Of a DNA stretch of 64,000 bases, positions 1-64,000 are shown piece after piece. Each line of letters starts with the position of its first letter. Position 1 is the stretch's first letter. The DNA is from Amblyornis subalaris (taxonomy: Eukaryota; Chordata; Aves; Passeriformes; Ptilonorhynchidae). The position numbers were made by a program, and so were the translations under genes. The stretch lies in NCBI GenBank assembly GCA_018881555.1, contig JACAXG010000009.1, forward strand, positions 12,299,326-12,363,325, in the 5' to 3' direction. The notes under the pieces are model-generated. The model had not been told where the DNA came from and made no database searches. It was given only the letters and a program-made list of their open reading frames with translations.

Positions 1-2102
1 GTAAAGGGTTTGGTCTTTTTCACCAATCAAGAGCAAAAGGAACATGAGAAGGGATTTTGTAAATTTTCTTGGGCTGAACAACCATTAGCACCATTGTACA
101 GGCACAGCAAAAAGAGGCCAAAGGAAGCAGCCAGGTGTGGTGGCTTCCCAAGAGGGCTGCAGCAGGGCTGCTCCCGTTTCTGCTGCTGACAGCAAAGTGT
201 ACCTCATCAAAACTCCTGGTGCTCCCTGGTACAAGCAGTAACTTGGTCATCATTGCCAGCTTTATGTTCATATTGAGATCTCCTATAAAGGCAGAAATCT
301 GCTCAGGAAATATCTAGCCAGTTTAATGCCCCTTAGCACACAGTAATCAATCCAAAAGAGTGAAGTTAATGAGTTTAGGTTGAAAAGGTAAATTTGTGCA
401 ACCATGTCATGCTTCGAGGCAAGTAGCCTGCCTCTGTCGCAACCCTCAACTCTTGTGCACTAGCCTCTGTGTGTAAAAGAGCCAGATCTCCAGGGAAAAC
501 AGTCCATCCTGTTCAAAGACTTTAACAGCAGAGGCACAAAAGAAAATAATGGTACCCGGCAACTGCTCTCTCTATAAATGTCTTCTTTGAAGTTAGATCT
601 GCTAGTAAAGCTCCCTTTTAAGTTTGATGAGCAAATGCTGATTGCACCATGGAGACAGTTTCTACAAGTAACTGCAGAGTAGTGAGAAAGTAGACAAAAG
701 TCTGTAATATTCCGGGAACGCCTCCCCCTGCTAATCAGAGAAAGCTGAAAGATCAAATACTTGCTCAGTGGGCAGCTGTTACTGGGTTTGCTTTTTAGTT
801 CAGTTCAATAAATTGACTAGCTCACTTGTTACTAAAGCAGATTATTGTTAATGGGCTTCTTGGTCAACAGCACCTCTTGATAACATTTTAATTAAAATGA
901 ATATGTGTCTCATTTNCTTTTTGGGGTCTAATTTGTGACACTTCAGAACACTGACAGTGTCAGATGTCATTTTCTTCAATTAATTGGTATATAATTATTC
1001 TCAAATGGCTGGAAAGATTACAACATTTTACTTTATGCCACATTTACCACTTTCAAACTCAGTCCACCAACAGTGCCCAGTAAAAAAGTCATGCCTTCCT
1101 TCTGAAAGAAGACACCAAGTTGAATTTGCAGATCAGGCTGCCGTTGCTCACATTCATTCTCTCATACTCAGCATCAACATTTTGTCTGCTGGCTGTGCCA
1201 GGTAGTCCTGTGTGTCTCTGGCTCGAGAGGCCGAAAGGGCAGCATCAGGCACCAAAGAAAACATCTCTGCTCCTGGCTCTCCCTGGAGGAGACTCACCGC
1301 CCCAGCTCAGGCAGAGATACTTCTGACCAAGGTTGTGCTGGCAGGTTGGGAATACCATTGCTACACTATGCAGGATCAGCATGAANTTGTGAGAAAGAAA
1401 ATAAATAAAAATACAGTGCAAATCAAATGCAGACAGGCTTGCTACTCTCTTCTATCCTAAGAGGTCTAACAGGAGCTCTGTCTGCCAAGATGGAGCTCCT
1501 GGCTGGGGCTGTCTCTGTAAGGCACTGGAACACAGACCTGAGAACACTTAACTCACACTGCTGCATTTAGGAACAGGAGGGAAATCCCTCTGCTTCTTCT
1601 ACATTTAGAAAACTAATGCACAAGGACTAGTTCAAATACACACAAAAACACTCTTTGGGCAAAAGCAGCCAAAGGACATGACACTCCCATGTTTCAGGCT
1701 ACCACATGAATCCCTGCATCAAGTTTCCCCNGGCATTAATGGTAAGGAGTCAAAATCACAGGTTTAGATCTTGTACCATGCATCCTTCTAGTAAATATAC
1801 ATCTAATTCCAATCACTGATAGATTTTCCCCTCTGATTCCGTCTTCAGAAGTGGGACTATTTTTTTCCCTTTTGTACCAGTCACACTGTACTATGAAATA
1901 ATGATTAAAAAAACCATGGAGATCATCCTGCTTCTTTAGTTCTAGCATGCCTATCATTATAAATGTTTTCCTACACTGTTACCATTACACAAGTTCTGTA
2001 ATGAACTATTTGTTCATCAGGGAGCTAACTTGTAAGCTATAAAGATCAGAGCTTTATTTCAAAGGGAGGGAAAACATTATAACATTTCATCTTATGCACA
2101 TT
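1..2102. other. No gene recognised
   Basis: I see no exon with convincing splice sites and no family match in this stretch. The open frames present are short, mutually overlapping and of intron-like composition. There are single ambiguous bases at 916, 1386 and 1731. The piece around 1200-1330 is richer in G+C than its surroundings, but I could not assign it to a gene or a repeat. Confidence 0.6.
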
Positions 2103-2951
2103 TGTCGTGGTTTAACTCCAGATAGCAGTGAAGCACCACACAGTTGCTCACTTGCTCCCCACCCCCTCCGTGGGATAGAGAAGAGAATCAGTTTAATACC
2201 AGTTTAATAGTTAAAGGAAAAGATGTGCATGCAGGCAAAGCAAAACAAGGAATTCATTCACCACATCCCATGGGCAGGCAGGTTTTCTCAGCCATCTTCA
2301 GGGCAGCAGGGCTCTATCATGCACAAGGGTTACTTGGGAACAAAGTTAACAAATGTCCTCATTCCAAGCATCCTCCCTCTTCCTTCTGCTTGCCCCAGCT
2401 GTATATGCTGAGCATGACACCATANGGTCTGGAATATCCGGTTGTTCAGTGGGGTCAACTGTCCTAGGTGTGTCCTCTCCAACCCCTTGTGCCCACCCAG
2501 CCCCCTCACCGGCAGGCTGGTGTGAGAAGCATGAAAGGCCTTGACACTGTGAGAGCACTGTTCAGCCGTAATCATAGAATCGTAGAGTTGTTTAGGCTGG
2601 AAAAGACTTTCAGGGTCATCAAGTCCAACTAGATGATGCAATGCTACACCAGGAGGCAGTGCACTTTTGGCCATATACCACAGCTATGACCACCTACAAT
2701 CAGTAACCATCTTCCAAAACTCCACATTCAGCTAAGTACTGTATCCCACCATACAGTCAAACCTTTAAAGTCAGCTGCATTTGCCTGTCCAGGTCTCCAG
2801 TCTCTTTGGAGTAGACATGAATGTGGCTAGGTAAAACCACTATCCAACAGTAGAAACGTCTACTAACCCTGTTTTCAGCACAAATACAAAACATACTCCC
2901 ATACTAGCTACTTTGAAGAAAATTAACTCTATTCCAGTGAAAACCAGCACA
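2103..2951 (+). mobile_element. Solo LTR of an avian endogenous retrovirus (ERVL-like)
   Basis: The element starts TGTCGTGGTTTAACTCCAG and ends CCAGCACA, so it has the TG...CA ends of a retroviral LTR. It is flanked on both sides by the 5-bp direct repeat ACATT (2098-2102 and 2952-2956), a perfect target-site duplication. The start and the 3' segment (about 2869-2951) resemble an LTR I know to be common in bird genomes. A 5-bp duplication fits ERVL-type elements, but I could not run a library search for the subfamily. No internal gag, pol or env is present, so this is a solo LTR left by LTR-LTR recombination. A foreign segment from about 2573 to 2865, beginning with a CR1 3' end, interrupts it. 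Confidence 0.85.
2573..2640 (-). mobile_element. CR1 LINE 3'-end fragment nested in the LTR
   Basis: On the plus strand it begins with the reverse complement of the CR1 tail (TCATAGAATCGTAGAG) and continues with the usual phrase around GGCTGGAAAAGACTTT and TCATCAAGTCCAAC. The match fades after about 2640. The remaining roughly 220 bases up to 2865 are neither obvious CR1 nor obvious LTR. Because it lies inside an LTR with intact ends and target duplication, it inserted later than the LTR. Confidence 0.7.
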
Positions 2952-2979
2952 ACATTTAGATGAATTTGTAACTCATACA

Positions 2980-3617
2980 ATAGAATAATAGAATAGAATC
3001 ATAGAATCACTGAGGTTGAAAAATACTGCTAAGATCATCTACACCAACTGTTAATCCAGCAGTGCTGTGTTCACCCCTAAACCATTTCTCTAAGGGCTAC
3101 ATCCACATTTTTTTTTAACACTTCCTGGGATGGTGGCCTTCCCTGAGTGGCCTGTTCTGATGCCTGACCAGCCCCTTCAGTGAAGAAATTTTTNCTAAAC
3201 CCAACCTAAACCTTCCCTGGCGCAACCTGAGGCCATTTCCTCTTGTCCTGTCGTTTTTTACTTGGGAAAAGAGACCAACCCCCACCTCGCTACAGGCTCC
3301 TTTCAGGTAGTTGTTCAGGCTAAAGAACCGCAGCTCCCTCACCCACTCCTAATAAGACTTGAGGTCCAGACCATTCACCAGCTTTGTTGCCCTTCTCTGG
3401 TCACACTCCAGCATCTCAGTGTCCTTCCTGAAGTGAAGGGCCCAAAGCTGGACTGAAGGATTCAAGGTAGGGCTACACCAGTACCAAGTGCAGGGAGACA
3501 ATCACTGCCCTGGTCCTGCTGACCACACTACTGCTGATACAAGCCAGGAAGCCACTGGCCTCCTTGGCCACCTGGGCACACGCTGGCTCATGCTCAGTGG
3601 CTGTTGACCAGCACTTT
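2980..3617 (-). mobile_element. CR1 non-LTR retrotransposon, 5'-truncated
   Basis: This is a typical avian CR1 3' region read in reverse. It starts with repeated AATAGAATAATAGAATC tail units, followed by the recognisable 3' sequence with TGTTCTGATGCCTGACCAGC, TGAGGCCATTTCCTCTTGTC, TTGCCCTTCTCTGGTCACAC and CTCAGTGGCTGTTGACCAGC. It ends abruptly near 3617, as expected for 5' truncation during target-primed insertion. The copy has diverged and has no intact reverse transcriptase, so it is inactive. One ambiguous base lies at 3194. The LTR end and this CR1 tail are only about 25 bases apart. Confidence 0.93.
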
Positions 3618-6600
3618 TTAAAACATGTTACAGGAGCTTACTGATGACTATGGGTGCACCGATGGGGTGCAGCAGGAGTTGTATTTTGGTTTTTCCAGAA
3701 GAGGTGTGGAGTCCATTTTACAATACACATAATCCAGTGATCAGAGGAGTTAGTCTGTTTTCAGTGCACATAAACTCTCCTCTGCTGCAACCCTCTATTC
3801 GTGCAGGTGATTTTTAATTTTGTTTTTTCTGTGGTGGACATCTGTCCGCTTAGAAACATCTAAGCCACAAAACAGCTGTCAGACAGCAGAAACTTTTGGT
3901 TACTCTGAACCAAGGCTGGATTCAACCCAACAGTGACTGAGAAGTGAGAGATTTGGTATTATCTTATCAATTTTCTGAGCCATCTGGTTCCAAATGTGCA
4001 ATTTAACAGTGAAACATTACCATGAAGAATCTAGCAGTATTTATGAAGTTTAAGACTAGAATTATCTTCTGAAAGGATAATCCTATCAACTTCAGCAGAT
4101 TACAAATTTAAAATATATCTACCATTCACAGTGAAGCGAAGATAGCTATATATCATTAAATATAATGCAACATAAAATGATGCTCATATAGAAATCATTA
4201 CTCATCCAAATATTCGATCTGATGTCAAAGTAACACATGTTAATCAAGATAAAGATAGCAACACAAGAAAAAGAGTTTAGTATATCTGAACAACTGTACA
4301 AATCTCCATCAGAGTACTTCACTTGTCACACACAAAGTAGAAAACAGCTTCTCATATATTGCGCTATCTGCGTGCAGTGCCATGAACTGCAGCAGTGTGT
4401 AACAGTCTTCAAAAACTGAAGCAAGTAATGTAATAGTTTACTTCCAACAAACCCACTGCTCTAACTGTTGAGTGTCCCACCAACTTCAGTTTAAACAGAG
4501 CAATTCCTGGTAGGATATCCCTTTCATCATTCCTTCCTCCACTTCTCCTTATGCCCGTTTTCCAGGTGCGAACATGAAGCCCAGGCACCTACCAAGACCT
4601 GCTGAAGATCACACAAGTCCTGTTAGCAGAGGACTAAGCTGACAGACTTTCCTCCAGCTTCAGGTTNGCATTCTTGCTGGATGACTGTGTGACTTCTTAT
4701 TCTCCTTCTCTAATGTACACGTTATTTTGATGATACATTCTTCTCAATGAGTTTGGAAGCATGGATGTCAGCCTGGGTGGACAATCCTTGCAGTCATTAG
4801 GAAGTTTTTTTAAAGTTAATACACATCTAGGAAAAGAAAGGCTATGATCCCTACTACTGAAATAGTACTTCGATATTATTTAAGATTTTATTTGAACTTT
4901 TAGTAAAATATTAATTCCTATCCTGGTCCTAATAGAAAATTCTTTATTATGTACTGGTACTGATTTTCAGAATCTTGCAGTTTTAAAGTAGGCCAAATGT
5001 TACATTTAAATATCCCAAAAATGTCTTTCTAGAAGATAATAATCAGTCAAATGCAAAATTGAGCTTGAAAGGTAACATGTCTATATGGATCGGTGCAATT
5101 TTGAAGACTAAATCATGTCTAATTAACTTTACTGACATAGTAGCTTTTTTCCCATCTCAAATTTAATTTAATTGTTAAAAGTCGTAATCTATACATTAAC
5201 CAGTTCTCCACCTGAAATGTGGGGTAGTGCTGCTTGCAGAAGTCTCTAAACCCAGACCTAAGATATCAGGCTGTGCAGTTCCTTGCAGCTAAGAAATATG
5301 TCAAATGCTGCTCTCTGTGTATTACATCCCTGACATTGGCTTTTAAGGAAGGATTCAGCCTGAAAACCCCTTTGAAGGGGAACAGAAACTTTGAAGGCAG
5401 CATCAGAACCGAATCATGTTATACTCTTCACATCTGTCTGTGCACTTGGCAGATGCCACACACCAACAATTCAAATTAAGGCGTTTTTCATTTTCAGGCA
5501 TTGTGATAATTCCAGGGCATTTCCTCCATCATATTTGTAACCTATTCATTATACCATTTTACTGCATAATGAAGACAAATGCCAACACTTTAGCAACAGA
5601 TTTGGGTAATGACAAGATGTACAATAACACAGAGTAATGTGACCAGGCCTGCAAGTTCTAATTGAATATATTTCTGATCCCGCTTCCATTAGTCTTTCCT
5701 CCTGTTTCATTTTTCCAGCCATTTTATGTGTCAGCTGCCTCCTTTCCCCTTTCCCCCACAAACTGCTTTCTGAAAGCATTTTTGAGAAATAGATTCTGCC
5801 TCCATTGTGGGTTCAGGCTTTTTCCTTATCAATATACACGGCTCACTTGCCGATGAACCATTGAGCTTCTGACGGAGGAAGCAGCGTGCATCCCAGGCAT
5901 GGAACTTAATTGGTATGCTGGCCCATGCAAAGCTATCTGATTGCATTCAGTAACTGGCAGGGACAGAAAGCTTTTTCAAGGGAAATAATATCTAGCTGTG
6001 AATGTGGAATATGTGTGTAAGAACTGAACAGTAAACACCAGCCTTAATTTTAATATCTCACATTATGCAAAACTTAAAAAAGATGAGTGCTCCGATATTC
6101 AAGCAGACCCCTGCGGGATAGGAATGTTATCATAAGAATTTTATAGAAACCAATGTAAAATATCCAGCTGCTGTGAGAGTTTAAGGGGCATCAAACGATT
6201 TTGAATCACCATTTTCCTTCCACAAATGAAAGTATTTACCTATTAACAGCAGCAAAACTATATTATTTTGTTGGGCAGTACGACCGCAAGCAACATTGCC
6301 TTTCAGTTTAAGCTCTGATATGTTAGCACTTAATGTCCCAAACAGCCCTTAAAAGCTCCAAGGTGAAAATGTAAAACCATAATGCAGTCCTAAATGGTCA
6401 TTTAAAAAATGATCATCCCAAAGCTCAGGAGTGCCTTTATCTGTTTATGAGGCATTCCAGTTAAAATAGTTACACTAGGAATGCGGGGAGGATGATACCT
6501 ATTTAATTTTATGGTGTTTTTCTCTCTCTCCAATGATAAAAGGTGGCTGGGACTGCAGCAAAAGCCAAATCCTGTTTACTTTGTTCACACAACTAGTCAC

Positions 6601-9600
6601 GCTGACTACAGAGGCGCTGTGGAAGGGATTTGGCCTTACCTCTTGCTGTCTAAATCAGCTTTCTTTATAAGTCAGTTTCTGTTTTTGTCCTACTCTCTAG
6701 CCAAACTGTTATTCATATACTCATATGTTATTCAATATTCATATTCCTTCCAGAGGAAATGTGTGACAGATGACAGCTAAGATGTGAAAGCAGAAAAAAG
6801 AAACATCCATTCAGATTGGTGGGTTCAGCTTAAAAACAAAACCTTGACAAAACAAACCATCTTGCCGACACAATTTTTAGGGAATTGGTCAAGGAAGATT
6901 TACAGAGGAAATAGACAATACCTGTATTGTTCATCTCTTAGGATTTACATCTGCTTTCCCAGAAAAGAGAAGGCAGGAAAGAATTTTTGATATGTAGAGA
7001 AAATTTGTGTGCAATATGTATATCATAAAGATGTACAAATGTTCTCAATTCTACCTTTCTGTTGATTGATTCTGTTGATTATTCTGTTGATTCTACCTTT
7101 TTTTTTTTTTTCCAAAGTAATGTGCAACATAAAGAGAATTAAGTGCCCATCTTGCTGGGCAGTCATTTAAGCCAGGGCGATAAGTAAACACAGCCTGACA
7201 GCAGTGTACAGCTCTGTTTGAATCCTGCCCCACGAGCAGCCCAATGAGCTCATGCTGCTCCCTTTTCACACCTCAAAGCTAAATCTCAGCAGTCTGGGTC
7301 AGTTCCTTGGTCAGACACATCCAGAACCACCTCGGTAGCATGGTGCTGAGAGACGGTGGCTGTCCTGGTTTTGCTAGAACTGCTGCTGCTATCAAGAAGG
7401 ACCTTTGCCACTTCAGATGTGTCTCCACTTTCTCAGCCTGGTTCCAGCTCTGCTTGCCAAATTTGCTCAGGGTTGCTCCTGGAAATAAAAAAAAAGTCAG
7501 TTCGCTGATGCTGTCCTTTCTGGGTGAGGAAGAAGAACTGGCATTTCCTGGCCAACTTTCTCGGCTCCCCTTGAACTCTCTGCTCTTGAAGAATAGGGAG
7601 AGGGTTGTTCTGTAAACTTTTTTTTTTATTCTGCAGGTGGCAGAAGAAACCTCAGCAATGTGGATAGACTAGCTCCTCGTAGAGCTCCAGCCCTGTGAGA
7701 GGAGGGGATCTTAGCATCATTGTTCTCTGCGGTGTGCCTCAGGAAGGAGGGAAAAATATTTCTCTGCAAGAGCCTAGATATTCATCCTGAGAGACTGAAA
7801 AGCATGGCATGGTACTGGGTCCTTTTTTGCAAGCCTGGAAGAAGCACAGAAAGGGCTTGGGAAACTAGCATACCTATTGAACAGAAGAACTTGTTCTACT
7901 TAAAATCAAAAATCTTAGTAACACACACACCCCCAGTGAGAAAATGTCTAGTAAAAAACAGTTTATTATTTCCAGAGCATAAATATGATATTTTAAACAC
8001 CGCCATTTCTTATTGTTCCAGAAAAGATGTGGATTGTGTATTTATTTGAGACCTAGTCCAAATCATCCTCAGTCCTTGCAGATCCCTTCCTTCTTGCAGA
8101 ATTATAACAAGGAAAGGTGCAAACTTTAAATAATATTTTAGCATTGGAGATAATAGAAACAAATCCCCACAATGGCATAAACCTTCAATTTGCCATATTT
8201 AGGCATTCAGGTTTTTTCGATTAATGGACATCAGAGACAAAAGATTTGATAAACAGTTCTGCACACATTGTGCCCTGTTCTGGGTGTGAGTGCATCCTAC
8301 ACTGCAGCAATTGGAGATGTCAAGTCTAGCTGTCAAGGCAAAAAAGAACAGAGATAAATGGTCACCCTGCCTCACAGCTGTGCTTACTGCAAACTAAGCA
8401 CAAACTCTGTATTTAGAGCTCCAACATTTGAATAGGTTACAATACACCTCCGAATGAAAGTTTCCATAATTAAAAAAAAGGTGACAGAATTTCTTAGCCT
8501 ACTTGTATAACACTTTTCTAAAAGATAGAATTTGAGGGAGATTGGATTTGCCTCAGCAAGGCATGATGAACAGTGAATTGTCTGATGCTTTCCCAGTACA
8601 TTTTGCCAATTTGATCACCAGTAGTAAATTGGGTGAACTTTTGAATTTCAATGCATGAAACTCCTCATGCGTCAGGGTGAGATAATTCTGACTTGGATGA
8701 TTACTTCTGAAGACAAAAGGTCAAAGTTTTCTTCTTGAACTTTACATATGAATTGATCAACTCAATGCCTTTTACATAGTTTTAGGTACCTCCCAGCTTT
8801 GCCTAGACTCATCAAGGGAATACAGTGGTAAAAAGCCATTTTCTTTTTACTTGCAGAACATATTAGCATTTGAGAGGGAAACATCTATAAAAGACTTTAT
8901 AAAAGTATTCAGAAAATCCATTAATCCCAGATATTTTGTCCATAGTTCCTTGCAGAGCTATCGGAGTGTCTAGGTTATTGACCTATAATCCATTAATAGG
9001 ATTTTTAAGAGTTCTGTTATGGTTGCTCTTCAGGAGATGAGTGAACAAATGGATAGGATGGTTACCTCCCTGCTATAACCTTTGCCTAACAAAGCTGATT
9101 AATTCAGTCTTTCTAGTTGATAAGGCATCGAGTGTGGCTTTGTCTACAGATAATTAACCAAAATACAAGTCAGAGGAGTCAGAGGAGGTGAACAGCAAAG
9201 TGAAGTCTCTAGGCTAAATCCAAGAGATTGGGGACCAGAAGCAGAGGTGAGGTAAATGATGCTGTAAAGTATATGTCAGTAACCACCACTGTGTCAGCCC
9301 AAGCTTTCATGAGCAAAGGCAAGATAGAACCCAGCAAACGAGCAGGTAGTGAGCAATGCCAGGCACCACAAGCACTAGCTGGAGCTCTGACAGGGTACCA
9401 CACCTGCAGCCCAGCACCTCACTCACTGCTTATTACACTTACCTGTCCAAAACCTTGAAGCCACCTGAAGATAGGCCACCAGCATTAGGCAGCACTGCAT
9501 GTGGCATACAGCAACACCCCTGCCCTGCACAGGGACATCTCCAGAGAAGCAGAGAGGCAGAGCAAACAGTAGTATAGCTGTAGATGCCCTGCAAACCCAT

Positions 9601-12600
9601 ACAGACATGGACCCCTCCCTTCCTGTTTGCTTTTGTTTGGCTCTTTGGAGCATTTCCACAGGCCTGTGCTGGACCAGAGGCTAGCAGCTCTCTGCCTTGC
9701 CTCATTAGACATGAGCGGTAGGGGTTGCAGCCATCTACCACACTTAAGACATTCAAAAGCACCCAGACACATAATTGACTCTTCAGCTCCTTTCAACCCC
9801 AAAGCAAGCTAGCTACAGTCAACAATGATGAATAAAGAAAGAATTCAGGCCTGGTAAATAACCTGAAGTAGAGCAGCTGCAATGGGAAGAGAAGCAGCCA
9901 AGTGAATTAAGCCTCCCATGTTCCTTGCTTAGCCTTGCTTTTCTCTCTCTGACCTATAGCTGAATACAGGCTTTTACCACTGCTCCTCACGGCTTGCAGC
10001 TGCAGTGCTCTGAGGCTGCCAGGAGTACTTAACACTCCTCTGGTCAGTGGTAGGGAATTTGCAATACCAAGGCAGGTACACCATGGTGCTGCCCCTTTTA
10101 CCTGCTCCACCAAAGGCACATCTGCCTTCCTTGGCATCCTCCCAGCTCACCCCCGAGGCCACTCGAGCACACACCACTGACTTCATGCTTGTAAAGCAGG
10201 TGTCCTAATAAAGTACCTTAGGAGTCAGCCTCAGCCATCAATTTGCAGCAAGGGGGTTGACATAGCAGTAGGTTAGCTGGTTCACTGCCTCACCTTGAAG
10301 TGGGGAGCAGAAGGAACACGCGATCCGTGCCTTGTTGGAAAAATGGTGGACAAACTGTTCTTCACATCTTCAGTTTAGAACTAACACTTTCAAATATTGC
10401 ACCTAATGAGCAGCTGTGTAGAGGTTTTCATTCTTTCTGAATGGAAAAAAAAAATTAAATTCAGTGTGCCAGAGCCTCAGCTTTTTTTCAAGAACACAAA
10501 TTGAAATTCTATCAACACCGAAATAGGAAGTTGTACAAAAGCTTTGGACTTCAAATCAAGGAGATTTTCACACTTAAACACCAAAAACTGTTGATCCAGG
10601 TGTGGAATAGGACTATAGCACCTCAAACATCTGCTTTGTGATTGCAGAATTTTTCATCAGACAGCTCCCAGAAATATCTGGGTATTGCTAAGGCAGTCAG
10701 CTCTAACCCCATCTCATGCTCATGCATCATCAGAGGGCACAAACAGGCAGCTTTTTTCTCATAGGCTAATTGCCAAATTGAAGGCTCCTCTCGGGTGGTG
10801 CCATGTTGAAACTGGCTAACTGGAAACAGTGAATTACGGTTCTGTTTCCATCCCAAGATCTATTTAATGTATTTTATTCTCTTCCTACTTAAGGTAAACT
10901 ACATAAGCAACTCACAGTAGAGGACAGAAACCAAGACCAGATTCACTTTGAGCTACTGGTCAAACTGACACATTGCTCCCATAAGAAGCTATGATTTACC
11001 CTCTCCATTAGCTTGCTTTTTAGATAATTGTCTTAGAAGCTGGAAGATTTTACTTTAGTGCCATGCAGGCAGAAGAGAAACTGAACTCAGGTCTATCTTG
11101 TCCTAGATGAACACTTTGAACACCTAAATAATGTATAAAAAGGTGACAGTGACACTGATACACACACAGTGTTTTACAGTAAGGTACAGATAGGAATGGA
11201 ATCCTGTCTTAGCCAAATTTTAAAATCCTATATACCTACATATGAACTTACATTCAGGACTGTATATAGATCAAATTTCATGGGATAGAATTTCAAGGAA
11301 CATGCACAGTTAAGCATTTTAACCAGTCATTTATGAATGTTTAATGCATTTCTGTCTAGCAAGGGTGTATTTGCTCTCTTTACTCAAATGAGCAGTGCNA
11401 CCAGAGCACAACAGCATGATTTAGCTCTGTCTGATTTCTAAAACTCATAGTAATCATGATACAAGCTTGAAAATCAGGGCTGACTTGGATATTTATTAGC
11501 ACAATTACGTCTGCAACCCCTCCTAGACTGAACACAATTTTGGTGGTAATTTTCAAATCATTAGCACACTGTTTTAGTAACATCTTATCTCAGCTATTAG
11601 ACAGGCCATCCTTAAATTGAAGTCATTAGCAAACACTCCATTATTGTATTGTTTTGCAGTATGCATTTACTATATTGGATTATTTCGTAAAGTAAATAGC
11701 CTCTGCATATGAAACAAATTAACATATATCTATGAAACATAAGGCTACTTAATTTTGTATTGTATAAAAAGTATTTTCAACTTTTATATGAAGTAGCTTC
11801 TAAATAATAGAATTCATGGTACGTGATTAATTATAGCAACGATGGTCATCTATCTGTGCTAAAATATGACAGTTTAATCTTCTAAATCACATCAGGAATG
11901 AAACAATTCTGAATCCGAGATATCCCTTTATGGCATCTAAGTACAGCTCATAAATTACTGTGGCTTTTAAATCTCATCTATATTTCTGCAGCTGAGGCAA
12001 GACAATACTATGTTTAAGCCTGCAGCCTTCCTGAAGTAAAATCTGCAGTCTTCTTCATGTAAAATTCTTGTTCATTAAAATATTTAAAGGTGTTTTCACA
12101 AAAACAATGCCATACAGCTAACTTCGTCTGGAAGAATAACTTCAAATTCAGTATTTGGGTAGGTAATTTTTACCTTTGGGGGCTTTTGAGAAAGAATCTC
12201 TTGGCAGCTTTGCTCCACGGCACAGGTGAAATCTTTCCTGAGAAACCCCATGGAGATAAACCTCAGGTGTTTAGTTCCTTCCTTTTTAGTAGCATTAAAA
12301 AATTATGCAAGAAGCAAGATTCTCCTGCCTCATAAATGGCCTGAGCTGTGACTTTCTCCATAGATCACAGCTGTTTATGGCTGCCCTGATCCAAACTGGG
12401 GAGCCTATGCCGTGACCGAGGTAACTCTGCAGCTGAGTTCAGGGGCTCCCTGTCCTTGTGCACAGGGCACTGTGTCAGGACACGCTCTCTAAATCATCTG
12501 AAGGCCAATTTGCTCATCACTGGGAATCAGGGAAACTTACAGAGACGACTATTGCTCGGTAAGTACAAAACAAAAGAAATAAGCATAGAAATTTGGTACT

Positions 12601-13911
12601 TCCATTTGGAAAGAATAGTTGGCTCAAACCTACCCAATCAGAATCTAGATTCTAGCTCTAGTTTTACCAGAATAGTGCTGAATAATGTCTGGATTATTCA
12701 TCTGATGGCACAAGGCAGAGAAGCATCATAAGGTAGATGAGCTACATAGAACCAACATCAGACCATGGTTCAGTGGCAATAATGACCTTGGATTTCTCAG
12801 TAACTCGTAGGCAAAAGAAGAAGTGAAGAGATGAGAAACTGTATCATCGTGCATGCAACTCTTGGGCTTTTCTGTTCTACAAGGCTGGTGGCAGGAGGGC
12901 AAGTTCAGCACAGGTGGTTTTCCTGCATGTCCATGCAGCTGTCTTTATTTGCAAATCTTTGCTGGTGCTAACTGTTCCTGAGAAAAAGACTGGTTTAAAG
13001 ACAAGGCTGGACAAGGTCATGCAGCTGTGGCAAACCTGCTTTCCTTTTACTAACCTTTTCCTAACCTTTTCCTAGGACTTGTCTGCAATAATCACCAAAA
13101 CAGCCACACTGTTCCATGGTGGTGGGAGCAGGCAGGGGGGAAGGTCTTAGTTAGAAAGACAGCAACTGAAGTTCCCAAAAAAATAGCAGAAAGAACAAAA
13201 ATTATGGACAAGTTCTAATAACATTTACAGAAGGTGTTCAACCAACCAAGCCACTGTTTTTTTTCTCTACCCTTACTATAAATATATAACACCAGTGGGA
13301 AAATTAATATTCACTGCACGAGTATATGGTTCTAAAAGTGACCCAAAAATTTGTTCTCATAGAAGAAATTCTTATCAGGATGATGCAAAGGAAGGGCTCT
13401 GTAAGACCTTGTTTTATAGCTCTTGGAGCCCTAAGAGCCCTACTGTGCCTCATGCAATGAGACAAGGAATGGCTCTACAGCTGCCTATCAGAAGAACATC
13501 TTCCCATCATGGCACTGATCCCTTTTCGAAATACTTTAATGCAGATGTCACCCTCAGTAAGACACTTGGTTGAAAGTTGCGGCTGGATGTTAATTTTCAC
13601 AATATGAACTAAATTAAATTTCCTTTCAGCTTTCTAAGCTGAAATGCTGCTTAGGTGTCATACATGTATTTCCAGTTCCCTTCTCCAAGGTCAGAATTAA
13701 TAGCTCAATGGGAAAATTGGTGAACAAGCAACTCATCCCCCGAGTTTTCAGTAAAAGAATTCTTCTGTTTATCAGACTGCCTGAAGGTAATTTGCCAAAC
13801 ACAAGAGAAAAAGGTGATTTTTTTTGTGTTCAAAAATGTTTTTTAAAGAAATCTAATTTTGTTTCCTGAAAGACTTTCAATGAGAATAACATATTCAAAA
13901 ACAACACTCAC
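3618..13911. other. Gene-poor stretch; part resembles conserved non-coding DNA
   Basis: No exon with a family match was found. About 5970-6480 lacks repeats, is rich in TAAT and ATTA words and has the even composition typical of vertebrate conserved non-coding elements; this is an impression, not a measured conservation. A more G+C-rich block at about 9200-10200 has many overlapping open frames on both strands but no consistent splice structure. The minus-strand frame at 10623-10856 is open and ends in a stop; I cannot assign it. Confidence 0.5.
7050..7093. repeat. Short tandem repeat, unit about 12 bases (TTCTGTTGATT)
   Basis: Three imperfect copies of a TTCTGTTGATT-type unit occur head to tail, bounded by TTCTACC on either side and followed by a run of T. 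It is a small local duplication with no visible function. Confidence 0.8.
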
Positions 13912-13972
13912 TTCAGAGTTTTCATTTGGCTGTGTACTTTTACTCCTTTCAGCAATCTCCTCCAGCTTGTCC
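13912..13972 (-). CDS. Candidate internal coding exon, unknown gene
   Basis: A 61-base open segment on the minus strand is preceded by a good acceptor (pyrimidine-rich tract ending TTTCAAATCAG) and followed by a strong donor, GAA|GTGAGT. With one leading base completing a split codon it reads DKLEEIAERSKSTQPNENSE, a charged, hydrophilic, possibly coiled-coil-leading stretch. Entry phase is one leading base and exit is on a codon boundary. The entry phase fits the exit phase of the candidate exon at 31793-31921, which would give TGN-R-DKLEE across the junction. I recognise no family. A chance open segment with splice-like ends remains possible at this length. Confidence 0.35.
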
Positions 13973-16327
13973 CTGATTTGAAAGCAAATGCAGGGGAAAA
14001 GGAGACTGTAAAACATGGGAGAGACAAAATGAGACCTTGGAATGAAAAATAGCTGCAAAAAGCTTTTCTTTTCTCTTTTTTTTTTTTTTAAATCCAACTG
14101 CATTGCTATTTCCTAAGAGTTTCAGGAGAAAATAGCATAGCTCAGTAATGCAATACACTGTAACGTTAGGTGCCCAAGCACATAATCCAACATTGCTGCA
14201 TGTATGGATATCCTCCTAGAAGGTGTTGGCTATTTTGCATTCCAAGTTACTTTTAAGATTTGTTTTCTCTGTTCTCCTATACATCAGCTCTTCAGTTAGT
14301 TTCACCTTCATGTTGTTATCTGTTTTGACATAAGTTCATGGCAATCCTTATTTATTCCTTACTTCAATGCTCTGTATCCATTCGCCCCTGTTGAGGGCAT
14401 CCTCATGAACCCTCAACAGCAGCAGGGGTAAAACAGGAAGTGAACCACACAGAAACATAGTCTAGGAGCAGGTCATCCTCTGGACAATCTCTGCTTCTCA
14501 CTCCCATCTTGGCAGCTCCCAATATGTTCCCACAAGCAAGACCTTGTACTGAAACACATTAAAAATTATATTTTACTTCTTTCTTCACTCAGTTTTAGGA
14601 ATATCCTTTCTCAAACCAACCGAAAGTTGATGGATTTGATTCAGGAATTCAAACTCTTCCAGTTAATACAAATACATTTCTGCCCCTTTTTTTTTAGCAA
14701 TTGTAGCCAATGGCTTTGGGGAATACCTGCAAGTAAGGTCTGGAAACCACAAGTAACAACTTCCATCCCTTTGGGTATTTCCTGATTTTTCATAGCTGTT
14801 CCCACCTGTCATCAGTTTGAGAGATCAATATTGTTACTGCATGTGTTATAATGTCTGAACATTTATACTTGGCTAGAGAGACTCCCTTTATATATTGCCC
14901 TAAAGATAAAATATCAGGTATTAGAATTTTTTCCTAGCTTAATGAGATATACATCTCTTTCGTGTATTAAATGCAGTAATATCATGATAAATACCCACAT
15001 TTATATGGATATTTATATATGGATAAACCATGTGCCTGGTTTAATCCTTAATGAACCATCACATACAAACTTACTAAGGTTTTTTAATAAGTACCGCATT
15101 CATTCTCAGTTTAGCACATTTTAAATACCAATCAATGGTGAGCTATATCCTAAATAAATGACATATTCTATATTTCTCATGCTGCTACTTCATGGGACTT
15201 CATTTTTCTTGCTGTACTTTTTGATATATCTTCTAATGTCACTACCTCCTCTGCTATATCTGGAATCCCCTCATCTTTGCTACACTATGCTAAATACTGT
15301 TTATAATTGTGTAAAAATACACAATTAAACTTTTTAGTAATTATGAAATATACATCACTTTTAAGAACTGCATTTTTTTTCTCCAGAGGATCTGATATTT
15401 CCACCAAAGTGAAACCTGGGACCAGACAATCCCATGTTATGATAGTATGATAGGGGAAAAAGCATGTTTTCTCAAGTGGGTTGGATGCCTCCGGACATCA
15501 GTGTCTTTTGGATAGGTCTAAACATAGTGAATGCAAAGAAAAATTTCTGTGTAACAGAAAGAAGATGCCTCCTCAAATACAGCTATTGTCCTATCAATTT
15601 TAAGGTCAGGTGAGGATTCAGAGTAATCTAAACCATTCAAACAACAAATTTCTACCTATAACTTGGCCTAAAAAGAGATCAGTGAGATTTGCAGATATGA
15701 CAGGGATGAGGTGGCAATCTCACCAGCAGAATTTCTGGTGTGCATGACTGCAGTTTCAACATCTATTACTGATAAATAATTCCATTTTCCCTCCCTCTGC
15801 CTCCATTCAAACTTACACAGTTCATGTGTGTGGAATATGACATGGCAGAACATGCTGCTGCTGACAAATAGCTCCTCAGGAGAATTGTCTGAAGCACAGG
15901 TTGCACAGATGATGAATAGCAACTGTCATTGTTTTGGAGTTATTCAGTTTCCCATTTACATGGAGTAGAACCACAACTGAGAATCTTAATTCACATGGTT
16001 CAAGACTTATCCCTGCTCAGCAACAACTCTTCAGCAAGCCCCCGGTGACACCTCTGTCACACCTATGACAGCAGTGCCTGGGCAGCCCCACTCCCACTGC
16101 ACAGAAAAGACCTGGGAGTTCTGATATCCTGGGGTGACAAGGGGTTCCCAGCTGCCTGGAATGAAGCTGGAACTCAAACCACCGCATCAAAACAAAGATC
16201 GTAACAGCCCCAGCACACCAAAACTGTCCAGAGATTACAAACCTTCTAACTGTGCTGTCTCTTACCGGCCATCAGGAATGAGTTAGGTTTTCAGGAAGTT
16301 CTGCTTTGTATTAATCAGAGATTTGTC

Positions 16328-16434
16328 AAAACAAAACCAAAACCAAAACAAAACCAAGGAAACAAAGAAACCACAAAAAACAAACCATCGAAATAAAACC
16401 CCAAAAGAAACCAAAAAATAAAAAACCACCAAAC
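16328..16434. repeat. A-rich tract with CAAAA and CCAAAA units
   Basis: About 107 bases are almost entirely A and C, built from degenerate CAAAACC, CCAAAA and AAACCCC units. It includes a run CCCCAAAAGAAACCAAAAAA that recurs exactly at 54358-54415. Such tracts may be decayed microsatellites or poly-A tails. Confidence 0.8.
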
Positions 16435-19400
16435 CTCTTCACTCAAAAATGGATGTTTTTGTCAGACAGCAATAATTTCAATGCCACAGGGGATGATGTT
16501 CTCACACCTGAGGATCAGATAAATGATATTACTCACAGAGAGCAAGTGCTTGCAAGGCTTTTGTCTTGCAAATGGAAAAGGTGCTATCACAGACTAAAGC
16601 AGAGGTACTTATTAACATTATTGACTGGCAACACTGAGTGATCTGTTGTTTTTAATGCCAGACTTATCTGTTTTGTATCTATAACCAGGAGAATCTGAAG
16701 GTTAGCAATTTACAGGAACAGTCACATGGAAAGATAGGATAAAACGATGTGATGTGTTTTCATACAAAAATCAAAATTAAAACCAACGAACCAAAAAAAA
16801 ACCAAAAAAACCCACCTCACAATGGAGATTGGTTTTTGTTTTGTTGGGTATTTTAATCTTTAAATGCCAATATTGCATTTTGGCTTGAGGGCTGAATCTT
16901 TCTGTAGGTGCTATTCCAAAAACCAGTGTCCCTGGAGAATTAATAACATATGATCACTAAATCAACTTTTCACAAGTCCCTTGAGTCTCTGTAATTAGCA
17001 TGTTAAGCTGCACTTAAAGGGAATAAAGTATCGTTATACACAGAATAAATTATTTCAAATTACTGAATTATTTGTCTGTACAATTACCCAGATAATTATC
17101 TAAACTTTATTAATAAAAGGTTTCATTAACTACCACTTACTCTGGATAGAACTAACCCATCGAGCGTTCACTCTCAAATACATGCACAATGCAAAATACA
17201 ACACAAACATTATAACCATTTTAAAATAAAACCGAAATTATACGCTGAGCTCAGCACATTTTGAGACTGTATTTTTGTTACATAGGGTGCTTTTCTAAAC
17301 TCAGCTAACTAGAGAGAGACACTGCAACATAAAGCATAAGAAAGGAACTGAAATTTTACCAAAGCATAACCAGCCAAGGTGAATCTTAGGCTTAAGATAC
17401 AGGGTTGCAATTGAGGAAAATTGACCTGTGCCACATTCAAGCAGAATTTCATACCAGCATGCCTATACAGGTTTAAAGTCAGAACCTTTCTTCAGAAAAT
17501 TCAGAGCCTGTCTAAGCTATTTGCATGGTGGTAGACAGTTTTATCCTAATACAAGGATAAGAGAACAAAGTGAGAACTAAAACTGACAACAAGGTGGCAT
17601 TACTGAAAAGACTAACACCAGTGCTTAAGCAAGGTCTTCCTAAGCAGCACTGTTGATCACACACATGCCACTGCTCTGAGGGCAATGAAACCTGAAGGTC
17701 TTGCTCCTTCTCAAGCTGAGACACGTCAGGTGCAAGTATGTGACCCAAAGGGAATGACTTTATCTCTGGAGCCATGGCTTAAACAGTCTTACGCTAAACA
17801 AAACCACTGTATGATCTCATTACTGGTAAGATGTAAAACATTTGGGAATTTTGCTTTCTTTCATTTTAAATCAAGTTAGTAACGACTTTGTCATGGCTAG
17901 AACCTGCTGCACATGCAGGATTCATGCATGCACTTGATATCCTGCTGTGGCTTTGGGTTCAGCCCCATAATGCAGCTGCCACACATCAGCTGAACTCCAG
18001 TAACTGCTGCCAGCCCTCAGCAAATGCAAATTGAAATGACTGAGGTGCAAAGTCATATTTCCTTTAATTTGCAGCAGACTAAAAGCATGTGGATGGACAG
18101 CTATAATGTTGTAAACACCCATTCTGCAGCTACCTCAGCCATAATTCAAGCACATATCTAAAACCTTAACCATTAGGGTACGTGAAGAGACTTACAGTGT
18201 TTTATACACAGACTACCTTGCCATTTATAAGTTGCACAATCACATTTTCCCTCCCACAAATCTCACTTTTGATTATATGGCTTGCCAGGAATTAGGCACA
18301 GAAATACCTTTGTTTTTAGGCTCTGGGAGCCTACCATTCCCTAAATTTCACATCTTACCTCTTTCCTTCTGATACATCCCAACATCAGCTGCAAAACTTG
18401 TAAATGTACTCTAGAGCTGTACCCTAAAGGTACTCTAAACTCTTCAGCTTCTAAAAACACCCCATTCCAGATGTGATACTGGTGATTTTCATACTTTCTT
18501 ACCCAGCTGCTGAGTTATTAGGATGCTGAAGGCTTTGCCTAAAAGCTCTTGAACTCACATCAGATCTGAGTTGGGATATCTGGAGTGGAAATTCCTCGCC
18601 CTTTCCAACTGAAGTTGTTCCACTTCAGGTGAAACTAGCTGTCTTTGTAGCCATGAAGAAGGTTAGGCCCTGAACGCCCTTTCCACCAGGTTTGTTATGC
18701 AGAGTGGGACCTACTATTAATGTGTAACTGAAGACTTCATCAAAATGCATATAGAAAATTGCTTTTCCCTTCTTTTCAGATTTGTGTGTTCCTACATTCC
18801 TAAACAGAAAACCGGGCATCTTTTTGTTCTTTGATTTTGTGGATGTTATTTCACAAGTTTTTAAACGACAAATTCTATCATATGAACATAGATACTATTG
18901 AGGAACTAATGCAGTAATATAGTTCATTAATAGTGTTGGAAAGGTTATATTCAGTGGAGAGATCTTCACCTCAAACTATCACAGCAATGCTGAAAGCTTT
19001 TTTTCTAAGTGGCTTGTGGTTCTGCAGTTTTGGTTTGAATTTTTTTTGGTAATCTGCCTGAAGAAAACCACAGACATGGAAAGTTTCTGCCTGATCAAGG
19101 TATTGAAAATTGAAAGCAACATATTTTAACAAAGCACTGAGCAGCTTTGAATTCAAGAATCACTGCTTCAGATGAATAAAGTTATAACACATATAGACTT
19201 ACACGGTGTCTTTCAACCTTAGATTTAAAACTGCCATATGGTAGAGAAGTATCAGAAACACTGGTTTTGCCTCAGCTAGAAAAATTGTCAAAGTCAGGAC
19301 AGACTTGGCTACCATATAAATTCCAATTCAAAATTTAGCTTCAGAAAAAGATTGGTAATTACTGGGATCCTGCTCCCCCTCTCAGGAAGGGAAGTGTGGC

Positions 19401-22400
19401 AGGTATGAACATCATCTCTAAAGCAGTCATAATGACTGAAAACACGTGGATTTTTAGACATACAAACAGAACTTAATATCTTGCAGACACGTCTGTAAGT
19501 GCCTGGAAACTGAACAGGCAGTCTTCTTCTCACAGTATGGGAAAAGGAAAGAATTACACCTTCATTTTTGTAAGTTTATAACTCCAGCTTTCCCTATTCA
19601 AAAGTATTTCTAGGTCTTGAAAAGCACAAGAGATGGAGATGGATCATAGAAAGTCATGCTTTGCAAGAAAAGTTTTGTTTTATGAATAACAAGCAGTTTG
19701 TACAATCCCAACTGTTCATGAAGCCACCACAGCTCAAAAAGCATGTCTGGATCTCACAGACACCCGTGTAAATATTTTGTTGTATGTTAGGAGTTCCATT
19801 ACTGATGCAGGCACATGGAAGGAATTTTTTGGAATAGAAATTTTACCATGGCAGTGGAATTCTTGTAGCCATGCCCTCAGGCTTGTGTAGCCCCAGACTG
19901 CCGTCTACAGTTGTGAGGGAGGACACACAGATCCCTCTGATGGAAACTGCCAAAGCAATTTGACTCAATTGTACTCACAGCATTAGAAAAGACGCAGGCC
20001 TAAAAGCAGGAGTCACTTAGCATGCCCAAGCATTTCCGCCATTCAAATGCATGAGTCCAAGACACTGAAGGTCTCACTTCACCTATGTGCTTGCTATCTA
20101 GCTCCACCAAACTTGTCTTTGAGAAGCAGCATGGCACAGAACAGCCTGTAAGACTCTAGGTACCCTCATAAGCTGTTTCATTAGAAAGAACTGTGCAGTT
20201 ATGTTGAAAGTAAGATTGTTTTGTCTGACTGTTACTCATTAATGACATTAAGTGCAGTTAGGCAATGCATTTGCTCACTGCTGTCAAGCTGATGATAGCA
20301 ACTGACCTCCAACCTACCTGGTTATCTCTGAACTGTCACCCCAAGTTGCTGCATGACGTTGTCTACTTCCCCCCAGGTCAGCAGAAAGCTGAACATTGTC
20401 ACAGCCTGAACAAAAACACCCACCACTTTGCCCAGCTTCCCGTGCTCCGGGAAACGCTGGTGGTGGAAGGGTTAAGAGCCTCTCTGGCAGCAGACTAGCC
20501 ATGTTCAATCCTTCAGTCTCACTGTTGTGAGGTATATAAAAGTGTTTTTCAAGATTACATATCTCTATACTGTCATTATAAGGAACTGCATTTACACAGT
20601 AGGGAATTTAAGTTGGAAATGTGACACTCCTAGCAAAAATGTGAACTGGAGCAAAAATCACCCAGGGAAGAAGCACCTTAAAACTTTCATTTCAAAGAAT
20701 CTGTGCTAAGCCTGAAGAGAGCAAATAATGAGCAATGAAAGGAGTCTTTGTTGTGCCGTGATTTCAAAGCTCTGCCAAAATGTCAAATAATCCATTTAAT
20801 CAATCAGAAAATTAAAGAATGTGGTAGATTCCCAAGGTAGTTTGACGTTTTAGCTCTGCCAAGTAATTCAGCTACTGTATAAAGCTTATGTCACAATAGC
20901 AATTACTTAATAAGGCGTTTTTGTCTAATCGTGTTGATGTAAAAATACAATTTAGTTCTCAAATTATTTGCAGCTGTGTTCCTACTTGGATCAAGCATGC
21001 AATACTTCAGATGTTTACATTTGTTGCTTCAAGCACTGCTTTAATTCAATTTTTATCACAATATATCCTTCCAAAGTTTCCTATTATCTCAACACAGTAA
21101 GAAATTGATTTCTTAAAATAGGTGTTCATGAGATCGTGTAAGAAAAGGGAGCCACTATCTGTTGTTTCACATAAAAGACTCATTACATGCTTCAAATACC
21201 ACTAGCAAAACTCCTATGATTTCAAATATGGATTCTTTATGATGTTTACATTTCAAATTTGGTTATTTATTTCAGGACAAATTTTAACAATCTCGGGAAT
21301 CTTGGATTATCATTAATTAAATTCTGGAAATGTGAAACAGGTCTACACTGAACATGTTTTTATATTATAGGCTATTTATTTTCTATTTCTCTCAAAGGAC
21401 AAATTTGACAGACTGGTTACAAATGTAGATTTTTGCTTCTAATGAGCCAAATAAAATTAAAGATCCATTTTGTTAATGTGAAATTAAATACAAATGTTTT
21501 ATAAAAGTAAAAAGTTCAATGAGCACATAGAATGTATTTAGTTTAGAAAACTTGAGTATAGTACTCCTCAATAAAAACAAAGTTCAGCTTAAATTTAATG
21601 TCTTAATTTTAAATCTAACTATTTATTATCTACACATTTGCATATTCCAGGAATTTCTTATGAACTCTACCTTGTGTCAGTGGCAAGAGACACATCCTAT
21701 GGCTACCTGTAACTATATGGACAATATCTGTTTTTCTTTTTTATCTTTTAAAATTTGAAACGCCGACATGAAAGAATCATAAACTCTGCCAAATTTATAC
21801 CTACACCTCAGTTTTTAAAGGAAAAAAAAGCATTCAGCACAGCAAACAAAGCCTGACCTGCGCTCATGACAGCAGGTGGTGAGTGTCTTTGTGATCCTGG
21901 AGCCTATTAGTATGATCTCCTTCAGTGGCCGGATGAATAGGGACCTTCCTTTCAGAAGCCACAGTGAGTTTCACAAAGGCTTCTCTGCAGAGGAGAGCTG
22001 GAATGAATCCAGTCATGCAGCATTCACTAACCCCCTAATCCTTTCTTTGGCTCCCCATCTCCACTGCCTACCTACCTCTCCCTGTTCCCCTACATCTTGT
22101 TTCCTGGTCTGGTCTTATTGCCTATGGAAAAAGATTACAATGAAGATAGCAAAAATGTCCCACAGAAATGTACTAAAATGGACTGTAAGTGGGGGGCTCC
22201 TCAGCATGAACAGACTTGCACTCACAGAAAATTCTGCAGAAAATGCAAGAACTTTAGCCAGAGATTAAGCACCAAATTTGCATCACCTCTGAGTACTGTT
22301 AGTCTCCAGATTTTATCAGACCAGGGCATCTCCTCACACCAACTCTTACAATGTTCTTCAGATGCACAAGTGCTTCCAAGGCTGAAGTACCAAGGAGGCA

Positions 22401-25400
22401 CCCTTGCCATTGTGTTTTCTTGTGGGGGTAGGAGAAACTAACATAAATACTAGGAAGCATAAGTGAAATAACAATAAAAAACCTTTTTGTCCCAAATAGG
22501 GAAAAATCTTTTTTTTTTCTGTAATGATTCTTGGAATTTCCCTACTTGCCAAGGTTCTAAAAGTAATCAAGTTAACTCATTCAAAATGACATATAGGATT
22601 GACCAAATCTATTGAAAACTTAGATCCAGCCAAAGTTTTGATTTCAAAGCCGAAAAAAAAAATCCTCTCAAAACATTCATCTGCCCAAGCAAATAATTAG
22701 GAACAAGGACTTTGAGTTCTACCCAGAAATGTGGGTAANAAAATAATGAGGCAAGTTTGTAAGGATACATAATATCTTTGAGTAAATCAGATTGAGCTGG
22801 AAAAACCTGGGCACAATTCTGGTCACAGGTATTTTTTTTCATGGAAAGAAAGTGCTAGTTTTATTTTAGCAGTAATTGTTGAAGAGTAGAAAACCAGAAA
22901 CCAACTCATGTAATGTTTACCAGATAGTCAAGTTTTGGGTGATAGCTTGTAATTAAAAAGCATGTATGGGAGAGAAATGAAAAATAACAAATCATGTATG
23001 ACACTTCTTTAAGAAATCAAGAAAAACTAAGACAATTAGAAGAGGCAATAATTTAAAGGGCAGTAAAGCAGCAGGTTGAGAAGGCAACTTTCAAACTAAT
23101 CCTAGGAATTCAAATAACACAGAAAAATCTGATCAGAAAAGTAATTTTCCCCTCTCTCTCTCTCTGCATAAATCTTTCCACCCCCTAACTCCACAAAATG
23201 ACACAGCTCCTCCAACTTTTTGTCTCATACTGCCATACCTGATTTTTTCAAAACACAGTATGGGGTTCATGGGGATGAACAGTGAACTGATGCTGACATC
23301 AGGAAGACAATGATAGTGCTGGGAGAATAGGTAAATTCCAGTGTCCAAAAATAGCCCTTCCAATTTTATATTTATACAGCAATTGCAAACATCTCTTCTC
23401 CGTCCAGTTGCACAGCTCTCCCAACAATTAACAAAGCCTTTCTTACATCCAGATCAAATTGCTGTAATTTATTCTCCCTGATGCCGCCCTTGAAGACTGC
23501 TTTAAAGCACTAGCTCCAGCAGAAAACAACTGCCCTTAATTTATATTCCAGGCCATGGAAAACACATTACACTTGCTTTCAGAGACTTGCCCCTTTTACA
23601 GGTGACAATCAAGCTGTTTGCATTATCCTAGAAAGACTTAGGAAATCCTGCTTGGATCTGAGATTACCAAGATGCTGCTTTTCCTGAAAGCCTGTGTGTA
23701 TGCTACCTCAGACTGTATTTTGAATGCATAAGTAGAACATAGTCTTGCTCTTGACTAAGGCTGTTAATAAATTAAGAACACATGCAATATGGACATTTAC
23801 AACATATTAAACAAAGTGGTAACTTTAACATTTCATCTTTGTGACAAGACCTTGCTTTTTTCTGACAAGTGACTACATTTTAAACATACATACTTTTTAC
23901 TCAATTTGACACTGACAAGAAAAATACTCTCTTTGCCATCATGGCAAGGTGTCACTTAAAACCTGATTGTCAAGTTCTTACAATGCATAATTCAAAGAGG
24001 TATATCTGAAGTCATGTTTCAGGATTTATAAGAAAACATTTTTCTTGCTCAGAAAAAAAAAACCAAAACCAGATCAATTCCACCTTGGAGGCAAAGGGAA
24101 AGGAAAATAATTAGGATATAAATAATAAATTTTTTTCAGGAAAGAATAGACTAAAGAAGTTATCTGCAACATCTCTGGATGAACTACTACTAGAAAGAAT
24201 AAACAAAGCAACACTCTCTCCTCCGCTAACACCTTAAGGTGTGACCACTCCAGAACAGGTCATTGCTCATCAACTTCAGGATTGAACACTCATAGGCACT
24301 TGGAGTTGTTTCTGAAGTAGTTAGTGGAGTTAGATCTGCAAACATGCCATGAAGAGAGTTATCAAAGCACATTTAGGCCATTCTAGTGCCTAGTTTCCAA
24401 GGATGAATTCACCTCTGGTGTTATTTCAGAGTGCTGTAGCTTTTGACTCTTGAAATAATTTGGAGACAAAATACAGTACTAAAAATATACTCTACAGGTA
24501 AGATTGTAGACTACTTTTCAAAGTATAGTCTACAGTAAACATGAATTGCATTTATCAACAGAATAATTTAACTGCAATTCATCATTAAACTGATGGAAAC
24601 AGAAAAGAAAGAGTACAGGAGCCCATGTTTAAAGGACTTTGTCTCAGGTCTCTGAAAAGTTATCACCAAAGTATGTATTGAAAACATGAAGACAATTCTT
24701 AGCTTAGCCAAATACAAAGTCGAAAAATAAATGCAGTTTATTCTCTTGGCTGTACACCCTGGATAGTCTTGGAAACTACTTTTTTAATACATAAGGAAGA
24801 AAACACTTTTTATTTTAATAGGAGTCTGAAGGTAATCTGTTTTATAAGTCTCTATAAGACTTTTTTTCTCATGGTACCATTGGACCAAACTTGTGTCTAC
24901 CCTCTTTTCAAGCCCAAGTAAGACTGAAATAATTGCCACACAACATCTGTGAATTTAATCATGCTTAAATTCTCTACATGCTATTTGATTTAAAGAAGAA
25001 GTTAAAATTTATAATTACACGGGAAATATACATCCCGCCTAATTATTGCTCGGCCTTTTCACCAGAAGATGACCTTAGTTGCAACAAAGTATTTTTAGCA
25101 GAGAAAAAATTCACACCTAAGAGAAATAACAAAGGAGTCAAAGTACCAAAAAATCAATAATGTTTTATTAACATATGCTTCAGAGAAATTATACAACAGA
25201 AAAAGTGTAAATAGTTGCATCGGAATAAATAACACCCCCCAAAACATTCCCAAAGGAAATTGGTACACAAAAGCAAAGAAGACGGAGTAGTAAGGCAATA
25301 TGTGGAATAGCAGCACTGTAAGGAATTTGTCAGAAATTGTTTTCTGATCCCACCACTGTCAGCCTTCATCTCAGTTTCAGAGAGAGAAAAGAACATGCAC

Positions 25401-27376
25401 TTTCAGAAAGACGTGCAAGCAGAGAGAAGAATTATTTTTTAATCCCTGGATCATTTCTCAGATTTGCTCTTTAATATGGAAATGAAGAACCTGGACCAGT
25501 TGCTAACAGGGTAGACCTTGCTTTGTTTCTTTCTTAATTTCCAAGCTTCCAAGAAGTTCATTGGCTTTTCTTTGTATTCATTTTGGCATGTGTTTATTAG
25601 CTATATTAAATTCTTAGTTAAGGGTTTCATATACAGTGTTATCTTTGGCAGAAAATGAAAGATGTATGAACAATTTAAATGATGAACACTGATGTAAAGA
25701 TGGATTGTCTCATTACAAACTGATTTCCTCTCATCAAACTGCATGGGTGAAGGATGAAGAAACAAAATGCAAAACCATGGTAGTCAAAGTGGTGACACAC
25801 TAAACCATCTTCCAATCATTCTCAACAACTCTACAGCTACAGCATGCTATCCTGATGGCCCCATCTGAGTTGATGATTTTTCACAATGTATTTCATGGCT
25901 TCCATCCCTACATGAGACTTTATTACTATCACATAGGAATAAAAAGCCATAAAACACTAGAGTGAATTTATCTTGATCAGATGCAATACTTATTTTCTTC
26001 ACATGATTTCACCACCATTCCAAAACTAACCAATGATTTCATGCTACATTACTGAACATTTTAAACTACATTTCNATGACAAGAAAGACACTGAAATGGT
26101 TACATCACAGATTAACAGAGCTTTAGCCTTTAAACACATTCCTACCTATGAGACTCCAGAAACAATCACAAGACACAACCATTTAATTCACTGATAAAAG
26201 ACAGGACACCACAGAAAAATATCACTTCCACATACATCTTTCAAGACATAAGGAAAGACAAGAGACACAAAAGAAACTGGTATAGATAAACGCTATGAAA
26301 GCACCACTACCAGCATCTTTTTTAGAAACTATTTTCCTTAGTAGCTTCCTGGCATGCATTATAAAAAAATCAGACTCCAACACTAAAACATCTTTAAGAC
26401 AGCTGAGCTTAATCGCAGAAACAAAAGAAGATTCCCTGCTTATAGCACTGAAACAGCTACTGTCACAGAGCCGCTATCAAATATGACCCGCTCGTCCCTA
26501 GGACTTTTACCTTCTTGGCTATGATAAATTTACCATAGGTCCAAAGTCCATATTTCTCCTGATGAAAGACCAAATGAGACAAATTATAAAATACCCTTAT
26601 TTTCTAAGCCAGACTGTAATACTGAGGTCCTGGTCTGAACACAGTTATTTATTAGTGTAATTACTATTCATCTTCTTATTACTACTAATTGGCCAAGTAG
26701 AAACACAAGTCTCTAGGGTCATTGAAAAGTCAATACAATAATTTAACTGCCATTTGAAAATAATTTTGCTTGTACACTTGCAAGCAAACTAGGCTGCATC
26801 AGAAATGTCTCAAGCTAAAAGTCTATGCTTTACCAAAAATATTTTACATTTTCCCAGCCATGTAAACCCACTGGCATGAGACCAATATTAATTCTGATCT
26901 AGTGTTGACACTAGAACTAAAAATTAGCTCAGGTTTGATTTATATACTGCTATCCTTTCTTGCCTACCAAATCCTAATTCTTGCATAACATAATGTTGAT
27001 AGCATAGAAAAGAGTGAGAAATCATTAAATGAAAGGAAGTGCATAAATAAATTCAATTATCATGCATAAAACATGCAAATGACTTAAAGACTGCATATGA
27101 AACTCTACTTTATATTCATTAATCTCAGGTTCCACTTTTGAGGGAGTAAGAGACACTAATCGGATCCAGATTAATGCACTCCCAAACCTTCCAATTTGTT
27201 TTTAGGTGAGGGTTAAAATAGATGTATTAAAATAAACACAGCTGCTTACCTCCCCCAACCCTGTTTCCTTTGTGGTAGAAGGTGAAAACTAAAGAGTGTA
27301 TCACAGACTTGAGAATCTGGGCTTTTCCTGAGCTCCTCAGGTCTGCCACTTACTCACTGTCACTCCTTTTTATTTT

Positions 27377-27396
27377 TTGTTTGTTTGTTTGTTTTA
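27377..27396. repeat. (TTTG)n microsatellite
   Basis: A short run of about five TTTG units lies within a T-rich stretch, upstream of the promoter-like segment at 27.77 kb. It is a simple repeat with no evident role. Confidence 0.85.
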
Positions 27397-27771
27397 AGGA
27401 AGACAACTTTGTGCTGTAAACTAGTCCAAAACCAAGCTAGTGACTTGACATGGAGAGCAGGGTGGGAAGCGTTTGGGCTTGCCTAAATCCTCCCCTCTTC
27501 TTCTCTCTTCTCTACCCTGAATGATGATGCAGATGGACCATTTCAAACCACATGCAGTCACTTCTTAAAGGGGCTTGGTCCAAAGCTGGCACATTGCTGC
27601 TGTGCAGCTTCATTGGGTGGGAAACAGGGATTCACAAGGGGACTTATGCAGTCTGGCTTTGCTCACCCAGCCAGTAGAAACACAATACAGCATAGGGCAA
27701 ACATCAACCTGCCACCTGCTCAGGGTTTCGCTGCCCTGGGATTCCACCCCAGCCTTTGCCCAATTATCTGG

Positions 27772-27783
27772 CTATAAAAATAG
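27772..27783 (+). promoter_or_regulatory. Candidate TATA box (CTATAAAAATAG)
   Basis: The sequence CTATAAAAATAG lies about 15 bases downstream of a CCAAT-like GCCCAATTATC and about 136 bases upstream of an ATG with good context that runs into a strong donor. The interval from about 27800 to 27918 is G+C-rich, with CCTCCCC/CCTTCCC tracts like a 5' untranslated region. The A/T core also resembles a MEF2 site of the type found in some muscle promoters, but one base is off the consensus. I infer a tissue-restricted TATA promoter; nothing in the sequence proves transcription. Confidence 0.35.
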
Positions 27784-27918
27784 CAGCCCCCCTGGCCTCC
27801 CCTTCCCTCTCCTTCTGGAGCTGAGTGCTGGTCCCTGCCACTTGCCCTTGCCTAGGGAGCACCCAGGGACAAGCCACTGAGGACAAGACCGGTACCCACA
27901 ACAGCGAACAAAGAGGAA

Positions 27919-27955
27919 ATGGAATTCCTGGGGCTGATCCTGCCCATGGAGAAAG
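27919..27955 (+). CDS. Candidate first coding exon, unknown gene
   Basis: An ATG in strong context (GAGGAAATGG) opens MEFLGLILPMEK and reaches the donor AAAG|GTAAG after 37 bases, leaving one base of the next codon. It sits about 115 bases downstream of the likely start site implied by the TATA-like CTATAAAAATAG at 27772. The combination of CCAAT-like motif, TATA box, spacing, start context and donor is better than I would expect by chance in this gene-poor DNA. I recognise no known protein beginning this way and found no second exon on the plus strand with confidence. If real, it lies just past the last dynein exon and is transcribed in the opposite direction. Confidence 0.25.
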
Positions 27956-28390
27956 GTAAGCACATGGAAGAAAAATGCCCAGAAAGAAAAAAGAATGGCA
28001 GGTCCCATTCCCATCCACTGGGAGAGGAAGGTTAAATAAAGCAAACAAAAAAGGTCACCAAACTAATTTCATACTGAAACCAATGAATTTAGATTAGAGG
28101 CCCAAAGGGGAAAGGTTAGGATGTTATCAGTGACATAATTTCTCTTTCCTTTTGTTAAAATGATTGGATATTAAACCCCTCCAACACAATGGGACACACC
28201 TTCTGCAGGGTAGAGGGAAGCATTCAAAATCTTACATTTCTCTCATTATTTTTTACATTTTATCCTCCTGAACTACAGACATTACACCATGAAAGCACAA
28301 AAACACACACATGTAGACTCAAACATATATTCACACATATGGTTTCAGACACAGACCAACTTCTGCTGACAGTCTGACTCAAGAGAGCTT

Positions 28391-28396
28391 TTTATT
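28391..28396 (-). terminator. Candidate polyadenylation signal AATAAA
   Basis: The canonical hexamer AATAAA is read on the minus strand about 30 bases past a stop codon (28425-28427) that ends the open frame reading through the donor of the last dynein exon. That spacing is typical for a terminal exon. AATAAA is frequent in AT-rich DNA, so position is the only support. Confidence 0.25.
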
Positions 28397-28586
28397 AAAA
28401 TTAATTTCTGCATGTTTGCAGATGCTAAATTAGTTTCAATAAATAACAACAATAAGGCTGAAATCTGTCAACATCTTGACAAATATTCAGAGAGCTGTTT
28501 AGTACACGTTTATAGTATTCATTGCTTCTAAAAGAGAAAATGATCATACAGTAACTAAACCCTAAGTAAGAGCTAAAGATATTCAC

Positions 28587-28803
28587 CTCATGAAGCCATT
28601 TCTCAACTAGCCCCTTGGCACTTGCTGGAATTATTCGCAGCACGAGCTCTACTTTTTCATTTTCTGCTGACTCCATGTGGGTAATTTCTCTCTTGTGATT
28701 AAAAGTGAGCTTGTCAATTCCTTCAAAGCATTTCTTTAGGTGTGGTTGGACGTGGAGTGGATCCTTTGTCTCAAAAAGGATTCCTAAGAGATCATTGCTG
28801 CAT
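28587..28803 (-). pseudogene. Dynein heavy chain (DNAH) linker exon, last recognisable exon
   Basis: This exon encodes part of the N-terminal linker of an axonemal dynein heavy chain, the microtubule motor of cilia and flagella. In order it shows SNDLLGILFETKDP, VQPHLKKCFEGIDKL, EITHM, ENEKVEL and GLVEKWLHE, matching the family pattern SND-LLEILSETKDP, VQPHLKKCFEGIAKL, ITHM, E-VEL and VEKWL. The usual upstream FFFL next to SND is replaced: a pyrimidine tract with CAG at 28818-28820 leads into a disturbed frame, while a second AG 14 bases on (TTCTCTAG) restores it and drops those residues, so the start chosen is the frame-keeping one. The donor is GAG|GTGAAT, but the frame also reads on for 53 codons to a TAG at 28425. 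DNAH1/3/7/12-type is the closest class by eye. The family call is secure, but functionality is doubtful. Confidence 0.9.
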
Positions 28804-28909
28804 CTAGAGAAAAAAACCTGAAAAATGATAAAAAATGAACTTTAGAGGTATTTATATAAACATATTTTACACCAACACCAACAGCAGACAGATGAAATGG
28901 ACTGTTTAC

Positions 28910-29069
28910 CTTGGAAAGAATAGTCTTTTCTTTGCCAGATAATCATTCAAGGCCTTCCTGAATGTCATCCAAAAGCGATTCTGCCTCCTTCAACTTATCC
29001 GGCATCTGGGGCTGTGAGATAACCCTCGTGGCATTGGTCTCCTTCACTGACTCCTTCGTTATTAGCCTC
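28910..29069 (-). pseudogene. DNAH linker exon with a one-base insertion
   Basis: Acceptor TCACCCACCAG and donor CCAAG|GTAAAC bound 160 bases that read RLITKESVKETNATRVISQP, then MPDKLKEAESLLDDIQEGL, a shift, and NDYLAKKRLFFPR. The last block is a hallmark of the dynein heavy-chain linker (family: GLNDYLEKKRLFFPR) and leads directly into the exon at 28803. The shift comes from one extra base near 28950 (GGCCTTGAATG where GGCCTGAATG would stay in frame). Without that base the exon would be 159 bases and keep the same entry and exit phases. A true disabling mutation or an assembly error in a short homopolymer are both possible. Confidence 0.9.
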
Positions 29070-31792
29070 CTGGTGGGTGAGATAGAATACAGTGAATGTA
29101 ATAACCATACTTCACACAACAGGCTCTCTCTCTCTTTTAAATTGAAAATCCCCTTATTACAAAACAAGGGGTGTTCTTTTTCTTCTACCTTTAAGTAGGA
29201 CTGCCACATTCATTGCTTTTTACAAAAACGCAGCTGCTTTTTAAGCTACAGATAAATAGAATCTGCTAGGCAGTAATTCTGCTCAGTCTGAATGCATTAT
29301 TTTCTAAGTCACTTTGTTGAGGCACTTTTTATTATGAACCGGAATGAACAAGGAAAGTCCTTTTCTCAACTAATTATGACTATGCTTTGTTCTATACTAT
29401 TAACTTACAATGCCAGATTGGTCAGCTTTTTTTTTCTTCCTTCAACCAGTTCAACAAATTACCATGCTTTCTCTGGGAAATTAGAGAGCTAATTATTAAG
29501 ACTTTATAGACTAATGATGAAAATATAAATAACACCGAACAACAGTGTATCAATAACATTCACACAATCCCTTTGATATGCACAGTGCAATCTCCTATTT
29601 TAACACCAGTGATGCATGGACAAGACTTACTTTGACTCAATCTACGGAATTTTCATCTCATAAAGATTTTTTAAACTAGATCTTTTCAAATTGAGGAAAA
29701 AGCATGAAACACCATTTTTCATATACCTATCCCTGGCACATGTTTTGTTTTCCTATTATTGTACTCCCAATTTATGAAAATCAGGAATGACAGAATAGAA
29801 GGCAAAGCTATAAAGACATGAAATCAGAAAAACATCAGGACTTGTGTTGTTTCCCACTGTAAGACATAATGTAGTGTGTTTGATTTGAAAAATACTTGTG
29901 GTTTGTTTATTTTTTTTTTTTTAATTAGCTGCTTTAAAGACTAGATTAGTTTGCAAAGAAGAGTTTGATATTCCTCAGTAACACCAAAAACTAGAACATA
30001 GTTCTGAGGTGTTGGGGCCTTCAGTGATCTATAATGCTTGGCTTTGACAATGTAAAACATACTAAACTATATTCCAAAGTGGACAACAACACCTTTAGCT
30101 TAATGGTTGTCCACACAGAAACTCCAAAAAACTAAATGTACGCATTTAGATATCACTACATAGTTCCTTTTATTTAACATATACAGTGATGAACAGAATT
30201 CAAATAAATAAATAAATAAGAAAAATCCTTTCTCCTTAAAATTAATTTTCAATACTTTTGAGCTGAAAACCATCAGTATGGTAGAAAAACCTGTAGAACT
30301 GGTTCTGCCCAGCATTTGGGTTTGCAAATCAGAAAGAATCCTGGAAATAAGAACTTGTTCAGCAAAAGAAAATTCACATTGCCACCATCTTAATATTCTG
30401 TTTGCATTCAAAATTGTACCATTCCTATGTATTTCTGTCTGAAATATTATGGGGGATATTAATTGTACATTTTTCAAGCACCTACTGTAAGAAGACACAT
30501 ATGTACGGCCAACAAGAGTGCCATTGCTTTGAGATCCTAAAACTTGCTAATTCCATGAGGCATTTCCCAGTCCTGATACACTTGGTAAACTATGGACCCT
30601 TTTGGGTTGCTTGTCTCCATATCTAGAGACCAACCTGAATGCTGGAGTATCAGGAAAAGCCTAATTCATGCAGACTGAAGAGCAGCTGGTTCTACTGAAA
30701 AAATAACTCTACATGTATCAGTGGAGCTTCCAAGATGTGAAAGTAAATGAACACATCCACACAAACATTTATTTAACTTTATTTTAATACCAAGCTGAGT
30801 GTTCGTGTACACTCTAATATGTCGCTTCAAATTATCTCTGAAACAAGGACACTATCCACCATACTGCCAATTTAGGTATGTTGTCTTTTGTACTAAACTT
30901 TTAAAGGAATTTTGAAATGCTTGATTAAAAATTTATTCCTGCTTGATTAAAAATATAACTGTATCTGTCAATTTAGCAATATTTCTTTTCATGAAGTGAC
31001 AGCAAGGACACTAAAAAAATAACTGTGAATGTGAGAAAGCTTACCAATGTGGGGTACTGTTTTTCCAAAATTAATTTCAGAATTAAAGTTATCCTCAGTA
31101 ATTTTGTTGAGAATGCCATACTTCCAGGCATGACAGGCCTTCAGATTACTGATTATCCCACTTTCAACATGGCTAGTATCAATGGTGCACAATACATTTT
31201 GATTAAAAATGAACCTATTTCATTTTAGCTGAATCAATTCAAGACGGTGAAATAGTCAGATTCCACCCTGTGCTCATCCTCTGCTGAGCACTCACTGAGA
31301 GCTTTTCACAGAAGCCAAGGTTATGGTACAAAATGATTGAGTGACTTGACAAACATTACAGCCCTAATAGAGGCCCATTTACATACAGGGGCAAGATCTA
31401 TAAACTCCCAGTTTTGTACTTTGTCCATCTGACCATGTTTCCCTACACTTCAGAAGGGAGAATCAAAATGAAGATGCATTCACAAAAAAAAAAAGAAAAA
31501 AACCAAACCTCATCTCTTTACCAAACCATTTTGTACCTACTCCTTTCCCTTGCTACTGTATGTAAGATAGCTACATATGTCTTCCAATGTATTTCTTCCA
31601 TTATGGAAAGCAAGTGTTTTACAGGTGCTTTTAGATATGCATACATTTTGAATATTCTGCAGGTCATTCAGTAGAAGATCAGATATACACCTAAACACAG
31701 ACTTAATATTTCAAGGAAGAGAGAGCAGCAAAGGCCAGTTTTTATGACTTTCAAAATCATTTAAGAAATATTTTGCCAAAAATGTTCTTTAC
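29070..31792. other. Intron-like sequence; expected dynein exon not found
   Basis: In related dynein heavy chains an exon with a DEWL...WLYLEPIF segment lies between the two flanking dynein exons. I looked on the minus strand for the corresponding pattern and did not find it. The rest is AT-rich, with no recognised repeat. The minus frames at 30100-30498 and 30989-31192 have no family match. Confidence 0.55.
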
Positions 31793-31921
31793 CTGTTTCC
31801 AGTTTTACTTCTTGGAGTACAATGAGAAACAAAACGTGGTTGTTTGCCTTTGTCACTTGAATGATTCACTAACTTACTGGGAGGCTGTGTCTCTATTGTT
31901 TCTGAGCTCACATCATAAAAA
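31793..31921 (-). CDS. Candidate internal coding exon, unknown gene
   Basis: A 129-base open segment has acceptor TTCTATTTAG and donor AACAG|GTAAAG. Read with one leading base it gives FYDVSSETIETQPPSKLVNH and, after SSDKGKQ, PRFVSHCTPRSKTGN: hydrophilic, Ser/Thr/Lys-rich and unlike the dynein linker. It occupies the place where a dynein exon would be expected, but shows no similarity to it. Both ends split a codon as AG|N. The entry phase fits the short CpG-island exon at 48334-48368. The exit phase fits both the candidate exon at 13912-13972 and the dynein exon at 28910-29069. I favour a separate minus-strand gene running through the dead dynein region, but cannot prove it. Confidence 0.35.
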
Positions 31922-32127
31922 CTAAATAGAAATCAATTTAAAACAATGAACTTTAAACTTTACTTTCCCCTAGGTATTCTAAAGTGGCACAGCTAAGTTG
32001 TAAAACTTTTAAATAATGGAAGTCAGTGAAGCCTAAATCACACACAATAGTGAAAGCTGAGATGTGAGATGGAGATGAAATCTAAAAGCTAATTAAATTC
32101 AACAAGAGCCTCTCAAAGGCAACATAC

Positions 32128-32225
32128 CAGCTTAGCCTCCCATGCTAACATTTCGTTTCGAAGGGTGCAGTAAATGGAGGGCCTTTCATGGCTGCAGATT
32201 TCACAATATGATCCACCAGCTAAAC
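32128..32225 (-). pseudogene. DNAH exon (family LLDDHI motif), frameshifted
   Basis: Acceptor CTCCCCTCTCAG and donor GCTG|GTATGT bound 98 bases. The main frame reads LVDHIVKSAAMKGPPFTAPF, matching the family signature LLDDHIVKTQTMRGSPFIKPF, then continues FETK and stops. A one-base deletion near 32155 separates it from the second block, MLAWEAKL, which matches family AWE-KL. The second codon after the first acceptor is TAG; that AG could itself serve as an alternative acceptor (GTTTAG|CTGGTG), so the stop alone is not decisive. The frameshift is relative to all family members I know. Confidence 0.88.
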
Positions 32226-35200
32226 CTGAGAGGGGAGAGAAAAAACAGATTAGATGCATGGATTACTGTACTGAATAGATGCCAAGGCCAAGATAAAAAG
32301 AATAGATAAGTTAGGGCTTCTGAGGAGCTAAATTTGAAGCCAACCGGCAAAACGGATTGAACTTTATTACCTCTAGTCACTGAGAAATTCCCTAGACAGT
32401 TGGATGTAATTTGAAAAGGTCAGAAAAAAATTTCCTTCACAGTATTATTGCTTCATGGTTTAAGGGTGTACGATTGTGAGATGCCAGCTCTAATCATTTT
32501 TATTGACTTGCTCTAGGGAGACAGACAGATGCACAGGGAGTCAAGACAGACGGATAAGACATATCCTACCTTCGTTTCCAGTTTTAAAACATATCACAGT
32601 ATTAGGTATGTTTTAATGTTAATCATTTCAGTTTATCCTTTGCCATATCTGAGCAGAATATGCTGTGTTTCTCTAAGACAGCACAGAAGGGGGAAGGGAG
32701 GGAAACCCTGTGCATAACATTGGAAACTTGCTACAATTTTTCATGTGTGATCTGAGCATTCATTGAATTCCACGTGAATCTGAAATACATAACTGAAATT
32801 CAGTAAGTGTAATAGGATTTTCTAGATATTTTTAGGTATGCTCAGTTGATTTTTTTTTCACCTAAAGGGGAGCAGATCTTACTGAATAGATTGTAGGAAT
32901 GACCTTCAGCATACTGACAGTACAAGCTTTATTACCAGTGTGGCTGTCTTGGGGGAAAAAAACCCCCAAAATACAAAAAAAACTCACAAAAACCCAGAAA
33001 ACAAATCCACCCCAATTAAAAGCATTTAATTCTTTGACTTAGCATTCACAGATGCTTGTAATCAAATATGAACATTTGCTAACATTACACTTACAGTCAA
33101 TTTTTTTGTCATGCAATGAAAACCAAAAGAGATTTAAAAACAAAAAAGAAGAATTATCCAACCCAACCCCTGGAAAAGTTTAATTAACATTAGATTTTCT
33201 TTTGCTCAGAAGACATTTTTCTTCCATTCATAATACAAGCATGTGTATTCCCTGTATCCTGACTCTGACTGCACCGCAGAGGCAATTTTAATGGCCATTA
33301 AGGTACAGCGCTGTGAGTTCCTCTACTGCATTATGTTTATAGACCCCTTCTGCAAGCTGACTAAACCTGTTTCCACTTGGATAAGAAAGCCATTTCCATA
33401 TGGTCATATTCCCTCCTCTCAAGCCCTGCACATGAGAGCGTAACATGAAATTGCAGCAGAAGAGTCGCATATATATGTTCAGTCCCTCAGAACTTTATAC
33501 CTCTGAAAGGAAATCAAAAAGGCTTAGCTGAACTGAGGAACAAAAAGCACCAGGAATTGTTCCACTAATGGCAGCTGATACTTTCAATTGAAATGGACTT
33601 CTCCCGACAGAAAAGATGCATGGATGATTAAACGTAACACTTTCTTCAGCAATTTAGGAAGCTTTTGAAAGAAGACAACTGCACCTGTATATATGGAAAA
33701 GAGGCTCGGGAGAGATAATCACTTACTAGATTTATAACAATTCATTTAGACTCTACTACTCTTATTTCTTTTAATCAGACTCCCACTGTCAGCTTCAGGA
33801 TGATACTGAAACTCAAATAGGAATTTAGTTTTTTAAGATCACAGATGTGTAACTACAGAGGAACCCTCCAGTTTCTGTGGCAGCATGACAACGTTGTGAT
33901 TTTTATTCCTGTTTTTTTCAACAGAAGGAGCGACAGAGAAATTAAGTTCTGTCGTCCTCCTGACTTAAGGTCAAAGATGAACTCACATACCCTATCAATC
34001 TTTTTCCCAACGCCCCCCCCCCCACCATTCATCATGAAAAAATGTTTGTTCAAGACACAAACATTTAATGTTAGAACTCAATTTTCCAAAAATATTCCTC
34101 CATCAACATATTTTGATGCCATTTGCAATACAGTAATATGATACCATATGATTCCATGTTTACAAGATCCTCACTACTTTTGCTTCTGTTCTTTTTTTGC
34201 CAGTCTCCTCAAGGGCAGCACATGTTAACAGACAAGTAACTTAAACCCTAATTCATTGTACCATATGTAGAAGGAGTAGATCTTTAAGATGTTCCATATG
34301 ACATTCTTCTCACTCTAAGCTAAAACACATGTGGGAGAAGCTGATTCTACCTAACCCTCACACACAGGTGACAACACTCTCCACCTTTTTATAATACTTT
34401 TTATGATATTGTTTGTTTCCCATATGATTATTTGCCATGCTGATGGTAAAATTGCACAAAATTCAAAGAATTGCTAACTTGCATTGTAACAATAAGTTTA
34501 GTTAACCACTGAAACAGTTTGCTCAGAAAGGTGAGAAATTTTCAGTTACTTCTAACCAGGATTTCATTTTAAACAATACTCTCACAGTTCAACACAGTTC
34601 AACAAAGTTGTTTTGTTAGGTGCAGGAATCACACTTCTCTCCTTTCCAGCCTTTCAATCTAAAGGGTTGCTATCCAAGTGGAATGCCAGTTGGTGTAACA
34701 GGATCACCTCCCAGAAACCAGTAGGTTGTCTTCCTTTCGTCTTTCTATGTGTGACCAGGAGACTGCAATTTTATATATATTAAATTTGAAAATAAAGACC
34801 TTGCAATTCTGTGTCCTAACAATGAAAGAAATTGTAGCTGCCTTTGTCTTGTGAACACTAGATTACTTAAACCTATCCAGCATGTGATTTTAGCCAATTG
34901 AGAAAACCATGAATCCACACAATATTTTTTTTCTATTGGAAGCACATAACCCTGAGAGCTACAAGACAGGTATTTGCTGTAAGGTCTTTCACTCAAATGA
35001 ATTGTCCCCTTCATTTCTGATACAAAGACCCTCCTCCCCATACAACTGATACCAAACTAAAATGCCATTTGTCTCTCCTGACCAACATCCAGAGTCCTCA
35101 CAGAACTGGAGGAAGGGCTGCATTCTCGTATCTATTTTACCAAGACTAGATGTTTCCCATGTACTCCCATGTTTTTCGGATCAGCAGATATGCTTAAGCT

Positions 35201-35264
35201 GTATCCCTCTTCCTAAGATGAAAAAACCCAAACAATACAATAACCCCCACAAAAACTAAAACAT

Positions 35265-35284
35265 CCCCCCCCAAACCCCTCCCC
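35265..35284 (-). other. Potential G-quadruplex motif
   Basis: The minus strand reads GGGGAGGGGTTTGGGGGGGG, giving four or more G tracts with loops of 1 to 3 bases. It meets the usual sequence rule for an intramolecular quadruplex. It lies in otherwise A-rich DNA with no gene nearby, so any role is unknown. Confidence 0.6.
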
Positions 35285-35719
35285 AAAAAAGCTGGCTTCA
35301 GAGCATGTCTCAGACACAATCTTAGTTTTAGATGAGCTCCAGTGTCACTTCAACATGCAGCAGGCCATGTTGCTCACATACATAGCTCACACTAAAGAAT
35401 TAGGTAACTAATTTACAGATGAGCAAGAAACTCTTGAGAGATGGATATGAGTACCATTACTAAGATTAACTCCAATAACCAGTGTTAGGTGGTGGCTACC
35501 AGTTTTACTACTTCCAAGTACTCCAACAGGTCTTCTCCTTTATGAATGGACTAGCTACTGAAAAAGGCTAGTGAGCTTCTTTGTTTGTTTGTGTTCTTTT
35601 GGTTTTGCTTTTTTTGTTAAGCTCAATATAAGAAGTTCCTCAAAGGCACAAAAAATGTTTCAGCATCTTGCATCATACTGGGACAGCTAAATCTGTTTTG
35701 CATTCTTCAGAATATGTCC

Positions 35720-35777
35720 AAATATTCTTAAATGGTCTTAAAGGTCTTTTCCAAATTAATGATTCTATGATTCTGTG
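35720..35777 (+). mobile_element. CR1 3'-terminal scrap
   Basis: The segment ends AATGATTCTATGATTCTGTG and is preceded by GGTCTTAAAGGTCTTTTCCAA, matching the last bases of an avian CR1 in plus orientation. Only about 60 bases are recognisable, so it is an old, very short 5'-truncated insertion. Confidence 0.75.
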
Positions 35778-37050
35778 TCAGTTAATCACTTAGTAAACAT
35801 TTACTTTATCTTAAAAACCACTCTGTGATGTGTATAATTTGAATCTGTCATTTTTTTGCTACACGAAAGAAATACAGCACTCTCAAAGAAGACTGCAATA
35901 CACTTACTAGATGTAATGTTTATGTCTTAAATACCATCTAATTCTTAAAATAAATTAGACCTTCTGAAAGACATAGGGAAAAAAACATCCCACTGTTGCA
36001 GTTACTATGCATAATAGTATATTTTGCCAAATTCTCTCATGTGAACACTGATTCAGCTCCCAGCTCTAATATCGTTAGGCTTAACATCTGACAAATTAGG
36101 TTTGAGAACAATGGAATGCAATTAAAATACTTATGTACTGCAGCAGAAAGAGATAACATTTCATGTATGTTTAGTGGAAAGAAAGAAAGAGAAAATCCTT
36201 TCTTGATATTAAAGACATAATGAAGGGATCTCAAAAAACATACGTAGGTACAGGAGGAATTTATAACTGAATTTTCCTCTCAACGTTTCAACTAGCAATT
36301 CAGTGTTGGTTGATCACATGGAGAATGAAAACCTGAACATTTGAATAATCAATAGTTGCTATCACTTGAATTTTTCTGTTTCTAAGATGAAAAGTGAATA
36401 TATATTTCCACTCAGCAGTTGTTTTAAAAGCATTCTCTGAAACACAGTCCTTAATCATTTGGGCCTTATACTTTGAACTTTAAGCCTTTCACCACTTTTC
36501 TAGAGTAAAATTTCAATCAGCAATCAGAAAGCGTCTTTATTCAGTGTATTGCTGAAGCCTCTCCAAGTTGTACTCACTATAAATAATTATTTAATAAAAT
36601 TGAATGACAATTTTTGTATTTTTTTTTCTTTTTATTAGAACAGGTTTCAGAACCCAGAAATATAGGTGAGTAAACTGCTTGGCTGTTCTACAAAATTATA
36701 ATGGAGATGCAGCTAAGGTTCTCCTCATGCTGTTCGTCATATCATCAAGCAAAGTAGAGTTTATGTAATGCAATACAGACGCCACAGGTTTCTTTTTCAA
36801 ATTTTATATTTGTAATAGATGAATGTCCCTTTTTTAAGCCTCAGATTTCACTCTGAGTGAAGTTGACTCTCTATGGGCTCTACTCCAAAAATTTAACTCT
36901 AAAATCATTTAACCATAGTAGTTGTGGTAAGAAAACCTCTTTTTATGGCCAGACTTTCCTTAACATCTATCATTAATTTAGAGACTCGATCATTTCTCTA
37001 ACGCAGTTTTGGAGAATTGCTTTTGGCTTTCTGTCCTGACAGAGCACTGT

Positions 37051-37158
37051 CATATGCATATATGTGTATATATATGTGTGTGTGTATATATATGTATATG
37101 TATATAATATGTATATGTAGATATATGTATGTATATATGTATATAACATGTATATATC
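37051..37158. repeat. (TATG/TATA)n microsatellite
   Basis: About 108 bases of alternating TA and TG steps (TATATG, TGTGTG and TATATA blocks) are interrupted by a few substitutions. It explains the Tyr/Ile/Thr-rich open frame on the minus strand, which is not a gene. It may be length-polymorphic. Confidence 0.9.
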
Positions 37159-40100
37159 CATAAATATATTACACATTACAAATAAAACCCATGGTGAATG
37201 GTCAGGACCAATTAATTTTACTTGGTACTGTACAAGCAAGAGTGGATACACACCTGTTGCCCTGAAGAGTCTTCCATTTAGTTAAAAACTATAGTGTTTT
37301 GATTATTTTGTAGCTGTCCATGACAGCCTCATAACATTTCAGTATTTGTTCACTTACAGCATATTTGTCTTTGACAAACAAACACAATTAAAATGGTGCT
37401 GTTCATATTTATGCCTCTCCTCTATGTCATGCTATTTATATGAATGGGTGTTTTTTTTCCTTTATTTGTATCAAAGTAGTACCTGAAGTCGCCAGCTTCT
37501 TGCAGCACAGACTAGAACCCACCACATTCTTCACTTTTCTCCCTCAGAGGCCTTATAGTTGAAGTTGGAAATGAAAGAGAAACAAAGTGACTTGCCTAAA
37601 ACCTTTCTTTTATTCCTCCTTCACACATGCATGAACATACAGGGGTTTTTTTTAAAAAAAGAGATGAAAGAGACCTTCTAGAAAATACATTGTATAAGTA
37701 AGGAATCAAAGTTCACACTATAACGAGGAAATGGGGAAAGAGTTAATATTGTGCCTAACACTAGAGCAAGCTGACATTGTTGGAGGCAGACTCAAGTTGT
37801 ATAGGTACAAAAGGAAAAGGACAATCAAAGCAAAAACATTTTAAAGTTATACAACCTAAATGGCTAGGTAATGATAATATCAAGATTTGATTATACACAT
37901 CTGAGAGCTCATGTGCTCAGAAGGAAATATTTTGTTGCACTGGGAATTGGGCTGAGTCTTCCTCCTTCTTTTCAAAAGTATAATTTCCATTCTCCTACCC
38001 AGAGAGAAACTTAAAATAAAAATACTGATTTAAATACAGTCTGATACTACTCTGGAGACTAATAAGCATACAGATAATTTTCAGCTAAGAGAAAAAGAAC
38101 TTCTTTGTAGGCTATTTGCAAAAATATATTGGTAATTGTCGAAAAATGCTCCAAATGTCCCAACAATGGTCAACCAAAGTAGAATTGTCAAGAAAATGAA
38201 GAGAGAGAGGGTGAGAGTTTCGATAAATTTCCTGTGTGATCTTTACAGCCATTTTGATGGGCTATGCATTTGTACATGCATACACATGACTATGCCAAAT
38301 GTAGAGAGAAAGACACTTGGTATACTGTGCAAACCACAACTTTCAGACAGGCTTTTTCACTAGTCTAAATGTACTTAGGCATATTTTTATCTGGTCTTGC
38401 AATTTTCTTTCTGAGAATCTGTAGGCTTGGAAAAGTCATTACTCAAAAATTGTGTCTCTTATAGTAGATATTCACACAAATGAAATGCTCTACATTTATG
38501 GCAACATAAAAATGCCACACACAGATTGGTTCATAACTGCCACACAAGCATCAGTCAGTGCATACGAACACACTTAGCAAAGAATCACACTAAATACAAA
38601 TACACATAATGTTTGTTCTACTTCTTAGTTTTCACAGCTGACAATTAAAACCTGAAATAGTTTGTTAACAGACACTCTAATGTAAGAAAACTTACTGTCT
38701 TATGTTGAGGCTTGATTCATTTAATGACAATTCTGTCTGAAATAGGAGCTGGCCCAAAGTATGTACATCATAGGTTTACACACTTGCACACTCACACAAA
38801 CACACATACACAATATCTGCCAGAAAAAAGAGTTACAGCATCATTGTCATCAATAGATGACATAGATGGAGGAAACACAACAATAAATGAGGGACTATCG
38901 AGGAGACATAGTAAGAATGGAGCAATGCCAGGGTGAAAAAAAGACAAGAACTGTCTATCTAATGCTATCAACAAAGGAGCTAATAAAGCTATCTAAGAAA
39001 GGAATTTATTTAAATAGCTTGAGTCTTCCTTCCTGAGCATTTTTCTGCACAGACATGGACAACTACACAAAAAGCAAAGTATCTCTAATGTGACACAGAA
39101 GACAGTACTGACCTACTCTATTTTTCCTTCTCTTACTATCTTATGTAGTTTTAGATAGTTGAACGTAATTTTAGATTAAAATCAGATTATTTGTAATTAG
39201 TGTAAAGAAACACAATAGGAACAATTTAGTCTGTACTGTAGAATAGAAGAAAAATTTAGGAAATATAATTTAAAAGTAGAATTAGCAAAGACCAGTTATG
39301 TGAAAAAGAAGAAATTTTTAGTTACCAGTGTTGATTTGATGTAATTTTGCAGATAACACACAGTTATTATACTTGCCTTTTTGACATACATATGGTCGCT
39401 TGTAATATAGACATGAAGTAAATTAATGAATGAAAAATTGTAGGTTGGAGCTGAATTTGAGCAGAAGAGAGATAAGAGCATCGAGTGGAGAAAAGCATAT
39501 GGAAAAGTTCATCTAAAAAGTGAATGTGATTCTGTGATAGCACAGAAATGGTTGATCCAGCAGGAGTTTGCAAGACTTTTTGAAATCTGTCCTCACACAA
39601 GACCCTTAGAAAAAAATATTCACCATTGGTGATAGCACTTCCAGATGTCTAGAGTAGCCTAGTAGATAAACACACTTTGATTTCGCCTTTCAAAGGTAAA
39701 AGAACTTTTATTCAGGTGCATAGCACTACTCACACGCTATGAGGAAGAAACTGCAATTGCAATATGATAAAGACCAGACAAAAACTCATGGCCAGCTCTC
39801 TTCTTTGAGTTGAAGAGAAATAAGATCAACAAGAAAAATCAAAATTATCCAAATTGTGTATCAAGCATAAGGAGAAAGGGACAGAGATGAAAGAGGATGA
39901 GGGTAAATGTCGAGGTAAGATACAGTCATAATACAGAAAGAGAAGTCAGAGTGAACATAAAAATAGAAACTGGACTATAAGAGAAAAGGAGCCTGAAGAA
40001 GAGGGACAGACAGAACCCGGAAGAGACTAGAGGACTTCACTTCTGGCAGGGCCCTGAAGGAGTTTTTAAACAGGAAACCTTCACACCAATGGATACTTTG

Positions 40101-43100
40101 AGCTGGAACACAAAAGAGAAAGAATGTGTTATATATGCTTCCCTTTTTGGGGGGGAATGTTAATTGCATAATGTTATACAATGAACTTCAAAAATAGAGA
40201 ACATTTAATTGTGCAATAGATTTAGACTAGAACTGGCTTAAAAAAAGCTCAAGTGAGTAACTGAGCTGTAAGTTCTTTTCTGTAAATGAACTTTAAATTG
40301 TTTCTGTAAAGTTACATCAAAAAGACTACTTCAGAACACATCAGATCTCAAAATTTTAACATTAGAAATTAGAATAGATATAAAAAATGTAAAAAATTAT
40401 CTATAAAAGCAGAAGGTGCTTTTTGACTTGCACTCTACAAAAGATTTCCCAATATGGCAATAGCAGCCTCCTTGTTTTGAGAAGTACCTTGACAAGACAA
40501 AGAGGTAACCCACAGAGCCAATTGCTTGGAAGACCAGAAACATTGCTCTGATTTTGCAACAGAAAAAAACTGGAATCCACTGGAAATATCAGAACAGAGA
40601 GGATGTATATATATAGTCACTCAACTCATTCACAGAGCAGAAATCAAGACAAAACAGTGCCTCATCTTTCCTTACAAGTCAACCATGTATGACAAGAATT
40701 ACAATAATGTGGACTGCAAAATAAAAGTCAAAAAGCATTTAAGGAGGAGATAAAGAGAGTCTTTTGGCATTAGCGACAACTTGGTCTTTCTGTTGTAGAA
40801 AAAAAAAGTGAAATTCAACATGAATGTTTAAGTAAGGCACAAGACAAATGAGTTCAAATCAAAGATACACATAAAGAGTGCTAGAAACCATTTCCAGTCT
40901 TAGATGGGCTTTTCCCTAAAAAGATACGTAGTGTCACTACCTGATGCAGGGATGTAAAACCTGCAAGGTGCTGAGTGACGAGGGGGACTCTCCTTTNCTT
41001 TTCTTCCCCCTTGATTCATGTCTGCAGTTCATATTAAGTACATTTCATAAGAACCAAATCTCCCAGATACTTCAGATCTTTTTATGAGGGTGCTTACATC
41101 CATAACTTTCACATGTGCTTTAAAGCATTTCAATTCCATTAGAGCAAAAGTGATCTATTTTCCATTGGAATTTGATGTCTACTCACTTTCATTGATGCGG
41201 AATTTCTTGAGAAATAGTAACAAAACCAGCAATTAGTCATTACACTATTTTGTCTTTTCCTGTGTGATTTTTTGTCCTTCTTATTTGAGGGTTGACTGCA
41301 CACCTCATAAGTTTTAATTTATGATTATTTGGTTAATTTATGGGGAAACTAGTTAATTTTGGAATTAAAGTGCAAAGCCTAAAGAAAGATATAATCCTAA
41401 TAATGTTATTGTATCTCTTTACAAAGAAATTTTGTAAAAATGTTGTACAAATGCATAGTTCAGGCACAATGCGTGTTGGGTGTCAGAAGATATCAAACAG
41501 ACCTTCAGTTTGTTGGATGGAAACAAGAACCTGTTGCAATGCTAGGTCAACTTTTGCAGCTGTGTTGTATAGATGCCCTGAGTAACAGCTGATCAACCAA
41601 CTGAATTAAAGGCTTAGAGAGGTAGAAATATCATTTAGTTTTTGTATGTTCTCACAAATAATTTGCCTGCTATTGCTGCCACCAAGGTTCTGGCCTAAAC
41701 TTCTATTTTGAAGGCCAAAAGCAAATACTTCAGACTTCTTTCACACTGATTTTTCTCTCAAATGATGGTTGAGTAAAGGTCAAAGTTTGGAGGGACTTTC
41801 TACATCAAGTGTTGGCTTTCTTAAGACCTTCGTGTGGAAGTTGCTACCTTATTTTCTTTGAAAAAAAAGGCCTTGGCAGATTCTTTTAAACTACGGGTTA
41901 ATGCATTCCTTCTTTCATCTACCTGTTTACTTGAAGATCATCACTTCCCAAAAAAGCTCGTCTATGAATCTTTCATTCCAGAAATTTGCTAGTGAGAGCA
42001 ATCACTGGATGCAAATTCTCATGAGTTTTTCAAGCTCCATCTTAAAACTAGTTTGGATTTGTGCATCTGTCTCTTTCCCGTTCTGTGTTCCAGAAGTTGA
42101 TGCTTCTCTCTCTTTTTCTCTTTCAGTTACTCCTTGCATAAAGAAGTCAAGCTCTATTGAGGGTGGTGAAGTACTTGACATTAAATGGTCTAGTACAACA
42201 TTTTATGACTCAGAGCTCCTGATAAATGTGATTTATTAGGGATAAAAGCTTTTTACTAGGTCAGATGTCTGGACTGAAGAGACAGTTCATTATAGTGGAT
42301 CACTCATATTTAGCAATGTAATAGGAATGAAGTGATTCTTTTATCATAGTGGTCCAAATCTGACTTACACCACTACTGTTCTCCTCTTCACCCGGAGTTA
42401 ATTGTCAGCTGAACAATGAAGGTACCTGGGACTAATTTATTTAGGGATATGTTCCATCTGTAAAGCCTATACTAATGGAGTACAAGAGGGCATGACTAAA
42501 GGATTCAGGTATAAAGTTTAGGACCTTAGATAATTACTTGCAGAAAATATTATCAGCTCTACATGTCAACTTACATAAAAACAGAACTATTGAACCTTTT
42601 GAAAAAGCAGTATTGTGTTCACAAAACTAAAGTAACCAGGACAACTTCTATTCACCATAACTGTGGAATAACAGTCAAAAGAGTTCCCTCTCCCATTGCA
42701 ACACACAGAAGAAATGTGTAGATTCTGATCAATTTAGATCAAAAGATCTGACACCTTTTATAACTATAACCATAGCTACCTACATTGAACAAGGACCACT
42801 ACAAATACCTTGAGAACATCTTTGAAAGAACTGTCCAAATAGAAAAAATAGAACATTACAACTCTAATTATTATTTTGGTACAAATAGGCATAGTACTTA
42901 CAACCCTTGCTTTTCATTTTGTCAAGACATTGTGGGAAAAGATTCTGATAGAATTACTGAGTTTCACATGGGAGCTGACCTCTGAATATTTAAGGTCTGA
43001 AGCAAATGAATAAATGGGTTGAAAATGGACATATGCTATATGGCTGCTGATCTATATTAAGAACATTTATGCTCTAGATATTCTTTTGTACTACTTTAAG

Positions 43101-43540
43101 GCTTATTTACAGTTTTGTATCCAGCTGAAATACTGAGGGATTAAGTGCATTAATGGAATACCTAAATCTGTGCTGTTCTAGATAAAATTAAGAAAATAAA
43201 TTGTATTTGTGTTTCGCTACACAGATTAATACAATTAAAAACCTTTCCATGACAATCAGAAGCATATAGCCCAATTGTCCTCTTATATAAAAAGCTGGGT
43301 TTTTTTTTTTGTTCTTGCAAAAGGGAGAATCTCTGTTGTTGCAAAAGATCTGTTACTGAGATCTGTTTAATCTTTTTGTTATTTGGTTTTATTATGTTTA
43401 CTATCTAGCCTTATTAAATTTGCAAAATAGCTTGTTTATCTTCATTCTGAGAAAGTAGGTGCCTAAAATTTGCAAATATGTCGGTCAAAAATAGACCAGT
43501 TAGATGTTCTTGGCTGGCACATTGTCAAGGCACACAATGA

Positions 43541-43610
43541 GTTCCTCCCTCCTCCTCTCTCACATACACATGCACACACACACTTCTTTCTCTCTCACAT
43601 ACACACACTC
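43541..43610. repeat. CT/CA-rich compound microsatellite
   Basis: Interleaved CTCT and CACA runs (CCTCCTCTCTCACATACACA, then CACACACAC, TTTCTCTCTC and ACATACACACAC) form a compound simple repeat of about 70 bases. Confidence 0.85.
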
Positions 43611-46600
43611 AAAAATGCATCCAGTAGAGTAAAATATTCACATTAATACTGGAAGCGATGGAGAAGAACCCCGGTCGACATCCCATCTGTTCCCTTGAAT
43701 TAAATTTAGAATTCATATGTAATATAGACATTTCTGTCTGAATATCATAAAGCCCTGACACATTCAGGCTTTCATTAAAAAGCTCTGAGATGTGACTTGA
43801 ATAACAATCTGTCTTAGCTAATTAGTATTTTCAGTTTAGCATATTCACTTTCAAACGTATTGCTGTTTGCACATGGTAATTTAGGTAAACAGAGCCCATC
43901 CACAGCTGCATCAATTAACACTGCTAATCAAAACTGAATTCAGGTAATTAGGCACATTTATGCAAAAAATGTGTAATTTGTGGGGAAAGCTAGATTCTTT
44001 AGTAATATTTCAATAAGTAGGAGTCTCTTTTTGCAAATAAGGCAAGAAAATAATGGTAAATCAGCTCTAACATGTACATGATGCATAGTCAGTCACAAAT
44101 ATCTAAATTAAATCTCAGTAATTGGTCTGTATTTTCAGAAATTGGACAATATTTTTTTCATATAAGTGTTTTCCTCAGTGTTCCTACATAAAAGGGTGGA
44201 TTCATTTCTGATGAAAGTTTTAGCAATTTTAAAAGTTAATGTTTCCTCAAGCAGTTTTTGAACTGTTGAATATGGTGGTCCAACTTGTTCTCATTTTCAG
44301 TTGGGCAAATTTCAATGAAAAAGCCCTCACTTCATTTTCAATTTAATTTCTTCAAAGAATGTGTATTTTTGTTTACTTTAAAGAAAAGCTTCTAGAAATT
44401 TTTACTACCATCTATTTCAGGAATGTAAAGTAGCAAATACTTCAAAAATATTCTGCCTTGACCTACAAAGTTTCATATCCTTTACTTACCTTTCCCTCAC
44501 CCAAACCAGAATTTGAAACCCTCCAAAAACTAAAAAAAGGACCCCAAACCAAACATTTAAGCAGCCTAAGAAACTGTGTTCATCGGGGAATTTTAATTTC
44601 TGTTGAAATGGAACGAAGGAATGTTCATTGTAACACTATACTTGAAGAGTTTTCATATGCAGCTATTCAAGTTATTCAAATTCAATTCCCTGTTATGCAC
44701 ACTTTCAGAAAGCTACACAAGCCCGATGAACAAAAAAATGCAATTATCAACTTGCAGCTAATTTTCCATGATAAAAAGAAATACCTAGGCAATTGCTGAT
44801 TTTTAGCAGAAGCCTAAATTTAATCTACTATTTTTGTATCTTCTCCCTGATTTGAGGCTAACTCTGAGCTAGGAATATGCAATATGTTTTCATTATGTGC
44901 AGATTTGCAACATGCAAAACATAGCTTCTGCTAAAAACATCACTGTAAAAAAAAAATTCTTTACAACTTTAAGGTCTAACCCTACATAGCTATTGAAATT
45001 GCAGAGTGTTTTGCAATCATATGTAATGCAGTGCATATCTCACTATTCAGAAACTTTTCTCTATATAGAAAGTTGTGGTTTGTTCCATTATAAAATTATT
45101 TGAAAAATGCTGCAGTTAAAATGGTCTTAAACCTCCAATTTTAATTTAGCTATTGGCTGAGTAGCATATTGAAGGAATATTGACAAGAGAGTTCAGAAGA
45201 AAAGTAAAGCGTGCGGAAGGAATAAAATTCTGAAGTATTTTCTATTCAAATAATCACAATGACTACTGCTAATACTAGAATGCTGAACAAGATAATTTCT
45301 AAACAATTATCAGACCAACCTAAAAGTATATGCAGTTCCCTATGCCATTCTCACTGGGAGAAATAGTGGCAGCAAACAAGGTTATAACAGCACCTTTTTT
45401 CCATTTCTTTGTTGCAAAAGAGAAACACTCACCTATATGTCATATCACATGCTAAGCACCTTGCTGGTCTCCCATGCGACTTATTAACACTGACATACAG
45501 TGAAGATCATCAAAACAATCTAATGTGACCTGTCTCTGGAAGAACTTGCCCTACTTGATAAATGCTTTCTCAAAAGAGCAAAGCAGAAGGTGTAATGACT
45601 AACAGTGTTTATTTTAGATGTTATAGGCTGTAGGAAGTGAGTACAGTGACAACATCCGAGCCTCCCCCCTCCTCCACCACCCAAGTTGTTATTACATTTT
45701 TGCCTAAAATAGTCACATATAGTAAGTATTCCAACAGACTTTCCAGAAATATTTTACTACACTGCCCTGTCTCTTCTGCCTGACTCCCTCAGTAAATATA
45801 AGCAGAGAGAGTTAGGAGAATCTCTCTGCTGAACACATATATATGTAGCATACCTTATTACTTCATCATGAATTTTCCTGGTGCACCACCCATTTGAAAA
45901 TTTTATATCGTTCTAGAGTATCATTATTTCATGCAGTTTGGAAGGATTTTTTCTGTTGAAGTTTAATAAATGTATGGTAGTATTAGCTGATAACAGACAA
46001 GGAAATAATAGCTATCTCAAAAAAGAAAATGCTATATATGAAAGTTGGCTGGTACAATAGGCATTTCTCACACATGCGGCTCCATTTTTTTCTTCTTCTG
46101 TATTGTTCTACTGTAAAATAAGGAAAAGAATTGAGGCATCTTTCTACTAAAAAAAAAATTTAAAACTTGGATGTTACATACCAGCTTTTGTTAACTAAAA
46201 TACAATGGATATGTATGACTAAAAATAATATATAAATACTGTTTTCCTCAATTTAAAGAAAAGTTTCATCCTGCTCCAAGCACTCAAGAGCATTCCAGAA
46301 TTATAAGCAAAACAATAACTATTTAAAGTTTGGATTTATTTTCTCCATAGAGCTTGCAATTCATTATTCATAACATAAAAACTGTTGAAATGCTTCATGT
46401 CCCTGGTATTCACATGGTTAATTCAAGAACATGCAAAAATTTTTAGTCTGAGAAAAGCAAAAGCAAGAGCCAAAAGCCAACAATTAGTACTCTACACCTT
46501 ACATGAGGAGAAAAAGCTCAATAATTTACAAATGTTGAAGGAAGAGCTAGTTCCATAATTAAAAATCAGGCAAAGATCCTTTTGGCAAATGGATCTCTTT

Positions 46601-48180
46601 GTTAAACATCCCACTAATCCAAGCCTGAAGGTATAATTCAGTACCCTGGAGGATCCCCTCTATACTTTTGCCAGCTGTTCCATTTAGGTCACTCCACCAC
46701 AAGTTTAGCTTTTATCTATTCCTCACTTTCTTCACTGGGTCCCAGAAGCAGCAACCCATCTCTCTGAAGGCTGTNTAAAGTGTAAATGAAAAGACGAGAC
46801 AGAAGTGAGCTGCTACCTCAGGGTCCTTAATTTCTGAACTGCAATTCCTTGGACTTCCCTACCTTGACAGATGCAATATGAAATCTTCCTTGATGAAAAG
46901 TGAGGAGATAAACTGAATATGGAATGCAGATGGCACATTCATTATCATTTTAATGCCTTGCAGCTGCATGAAAGAATAAGAAATTTTACTAGGCAGAAAG
47001 TCCGCTCAAGACCAAACAGTTGCAGCAGCCCTTCTGCTCTTCAGCCCAATTCCCAGCACTACTGCTGTTGTCATGCAAGAAAAAGCCTTCAAAGAGCCAT
47101 TTTATCTCTTCTCAGGTGGTCAGGGAGAGGTGGATTCAAGGAGAGGAAGTAGAAATAAAGGCAAAAAAAAAAAAAGAAAAGAAAAAAATCCACAGTAGTC
47201 TGATCCAGTATAGTGTATTCCAAAGACCATGAACAGTCCTGGGTGCAGACCTGACCCACTTGCCTCCCTCTCCTGGACTGGCTGGTGAAGGAAGGAGACA
47301 GTAAAGCTTGAAGGGCTTGTTTATGCAAGTTAAACCAAACTCAAGAAACAAAATTGCTTCTAATTTACCACTATTTTGGTGCTTTTAAGAAACACGTAAT
47401 TTCCTAACAAAAGGAACAAAAATATGTGAACTAGATCCATTTATAACGGTTCTAGTCAGTGCAAATTTAAGCCCTCAGAGAGTCATTAGAGTCCTCCAGA
47501 ACTACTTTTAGACAGTATGCTCTTTTATAACAACACCATGATCTCTTACTCTGGGAAATTTTAAGTGTAATTCATTCTAAAACAAATCACTGCCCTGACA
47601 TTCATTTGTCTGCTAAATAAAAATAAAGAGTAAGGCAGATACTCTGGGAGGAATTCCTAAGTGTTCAACTTTTAATGAAAGATTTATAAAAAATGCAGTA
47701 AGGGTATTGCTCAGGTCTTTCGAATTTAATATTAAGCAATAAAGTTTGCACATACAGATATGAACTGTAAAGTGAAGCAGAATTATTAAATCTATTGAAA
47801 ATTAACTTTCTAGGTTTTTAAATGCTGTTCAGTAGCATTGCCACAGCAACTCTAACAACCATCTGCAAGACTTTACACATGCAAGTAATCCCACAGGCTT
47901 TAGTCAACTCCTAAGATCATGTCCTGATCCTACCCATCCGGCATGATGTTCTGGCTACAGCCTAAGAAACCACTTGTTCACACTTGTAGGAAGGATGGGA
48001 ATCACAACACTGAAGCAGCGCAGTGATTCACACACCTGCACTCAGCCTGCACTTGAAGAAGTGCTCTGTCAGTCAAAAAGTACAGTTCTGCAAGCTCGTA
48101 CATCTGACTTTTAAGGATTAGGGAGAAGGAAAAAAGAAGCCAAAGAACAGCATACACGCAGCTTTATTTCTAATTGTGCG

Positions 48181-48299
48181 ATGGCTGGCACAGGTGAGCA
48201 AGCCAGCTTCGACGAGCTGCCTCGTGAGGCCGGGCAGGGACCCTCACCTGTGCCGCGCTGCCCGTGCAGCGTCAGCCGGCTCGCGGTCTCCGCTGGCAG
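48181..48299 (+). CDS. Candidate first coding exon from the CpG island, plus strand
   Basis: ATG in good context (GTGCGATGG) opens MAGTGEQASFDELPREAGQG, then PSPVPRCPCSVSRLAVSAG, reaching the donor GGCAG|GTAAAG with two bases of a split codon left over. The upstream 60 bases would be the 5' untranslated region. The exit phase fits the plus exon candidate at 50426-50564, giving SAG-R-LNYEF. G+C-rich DNA stays open by chance in several frames, so the peptide itself is weak evidence; the start context, the donor and the phase match are the arguments. There is an earlier GT after ACAG at 48193 that could also act as a donor. I recognise no family. Confidence 0.3.
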
Positions 48300-48333
48300 G
48301 TAAAGCACATCCACAGCGATTCGCACCGCTTAC

Positions 48334-48368
48334 CTCGCTGACGTGCTGCCACGCACTCCTGCCGACAT
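48334..48368 (-). CDS. Candidate first coding exon from the CpG island, minus strand
   Basis: ATG in good context (GGAATGT) encodes MSAGVRGSTSA before the donor GCGAG|GTAAGC, a near-ideal splice site, with two bases left over. The region upstream on this strand (48369-48515) is the CpG-densest part of the island, where a start site would be expected. Its exit phase fits the exon candidate at 31793-31921 (SA-S-FYDVSS). No known protein with this N-terminus comes to mind. The overlap of opposite-strand candidates within one island fits either a divergent promoter or a single real direction. Confidence 0.3.
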
Positions 48369-48515
48369 TCCTGCACGCGAAGGTTCACTGCAGCCAGCCG
48401 CTCTCAAGTTCAGCGTCCCCGTGGCACGGCTGCTCCGGCGGGAACGAGCAGCGCAAAGGCAGGTTGCCACCGGCCGGTTCTACCGCAGCCCGGCCGCGCG
48501 CTGTCTGCAATCACA

Positions 48516-50425
48516 TCTCACTGAGTGCAAAACGAAAATTAAAACATTTTTTTCTCTTACACTTTAGAACAGTATGCTGTGTCATTTGTGTTTGCATTTA
48601 AATTGGACAGAATAATTTACTACTGGCTTTTAATTTCAGAAGGGTTAATCACCTCAGCAAAGGTCAATCAAACTTTAATCTCCAATAAAATTGCAGTAGC
48701 TTCAGTCACCTGCAGGACATTTATTATATTCTTATTTCCATGCAAAAGGATGCATCGCTAATCTTCTAATTCTTTACATTAGCACATTTGCCATTAACAT
48801 TTTACTAAAATTATTAATTCCTCCAAAACTATTACAAGAGCTCATTTCTACACATCTCAGAAGATAATCCTGTTAAAAACCAGACACATCCACTGTGACA
48901 TTGCTTTAGTTGTCTGCTCTAATCCTCACAACCGTTTGATACTCCAACCGAGTTCTAACAATGCACAAAGTCTCAATTACATAAAATATTACAGGCCTTA
49001 GTTTAGAACAACAATATACTGTTTTAGTAACTTAATCTTCCCTATTGTCTGCAATCACAATACTAATCTATTTTGTCACTGTTCACAGCATTTTCTATTC
49101 AAGACAAAATATAGATTTTTAATTTTGCTTAGCAGCTGTTGAAAAGCAGTAGATTTACAAGGATAAGTTAAAACCTAAAATCCATTACCAAGGATAGGAA
49201 TAATAATGATGATAGGAATATGTTTCAGGCCTGCAAAGAAGTATTTCCTCACAAAACAGAAGTCTCTTTTGGGGTATAACCCATTAAAAAACGAAGAAAT
49301 AATACTTTAAAAAAAGTAGCTCGTTCTTTCCATTTTATCTACTAATTAAGAACAATTTATCTTCTATTAAATTGACTGAGAACTGCAAAATCTCTCTGAA
49401 AAAGTCACATCAGGATTAGCTTTAAATTACCATTGCAATAATATCAGCTTAAAATGAGAAAATTATTTAACTCCGAACAGAAAATTGTCAAATACAAATC
49501 CCCCAAAAAAGGGTTTTAGATAAACATCATCTATGCTAGCTATTCAACAACACATTGCTTCAAAAGTCTACTGTAACGATTCCATCTGAATGCTCATAAC
49601 TAGTTTACCTGTAAAGATACAGAGAAAAGCAACAGAAAACTCAGGGAGAGCTTGTTACAGAACCAAAACACAATGCAAACAATTCAGTGCCCGAATTTTA
49701 GAAACTGGTACCAAAAAGTAAAAACTACTTGGGCAGAAAAAGACCAATACCACCAAAATAAATGGGCCCCCCTTATCCTCCTACCATGGCCATACTAGCT
49801 CCTGCAAGAAAGAAATCTCATGTCTATTTAAAATGGATTTTTTAGCCATAATAACATTTTGACATACCGTAATGTAAATAAACTGTTCTTTCCCATCCCA
49901 ATATTTCCTTCTCTGTCTCTCTGTCTCTCTCTGTCTCCGTTTCTCTCCTCTTTTTGTTTTAATATATGGCACACAGACAGACACACGCCCCCGTCACTGT
50001 CAATATGCACACTCATTAGCAATATGTCAGGCTGGCATTTTCAACACACTCCAGAGCATAACTGAACTACCACACAGCACACACACACACGTTAAAATAC
50101 AATTGCAGAGAAAAAGAGCTCAATGGAATAATTTTTAACTTGGAAAACTAGGTAAACACACAAAAGGAGTGAGATTCTCAGGCAATATTTTACAAAGGTG
50201 CTGTGAAGTGAATCCCCAGCTAACAGCATCGATGCTCCTCTCCTTTAACACACACAAATATACATATATAAAAGAGAGCATTTTAGCAAGACATTCTAAC
50301 GCTGAATTACGGATGCAACAACACAAGTTTTTCCCGGTTGTTGTTTTTTTTTTTTTAATGCCTTGTAAGTTACATTCTAACTTGAAGTAATGTATGAAAA
50401 GAAATACTGGAAAACATAAATCCAG
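48516..50425. other. Non-coding stretch downstream of the CpG island, conserved-like
   Basis: About 48560-49560 lacks repeats and is dense in ATTA, TAAT and Oct-like words, with the composition typical of conserved non-coding DNA beside developmental promoters. This is a visual impression only. Simple repeats at 49909-49950 and 50080-50090 follow. No exon was found. Confidence 0.4.
49909..49950. repeat. (CTGTCT)n-type microsatellite
   Basis: A run of CTCTGTCTCTCTGTCTCTCT and similar units forms a polypyrimidine simple repeat; an acid/base-rich open frame on the opposite strand is a by-product of it. Confidence 0.85.
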
Positions 50426-50564
50426 GCTGAACTACGAGTTCCTAGAACATAGACTTTCAACAGCATTTGTAGTCCTTCCAACTGAGGAAATTAGCTATGA
50501 AACAACTGCATCCGTATTTTGTGCAGAAAGCATCTGGCGAGACACCGAAGACCACTTAGAAAGG
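50426..50564 (+). CDS. Candidate internal coding exon, unknown gene
   Basis: A 139-base segment ends in a strong donor, AAAGG|GTGAGT. With one leading base it reads LNYEFLEHRLSTAFVVLPTE then EISYETTASVFCAESIWRDT and EDHLER. The amino-acid mix is protein-like and four CpGs persist in AT-rich surroundings. The acceptor AAATCCAG is weak because no pyrimidine tract stands directly before it, though a long T run lies about 75 bases upstream. The frame is also open back to an ATG at 50394. Entry phase fits the CpG-island exon 48181-48299 and exit is on a codon boundary, which would fit the candidate at 61619. I recognise no family. It lies only about 200 bases from a dynein stem exon on the other strand. 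Confidence 0.35.
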
Positions 50565-50767
50565 GTGAGTATCACTGAACTTGCTCTTCGATTATTCACC
50601 TTTTGACGCATTGATAAAACATATTCTAGATTGCTATTGCAACTGCTTTAAAATATGACAGAATAGCTTCATGTGACACCCCGAAATGAAAGGTATCATC
50701 AAAGGACCATGTACTTCATTTTTCAAAAGAACTAACAGTGGAGAAATGTATAGGGAAAGAAACATAC

Positions 50768-50971
50768 CTTTAGTTATCCCAGCGAATGACTTTTCAGCAC
50801 ATCTACATAGTCCCGCGGCTCCACCAGTACAAAAGTCAACACTGCTGCGCTTGTGATCTCTGTGACAATGGCATCATACTGACGGCAATTTTTTCGATTA
50901 AACTTCTCAGACATGGTAGCAACTTTGTTAATTATGATATTAGCCAGCTGGCGGGTACAATCAATCATCCA
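50768..50971 (-). pseudogene. DNAH stem (tail) exon with an in-frame stop
   Basis: Acceptor CTTTCTTACAG and donor CTAAAG|GTATGT bound 204 bases (exactly 68 codons) that read WMIDCTRQLANIIINKVATM, then SEKFNRKNCRQYDAIVTEIT and SAAVLTFVLVEPRDYVDVLK. The block around NRKNCRQYDAIVTEIT...YVDVL fits the family stem pattern N--C--FE-I--KA...ELMELK-YVEKV, located N-terminal to the linker, so the exon is in the right order on the minus strand. A TAA stop lies in frame at 50774-50776, two codons before the donor. Several CpGs remain. Family assignment here rests on a short, divergent block and is less certain than for the linker exons. Confidence 0.6.
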
Positions 50972-52334
50972 CTGTAAGAAAGCCAGACAAAGAGACATCT
51001 AATCATTGCAACCAGAGCAGATAAATTTTGTTCCTTTCTTATACGTGTCACAGATTCTATCCCTCCTGACCCTCTACACAGCCATCGACTGTCAAATTTA
51101 GATTCAGCAAGCTCCCAGCTTTTCTTTATCCCTGCCTTAGATCTGAAACTCCTGGTTATCAGGAAGACAAGCGTCACCAGCTGTCTCAGAACAGGAAGGC
51201 AATCAGGTGAATAGTACTTATTATCTCTCATTGCCTTCTGAGGAGCAACAAGATTGATTTTGGACCAACAACGCATCCAGATCTCAGGCACAGCTACTAG
51301 AGTGTCAAGTCTAGAATGCAGTGCATATATAAAGCTGACCTCCACCTTTATTAATACTGCATACCAAAAGTTTGAGGGCTGCTCTTTTTTTAGTTTTGTT
51401 TTGGGTTGAGTTTGTTGGTGGTTTTTTTTTTTGTTGTTTTTTTTTCCCCTAAGAAAACTCTTAAAATTTTTTTTCTTCACAGCTGCAACGGATATTCTCT
51501 TATTCCAAGCCTCCTTCCCCCCACCTCAGAAAACCCAGGCAAGCAGACTGCACCGTTTCTCGGGGGACTCTGTTTCACAGTTGGATAGTCTTAATTGGGC
51601 CCACAGAAGCAGTTAGCTACCATTAAAGGCTTCTCTGTATACATCTTCCTCTCAACTACTCTGATCGTACATAAAACCCCACTAGTGAAGCCTATGCTTT
51701 GAGAAGGTTAAACACGCAAATACGTTATAAACCCAAAATATAAAAGCATCCTAACAGAATTTGAGCTGGTAGTGAATTTCAGCATTGGTCTAGAAAACAG
51801 GAATATATTTGAGCTTTTCATTTACAGCAGCGTTAAGCAATCATGCGCTCTTACTGTAAGACCTTTTTTTACAAACCAAATACACTGCAAAGTACTGGAA
51901 GGTAGTTCATATGAAGTAGAAACAAAGGTTAAAATAGAGCAAAAACTATCGCAGTAATGCATTCTGGTACNAAAAAACCCACCAACAAACTTGATACATT
52001 TCAAAATGCCTGCCCACGGTTCCATTTAACTAGAGTGGAGTATAATAATCAATTATTATCAAATTTATAAGGACATGCAAAAATTTTTAGGATCAGTTAT
52101 AGATTCATGGTACATTAGCTGCCCTGGCACTTGGACCAAAGACTGCTTTTCCAAAACCATATCTTTTCAGACAAAGTGATCTTATGTTTACTTCACCTTA
52201 ACTGAAAGCTAGTTTAATATTTAAGACGGTATCCAGCAATATTCTCTCAATCATGAAGCAGATGCTCTGGACTTTACAGCATAAAATTATCTCTGTTTTT
52301 AGTAAATCCATTGTAAACAATACATTTTTTCTTG

Positions 52335-52395
52335 AAAATTTTCACATGCAATTCAGCTAAAATTTTCACATGCAATTCAGCTAAAATTTTCACAC
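52335..52395. repeat. Perfect 24-base tandem duplication, 2.5 copies
   Basis: The unit AAAATTTTCACATGCAATTC plus AGCT occurs twice in full (52335-52358 and 52359-52382), followed by a partial third copy of about 13 bases. The copies are identical, so the duplication is recent or the tract is variable in length. Confidence 0.95.
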
Positions 52396-53639
52396 ATTCT
52401 TGAAATACAAACAGAAAATATTGACAGTCAGAAAATAGCAGCTAGCGGGAGTAACAGTTACACCACAACTTCACTCCCTTGAAATTAAAGTGTTGCCAGA
52501 ACCTGCTTTGCCTTTAGAAGTCAAATTTTTCTCTTATGTAACTTCCTCATTTGGAAAGTTTAGGAGGCTGAATACAGGAATAGTTATGGTGTTCATAATT
52601 CATTATTAAACACAACTAATTGCTTTCGGATATTTGTTGGAAAGGATGAGGACAAGAAAATAAATTACATCCTCAAATGTGATATCATTGTTTGATTCAC
52701 TTTGGATGACTGATGTAGTACTCACCCAGCTTTTCAGGCAGATATTGAAGACTACACCAGTTCTCCTTTGCATCCTATATCCAAGTCGTTGACAAATTGA
52801 AATCTAGCTCAAGTACCACCACAACGCATTGTCACCAATGCAATGGCAAACGCTGTTAGAAACCCTTAGCCCAAATGAAATGACTAATTCACTTTATTAA
52901 AATATTTACCACCAAGAGGATTTTACTGAGAAGCTAAGGAAGCCCTTCATGAATTATTTGTTCCCATTTTTATTGCTGTACTCAAATCAGATCTTGCTTT
53001 CTTTAGACAGCAGTTAAATATGAAGAAATAGTCTTGATTTTAACACAGAGATTTAAGGCAAGAGGAAATAACTGAGCGTAGAAAATGAACGAGGGACTTG
53101 GGAAGGACACAAAAATAGGAGGCTGCCGTAAATACTGATTCATTTTTCTGGAAGGTTAGCCAAAATTGTCAGATACATAAGGCTATCCATAACAGCATCT
53201 CCAGTCAGGCACCAGCATAGACCTGACTAGGTTTCTAAGCTGTCAGAACAGATCTGAACCGGCGAAACTGGAAAGCAAACAGTATGGTCTCTGACAGATA
53301 CAGATTGACCTGACTTATTATTTTAAAGACACATGAAAGAAGGATCAACGTTGGGACCCCAGCAGAATTTGCTTTTGTCCATTTTCAATAATTACATCAG
53401 GTTTTTCTCTTATTCACACTTTTTTCCTTTTCATTACTTCAGAGTTCACTGTGGAAAAATATGGAATTAACTTCACCTACCCTCAGTTATTACAAACAAG
53501 GCAACTAGGCTTGTCACTATGCTCTCCTCTGTCATCAGTAGGATGACATGACAATAGGACAGCATGACACGAATGTGATGAACATGAATTATTATACCCA
53601 TTTCCATACTTGGATACTGGTGGAACAACTTATACACTG

Positions 53640-53779
53640 GATGGATGTACTAGATCTCTCTACTAGACATCGTGGAGACTACAAAACTGGTCTGAATTCA
53701 GTTTTAACCCTGCTTGGAGCAGGAGGCTGGACTAGTTTACCTCTAGAGATCTCTTCCAAATTGAATTATTCTATTTATC
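53640..53779 (+). mobile_element. CR1 LINE 3'-end fragment
   Basis: The end reads CCCTGCTTGGAGCAGGAGGC, then TGGACTAG and CTCTAGAGATCTCTTCCAA, closing with TTGAATTATTCTAT. These correspond in order to the CR1 3' end (CCTGC..GCAGG..TTGGACTAGATGATCTC..AGGTCCCTTCCAACC..ATTCTAT). The more upstream part is diverged, so the left edge is approximate. Confidence 0.75.
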
Positions 53780-54357
53780 TATGAACTGTCTAAGTCAAAA
53801 GCAACGTAAATAGTAAAAGTTATGAGATTATATAAATTCCAGGAATTAGATATGTTATTTTTTCCAGAGGGCAGGGCACCTTCTCTGAGTATTTTTGTCC
53901 TCACCTTTCTCAAACCTTTCAAAAAAGCAGCCATTTTTTGTTGGGTTTTTTTTCCCTGTCCATTGAGACAAAAATATTAGAATTACCAAATCCTCTATAC
54001 AATAAGAGGTTTAGAGAAAAGGAAGCGTGTCAAGGGGAATACACGAAGAAAGTGCACAAAGACTTCCATGGAAGCAACTAGACAATAAACTTAATATAGG
54101 AGGAGAAAAGAGAAGTGAGTGGCAAAGGAGGAGTAAACTTGGGGTCAGGTAAAAGAAAAATTTCCTTAGTAGGGAGAGTGATCCAGCAAAGGATAGGCCA
54201 TGGTTAACTACAAGTATATTCTGTTTAAAAAAAGAAAACATAAGCCATAACCGTAATAATGGTGGTGCAGGCTCAAAGGAAAGGTTTATTCTGGTAAAGA
54301 CAGGATTACTCCAGGATTTCCACAGTATTTGTTACATTCTTAGAACACAGAAAATTG

Positions 54358-54415
54358 AAAAAAAAAAAAAAGAAAACCACAAAAAAAACCCCAAAAGAAA
54401 CCAAAAAACCCCAAA
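54358..54415. repeat. A-rich tract with CCCCAAAA units
   Basis: A run of A is followed by AACCCCAAAAGAAACCAAAA and similar units. It shares an exact 24-base segment with the tract at 16328-16434, nearly 40 kb away, and may be a decayed microsatellite or retroposon tail. Confidence 0.8.
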
Positions 54416-57400
54416 GAATCCAATGTAGAAAGAAGTACAGAAAAGACTAGGATCTATTGTCTAAACCAAAACAAAACAAAACAACCTATTTGTAAGCTTA
54501 ACCTTAAAAAGGTCCATCTAATAAACCTTCCATTGTACTCTCATAAATCCTGTAAATCTTCCATTCAGTACCTCGTTATAAAAAATTAAGTGAAATTAAG
54601 CAATAATATATGTAAATTATACATTTAAAATAATGAACAATGTAATGAAAGGAACACTCTTCACATTGCAATCCAATGGGCTCTTAAATTAACTTTTAAT
54701 GCTCAGTGGCTGCCAATTAATAAGGAGCCTACACATTTTATGGTGCTACAACACACAAACTAGGAGAAGGAAAGGTGTAACACAAGGGCACAAAGGCAGT
54801 GCAGGATAGTACACAAAGTGCTCACCTTTAAGGAAACACACGTAGCAGAGTCTGGGTCCAAGGACCGACTCCTGTCTGTGGTGAGTCTCTTCCTGAAATC
54901 AGGAGCTTCGAAGGCTTGGTGACACACTGACCCTCTCACTCACTGATTCCCCCTTCACTCCAAGAAAGAGCATATGTAACTACAGATAGAGAACTTATGG
55001 CATAGTTTCTCATTTTGGCACATCATATGCATCTGAAATGGTCATGGATATTTTTTTCTTTTAAATTTTATTTTTAGCAGCTAGCCTGCAGTATAAACTG
55101 CACATATATTCCACTGAAAAAAATGAAATAATAAAGTTTCACAGTGCAGAACAATGTCTGCAAAGGTCACACGTAGCTTCTCGAGGGGGAAGCGCCACGA
55201 GGCAGATGTGAAGAGGCCACATGTTGTGTCAATCCTTAGCACAGAATGAACAGAGGTGAAATATTAATGCATTGCAAGAAAAACAATCTTGCCTATATTC
55301 TAGGAACTGACAAAGAAAGAAAAAGGGGAAACAGACCATTTCTCCACCTGCAGCATGATGAACAGATCCAGTTTTTCCCCACTTTAATATTGTCATTAGA
55401 CATGACCTAAAGGATTTTTTTTCTGTCCCGTTGTGGCTAGATGCAGACAAGCCTGAAAGCTGCAAATGGTTTTTCCTTGCCACTCCCTTTTCCTTCCACC
55501 AGTGCTCTGCTATTCTGTTACCTACACTAATAGTTAGACCAGGAAGAATATAGACACTGCATGTATAAATACCAGCATCCTCCCTTTGACAATGTCCAGT
55601 AGCAGGAGTCCAGGAAAAAATATAAGGGCAAGAAGCCAGGAGCATTTTTCGTTCCTGATGTCTGCTCCCAACTTCTGTCCACTCATGGCATGGAAGTCAA
55701 CTTAGCACAAAGTCAGAATAGCTTAATGCAACACATTCGACAAGAATTTCAATATAGTTACCTATGTAGCAGAATGACAAAAAAGAATCAGTACCAAGGG
55801 TGCGCAGTTAAATGACAACATATTTGTAAAATAGAAATCCTCATGTGAACAAGAAACTAAGACTGAGCTGAAATCTACAAAAATTAATTCTGCCTTAAAT
55901 TACTTGTTTGCCTATTTTTTAAAAAGACAGGTTGTTCATTAACATCAGACTAACAATTCTGAATTAGAAGAGGGAGTGGGGGTCATATCATTCCGTAAAG
56001 ATGAGACAATAAAAAACTTGCATTCTCTTAATGGAAAGACAGTATATAAAGCACCTTCCCAGAGAGCTCCTCACTAGGTCAAGTGAGACATCTGAGCACC
56101 ACGACTCCAGGAGCTAGCAATAGCTCTTCCCTAAAGGCAAGGTTTGCACTATTTTACAGGAAACTCATTCCCAATGTTGTGGTTAAAAAACCTTTTCTAC
56201 AGCCTGAAGGCATCTCCTATGCAAAAGTTCTCACCTGCAGTAAACTGGAACTGAGATGGCAGACACACACACACATAGAACAAAATAACAACTGAATTAA
56301 ACAAATTCTTATTCTGGAGACAGCAAACACAAAATACATTGGAAAAAACATATTGCCATGCTACAGCAACACAATCTCTTTAGATTATATGGTACTTATG
56401 TTTAATGTGTCATTTTATACTTTTCCCCAAAATAAAAAATGCACTTATAGCTGAAGTAGTCTCATAAAATTATCCATTTTGTCTGAATAAAATTGAAGCA
56501 TGTAAAACACTAATGATGTGGCAGAAACAAACTCTGGTATATGACCCATTAGAAAGGTTATAACTTCAATGATCCAATGAAAATTACATAAGCCAAAACA
56601 CCAAACTGATAGGAAATTAAAATAAAAAAAAATCCAACATAAACCACCAAAATTGTCTGATAATTCATTAAAAATAAAGTACAGAGTTACTGTAGTTACA
56701 TTTTGGGTTTGGATTCTACAAAGATAGGTCTCAAATTGTGGAACTGCCCAACATAGGCATCCAGGATATTAATAATTTTCTAAATTCTCTTAATGAGCTT
56801 CTTTCAATACAAATAGTTCATTTCCTGACAGATAATACTCTACGCCTGATTCATTTCAGAGCAGTAAAAAGGCAACAGCTCCAAAGGCAAACTACAAAAA
56901 AAAAAGAAAAGATAACAAGGAGGCCAAGTCAGTCTTAATGTTTTTTTTTAAAACTGGCTTGCACATCAATATCAGTTATCTATTATTTTCAGTATTAGAG
57001 GACAGAGAGCTCTTACAGAGTCTTATGTCAAGAAGTACCTAAAAGAAGAAGGTCTAACAGCAAGAGCAGCATAGTTTGGGGGATTGGGGGGTTTTTAGTT
57101 TGCTTGTTTGGGGGGAACATATTTATTATACCAGGCAAAATTTATCAACTTATCTTTTTTGCAGCAAGAGCAGACATAAATGTATTATATCAGATTGAGG
57201 TAGTTTTACTTTTTCATTACAGAAATTATCATTTCAGAACAATGTTATCTACCTGTGTTACAGTGAAGTCAAGCCTAACATAAGTAATTTTGTGAGGCTG
57301 TGGAGCTATGTTCCTTTTAAATAAAGCCTAGCAAGTTCAAAAGTAAAAACGTTGCTGCTTCCCAAAAGTTACTGTTTTATACTTTTTTTACCTCACTTAT

Positions 57401-57653
57401 AAAGATGGTATGTGCACAAGGATATTAAAAGATTCCCCTGTAACCTGACTGAATTGATCATATGTCGCTGACCCAAGAAGGACCGCTGGAGGATCCGTCT
57501 CCGTTTTTAAATGAAGGTTTCTCCATCACATAACAATCAACTGCCCCAGGTTTTACCACACCAAACAGGGAGGTGAAAGTTCTGCATGAGGAGCCCTCTC
57601 CAGAGAAACAACACTAAAAAAACCCCACAAAAACTTCAATGTCCAGATGCTGG

Positions 57654-57838
57654 CTATTCCCGAAGGGTTTCTAAGACAAAAATTTGATGAGTATATGCAG
57701 CAAAATAGGAAACAGCTCTGAGTATGCCATACATGTAAGATGTTAGACTGCAGTGAAATATATCAAACGTCTTATGAGCAGACTCAAGAGTTCCGTTGTT
57801 GTAGACCTCTTTGCTCATTTGAAAATGGTCTTGCCACT
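57654..57838 (-). pseudogene. Weak candidate DNAH stem exon
   Basis: The minus strand is open from the AG at 57839-57840 and reads EWQDHFQMSKEVYNNGTLES, then AHKTFDIFHCSLTSYMYGIL and RAVSYFAAYTHQIFVLETL before TAG. The stretch ILRAVS followed by a hydrophobic run resembles the stem segment of inner-arm dynein heavy chains that precedes the N--C--FE-I block, and the position between 58.3 and 50.9 kb is the right order. There is no donor at the end of the open frame. By itself this could be chance. Confidence 0.25.
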
Positions 57839-58223
57839 CTAGCATTATTGATCACGAGAAAAATTAAATTGCTACTCTCACTTAGAGCTGAACACTGATT
57901 TAAATATTTTTTAGAACAGAACTTAAACTCTATAGTAAAAGTGGAGGAATCAATCATACCATTAGAAAATATTCAGTTGATAGTGCTAGTTTCAACTAAA
58001 AGGTATAACCAAAATTGTTCATTTGCAGGTTTCATTTGAAAAAGAGTAATCCCTTGCTGGTTGTCATACTTAAACTTAGGAGTGGGGGGGAAAGAAAAAA
58101 AACCGATAACACAAAACGTAACTGTAGCTCAGCATTTAACTGAGTTAGAACATGGAATTTTGAATGTCTTTAAATCAAAACTGCCTGGAGCAGAATAAAC
58201 CCAGAGTTAAGAAAAAGTATTAC

Positions 58224-58433
58224 TTATTAAGAGTTCCCAAGGAGATGATTAATTTTGAACATGAATTTAGACGGGATGAACTTAAATATATGCTGATGTG
58301 TCAAGTTGTCGAGGTGATATAGCTCAAGAAAGTTCTGCATTATACCAGCTCTGCAGACTACTGCTGAATGCCACTGTAGCTCAGGTGTTGATACCCAGTA
58401 GCAGACTGGTCCAAATGTATGTACTGCCACATC
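58224..58433 (-). pseudogene. Candidate DNAH stem exon
   Basis: A 210-base minus-strand segment bounded by GAAGTAG and AATAA|GTAATA reads DVAVHTFGPVCYWVSTPELQ, then WHSAVVCRAGIMQNFLELYH and LDNLTHQHIFKFIPSKFMFK before a stop next to the donor. It resembles the family stem segment C(V)STLMS-QLR-LV--SI-DFL-LF---D...FK with several matches in the same spacing. The position upstream of the 57.7 and 50.9 kb exons agrees. Two stop codons sit just before the donor, consistent with a decayed exon. Similarity is modest and judged by eye. Confidence 0.35.
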
Positions 58434-59788
58434 CTACTTCTTTGGTACTTCCACTATTTATCACAAATACCAGGTGCAGTAACCTGTAAGTTTGTAAAAA
58501 ATTACACTAATCCCTTTTAAGGATTCTGGTCAAGGCTCTAAAATGCAAAGTGCCAACCCTAAAAACAACATGGCTCTGAGTCTTCGGCTGTCTTTTAAAT
58601 ACCCATACCAACTTAATTATCATGCTAAAGCTGTGCAATCAAGTTCATTGAAAATAAAAAGTCCTGTCAAAAAGAACAAAATAAAATTGATGTATTCAAG
58701 TAGAAAAAAGTAAAATAAACAAAATAAAGCGCTAGCTAGAAGTTAGGAAGATCATGCATTAAGATGAAAGATGAAACAGATGCAATACACAGCAAAGATC
58801 AAAGAGCTCCATCAATTCATTCTGAGAGTCAAAATCCAGCTGAGCATGGGAGCCCTGTCCGCATAATAAGAAAGGTTGACTAAAACATAAGGATTAAACA
58901 GATGAGCTGTCTCCAGTGAATGTATGGCACAGGAAGCCCTGCTGAGCCACTTGTAAAGACACTTTGGAATTGTACACCTGCTACTCCACAGTGAAACCTA
59001 CAGGAAGCCAGCCTGCAAGGGGAAAGAACCCACTAATGGACTAAATAGCTATCTTTAAGAGAAAAAAAAAGAGTCGATACAAGAAAACAGCAGCTAACAG
59101 ATTTGCTCTTTCCCCTCCATTTCGTTTATTTACCAAATATTTCCATCACAAATGGCTATAAAGAAATCATTATCACCACCCTCTCATTCCCTTGAAATAA
59201 AAGAGAAAAGCTTAGCACTTAAACTACGAACACAAACATCCATATATAGTAGGGTAAGCCTAGTTTTCTCAATGAAAGTATCTGTCACAATATTACTGGT
59301 TTGGAAGCTCTTTTTGTACTCCAGCACCTATATTAAATGGCCAAATCTCTAATAACTTCAGTGCTGAGGGATTAAGTGTAATGGTCAGTAAAATTTATAT
59401 TATTTCTAATACTGATCGCATTTAAAATAATGTTATATAAAAATCTTCATTTTTCTCACCTACTGAATGGATAGAGATGGAGAGATTTCAATCAAAATTT
59501 ATAGGTAATGATTAGTTTATTTTCTCATCATTGGTAACTAGAAACAAAACTAGACAAAAGTTGTTTATAACAGGTAGGAAACACTACTCAATTGCAAAGA
59601 AGGGATAAAGGAAGCCCTCCCTTCAGAAGATGGCAAACCATAACTTAAAACAATCAGGAAGTGAAGTCAATTGAACGTACACATGCTCACAAGTTTCTTA
59701 AGGCTTTGCTTTCTTCCAGATGTACAATTAATGTCCGCTGCTGGCTACAAGTGTTTTATTATTTATTTTTCAAATGAATGTTACTAAC
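58434..59788. other. No gene recognised
   Basis: AT-rich intron-like sequence between two minus-strand exon candidates. No repeat family, splice-bounded open segment or regulatory motif stood out. Confidence 0.6.
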
Positions 59789-59907
59789 CTGCTTGTCCCT
59801 CGAATGTTATTTACAATCACATCTTTTATTCTTGTTTTAGCTGACAGGACAATCTCCTCAAGGATCTGGGCAGAGCAGATATATTTGATTTTCAGGTTAT
59901 CTACTGC
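59789..59907 (-). CDS. Candidate internal coding exon, possibly dynein stem
   Basis: Acceptor TTGTATCTGCAG and donor AGCAG|GTTAGT bound 119 open bases reading AVDNLKIKYICSAQILEEIV, then LSAKTRIKDVIVNNIRGTS. It is a well-formed amphipathic, Lys/Ile/Val-rich stretch that looks protein-coding. It starts on a codon boundary and leaves two bases over. Its place upstream of other stem candidates suggests dynein tail, but I do not see a specific family match and it could belong to another minus-strand gene. No disabling mutation is visible in it. Confidence 0.45.
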
Positions 59908-62364
59908 CTGCAGATACAAGCACTTTGATTGTTTACAATGCAGGAGTAATTGGTAACCGTTAAATAACTCCAGTCTGATTTAAGAGTCCTTCACCTACTG
60001 CACAAAAGTAGGGATTCATCCCACAGTCCCTAATCTGGCTAAATACTTCAAGATTTCACTACGAAAACAGGATATTAAAAACTAGCAAATGCAATGATAA
60101 TTTAATCATCAATCATATACAAGCATTATATTCAGTTTTAATGATTTCAAATCCATTTATATTTTGAAGTGGAAATTAAAATAAGAAACAAGCACGTTCT
60201 CTCATTACATTTACAAAATTAGTTACAAATATTAATTTGTGTAACAGTTTTAAGCAGAATTTCTAGTGCTGCTTTCAGCACACCAAGCCAAAATGAGAAC
60301 ACTAAAACAAAATTCAGCCAGTATTCCTATGAGGAATTTCACGTGTTGTTTAATTGGTGATACATTACTTGTGATTGCATAGGTTCAAGTTGCAGATAAT
60401 ATTTAAAATAACTTTCCGAAGCATTTGCCTAGTGTTGCCCAGTCAAATAGAATTACTTTGCTATAAACAAATCAGGCAAAAAGTCACAGAGGGCATTTTA
60501 ACTACTTTCTGACGCCATTTTATGGTTACTGAACTTTCCTGCTTCACAAAATGGTGTGGAAGCACAATACTGTTATGAACACACTGTTGACAGAATCCTC
60601 TGAACTTAGCATTTTGTACTGGAAAACAGCAGTGAAATACATCACAGAAGATATTACACACTGCCAGACAGCACTATCATGGATGCAGCCTAAATCAAAC
60701 GCTAAAGCACACTGCGGGAGGCCAACCAGTCAGAACTGCAGTGAGCTCACCACGCTCACCGTGTTCCACCACAGAGCCCACATTCACCATGCATTGAGGA
60801 GCAAGGTTGAGGTATGCAGCAGGAAATAGGGGTATCTCTGGTCATTCTCTGCCCCTGTGACTCCTGTGGGGAGCGCAGCACCAAGCCTTCTCCCCTGCTT
60901 CCATATCGAAGTAGCGTGGGTGCTTAAGAGCTTCCCACAAGTGCAGTTCCACCTGTTCGTGGACCAAAGGAGTCACTAGTGGCAGAGCATCCACACCTGT
61001 GCAGCACTGAGCCTGCCCTATGGAACCACAGGATCCTCTTCAGTTCCACGTGAGTCTAACTGCAACTCCTCAATTTCACCTGGACAGAGCTTTCTTTCCA
61101 AGAAGACTCAGGGAAAACTCAGGTTGCTCCTAAATCCTTAACAATGCCAATTGCCTGACTTCTTACAGCATAGACATGCTTGCTAGCACACTATAAATTA
61201 GTCAAGTGGAAGCCCAACATTTTACAATTTACAGTCATCAACACATGACATGAGAACTCCTGCAAATCCCAGATGCACATCCTGCAAAAATTACGTAAGA
61301 TATGTAAGCAGAGACCCAGCCAACTGCTCTTCCAAGTAACCTGGTGGATATACTATCACAAATTTGACCACNCGTGGGCAAATCACAATACCTTTGGACC
61401 AAACCACAGCCATTCTCATAGAGGCATTTCAAACACTTTTCTCCTGAGAGAGAACTGCCACCTTGAAAAATTCCCACCTGTTTACCCAGCTGTTTTGGTT
61501 CTACAGCTGTCATTTAAAAGGTCATAGACATTCCTTTTTATAATGAGTTAATCATTTTACTTTCTCCTGCTGGACAATTTTACAGAAACTATTGAAATAA
61601 CTTTTGTGTTGTTTACAGCTGAAAATTTTAGAGCAGTATGTGAACAGCTCAGAAGCTCATGATAATTCGAATACAGAAATTGTCTCTATTGTTAATTTAA
61701 CCACTAAGCTCCTATGTATGTACTCATTCGTTTTGCTTTTTCATTTCAATACTACAACCCCAGCTCTGTTGCTTTGCAATTTTTCCAACACGTATGTATA
61801 TAGAATTAGCAGAAGGTGAACACTACATTATCTTACTCTTTCAAGTAAAAAAAAAGCACGCCACAAAAAACCTTTTTAAGCTTTACAGTAAATGTGGAAT
61901 TGTAAGAAAAACCCCAAACATCTGAACATACTTTTAAGTATGCTAAACAAAGGCAAAAAAGAATGCCCTAACACCTAATTCTGAAATATTTCTTCCTTAT
62001 GTGTGGCCTCAAATGAGGCTTATGTTTAGCTCAGCACTAAATAAGAACTGTCATAATTTACCATTTTTTATTTGGAGGCAGGACTAAAATTTTCTAAGTC
62101 ATGCTGACATGTCACGTGTGCAAGAGACACAGAATTAATTAGCTTTGCATACTACTCTGGCTTACCTCTGTAAGCTTACTGTTCTGAATTTCATTTCCTA
62201 GACAAAAAATGTAGTTCTTCATATTTCTTGATGGACAAAATGAGAGAATAAACTAAATGCAAAAGAAAGTGTAATTTCAGGGACTATAGTTATTAGCATA
62301 ACTTTTTTCTTCTCTGTCCTGCCTTCTAGTTTGTTTGAAAGTCTTACATCCATTGTACTCTTAC
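59908..62364. other. Mostly non-coding; G+C-richer block of unknown origin
   Basis: About 60660-61080 is richer in G+C than its surroundings and may be an old interspersed repeat, but I cannot name it. Apart from the plus-strand exon candidate at 61619-61715 nothing with splice support is seen. An ambiguous base lies at 61372. Confidence 0.45.
61619..61715 (+). CDS. Candidate internal coding exon, unknown gene
   Basis: A good acceptor (TTTTGTGTTGTTTACAG) opens a 97-base segment reading LKILEQYVNSSEAHDNSNTE, then IVSIVNLTTKLL, before CTAT|GTATGT. The sequence looks like a helical, hydrophilic-then-hydrophobic protein segment. Entry on a codon boundary fits the exit of the plus exon candidate at 50426-50564; one base is left over at the donor. 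The frame stays open for about 100 bases past the donor. No family recognised, and chance cannot be excluded at this length. Confidence 0.3.
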
Positions 62365-62403
62365 CTTAGGTTTTCAATTATACATCGATCAGGAAAATAT
62401 ATT
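62365..62403 (-). CDS. Candidate micro-exon, minus strand
   Basis: A pyrimidine-rich acceptor (TTTGTTTAACTTCAG) and a strong donor (CTAAG|GTAAGA) enclose 39 bases that read IYFPDRCIIENL with one base before and two after. The splice signals are better than the coding evidence. Its phase does not fit directly with the candidate at 59789-59907, so either an exon lies between them, or one of the two is not real, or they belong to different genes. Confidence 0.25.
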
Positions 62404-62960
62404 CTGAAGTTAAACAAACAAAAAAAAGTATTAAAATTGATACAAGGTTGTTGAATGCGAGGTGAATTTTACAGTCATATCGCACACAGAAAACCCTGCC
62501 TATATGAAAGTATCCATTAATAGGTTTTGTTTTGTTTAAATATAAGATAATATCTAAAAGCACAGGCAAATTGTATATGTTGTTATACCTTGCACAAATT
62601 CTGTTGTTATAATTTGCTTTGACACAATGTCACAGATAAACAAACTCTGTGTCAAATTTAAATATTCAAGTCTCATCCTGAAACCTCATTGTTTCTCTGT
62701 TCAGCTTTATTTAAAGAGTGGATAAGGTGTGAGAGCAAGAGTAAAGGAGCTTGACCTGCTGTTTATATCTCCAGCAAAAAGATAACATAAGATGCAAATG
62801 AAATGAATCAAAGAAAACCCAAAAGACATTTATTTCCTTTCAGGTTTACAATAGATGCCCCTATACAAAACACAACAATATTTCCTCTGTCTCCCAGATT
62901 CAACTTCCACTGATCAAGACAGCACAGCATGATCATGCATATATGATCATGCATACCTAC

Positions 62961-63008
62961 CTGCATAGAAGAAGTTATTAAAGTCTTATAGGGTTCATAG
63001 TCTGAGCC
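62961..63008 (-). CDS. Candidate micro-exon, minus strand
   Basis: A 48-base open segment, GSDYEPYKTLITSSMQ, ends in ATGCAG|GTAGGT. The acceptor CCATTTTGAAG is weak. It is in phase with the exon candidate at 59789-59907 if the micro-exon at 62365 is skipped. It is the most upstream minus-strand candidate in the window; if it belongs to the dynein remnant, the gene continues past the right edge. Confidence 0.2.
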
Positions 63009-64000
63009 CTTCAAAATGGATTATTAACATTTCTTCAAGTGATTTGAGGCACTAAATGTTACAAACGCATTTAAATCTACCTTACTTCAGCAATGATCAT
63101 GCATTTACTGTAGTTTTCATTATATCAAAAATACTTCAGCTTCATCAGCAACAGATGAATTAATTATTTTTTTTATTAATTCAAACGATTTTTTTCCAAT
63201 TTTTCCAGGGTTCTCTCAGCAATACTGGCTCCTTCTCTGTTCCATAAAATCGTAATCAATCTCTATTATTGTCATGAAAATGGTATTTGTCACTTTGCTG
63301 AGAAAAAAATAATCAATACGTCTTGCAGAGTAGAATAGGAATTTAATGCTGTGAATTGATGTCTGTTAGAGAAATTTAGCTTGCCAGCAGTTTGGGACAA
63401 GCTAATAGAAAACCAGAAAATTCACTGAAGGTTGACAGATGAATATACAGACATGCCACAAAAATTAATATTTGGGCATTTTGTATAGCCTGTCATTTCA
63501 TATGCTGGAGAGAAAATAGATTTAGACAAGCATATCCCTCAGGAAATCCTTTTGGTTTTTAAAAGTCAAAAGCCAAAAGCATGCAAAAATAAATTTCTCA
63601 CTGTATTATTTTTATGTTTATATAAGTTTCTGAAAAATAAATATTCCTAATCTTCCATTTAAATATTTTGCTTCAGACATTATACCGAATATGAAAACAC
63701 TGCAGAGTGATAAAATAACACAAAGTTTCTGAGGCAATACTGATTTCTTGATCCTTCTGGAGAACACGGCATTGCAAAAACAAATCAGAGCATTGTTTCA
63801 AAAATTATTACAGAAACTGAACAGCAGTACTGCTCACAAAATATTCTGGATCATGCAGGAAAAAAAAAAGCCCAAGTAAAACTTTCATAACCAATACCTA
63901 GAAGGAGATCCAGTCATATTTTTCATGACAAATACAATACCCTCAAAACAGTTGCTAGAATTATTTGAGCCTTATTAATAAAAAGTTACACTTTAGGAAC
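63009..64000. other. No gene recognised
   Basis: AT-rich sequence up to the window edge. A minus-strand open stretch near 63220-63270 is not bounded by usable splice sites. No repeat family was recognised. Confidence 0.6.

Follow-up and report, generated by a model that had tools for sequence, protein, structure and literature searches.

Dynein-derived exons at the RMST locus of Amblyornis subalaris probably descend from a lost DNAH3-like heavy-chain gene

The window analyzed here is the whole stretch of 64,000 nt of Amblyornis subalaris DNA at positions 12,299,326-12,363,325 (forward strand) of contig JACAXG010000009.1, assembly GCA_018881555.1. RMST is a deeply conserved, neural long non-coding RNA (lncRNA) of the brain, known from mammals. 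Rfam models for RMST_6 (136.4 bits), RMST_7 (204.5 bits), RMST_8 (125.4 bits), RMST_9 (186.9 bits) and mir-135 matched the window above their gathering thresholds, in this order and on one strand. The mir-135 precursor hairpin (25881-25965, minus strand, 84.9 bits) is located in the intron following the last linker exon described below. RMST_7 (48591-48854, minus strand) is a conserved non-coding region within a former dynein intron, and tblastn with dynein proteins gave no match to it. No matches to RMST_1-5 or RMST_10 above gathering were found in 200 kb of flanking sequence, and a tRNA scan found none. According to earlier reports, the last Rmst intron of the mouse holds mir-135a-2 (PMC4822265), regions 6-9 of RMST are kept in birds and follow the same order as in human (PMC4378963), and a chicken Rmst cDNA with four exons has been cloned (PMC2926783). 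The Rfam matches identify the locus as the gene of the RMST lncRNA, and not as a gene recently lost in birds or an assembly error.

Five dynein heavy-chain exon remnants were located in the window by tblastn, all on the minus strand (residue numbers, given approximately, refer to the Xenopus DNAH3-like protein P0015). The first, a stem exon at 59789-59907 (residues 608-648), has an open frame and is 78% identical to the Discoglossus protein over 41 aa; it was absent from the original prediction, which listed only the four exons that follow. The second stem exon, at 50768-50971 (residues 711-784), corresponds to RMST_6 and carries an in-frame TAA at 50774-50776, two codons ahead of the donor. 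The linker exon at 32128-32225 (residues 1098-1131), which has no Rfam match, contains a frame break near 32155, where tblastn matches stop at 32157 and resume at 32154, as well as a previously unnoticed in-frame TAG at 32220-32222. The linker exon at 28910-29069 (residues 1179-1231) corresponds to RMST_8 and has one extra base within 28949-28959, where tblastn matches in two frames overlap. Finally, the linker exon at 28587-28817 (residues 1232-1308) is open, its 3' 193 bases correspond to RMST_9, and it shows 87% identity to Discoglossus over the aligned 91%. Thus, three of the four exons predicted originally are RMST_6, RMST_8 and RMST_9, which end where exons end or within one base of such a point. 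All five exons have AG at the acceptor and GT at the donor; continued splicing into a non-coding RNA may be the reason why these signals have survived. The original prediction is therefore confirmed in each of these particulars: a dynein heavy-chain gene of inner-arm type that has been disabled, four minus-strand exons in N-to-C order, kept splice sites, the TAA at 50774-50776, a frame break near 32155 and an extra base near 28950.

A 264-kb region was searched by tblastn with 12 dynein proteins, and the same 12 sequences reversed served as a control. The forward search gave 130 matches at E<=0.05, falling in 11 places, while the reversed proteins gave none at E<=0.1, so that the similarity of the exons to dynein stem and linker exceeds chance. 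The pieces (11 at E<=0.05, 13 at E<=0.1) extend over 178 kb, all in minus orientation and strictly ordered from N to C terminus, and two more are located further downstream. In total, the collinear, same-strand fossil spans about 284 kb, with many remnants beyond the window that had not been predicted. The five exons described above are true dynein remnants.

The gene is heavily eroded. In the stretch of the protein expected within the window, 264 of 701 residues are still detectable; several pieces outside the window contain stops or retain only 41-56% identity, and the acceptor of an AAA1 exon appears to be lost. None of the 45 Dynein_C matches in the genome lies on this contig. No frame remains open from the stem to the C-terminal domain, given the stops, frame breaks, missing exons and lack of Dynein_C. 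The original prediction had allowed for a working dynein gene broken by consensus errors in a draft assembly. Scattered single-base N's do occur in the flanks, but such errors would not account for whole missing exons, for the stops and low identity of the outer pieces or for the AAA1 acceptor, and the region is a known lncRNA; the probability of this explanation is negligible.

The identity of the parental dynein was examined by tree building and by sequence searches. In the tree, in which the mammalian row is the Rfam consensus, with 145 residues, rather than any single species, bird RMST grouped with the mammal RMST consensus (support 93/84), and this pair was sister to the DNAH3-like proteins of five frogs (99/98), apart from DNAH3 (99/98 and 95/97). 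The bird remnants are 60-63% identical overall to the five frog proteins, rising to 82-87% on the linker exon. The best 30 of the 120 matches listed for the linker exon were non-amniote DNAH3-like proteins (69-87%); among the matches listed, lungfish, chimaera and coelacanth also carry a DNAH3, with 64-69% identity to this exon. In the stem search, the amniotes among the 101 rows listed were represented by three bird DNAH3 proteins (29-37%), and no amniote DNAH3-like protein appeared among the amniote rows listed in either search. The species with DNAH3-like proteins included frogs, lungfish, coelacanth, sharks, lamprey and invertebrates, and intact coding orthologs are thus present in outgroups (frogs, lungfish, sharks and others).

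Four paralogs (DNAH3, DNAH12, DNAH7 and DNAH6) were included in the comparison suggested by the original prediction, which had also named DNAH1 and DNAH14. A search of sequences of solved structures placed DNAH3, DNAH7 and DNAH12 nearest, with DNAH6 chains scoring 28-29 bits against 78 for DNAH3; the DNAH7 chain reached 59% identity on the linker exon. The remnants are assigned to none of the four: DNAH3 is set apart by the tree, DNAH12 by having its own locus, DNAH7 by its 59% identity against 82-87% for frog DNAH3-like, and DNAH6 by its low score. Judged from sequence, the remnants are those of a separate DNAH3-like paralog and not of DNAH3. The closest paralogs on the linker exon in this genome are DNAH12 (55%) and DNAH3 (54%), as might be expected if the locus were a pseudogene copy of one of the bird's own genes. 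However, both genes occupy loci of their own elsewhere in the genome, the introns are kept here, and the tree places the locus with frog DNAH3-like, outside DNAH3 (see above). We therefore rejected such an origin, whose probability is close to nil.

The bird sequence was also compared with the mammal consensus for signs of protein constraint. The two are 85-92% identical at the nucleotide level in the parts compared. Mismatches were assigned to codon positions only in the 5' portions that align without gaps (141 of 203 for RMST_6 and 96 of 143 for RMST_8), the 3' part of RMST_6 being visibly less alike; they numbered 14, 22 and 13 at first, second and third positions, respectively. Since the nucleotides are kept with no excess of third-position changes (13/49), protein constraint is gone. 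A small conserved peptide encoded by RMST_9 was also considered and rejected: the frame is open in the bird, but the mammal consensus has a UAG and codon-position constraint is lacking.

These data bear on the timing of the loss. The original prediction first suggested a recent loss of the dynein gene in this bird's lineage, in keeping with exons that are still open and well alike, such as 28587-28817. Against it stand the small number of residues left in the window's stretch, the presence of the same exons in mammal RMST, which groups with the bird row, the absence of a third-position excess and the reported conservation of RMST_6-9 across birds (PMC4378963, in part). This proposal is very improbable and was abandoned. 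Alternatively, the gene may still have been coding in the amniote ancestor, where it would also have made RMST, and mammals and reptiles/birds would each have lost the protein independently at a later date. The lesions do differ: in the bird, region 6 has a TAA and region 8 an extra base; in the mammal consensus, region 6 has a UGA and region 9 a UAG, with region 8 open as far as translated. No lesion common to both was found in RMST_6, RMST_8 and RMST_9, which leaves a shared inactivation unproven. However, the third positions leave room for little more than a short coding phase after the split, and the amniote rows listed lack a DNAH3-like protein. Separate losses are therefore considered unlikely, although they keep some weight.

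It should be noted that the dynein exons could have been kept as DNA, in the form of enhancers, with their presence in RMST transcripts being incidental. Most such fossils have been proposed to be under enhancer selection (PMC5577775, in the parts consulted), and RMST_7 is equally conserved though it has no dynein origin. On the other hand, RMST_6, RMST_8 and RMST_9 end at or within one base of exon ends, and the splice signals are kept in all five exons of the window, although the Rfam regions were themselves derived from transcripts. Retention as DNA is the less likely alternative, though a more serious one than separate losses.

Taken together, we propose, with a probability of roughly 0.85, that the dynein-derived exons of RMST, the mir-135 host gene, were exapted from a unitary pseudogene that represents, in amniotes, the axonemal dynein heavy-chain gene DNAH3-like, a paralog of DNAH3. 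On the amniote stem the protein would have disappeared, but some of the exons would have continued to be transcribed and spliced, and the intronic miR-135 would have been retained. Such retention would be due to a role in brain development, whether of the RNA, of the miRNA or of the DNA regulating them, and the exons would now work at the level of RNA or DNA rather than protein. A broader scenario is tentative, and we rate it somewhat below even odds: an axonemal dynein paralog dating back to the bilaterian-cnidarian ancestor would have lost its protein product on the amniote stem, its gene living on as RMST, and in lobe-finned fishes a neural transcript with intronic miR-135 and RMST_7 would already have spanned the gene while it was still coding. 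RMST would then be a by-product of a cilium-motor gene, its neural role predating the death of the protein, and invertebrate 'RMST_8/9' would be dynein coding exons.

If the core exons are indeed old dynein coding exons, the origin of RMST becomes testable, and an entire inner-arm-type dynein that frogs and sharks retain is probably missing from amniotes. RMST 8 and 9 have been claimed in all deuterostomes (PMC8704543, as far as consulted). The deuterostome-wide RMST_8/9 are probably matches to coding dyneins, and the same probably holds for matches of the RMST_8 and RMST_9 models outside amniotes in general. A literature search of article texts turned up no paper that accounts for the origin of RMST, from dynein or otherwise; the sections consulted of PMC8704543, PMC10415337 and PMC11766336 contain both words without stating that RMST derives from dynein.

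Compared with known bird RMST, the locus has the same four conserved regions in the same order, on one strand and with mir-135; no difference was seen, and what is new is the dynein origin of regions 6, 8 and 9. The DNAH3-like genes of frogs, lungfish, sharks, lamprey and invertebrates have the same collinear exons, and those of frogs form the sister group of RMST in the tree, but the bird locus lacks most exons, carries stops and frame breaks, and has no C-terminal domain on the contig. DNAH3, DNAH7 and DNAH12 are nearest by sequence; yet DNAH3 and DNAH12 are separate loci here, and DNAH3 forms a separate clade. The closest parallel is provided by XIST, FTX and JPX, described as lncRNA fossils of coding genes in PMC5577775, the consulted main text of which does not name RMST. 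As in these cases, a unitary pseudogene appears to have survived as the locus of a spliced lncRNA, splicing in this bird being predicted from the retained signals. RMST differs in its source, a ciliary motor, and in being common to bird and mammal and thus older than the mammalian cases; among the lncRNAs that arose from defunct coding genes, it would be an additional case, one shared by birds and mammals and predating XIST and JPX.

Four minus-strand dynein heavy-chain exons had been predicted in positions 28587-50971 of the window, and all of them were found on reading the sequence, at 50768-50971, 32128-32225, 28910-29069 and 28587-28817, each with the AG and GT expected from the claim of intact splice sites. 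The lesions named in the original prediction are also real: the TAA at 50774-50776 in the first exon was seen in both the sequence and tblastn alignments, and tblastn recovered the frame breaks near 32155 in the second exon and near 28950 in the third. It further detected an in-frame TAG (32220-32222) in the second exon and a fifth dynein exon (59789-59907, again with AG and GT), splice signals being retained in all five exons of the window. Outside the window, the AAA1 exon has apparently lost its AG acceptor, its boundary being inferred from the neighbouring piece.

Three of the four predicted exons coincide with regions of the brain lncRNA RMST. Minus-strand Rfam matches above the gathering threshold were obtained for RMST_6 (50769-50970), RMST_7 (48591-48854), RMST_8 (28910-29048), RMST_9 (28586-28778) and mir-135 (25881-25965); RMST_6, RMST_8 and RMST_9 correspond to the first, third and fourth exons, and the second is without an Rfam match. 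No further RMST region exceeded gathering in the 200 kb of flanks. RMST is described as the host of mir-135a-2 in mouse (PMC4822265, PMC2926783), and regions 6, 7, 8 and 9 are reported as conserved in birds in the human order (PMC4378963). A TA/TG-rich simple repeat at 37044-37174 gave weak, chance-like matches to mir-297, mir-1277 and mir-466 below gathering.

The window occupies positions 12299326-12363325 of its contig (C715) in a genome of 1.08 Gb. When 12 DNAH3-like proteins (axonemal paralogs of DNAH3) were compared by tblastn with the window extended by 100 kb at either end (264 kb), 130 matches at E ≤ 0.05 fell in 11 places, every one on the minus strand; relaxing the limit to E ≤ 0.1 raised the number of places to 13, the two added ones having E-values of 0.054 and 0.058. 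These 13 run strictly from N to C over 178 kb and take in residues between 127 and 1842 (numbering of Xenopus protein P0015), a count that leaves out three more places matched by the forward proteins at E 0.37-0.56, one on the plus strand. The same 12 proteins reversed gave two matches at E ≤ 1 (0.12 and 0.48). Detectable residues amount to 264 of the 701 due in the window (608-1308) and, in the 264 kb, to 662 of the 4207 of the whole protein. The AAA1 piece (C715:12247863) was detected by Pfam as well, and none of the 45 Dynein_C matches in the genome lies on C715. Whole-genome searches added an open piece at C715:12150800-12151045 (18 of 263 candidates scored) and an AAA_8 piece with one TAA at C715:12118521-12118685, and the length of the fossil is therefore about 284 kb. 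The former piece, a dynein motor exon outside the window that is 72% identical to coelacanth, is surprisingly well preserved, given its place outside the known RMST regions.

With the 77-residue linker exon as query, 2021 protein matches were obtained, 120 of them listed. The best 30 of these 120, with identities of 69-87%, belong without exception to vertebrates other than amniotes, namely frogs, lungfish, chimaera, sharks and rays, coelacanth and paddlefish, and most carry the name 'dynein axonemal heavy chain 3-like' or a near variant. Among the matches listed, lungfish, chimaera and coelacanth each have a DNAH3 as well (64-69%), and DNAH3-like and DNAH3 are therefore two genes. Over the full set of remnants, the bird row had an identity of 0.60-0.63 with the five frog sequences and of 0.50-0.66 with those of five cartilaginous fishes, the single values for coelacanth, lungfish, paddlefish and lamprey being 0.65, 0.56, 0.52 and 0.46; with DNAH3 of nine vertebrates it was 0.39-0.42. 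The columns had been picked by match to the Xenopus DNAH3-like protein, a choice biased towards the DNAH3-like family. Three paralogs from the same genome (DNAH3, DNAH12 and C648b, the last perhaps DNAH1) scored 0.49-0.52 against the remnants on 121-299 common, mostly conserved columns. The four DNAH3 pieces of this genome agree with its being a bird: their identity is 80-92% with DNAH3 of two songbirds and 73-89% with that of Acanthisitta, against 65-73% for lungfish and 61-77% for newt. A DNAH7 linker stretch matched DNAH12 at 77% and DNAH3 at 75% (C648:12467038, C226:7609753), and the RMST fossil at 59%, in this genome; with this query, no separate DNAH7 exon was found in the assembly, and the gene may be lacking from either the assembly or the lineage.

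In the tree (44 rows × 631 columns; DNAH7, DNAH6 and DNAH14 left out), bird RMST joined the mammal RMST consensus of Rfam (support 93/84), and this pair joined five frog DNAH3-like proteins (99/98). Vertebrate DNAH3-like sequences, including lamprey, formed one group (100/99), the other clade comprising nine vertebrate DNAH3 proteins and bird DNAH3 (95/97). Support was low for the placement of lungfish (43/17) and of bird DNAH3 (20/0), coelacanth was grouped with cartilaginous fishes (95/86), contrary to the species tree, and the outgroup rows were long. The DNAH3-like paralog is far older than vertebrates, since in each of two acorn worms, a starfish and a sea anemone one copy falls within its clade (99/100) and another outside.

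A stem query (P0015 residues 420-1100) against annotated proteins in a set length range, from which shorter broken models escape, gave 101 proteins at E ≤ 1e-10 from 4908 candidates. Rows of about 40% identity or above were called DNAH3-like, an assignment that the tree backs only partly; they comprised frogs, lungfish, coelacanth, cartilaginous fishes, paddlefish, bichirs, gar and lamprey and, beyond vertebrates, tunicates, amphioxus, echinoderms, acorn worms, molluscs and others. The sole named amniotes were three birds at 29-37%, representing DNAH3; teleost rows reached 31-32%, and no salamander or caecilian was named among the rows. Judged by these identities, DNAH3-like seems to be absent from teleosts too, which, with salamanders and caecilians unnamed, suggests further losses in vertebrates.

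Between the bird and the mammal consensus, 20 of 193 bases differ in RMST_9 (8, 8 and 4 by codon position; four differences in its final 109 bases), 8 of 96 in the 5' part of RMST_8 (2, 4 and 2) and 21 of 141 in the 5' part of RMST_6 (4, 10 and 7), whose less similar 3' part lies outside the count. Pooled, 13 of the 49 differences fall at third positions (p = 0.36 against one third); under coding expectation, with assumed third-position shares of 60% and 50%, P is 2e-6 and 7e-4, respectively. The share is as it would be without coding constraint, and thus the sequence has been preserved as nucleotides, not as protein. The original prediction had considered a recent loss in this bird lineage or assembly errors. 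Because the bird lesions (TAA in region 6, extra base in region 8) differ from those of the mammal consensus (UGA in region 6, UAG in region 9), what points to a probable loss in the amniote ancestor is the codon-position pattern together with the failure to find the protein in amniotes, and not a lesion common to both.

We propose that the ancestral dynein gene bore miR-135 in an intron and was transcribed in embryonic brain, or that a shorter brain transcript started inside it; in amniotes, the protein would have been lost and the brain transcript, splice signals and miR-135 retained. The retained exons may act as RNA or as enhancer DNA: binding of RMST to SOX2 has been reported (PMC10415337), and an enhancer DNA role has been proposed for most fossils of dead coding genes (PMC5577775). 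Coelacanth, for which RMST_6 and RMST_7 have been reported (PMC8704543), also has a DNAH3-like protein of at least 2592 residues (P0019); RMST_7, which is not of dynein origin, thus seems older than the loss of the protein.

The same report gives one RMST_8 and seven RMST_9 in a tunicate and describes both as present in all deuterostomes (PMC8704543). When Rfam was run on 13 overlapping dynein loci of the bird genome, the RMST_9 model matched coding exons of DNAH12 (43 bits, E 6e-4) and DNAH3 (40.7 bits, E 1.6e-3), and the RMST_8 model a coding DNAH3 exon (38.6 bits, E 4e-3), none of them reaching gathering; loci L003 and L007 are those whose coding DNAH3/DNAH12 exons draw the two models at 38-43 bits. 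Through matches of this kind, genomes that lack RMST are likely to be given false 'RMST' annotations. Tunicates have DNAH3-like proteins in the stem search, and the invertebrate 'RMST' loci are most likely coding dyneins.

An origin of RMST from a dynein gene was not stated in the open-licence literature searched, and two genome-wide surveys of lncRNAs that arose from dead coding genes mention neither RMST nor dynein in their main texts (PMC5577775, PMC5644071); the dynein origin may be known from sources beyond these. A lncRNA derived from a unitary pseudogene is of a kind already known; what appears new is RMST as a member of that kind, together with its age and the dynein from which it derives.
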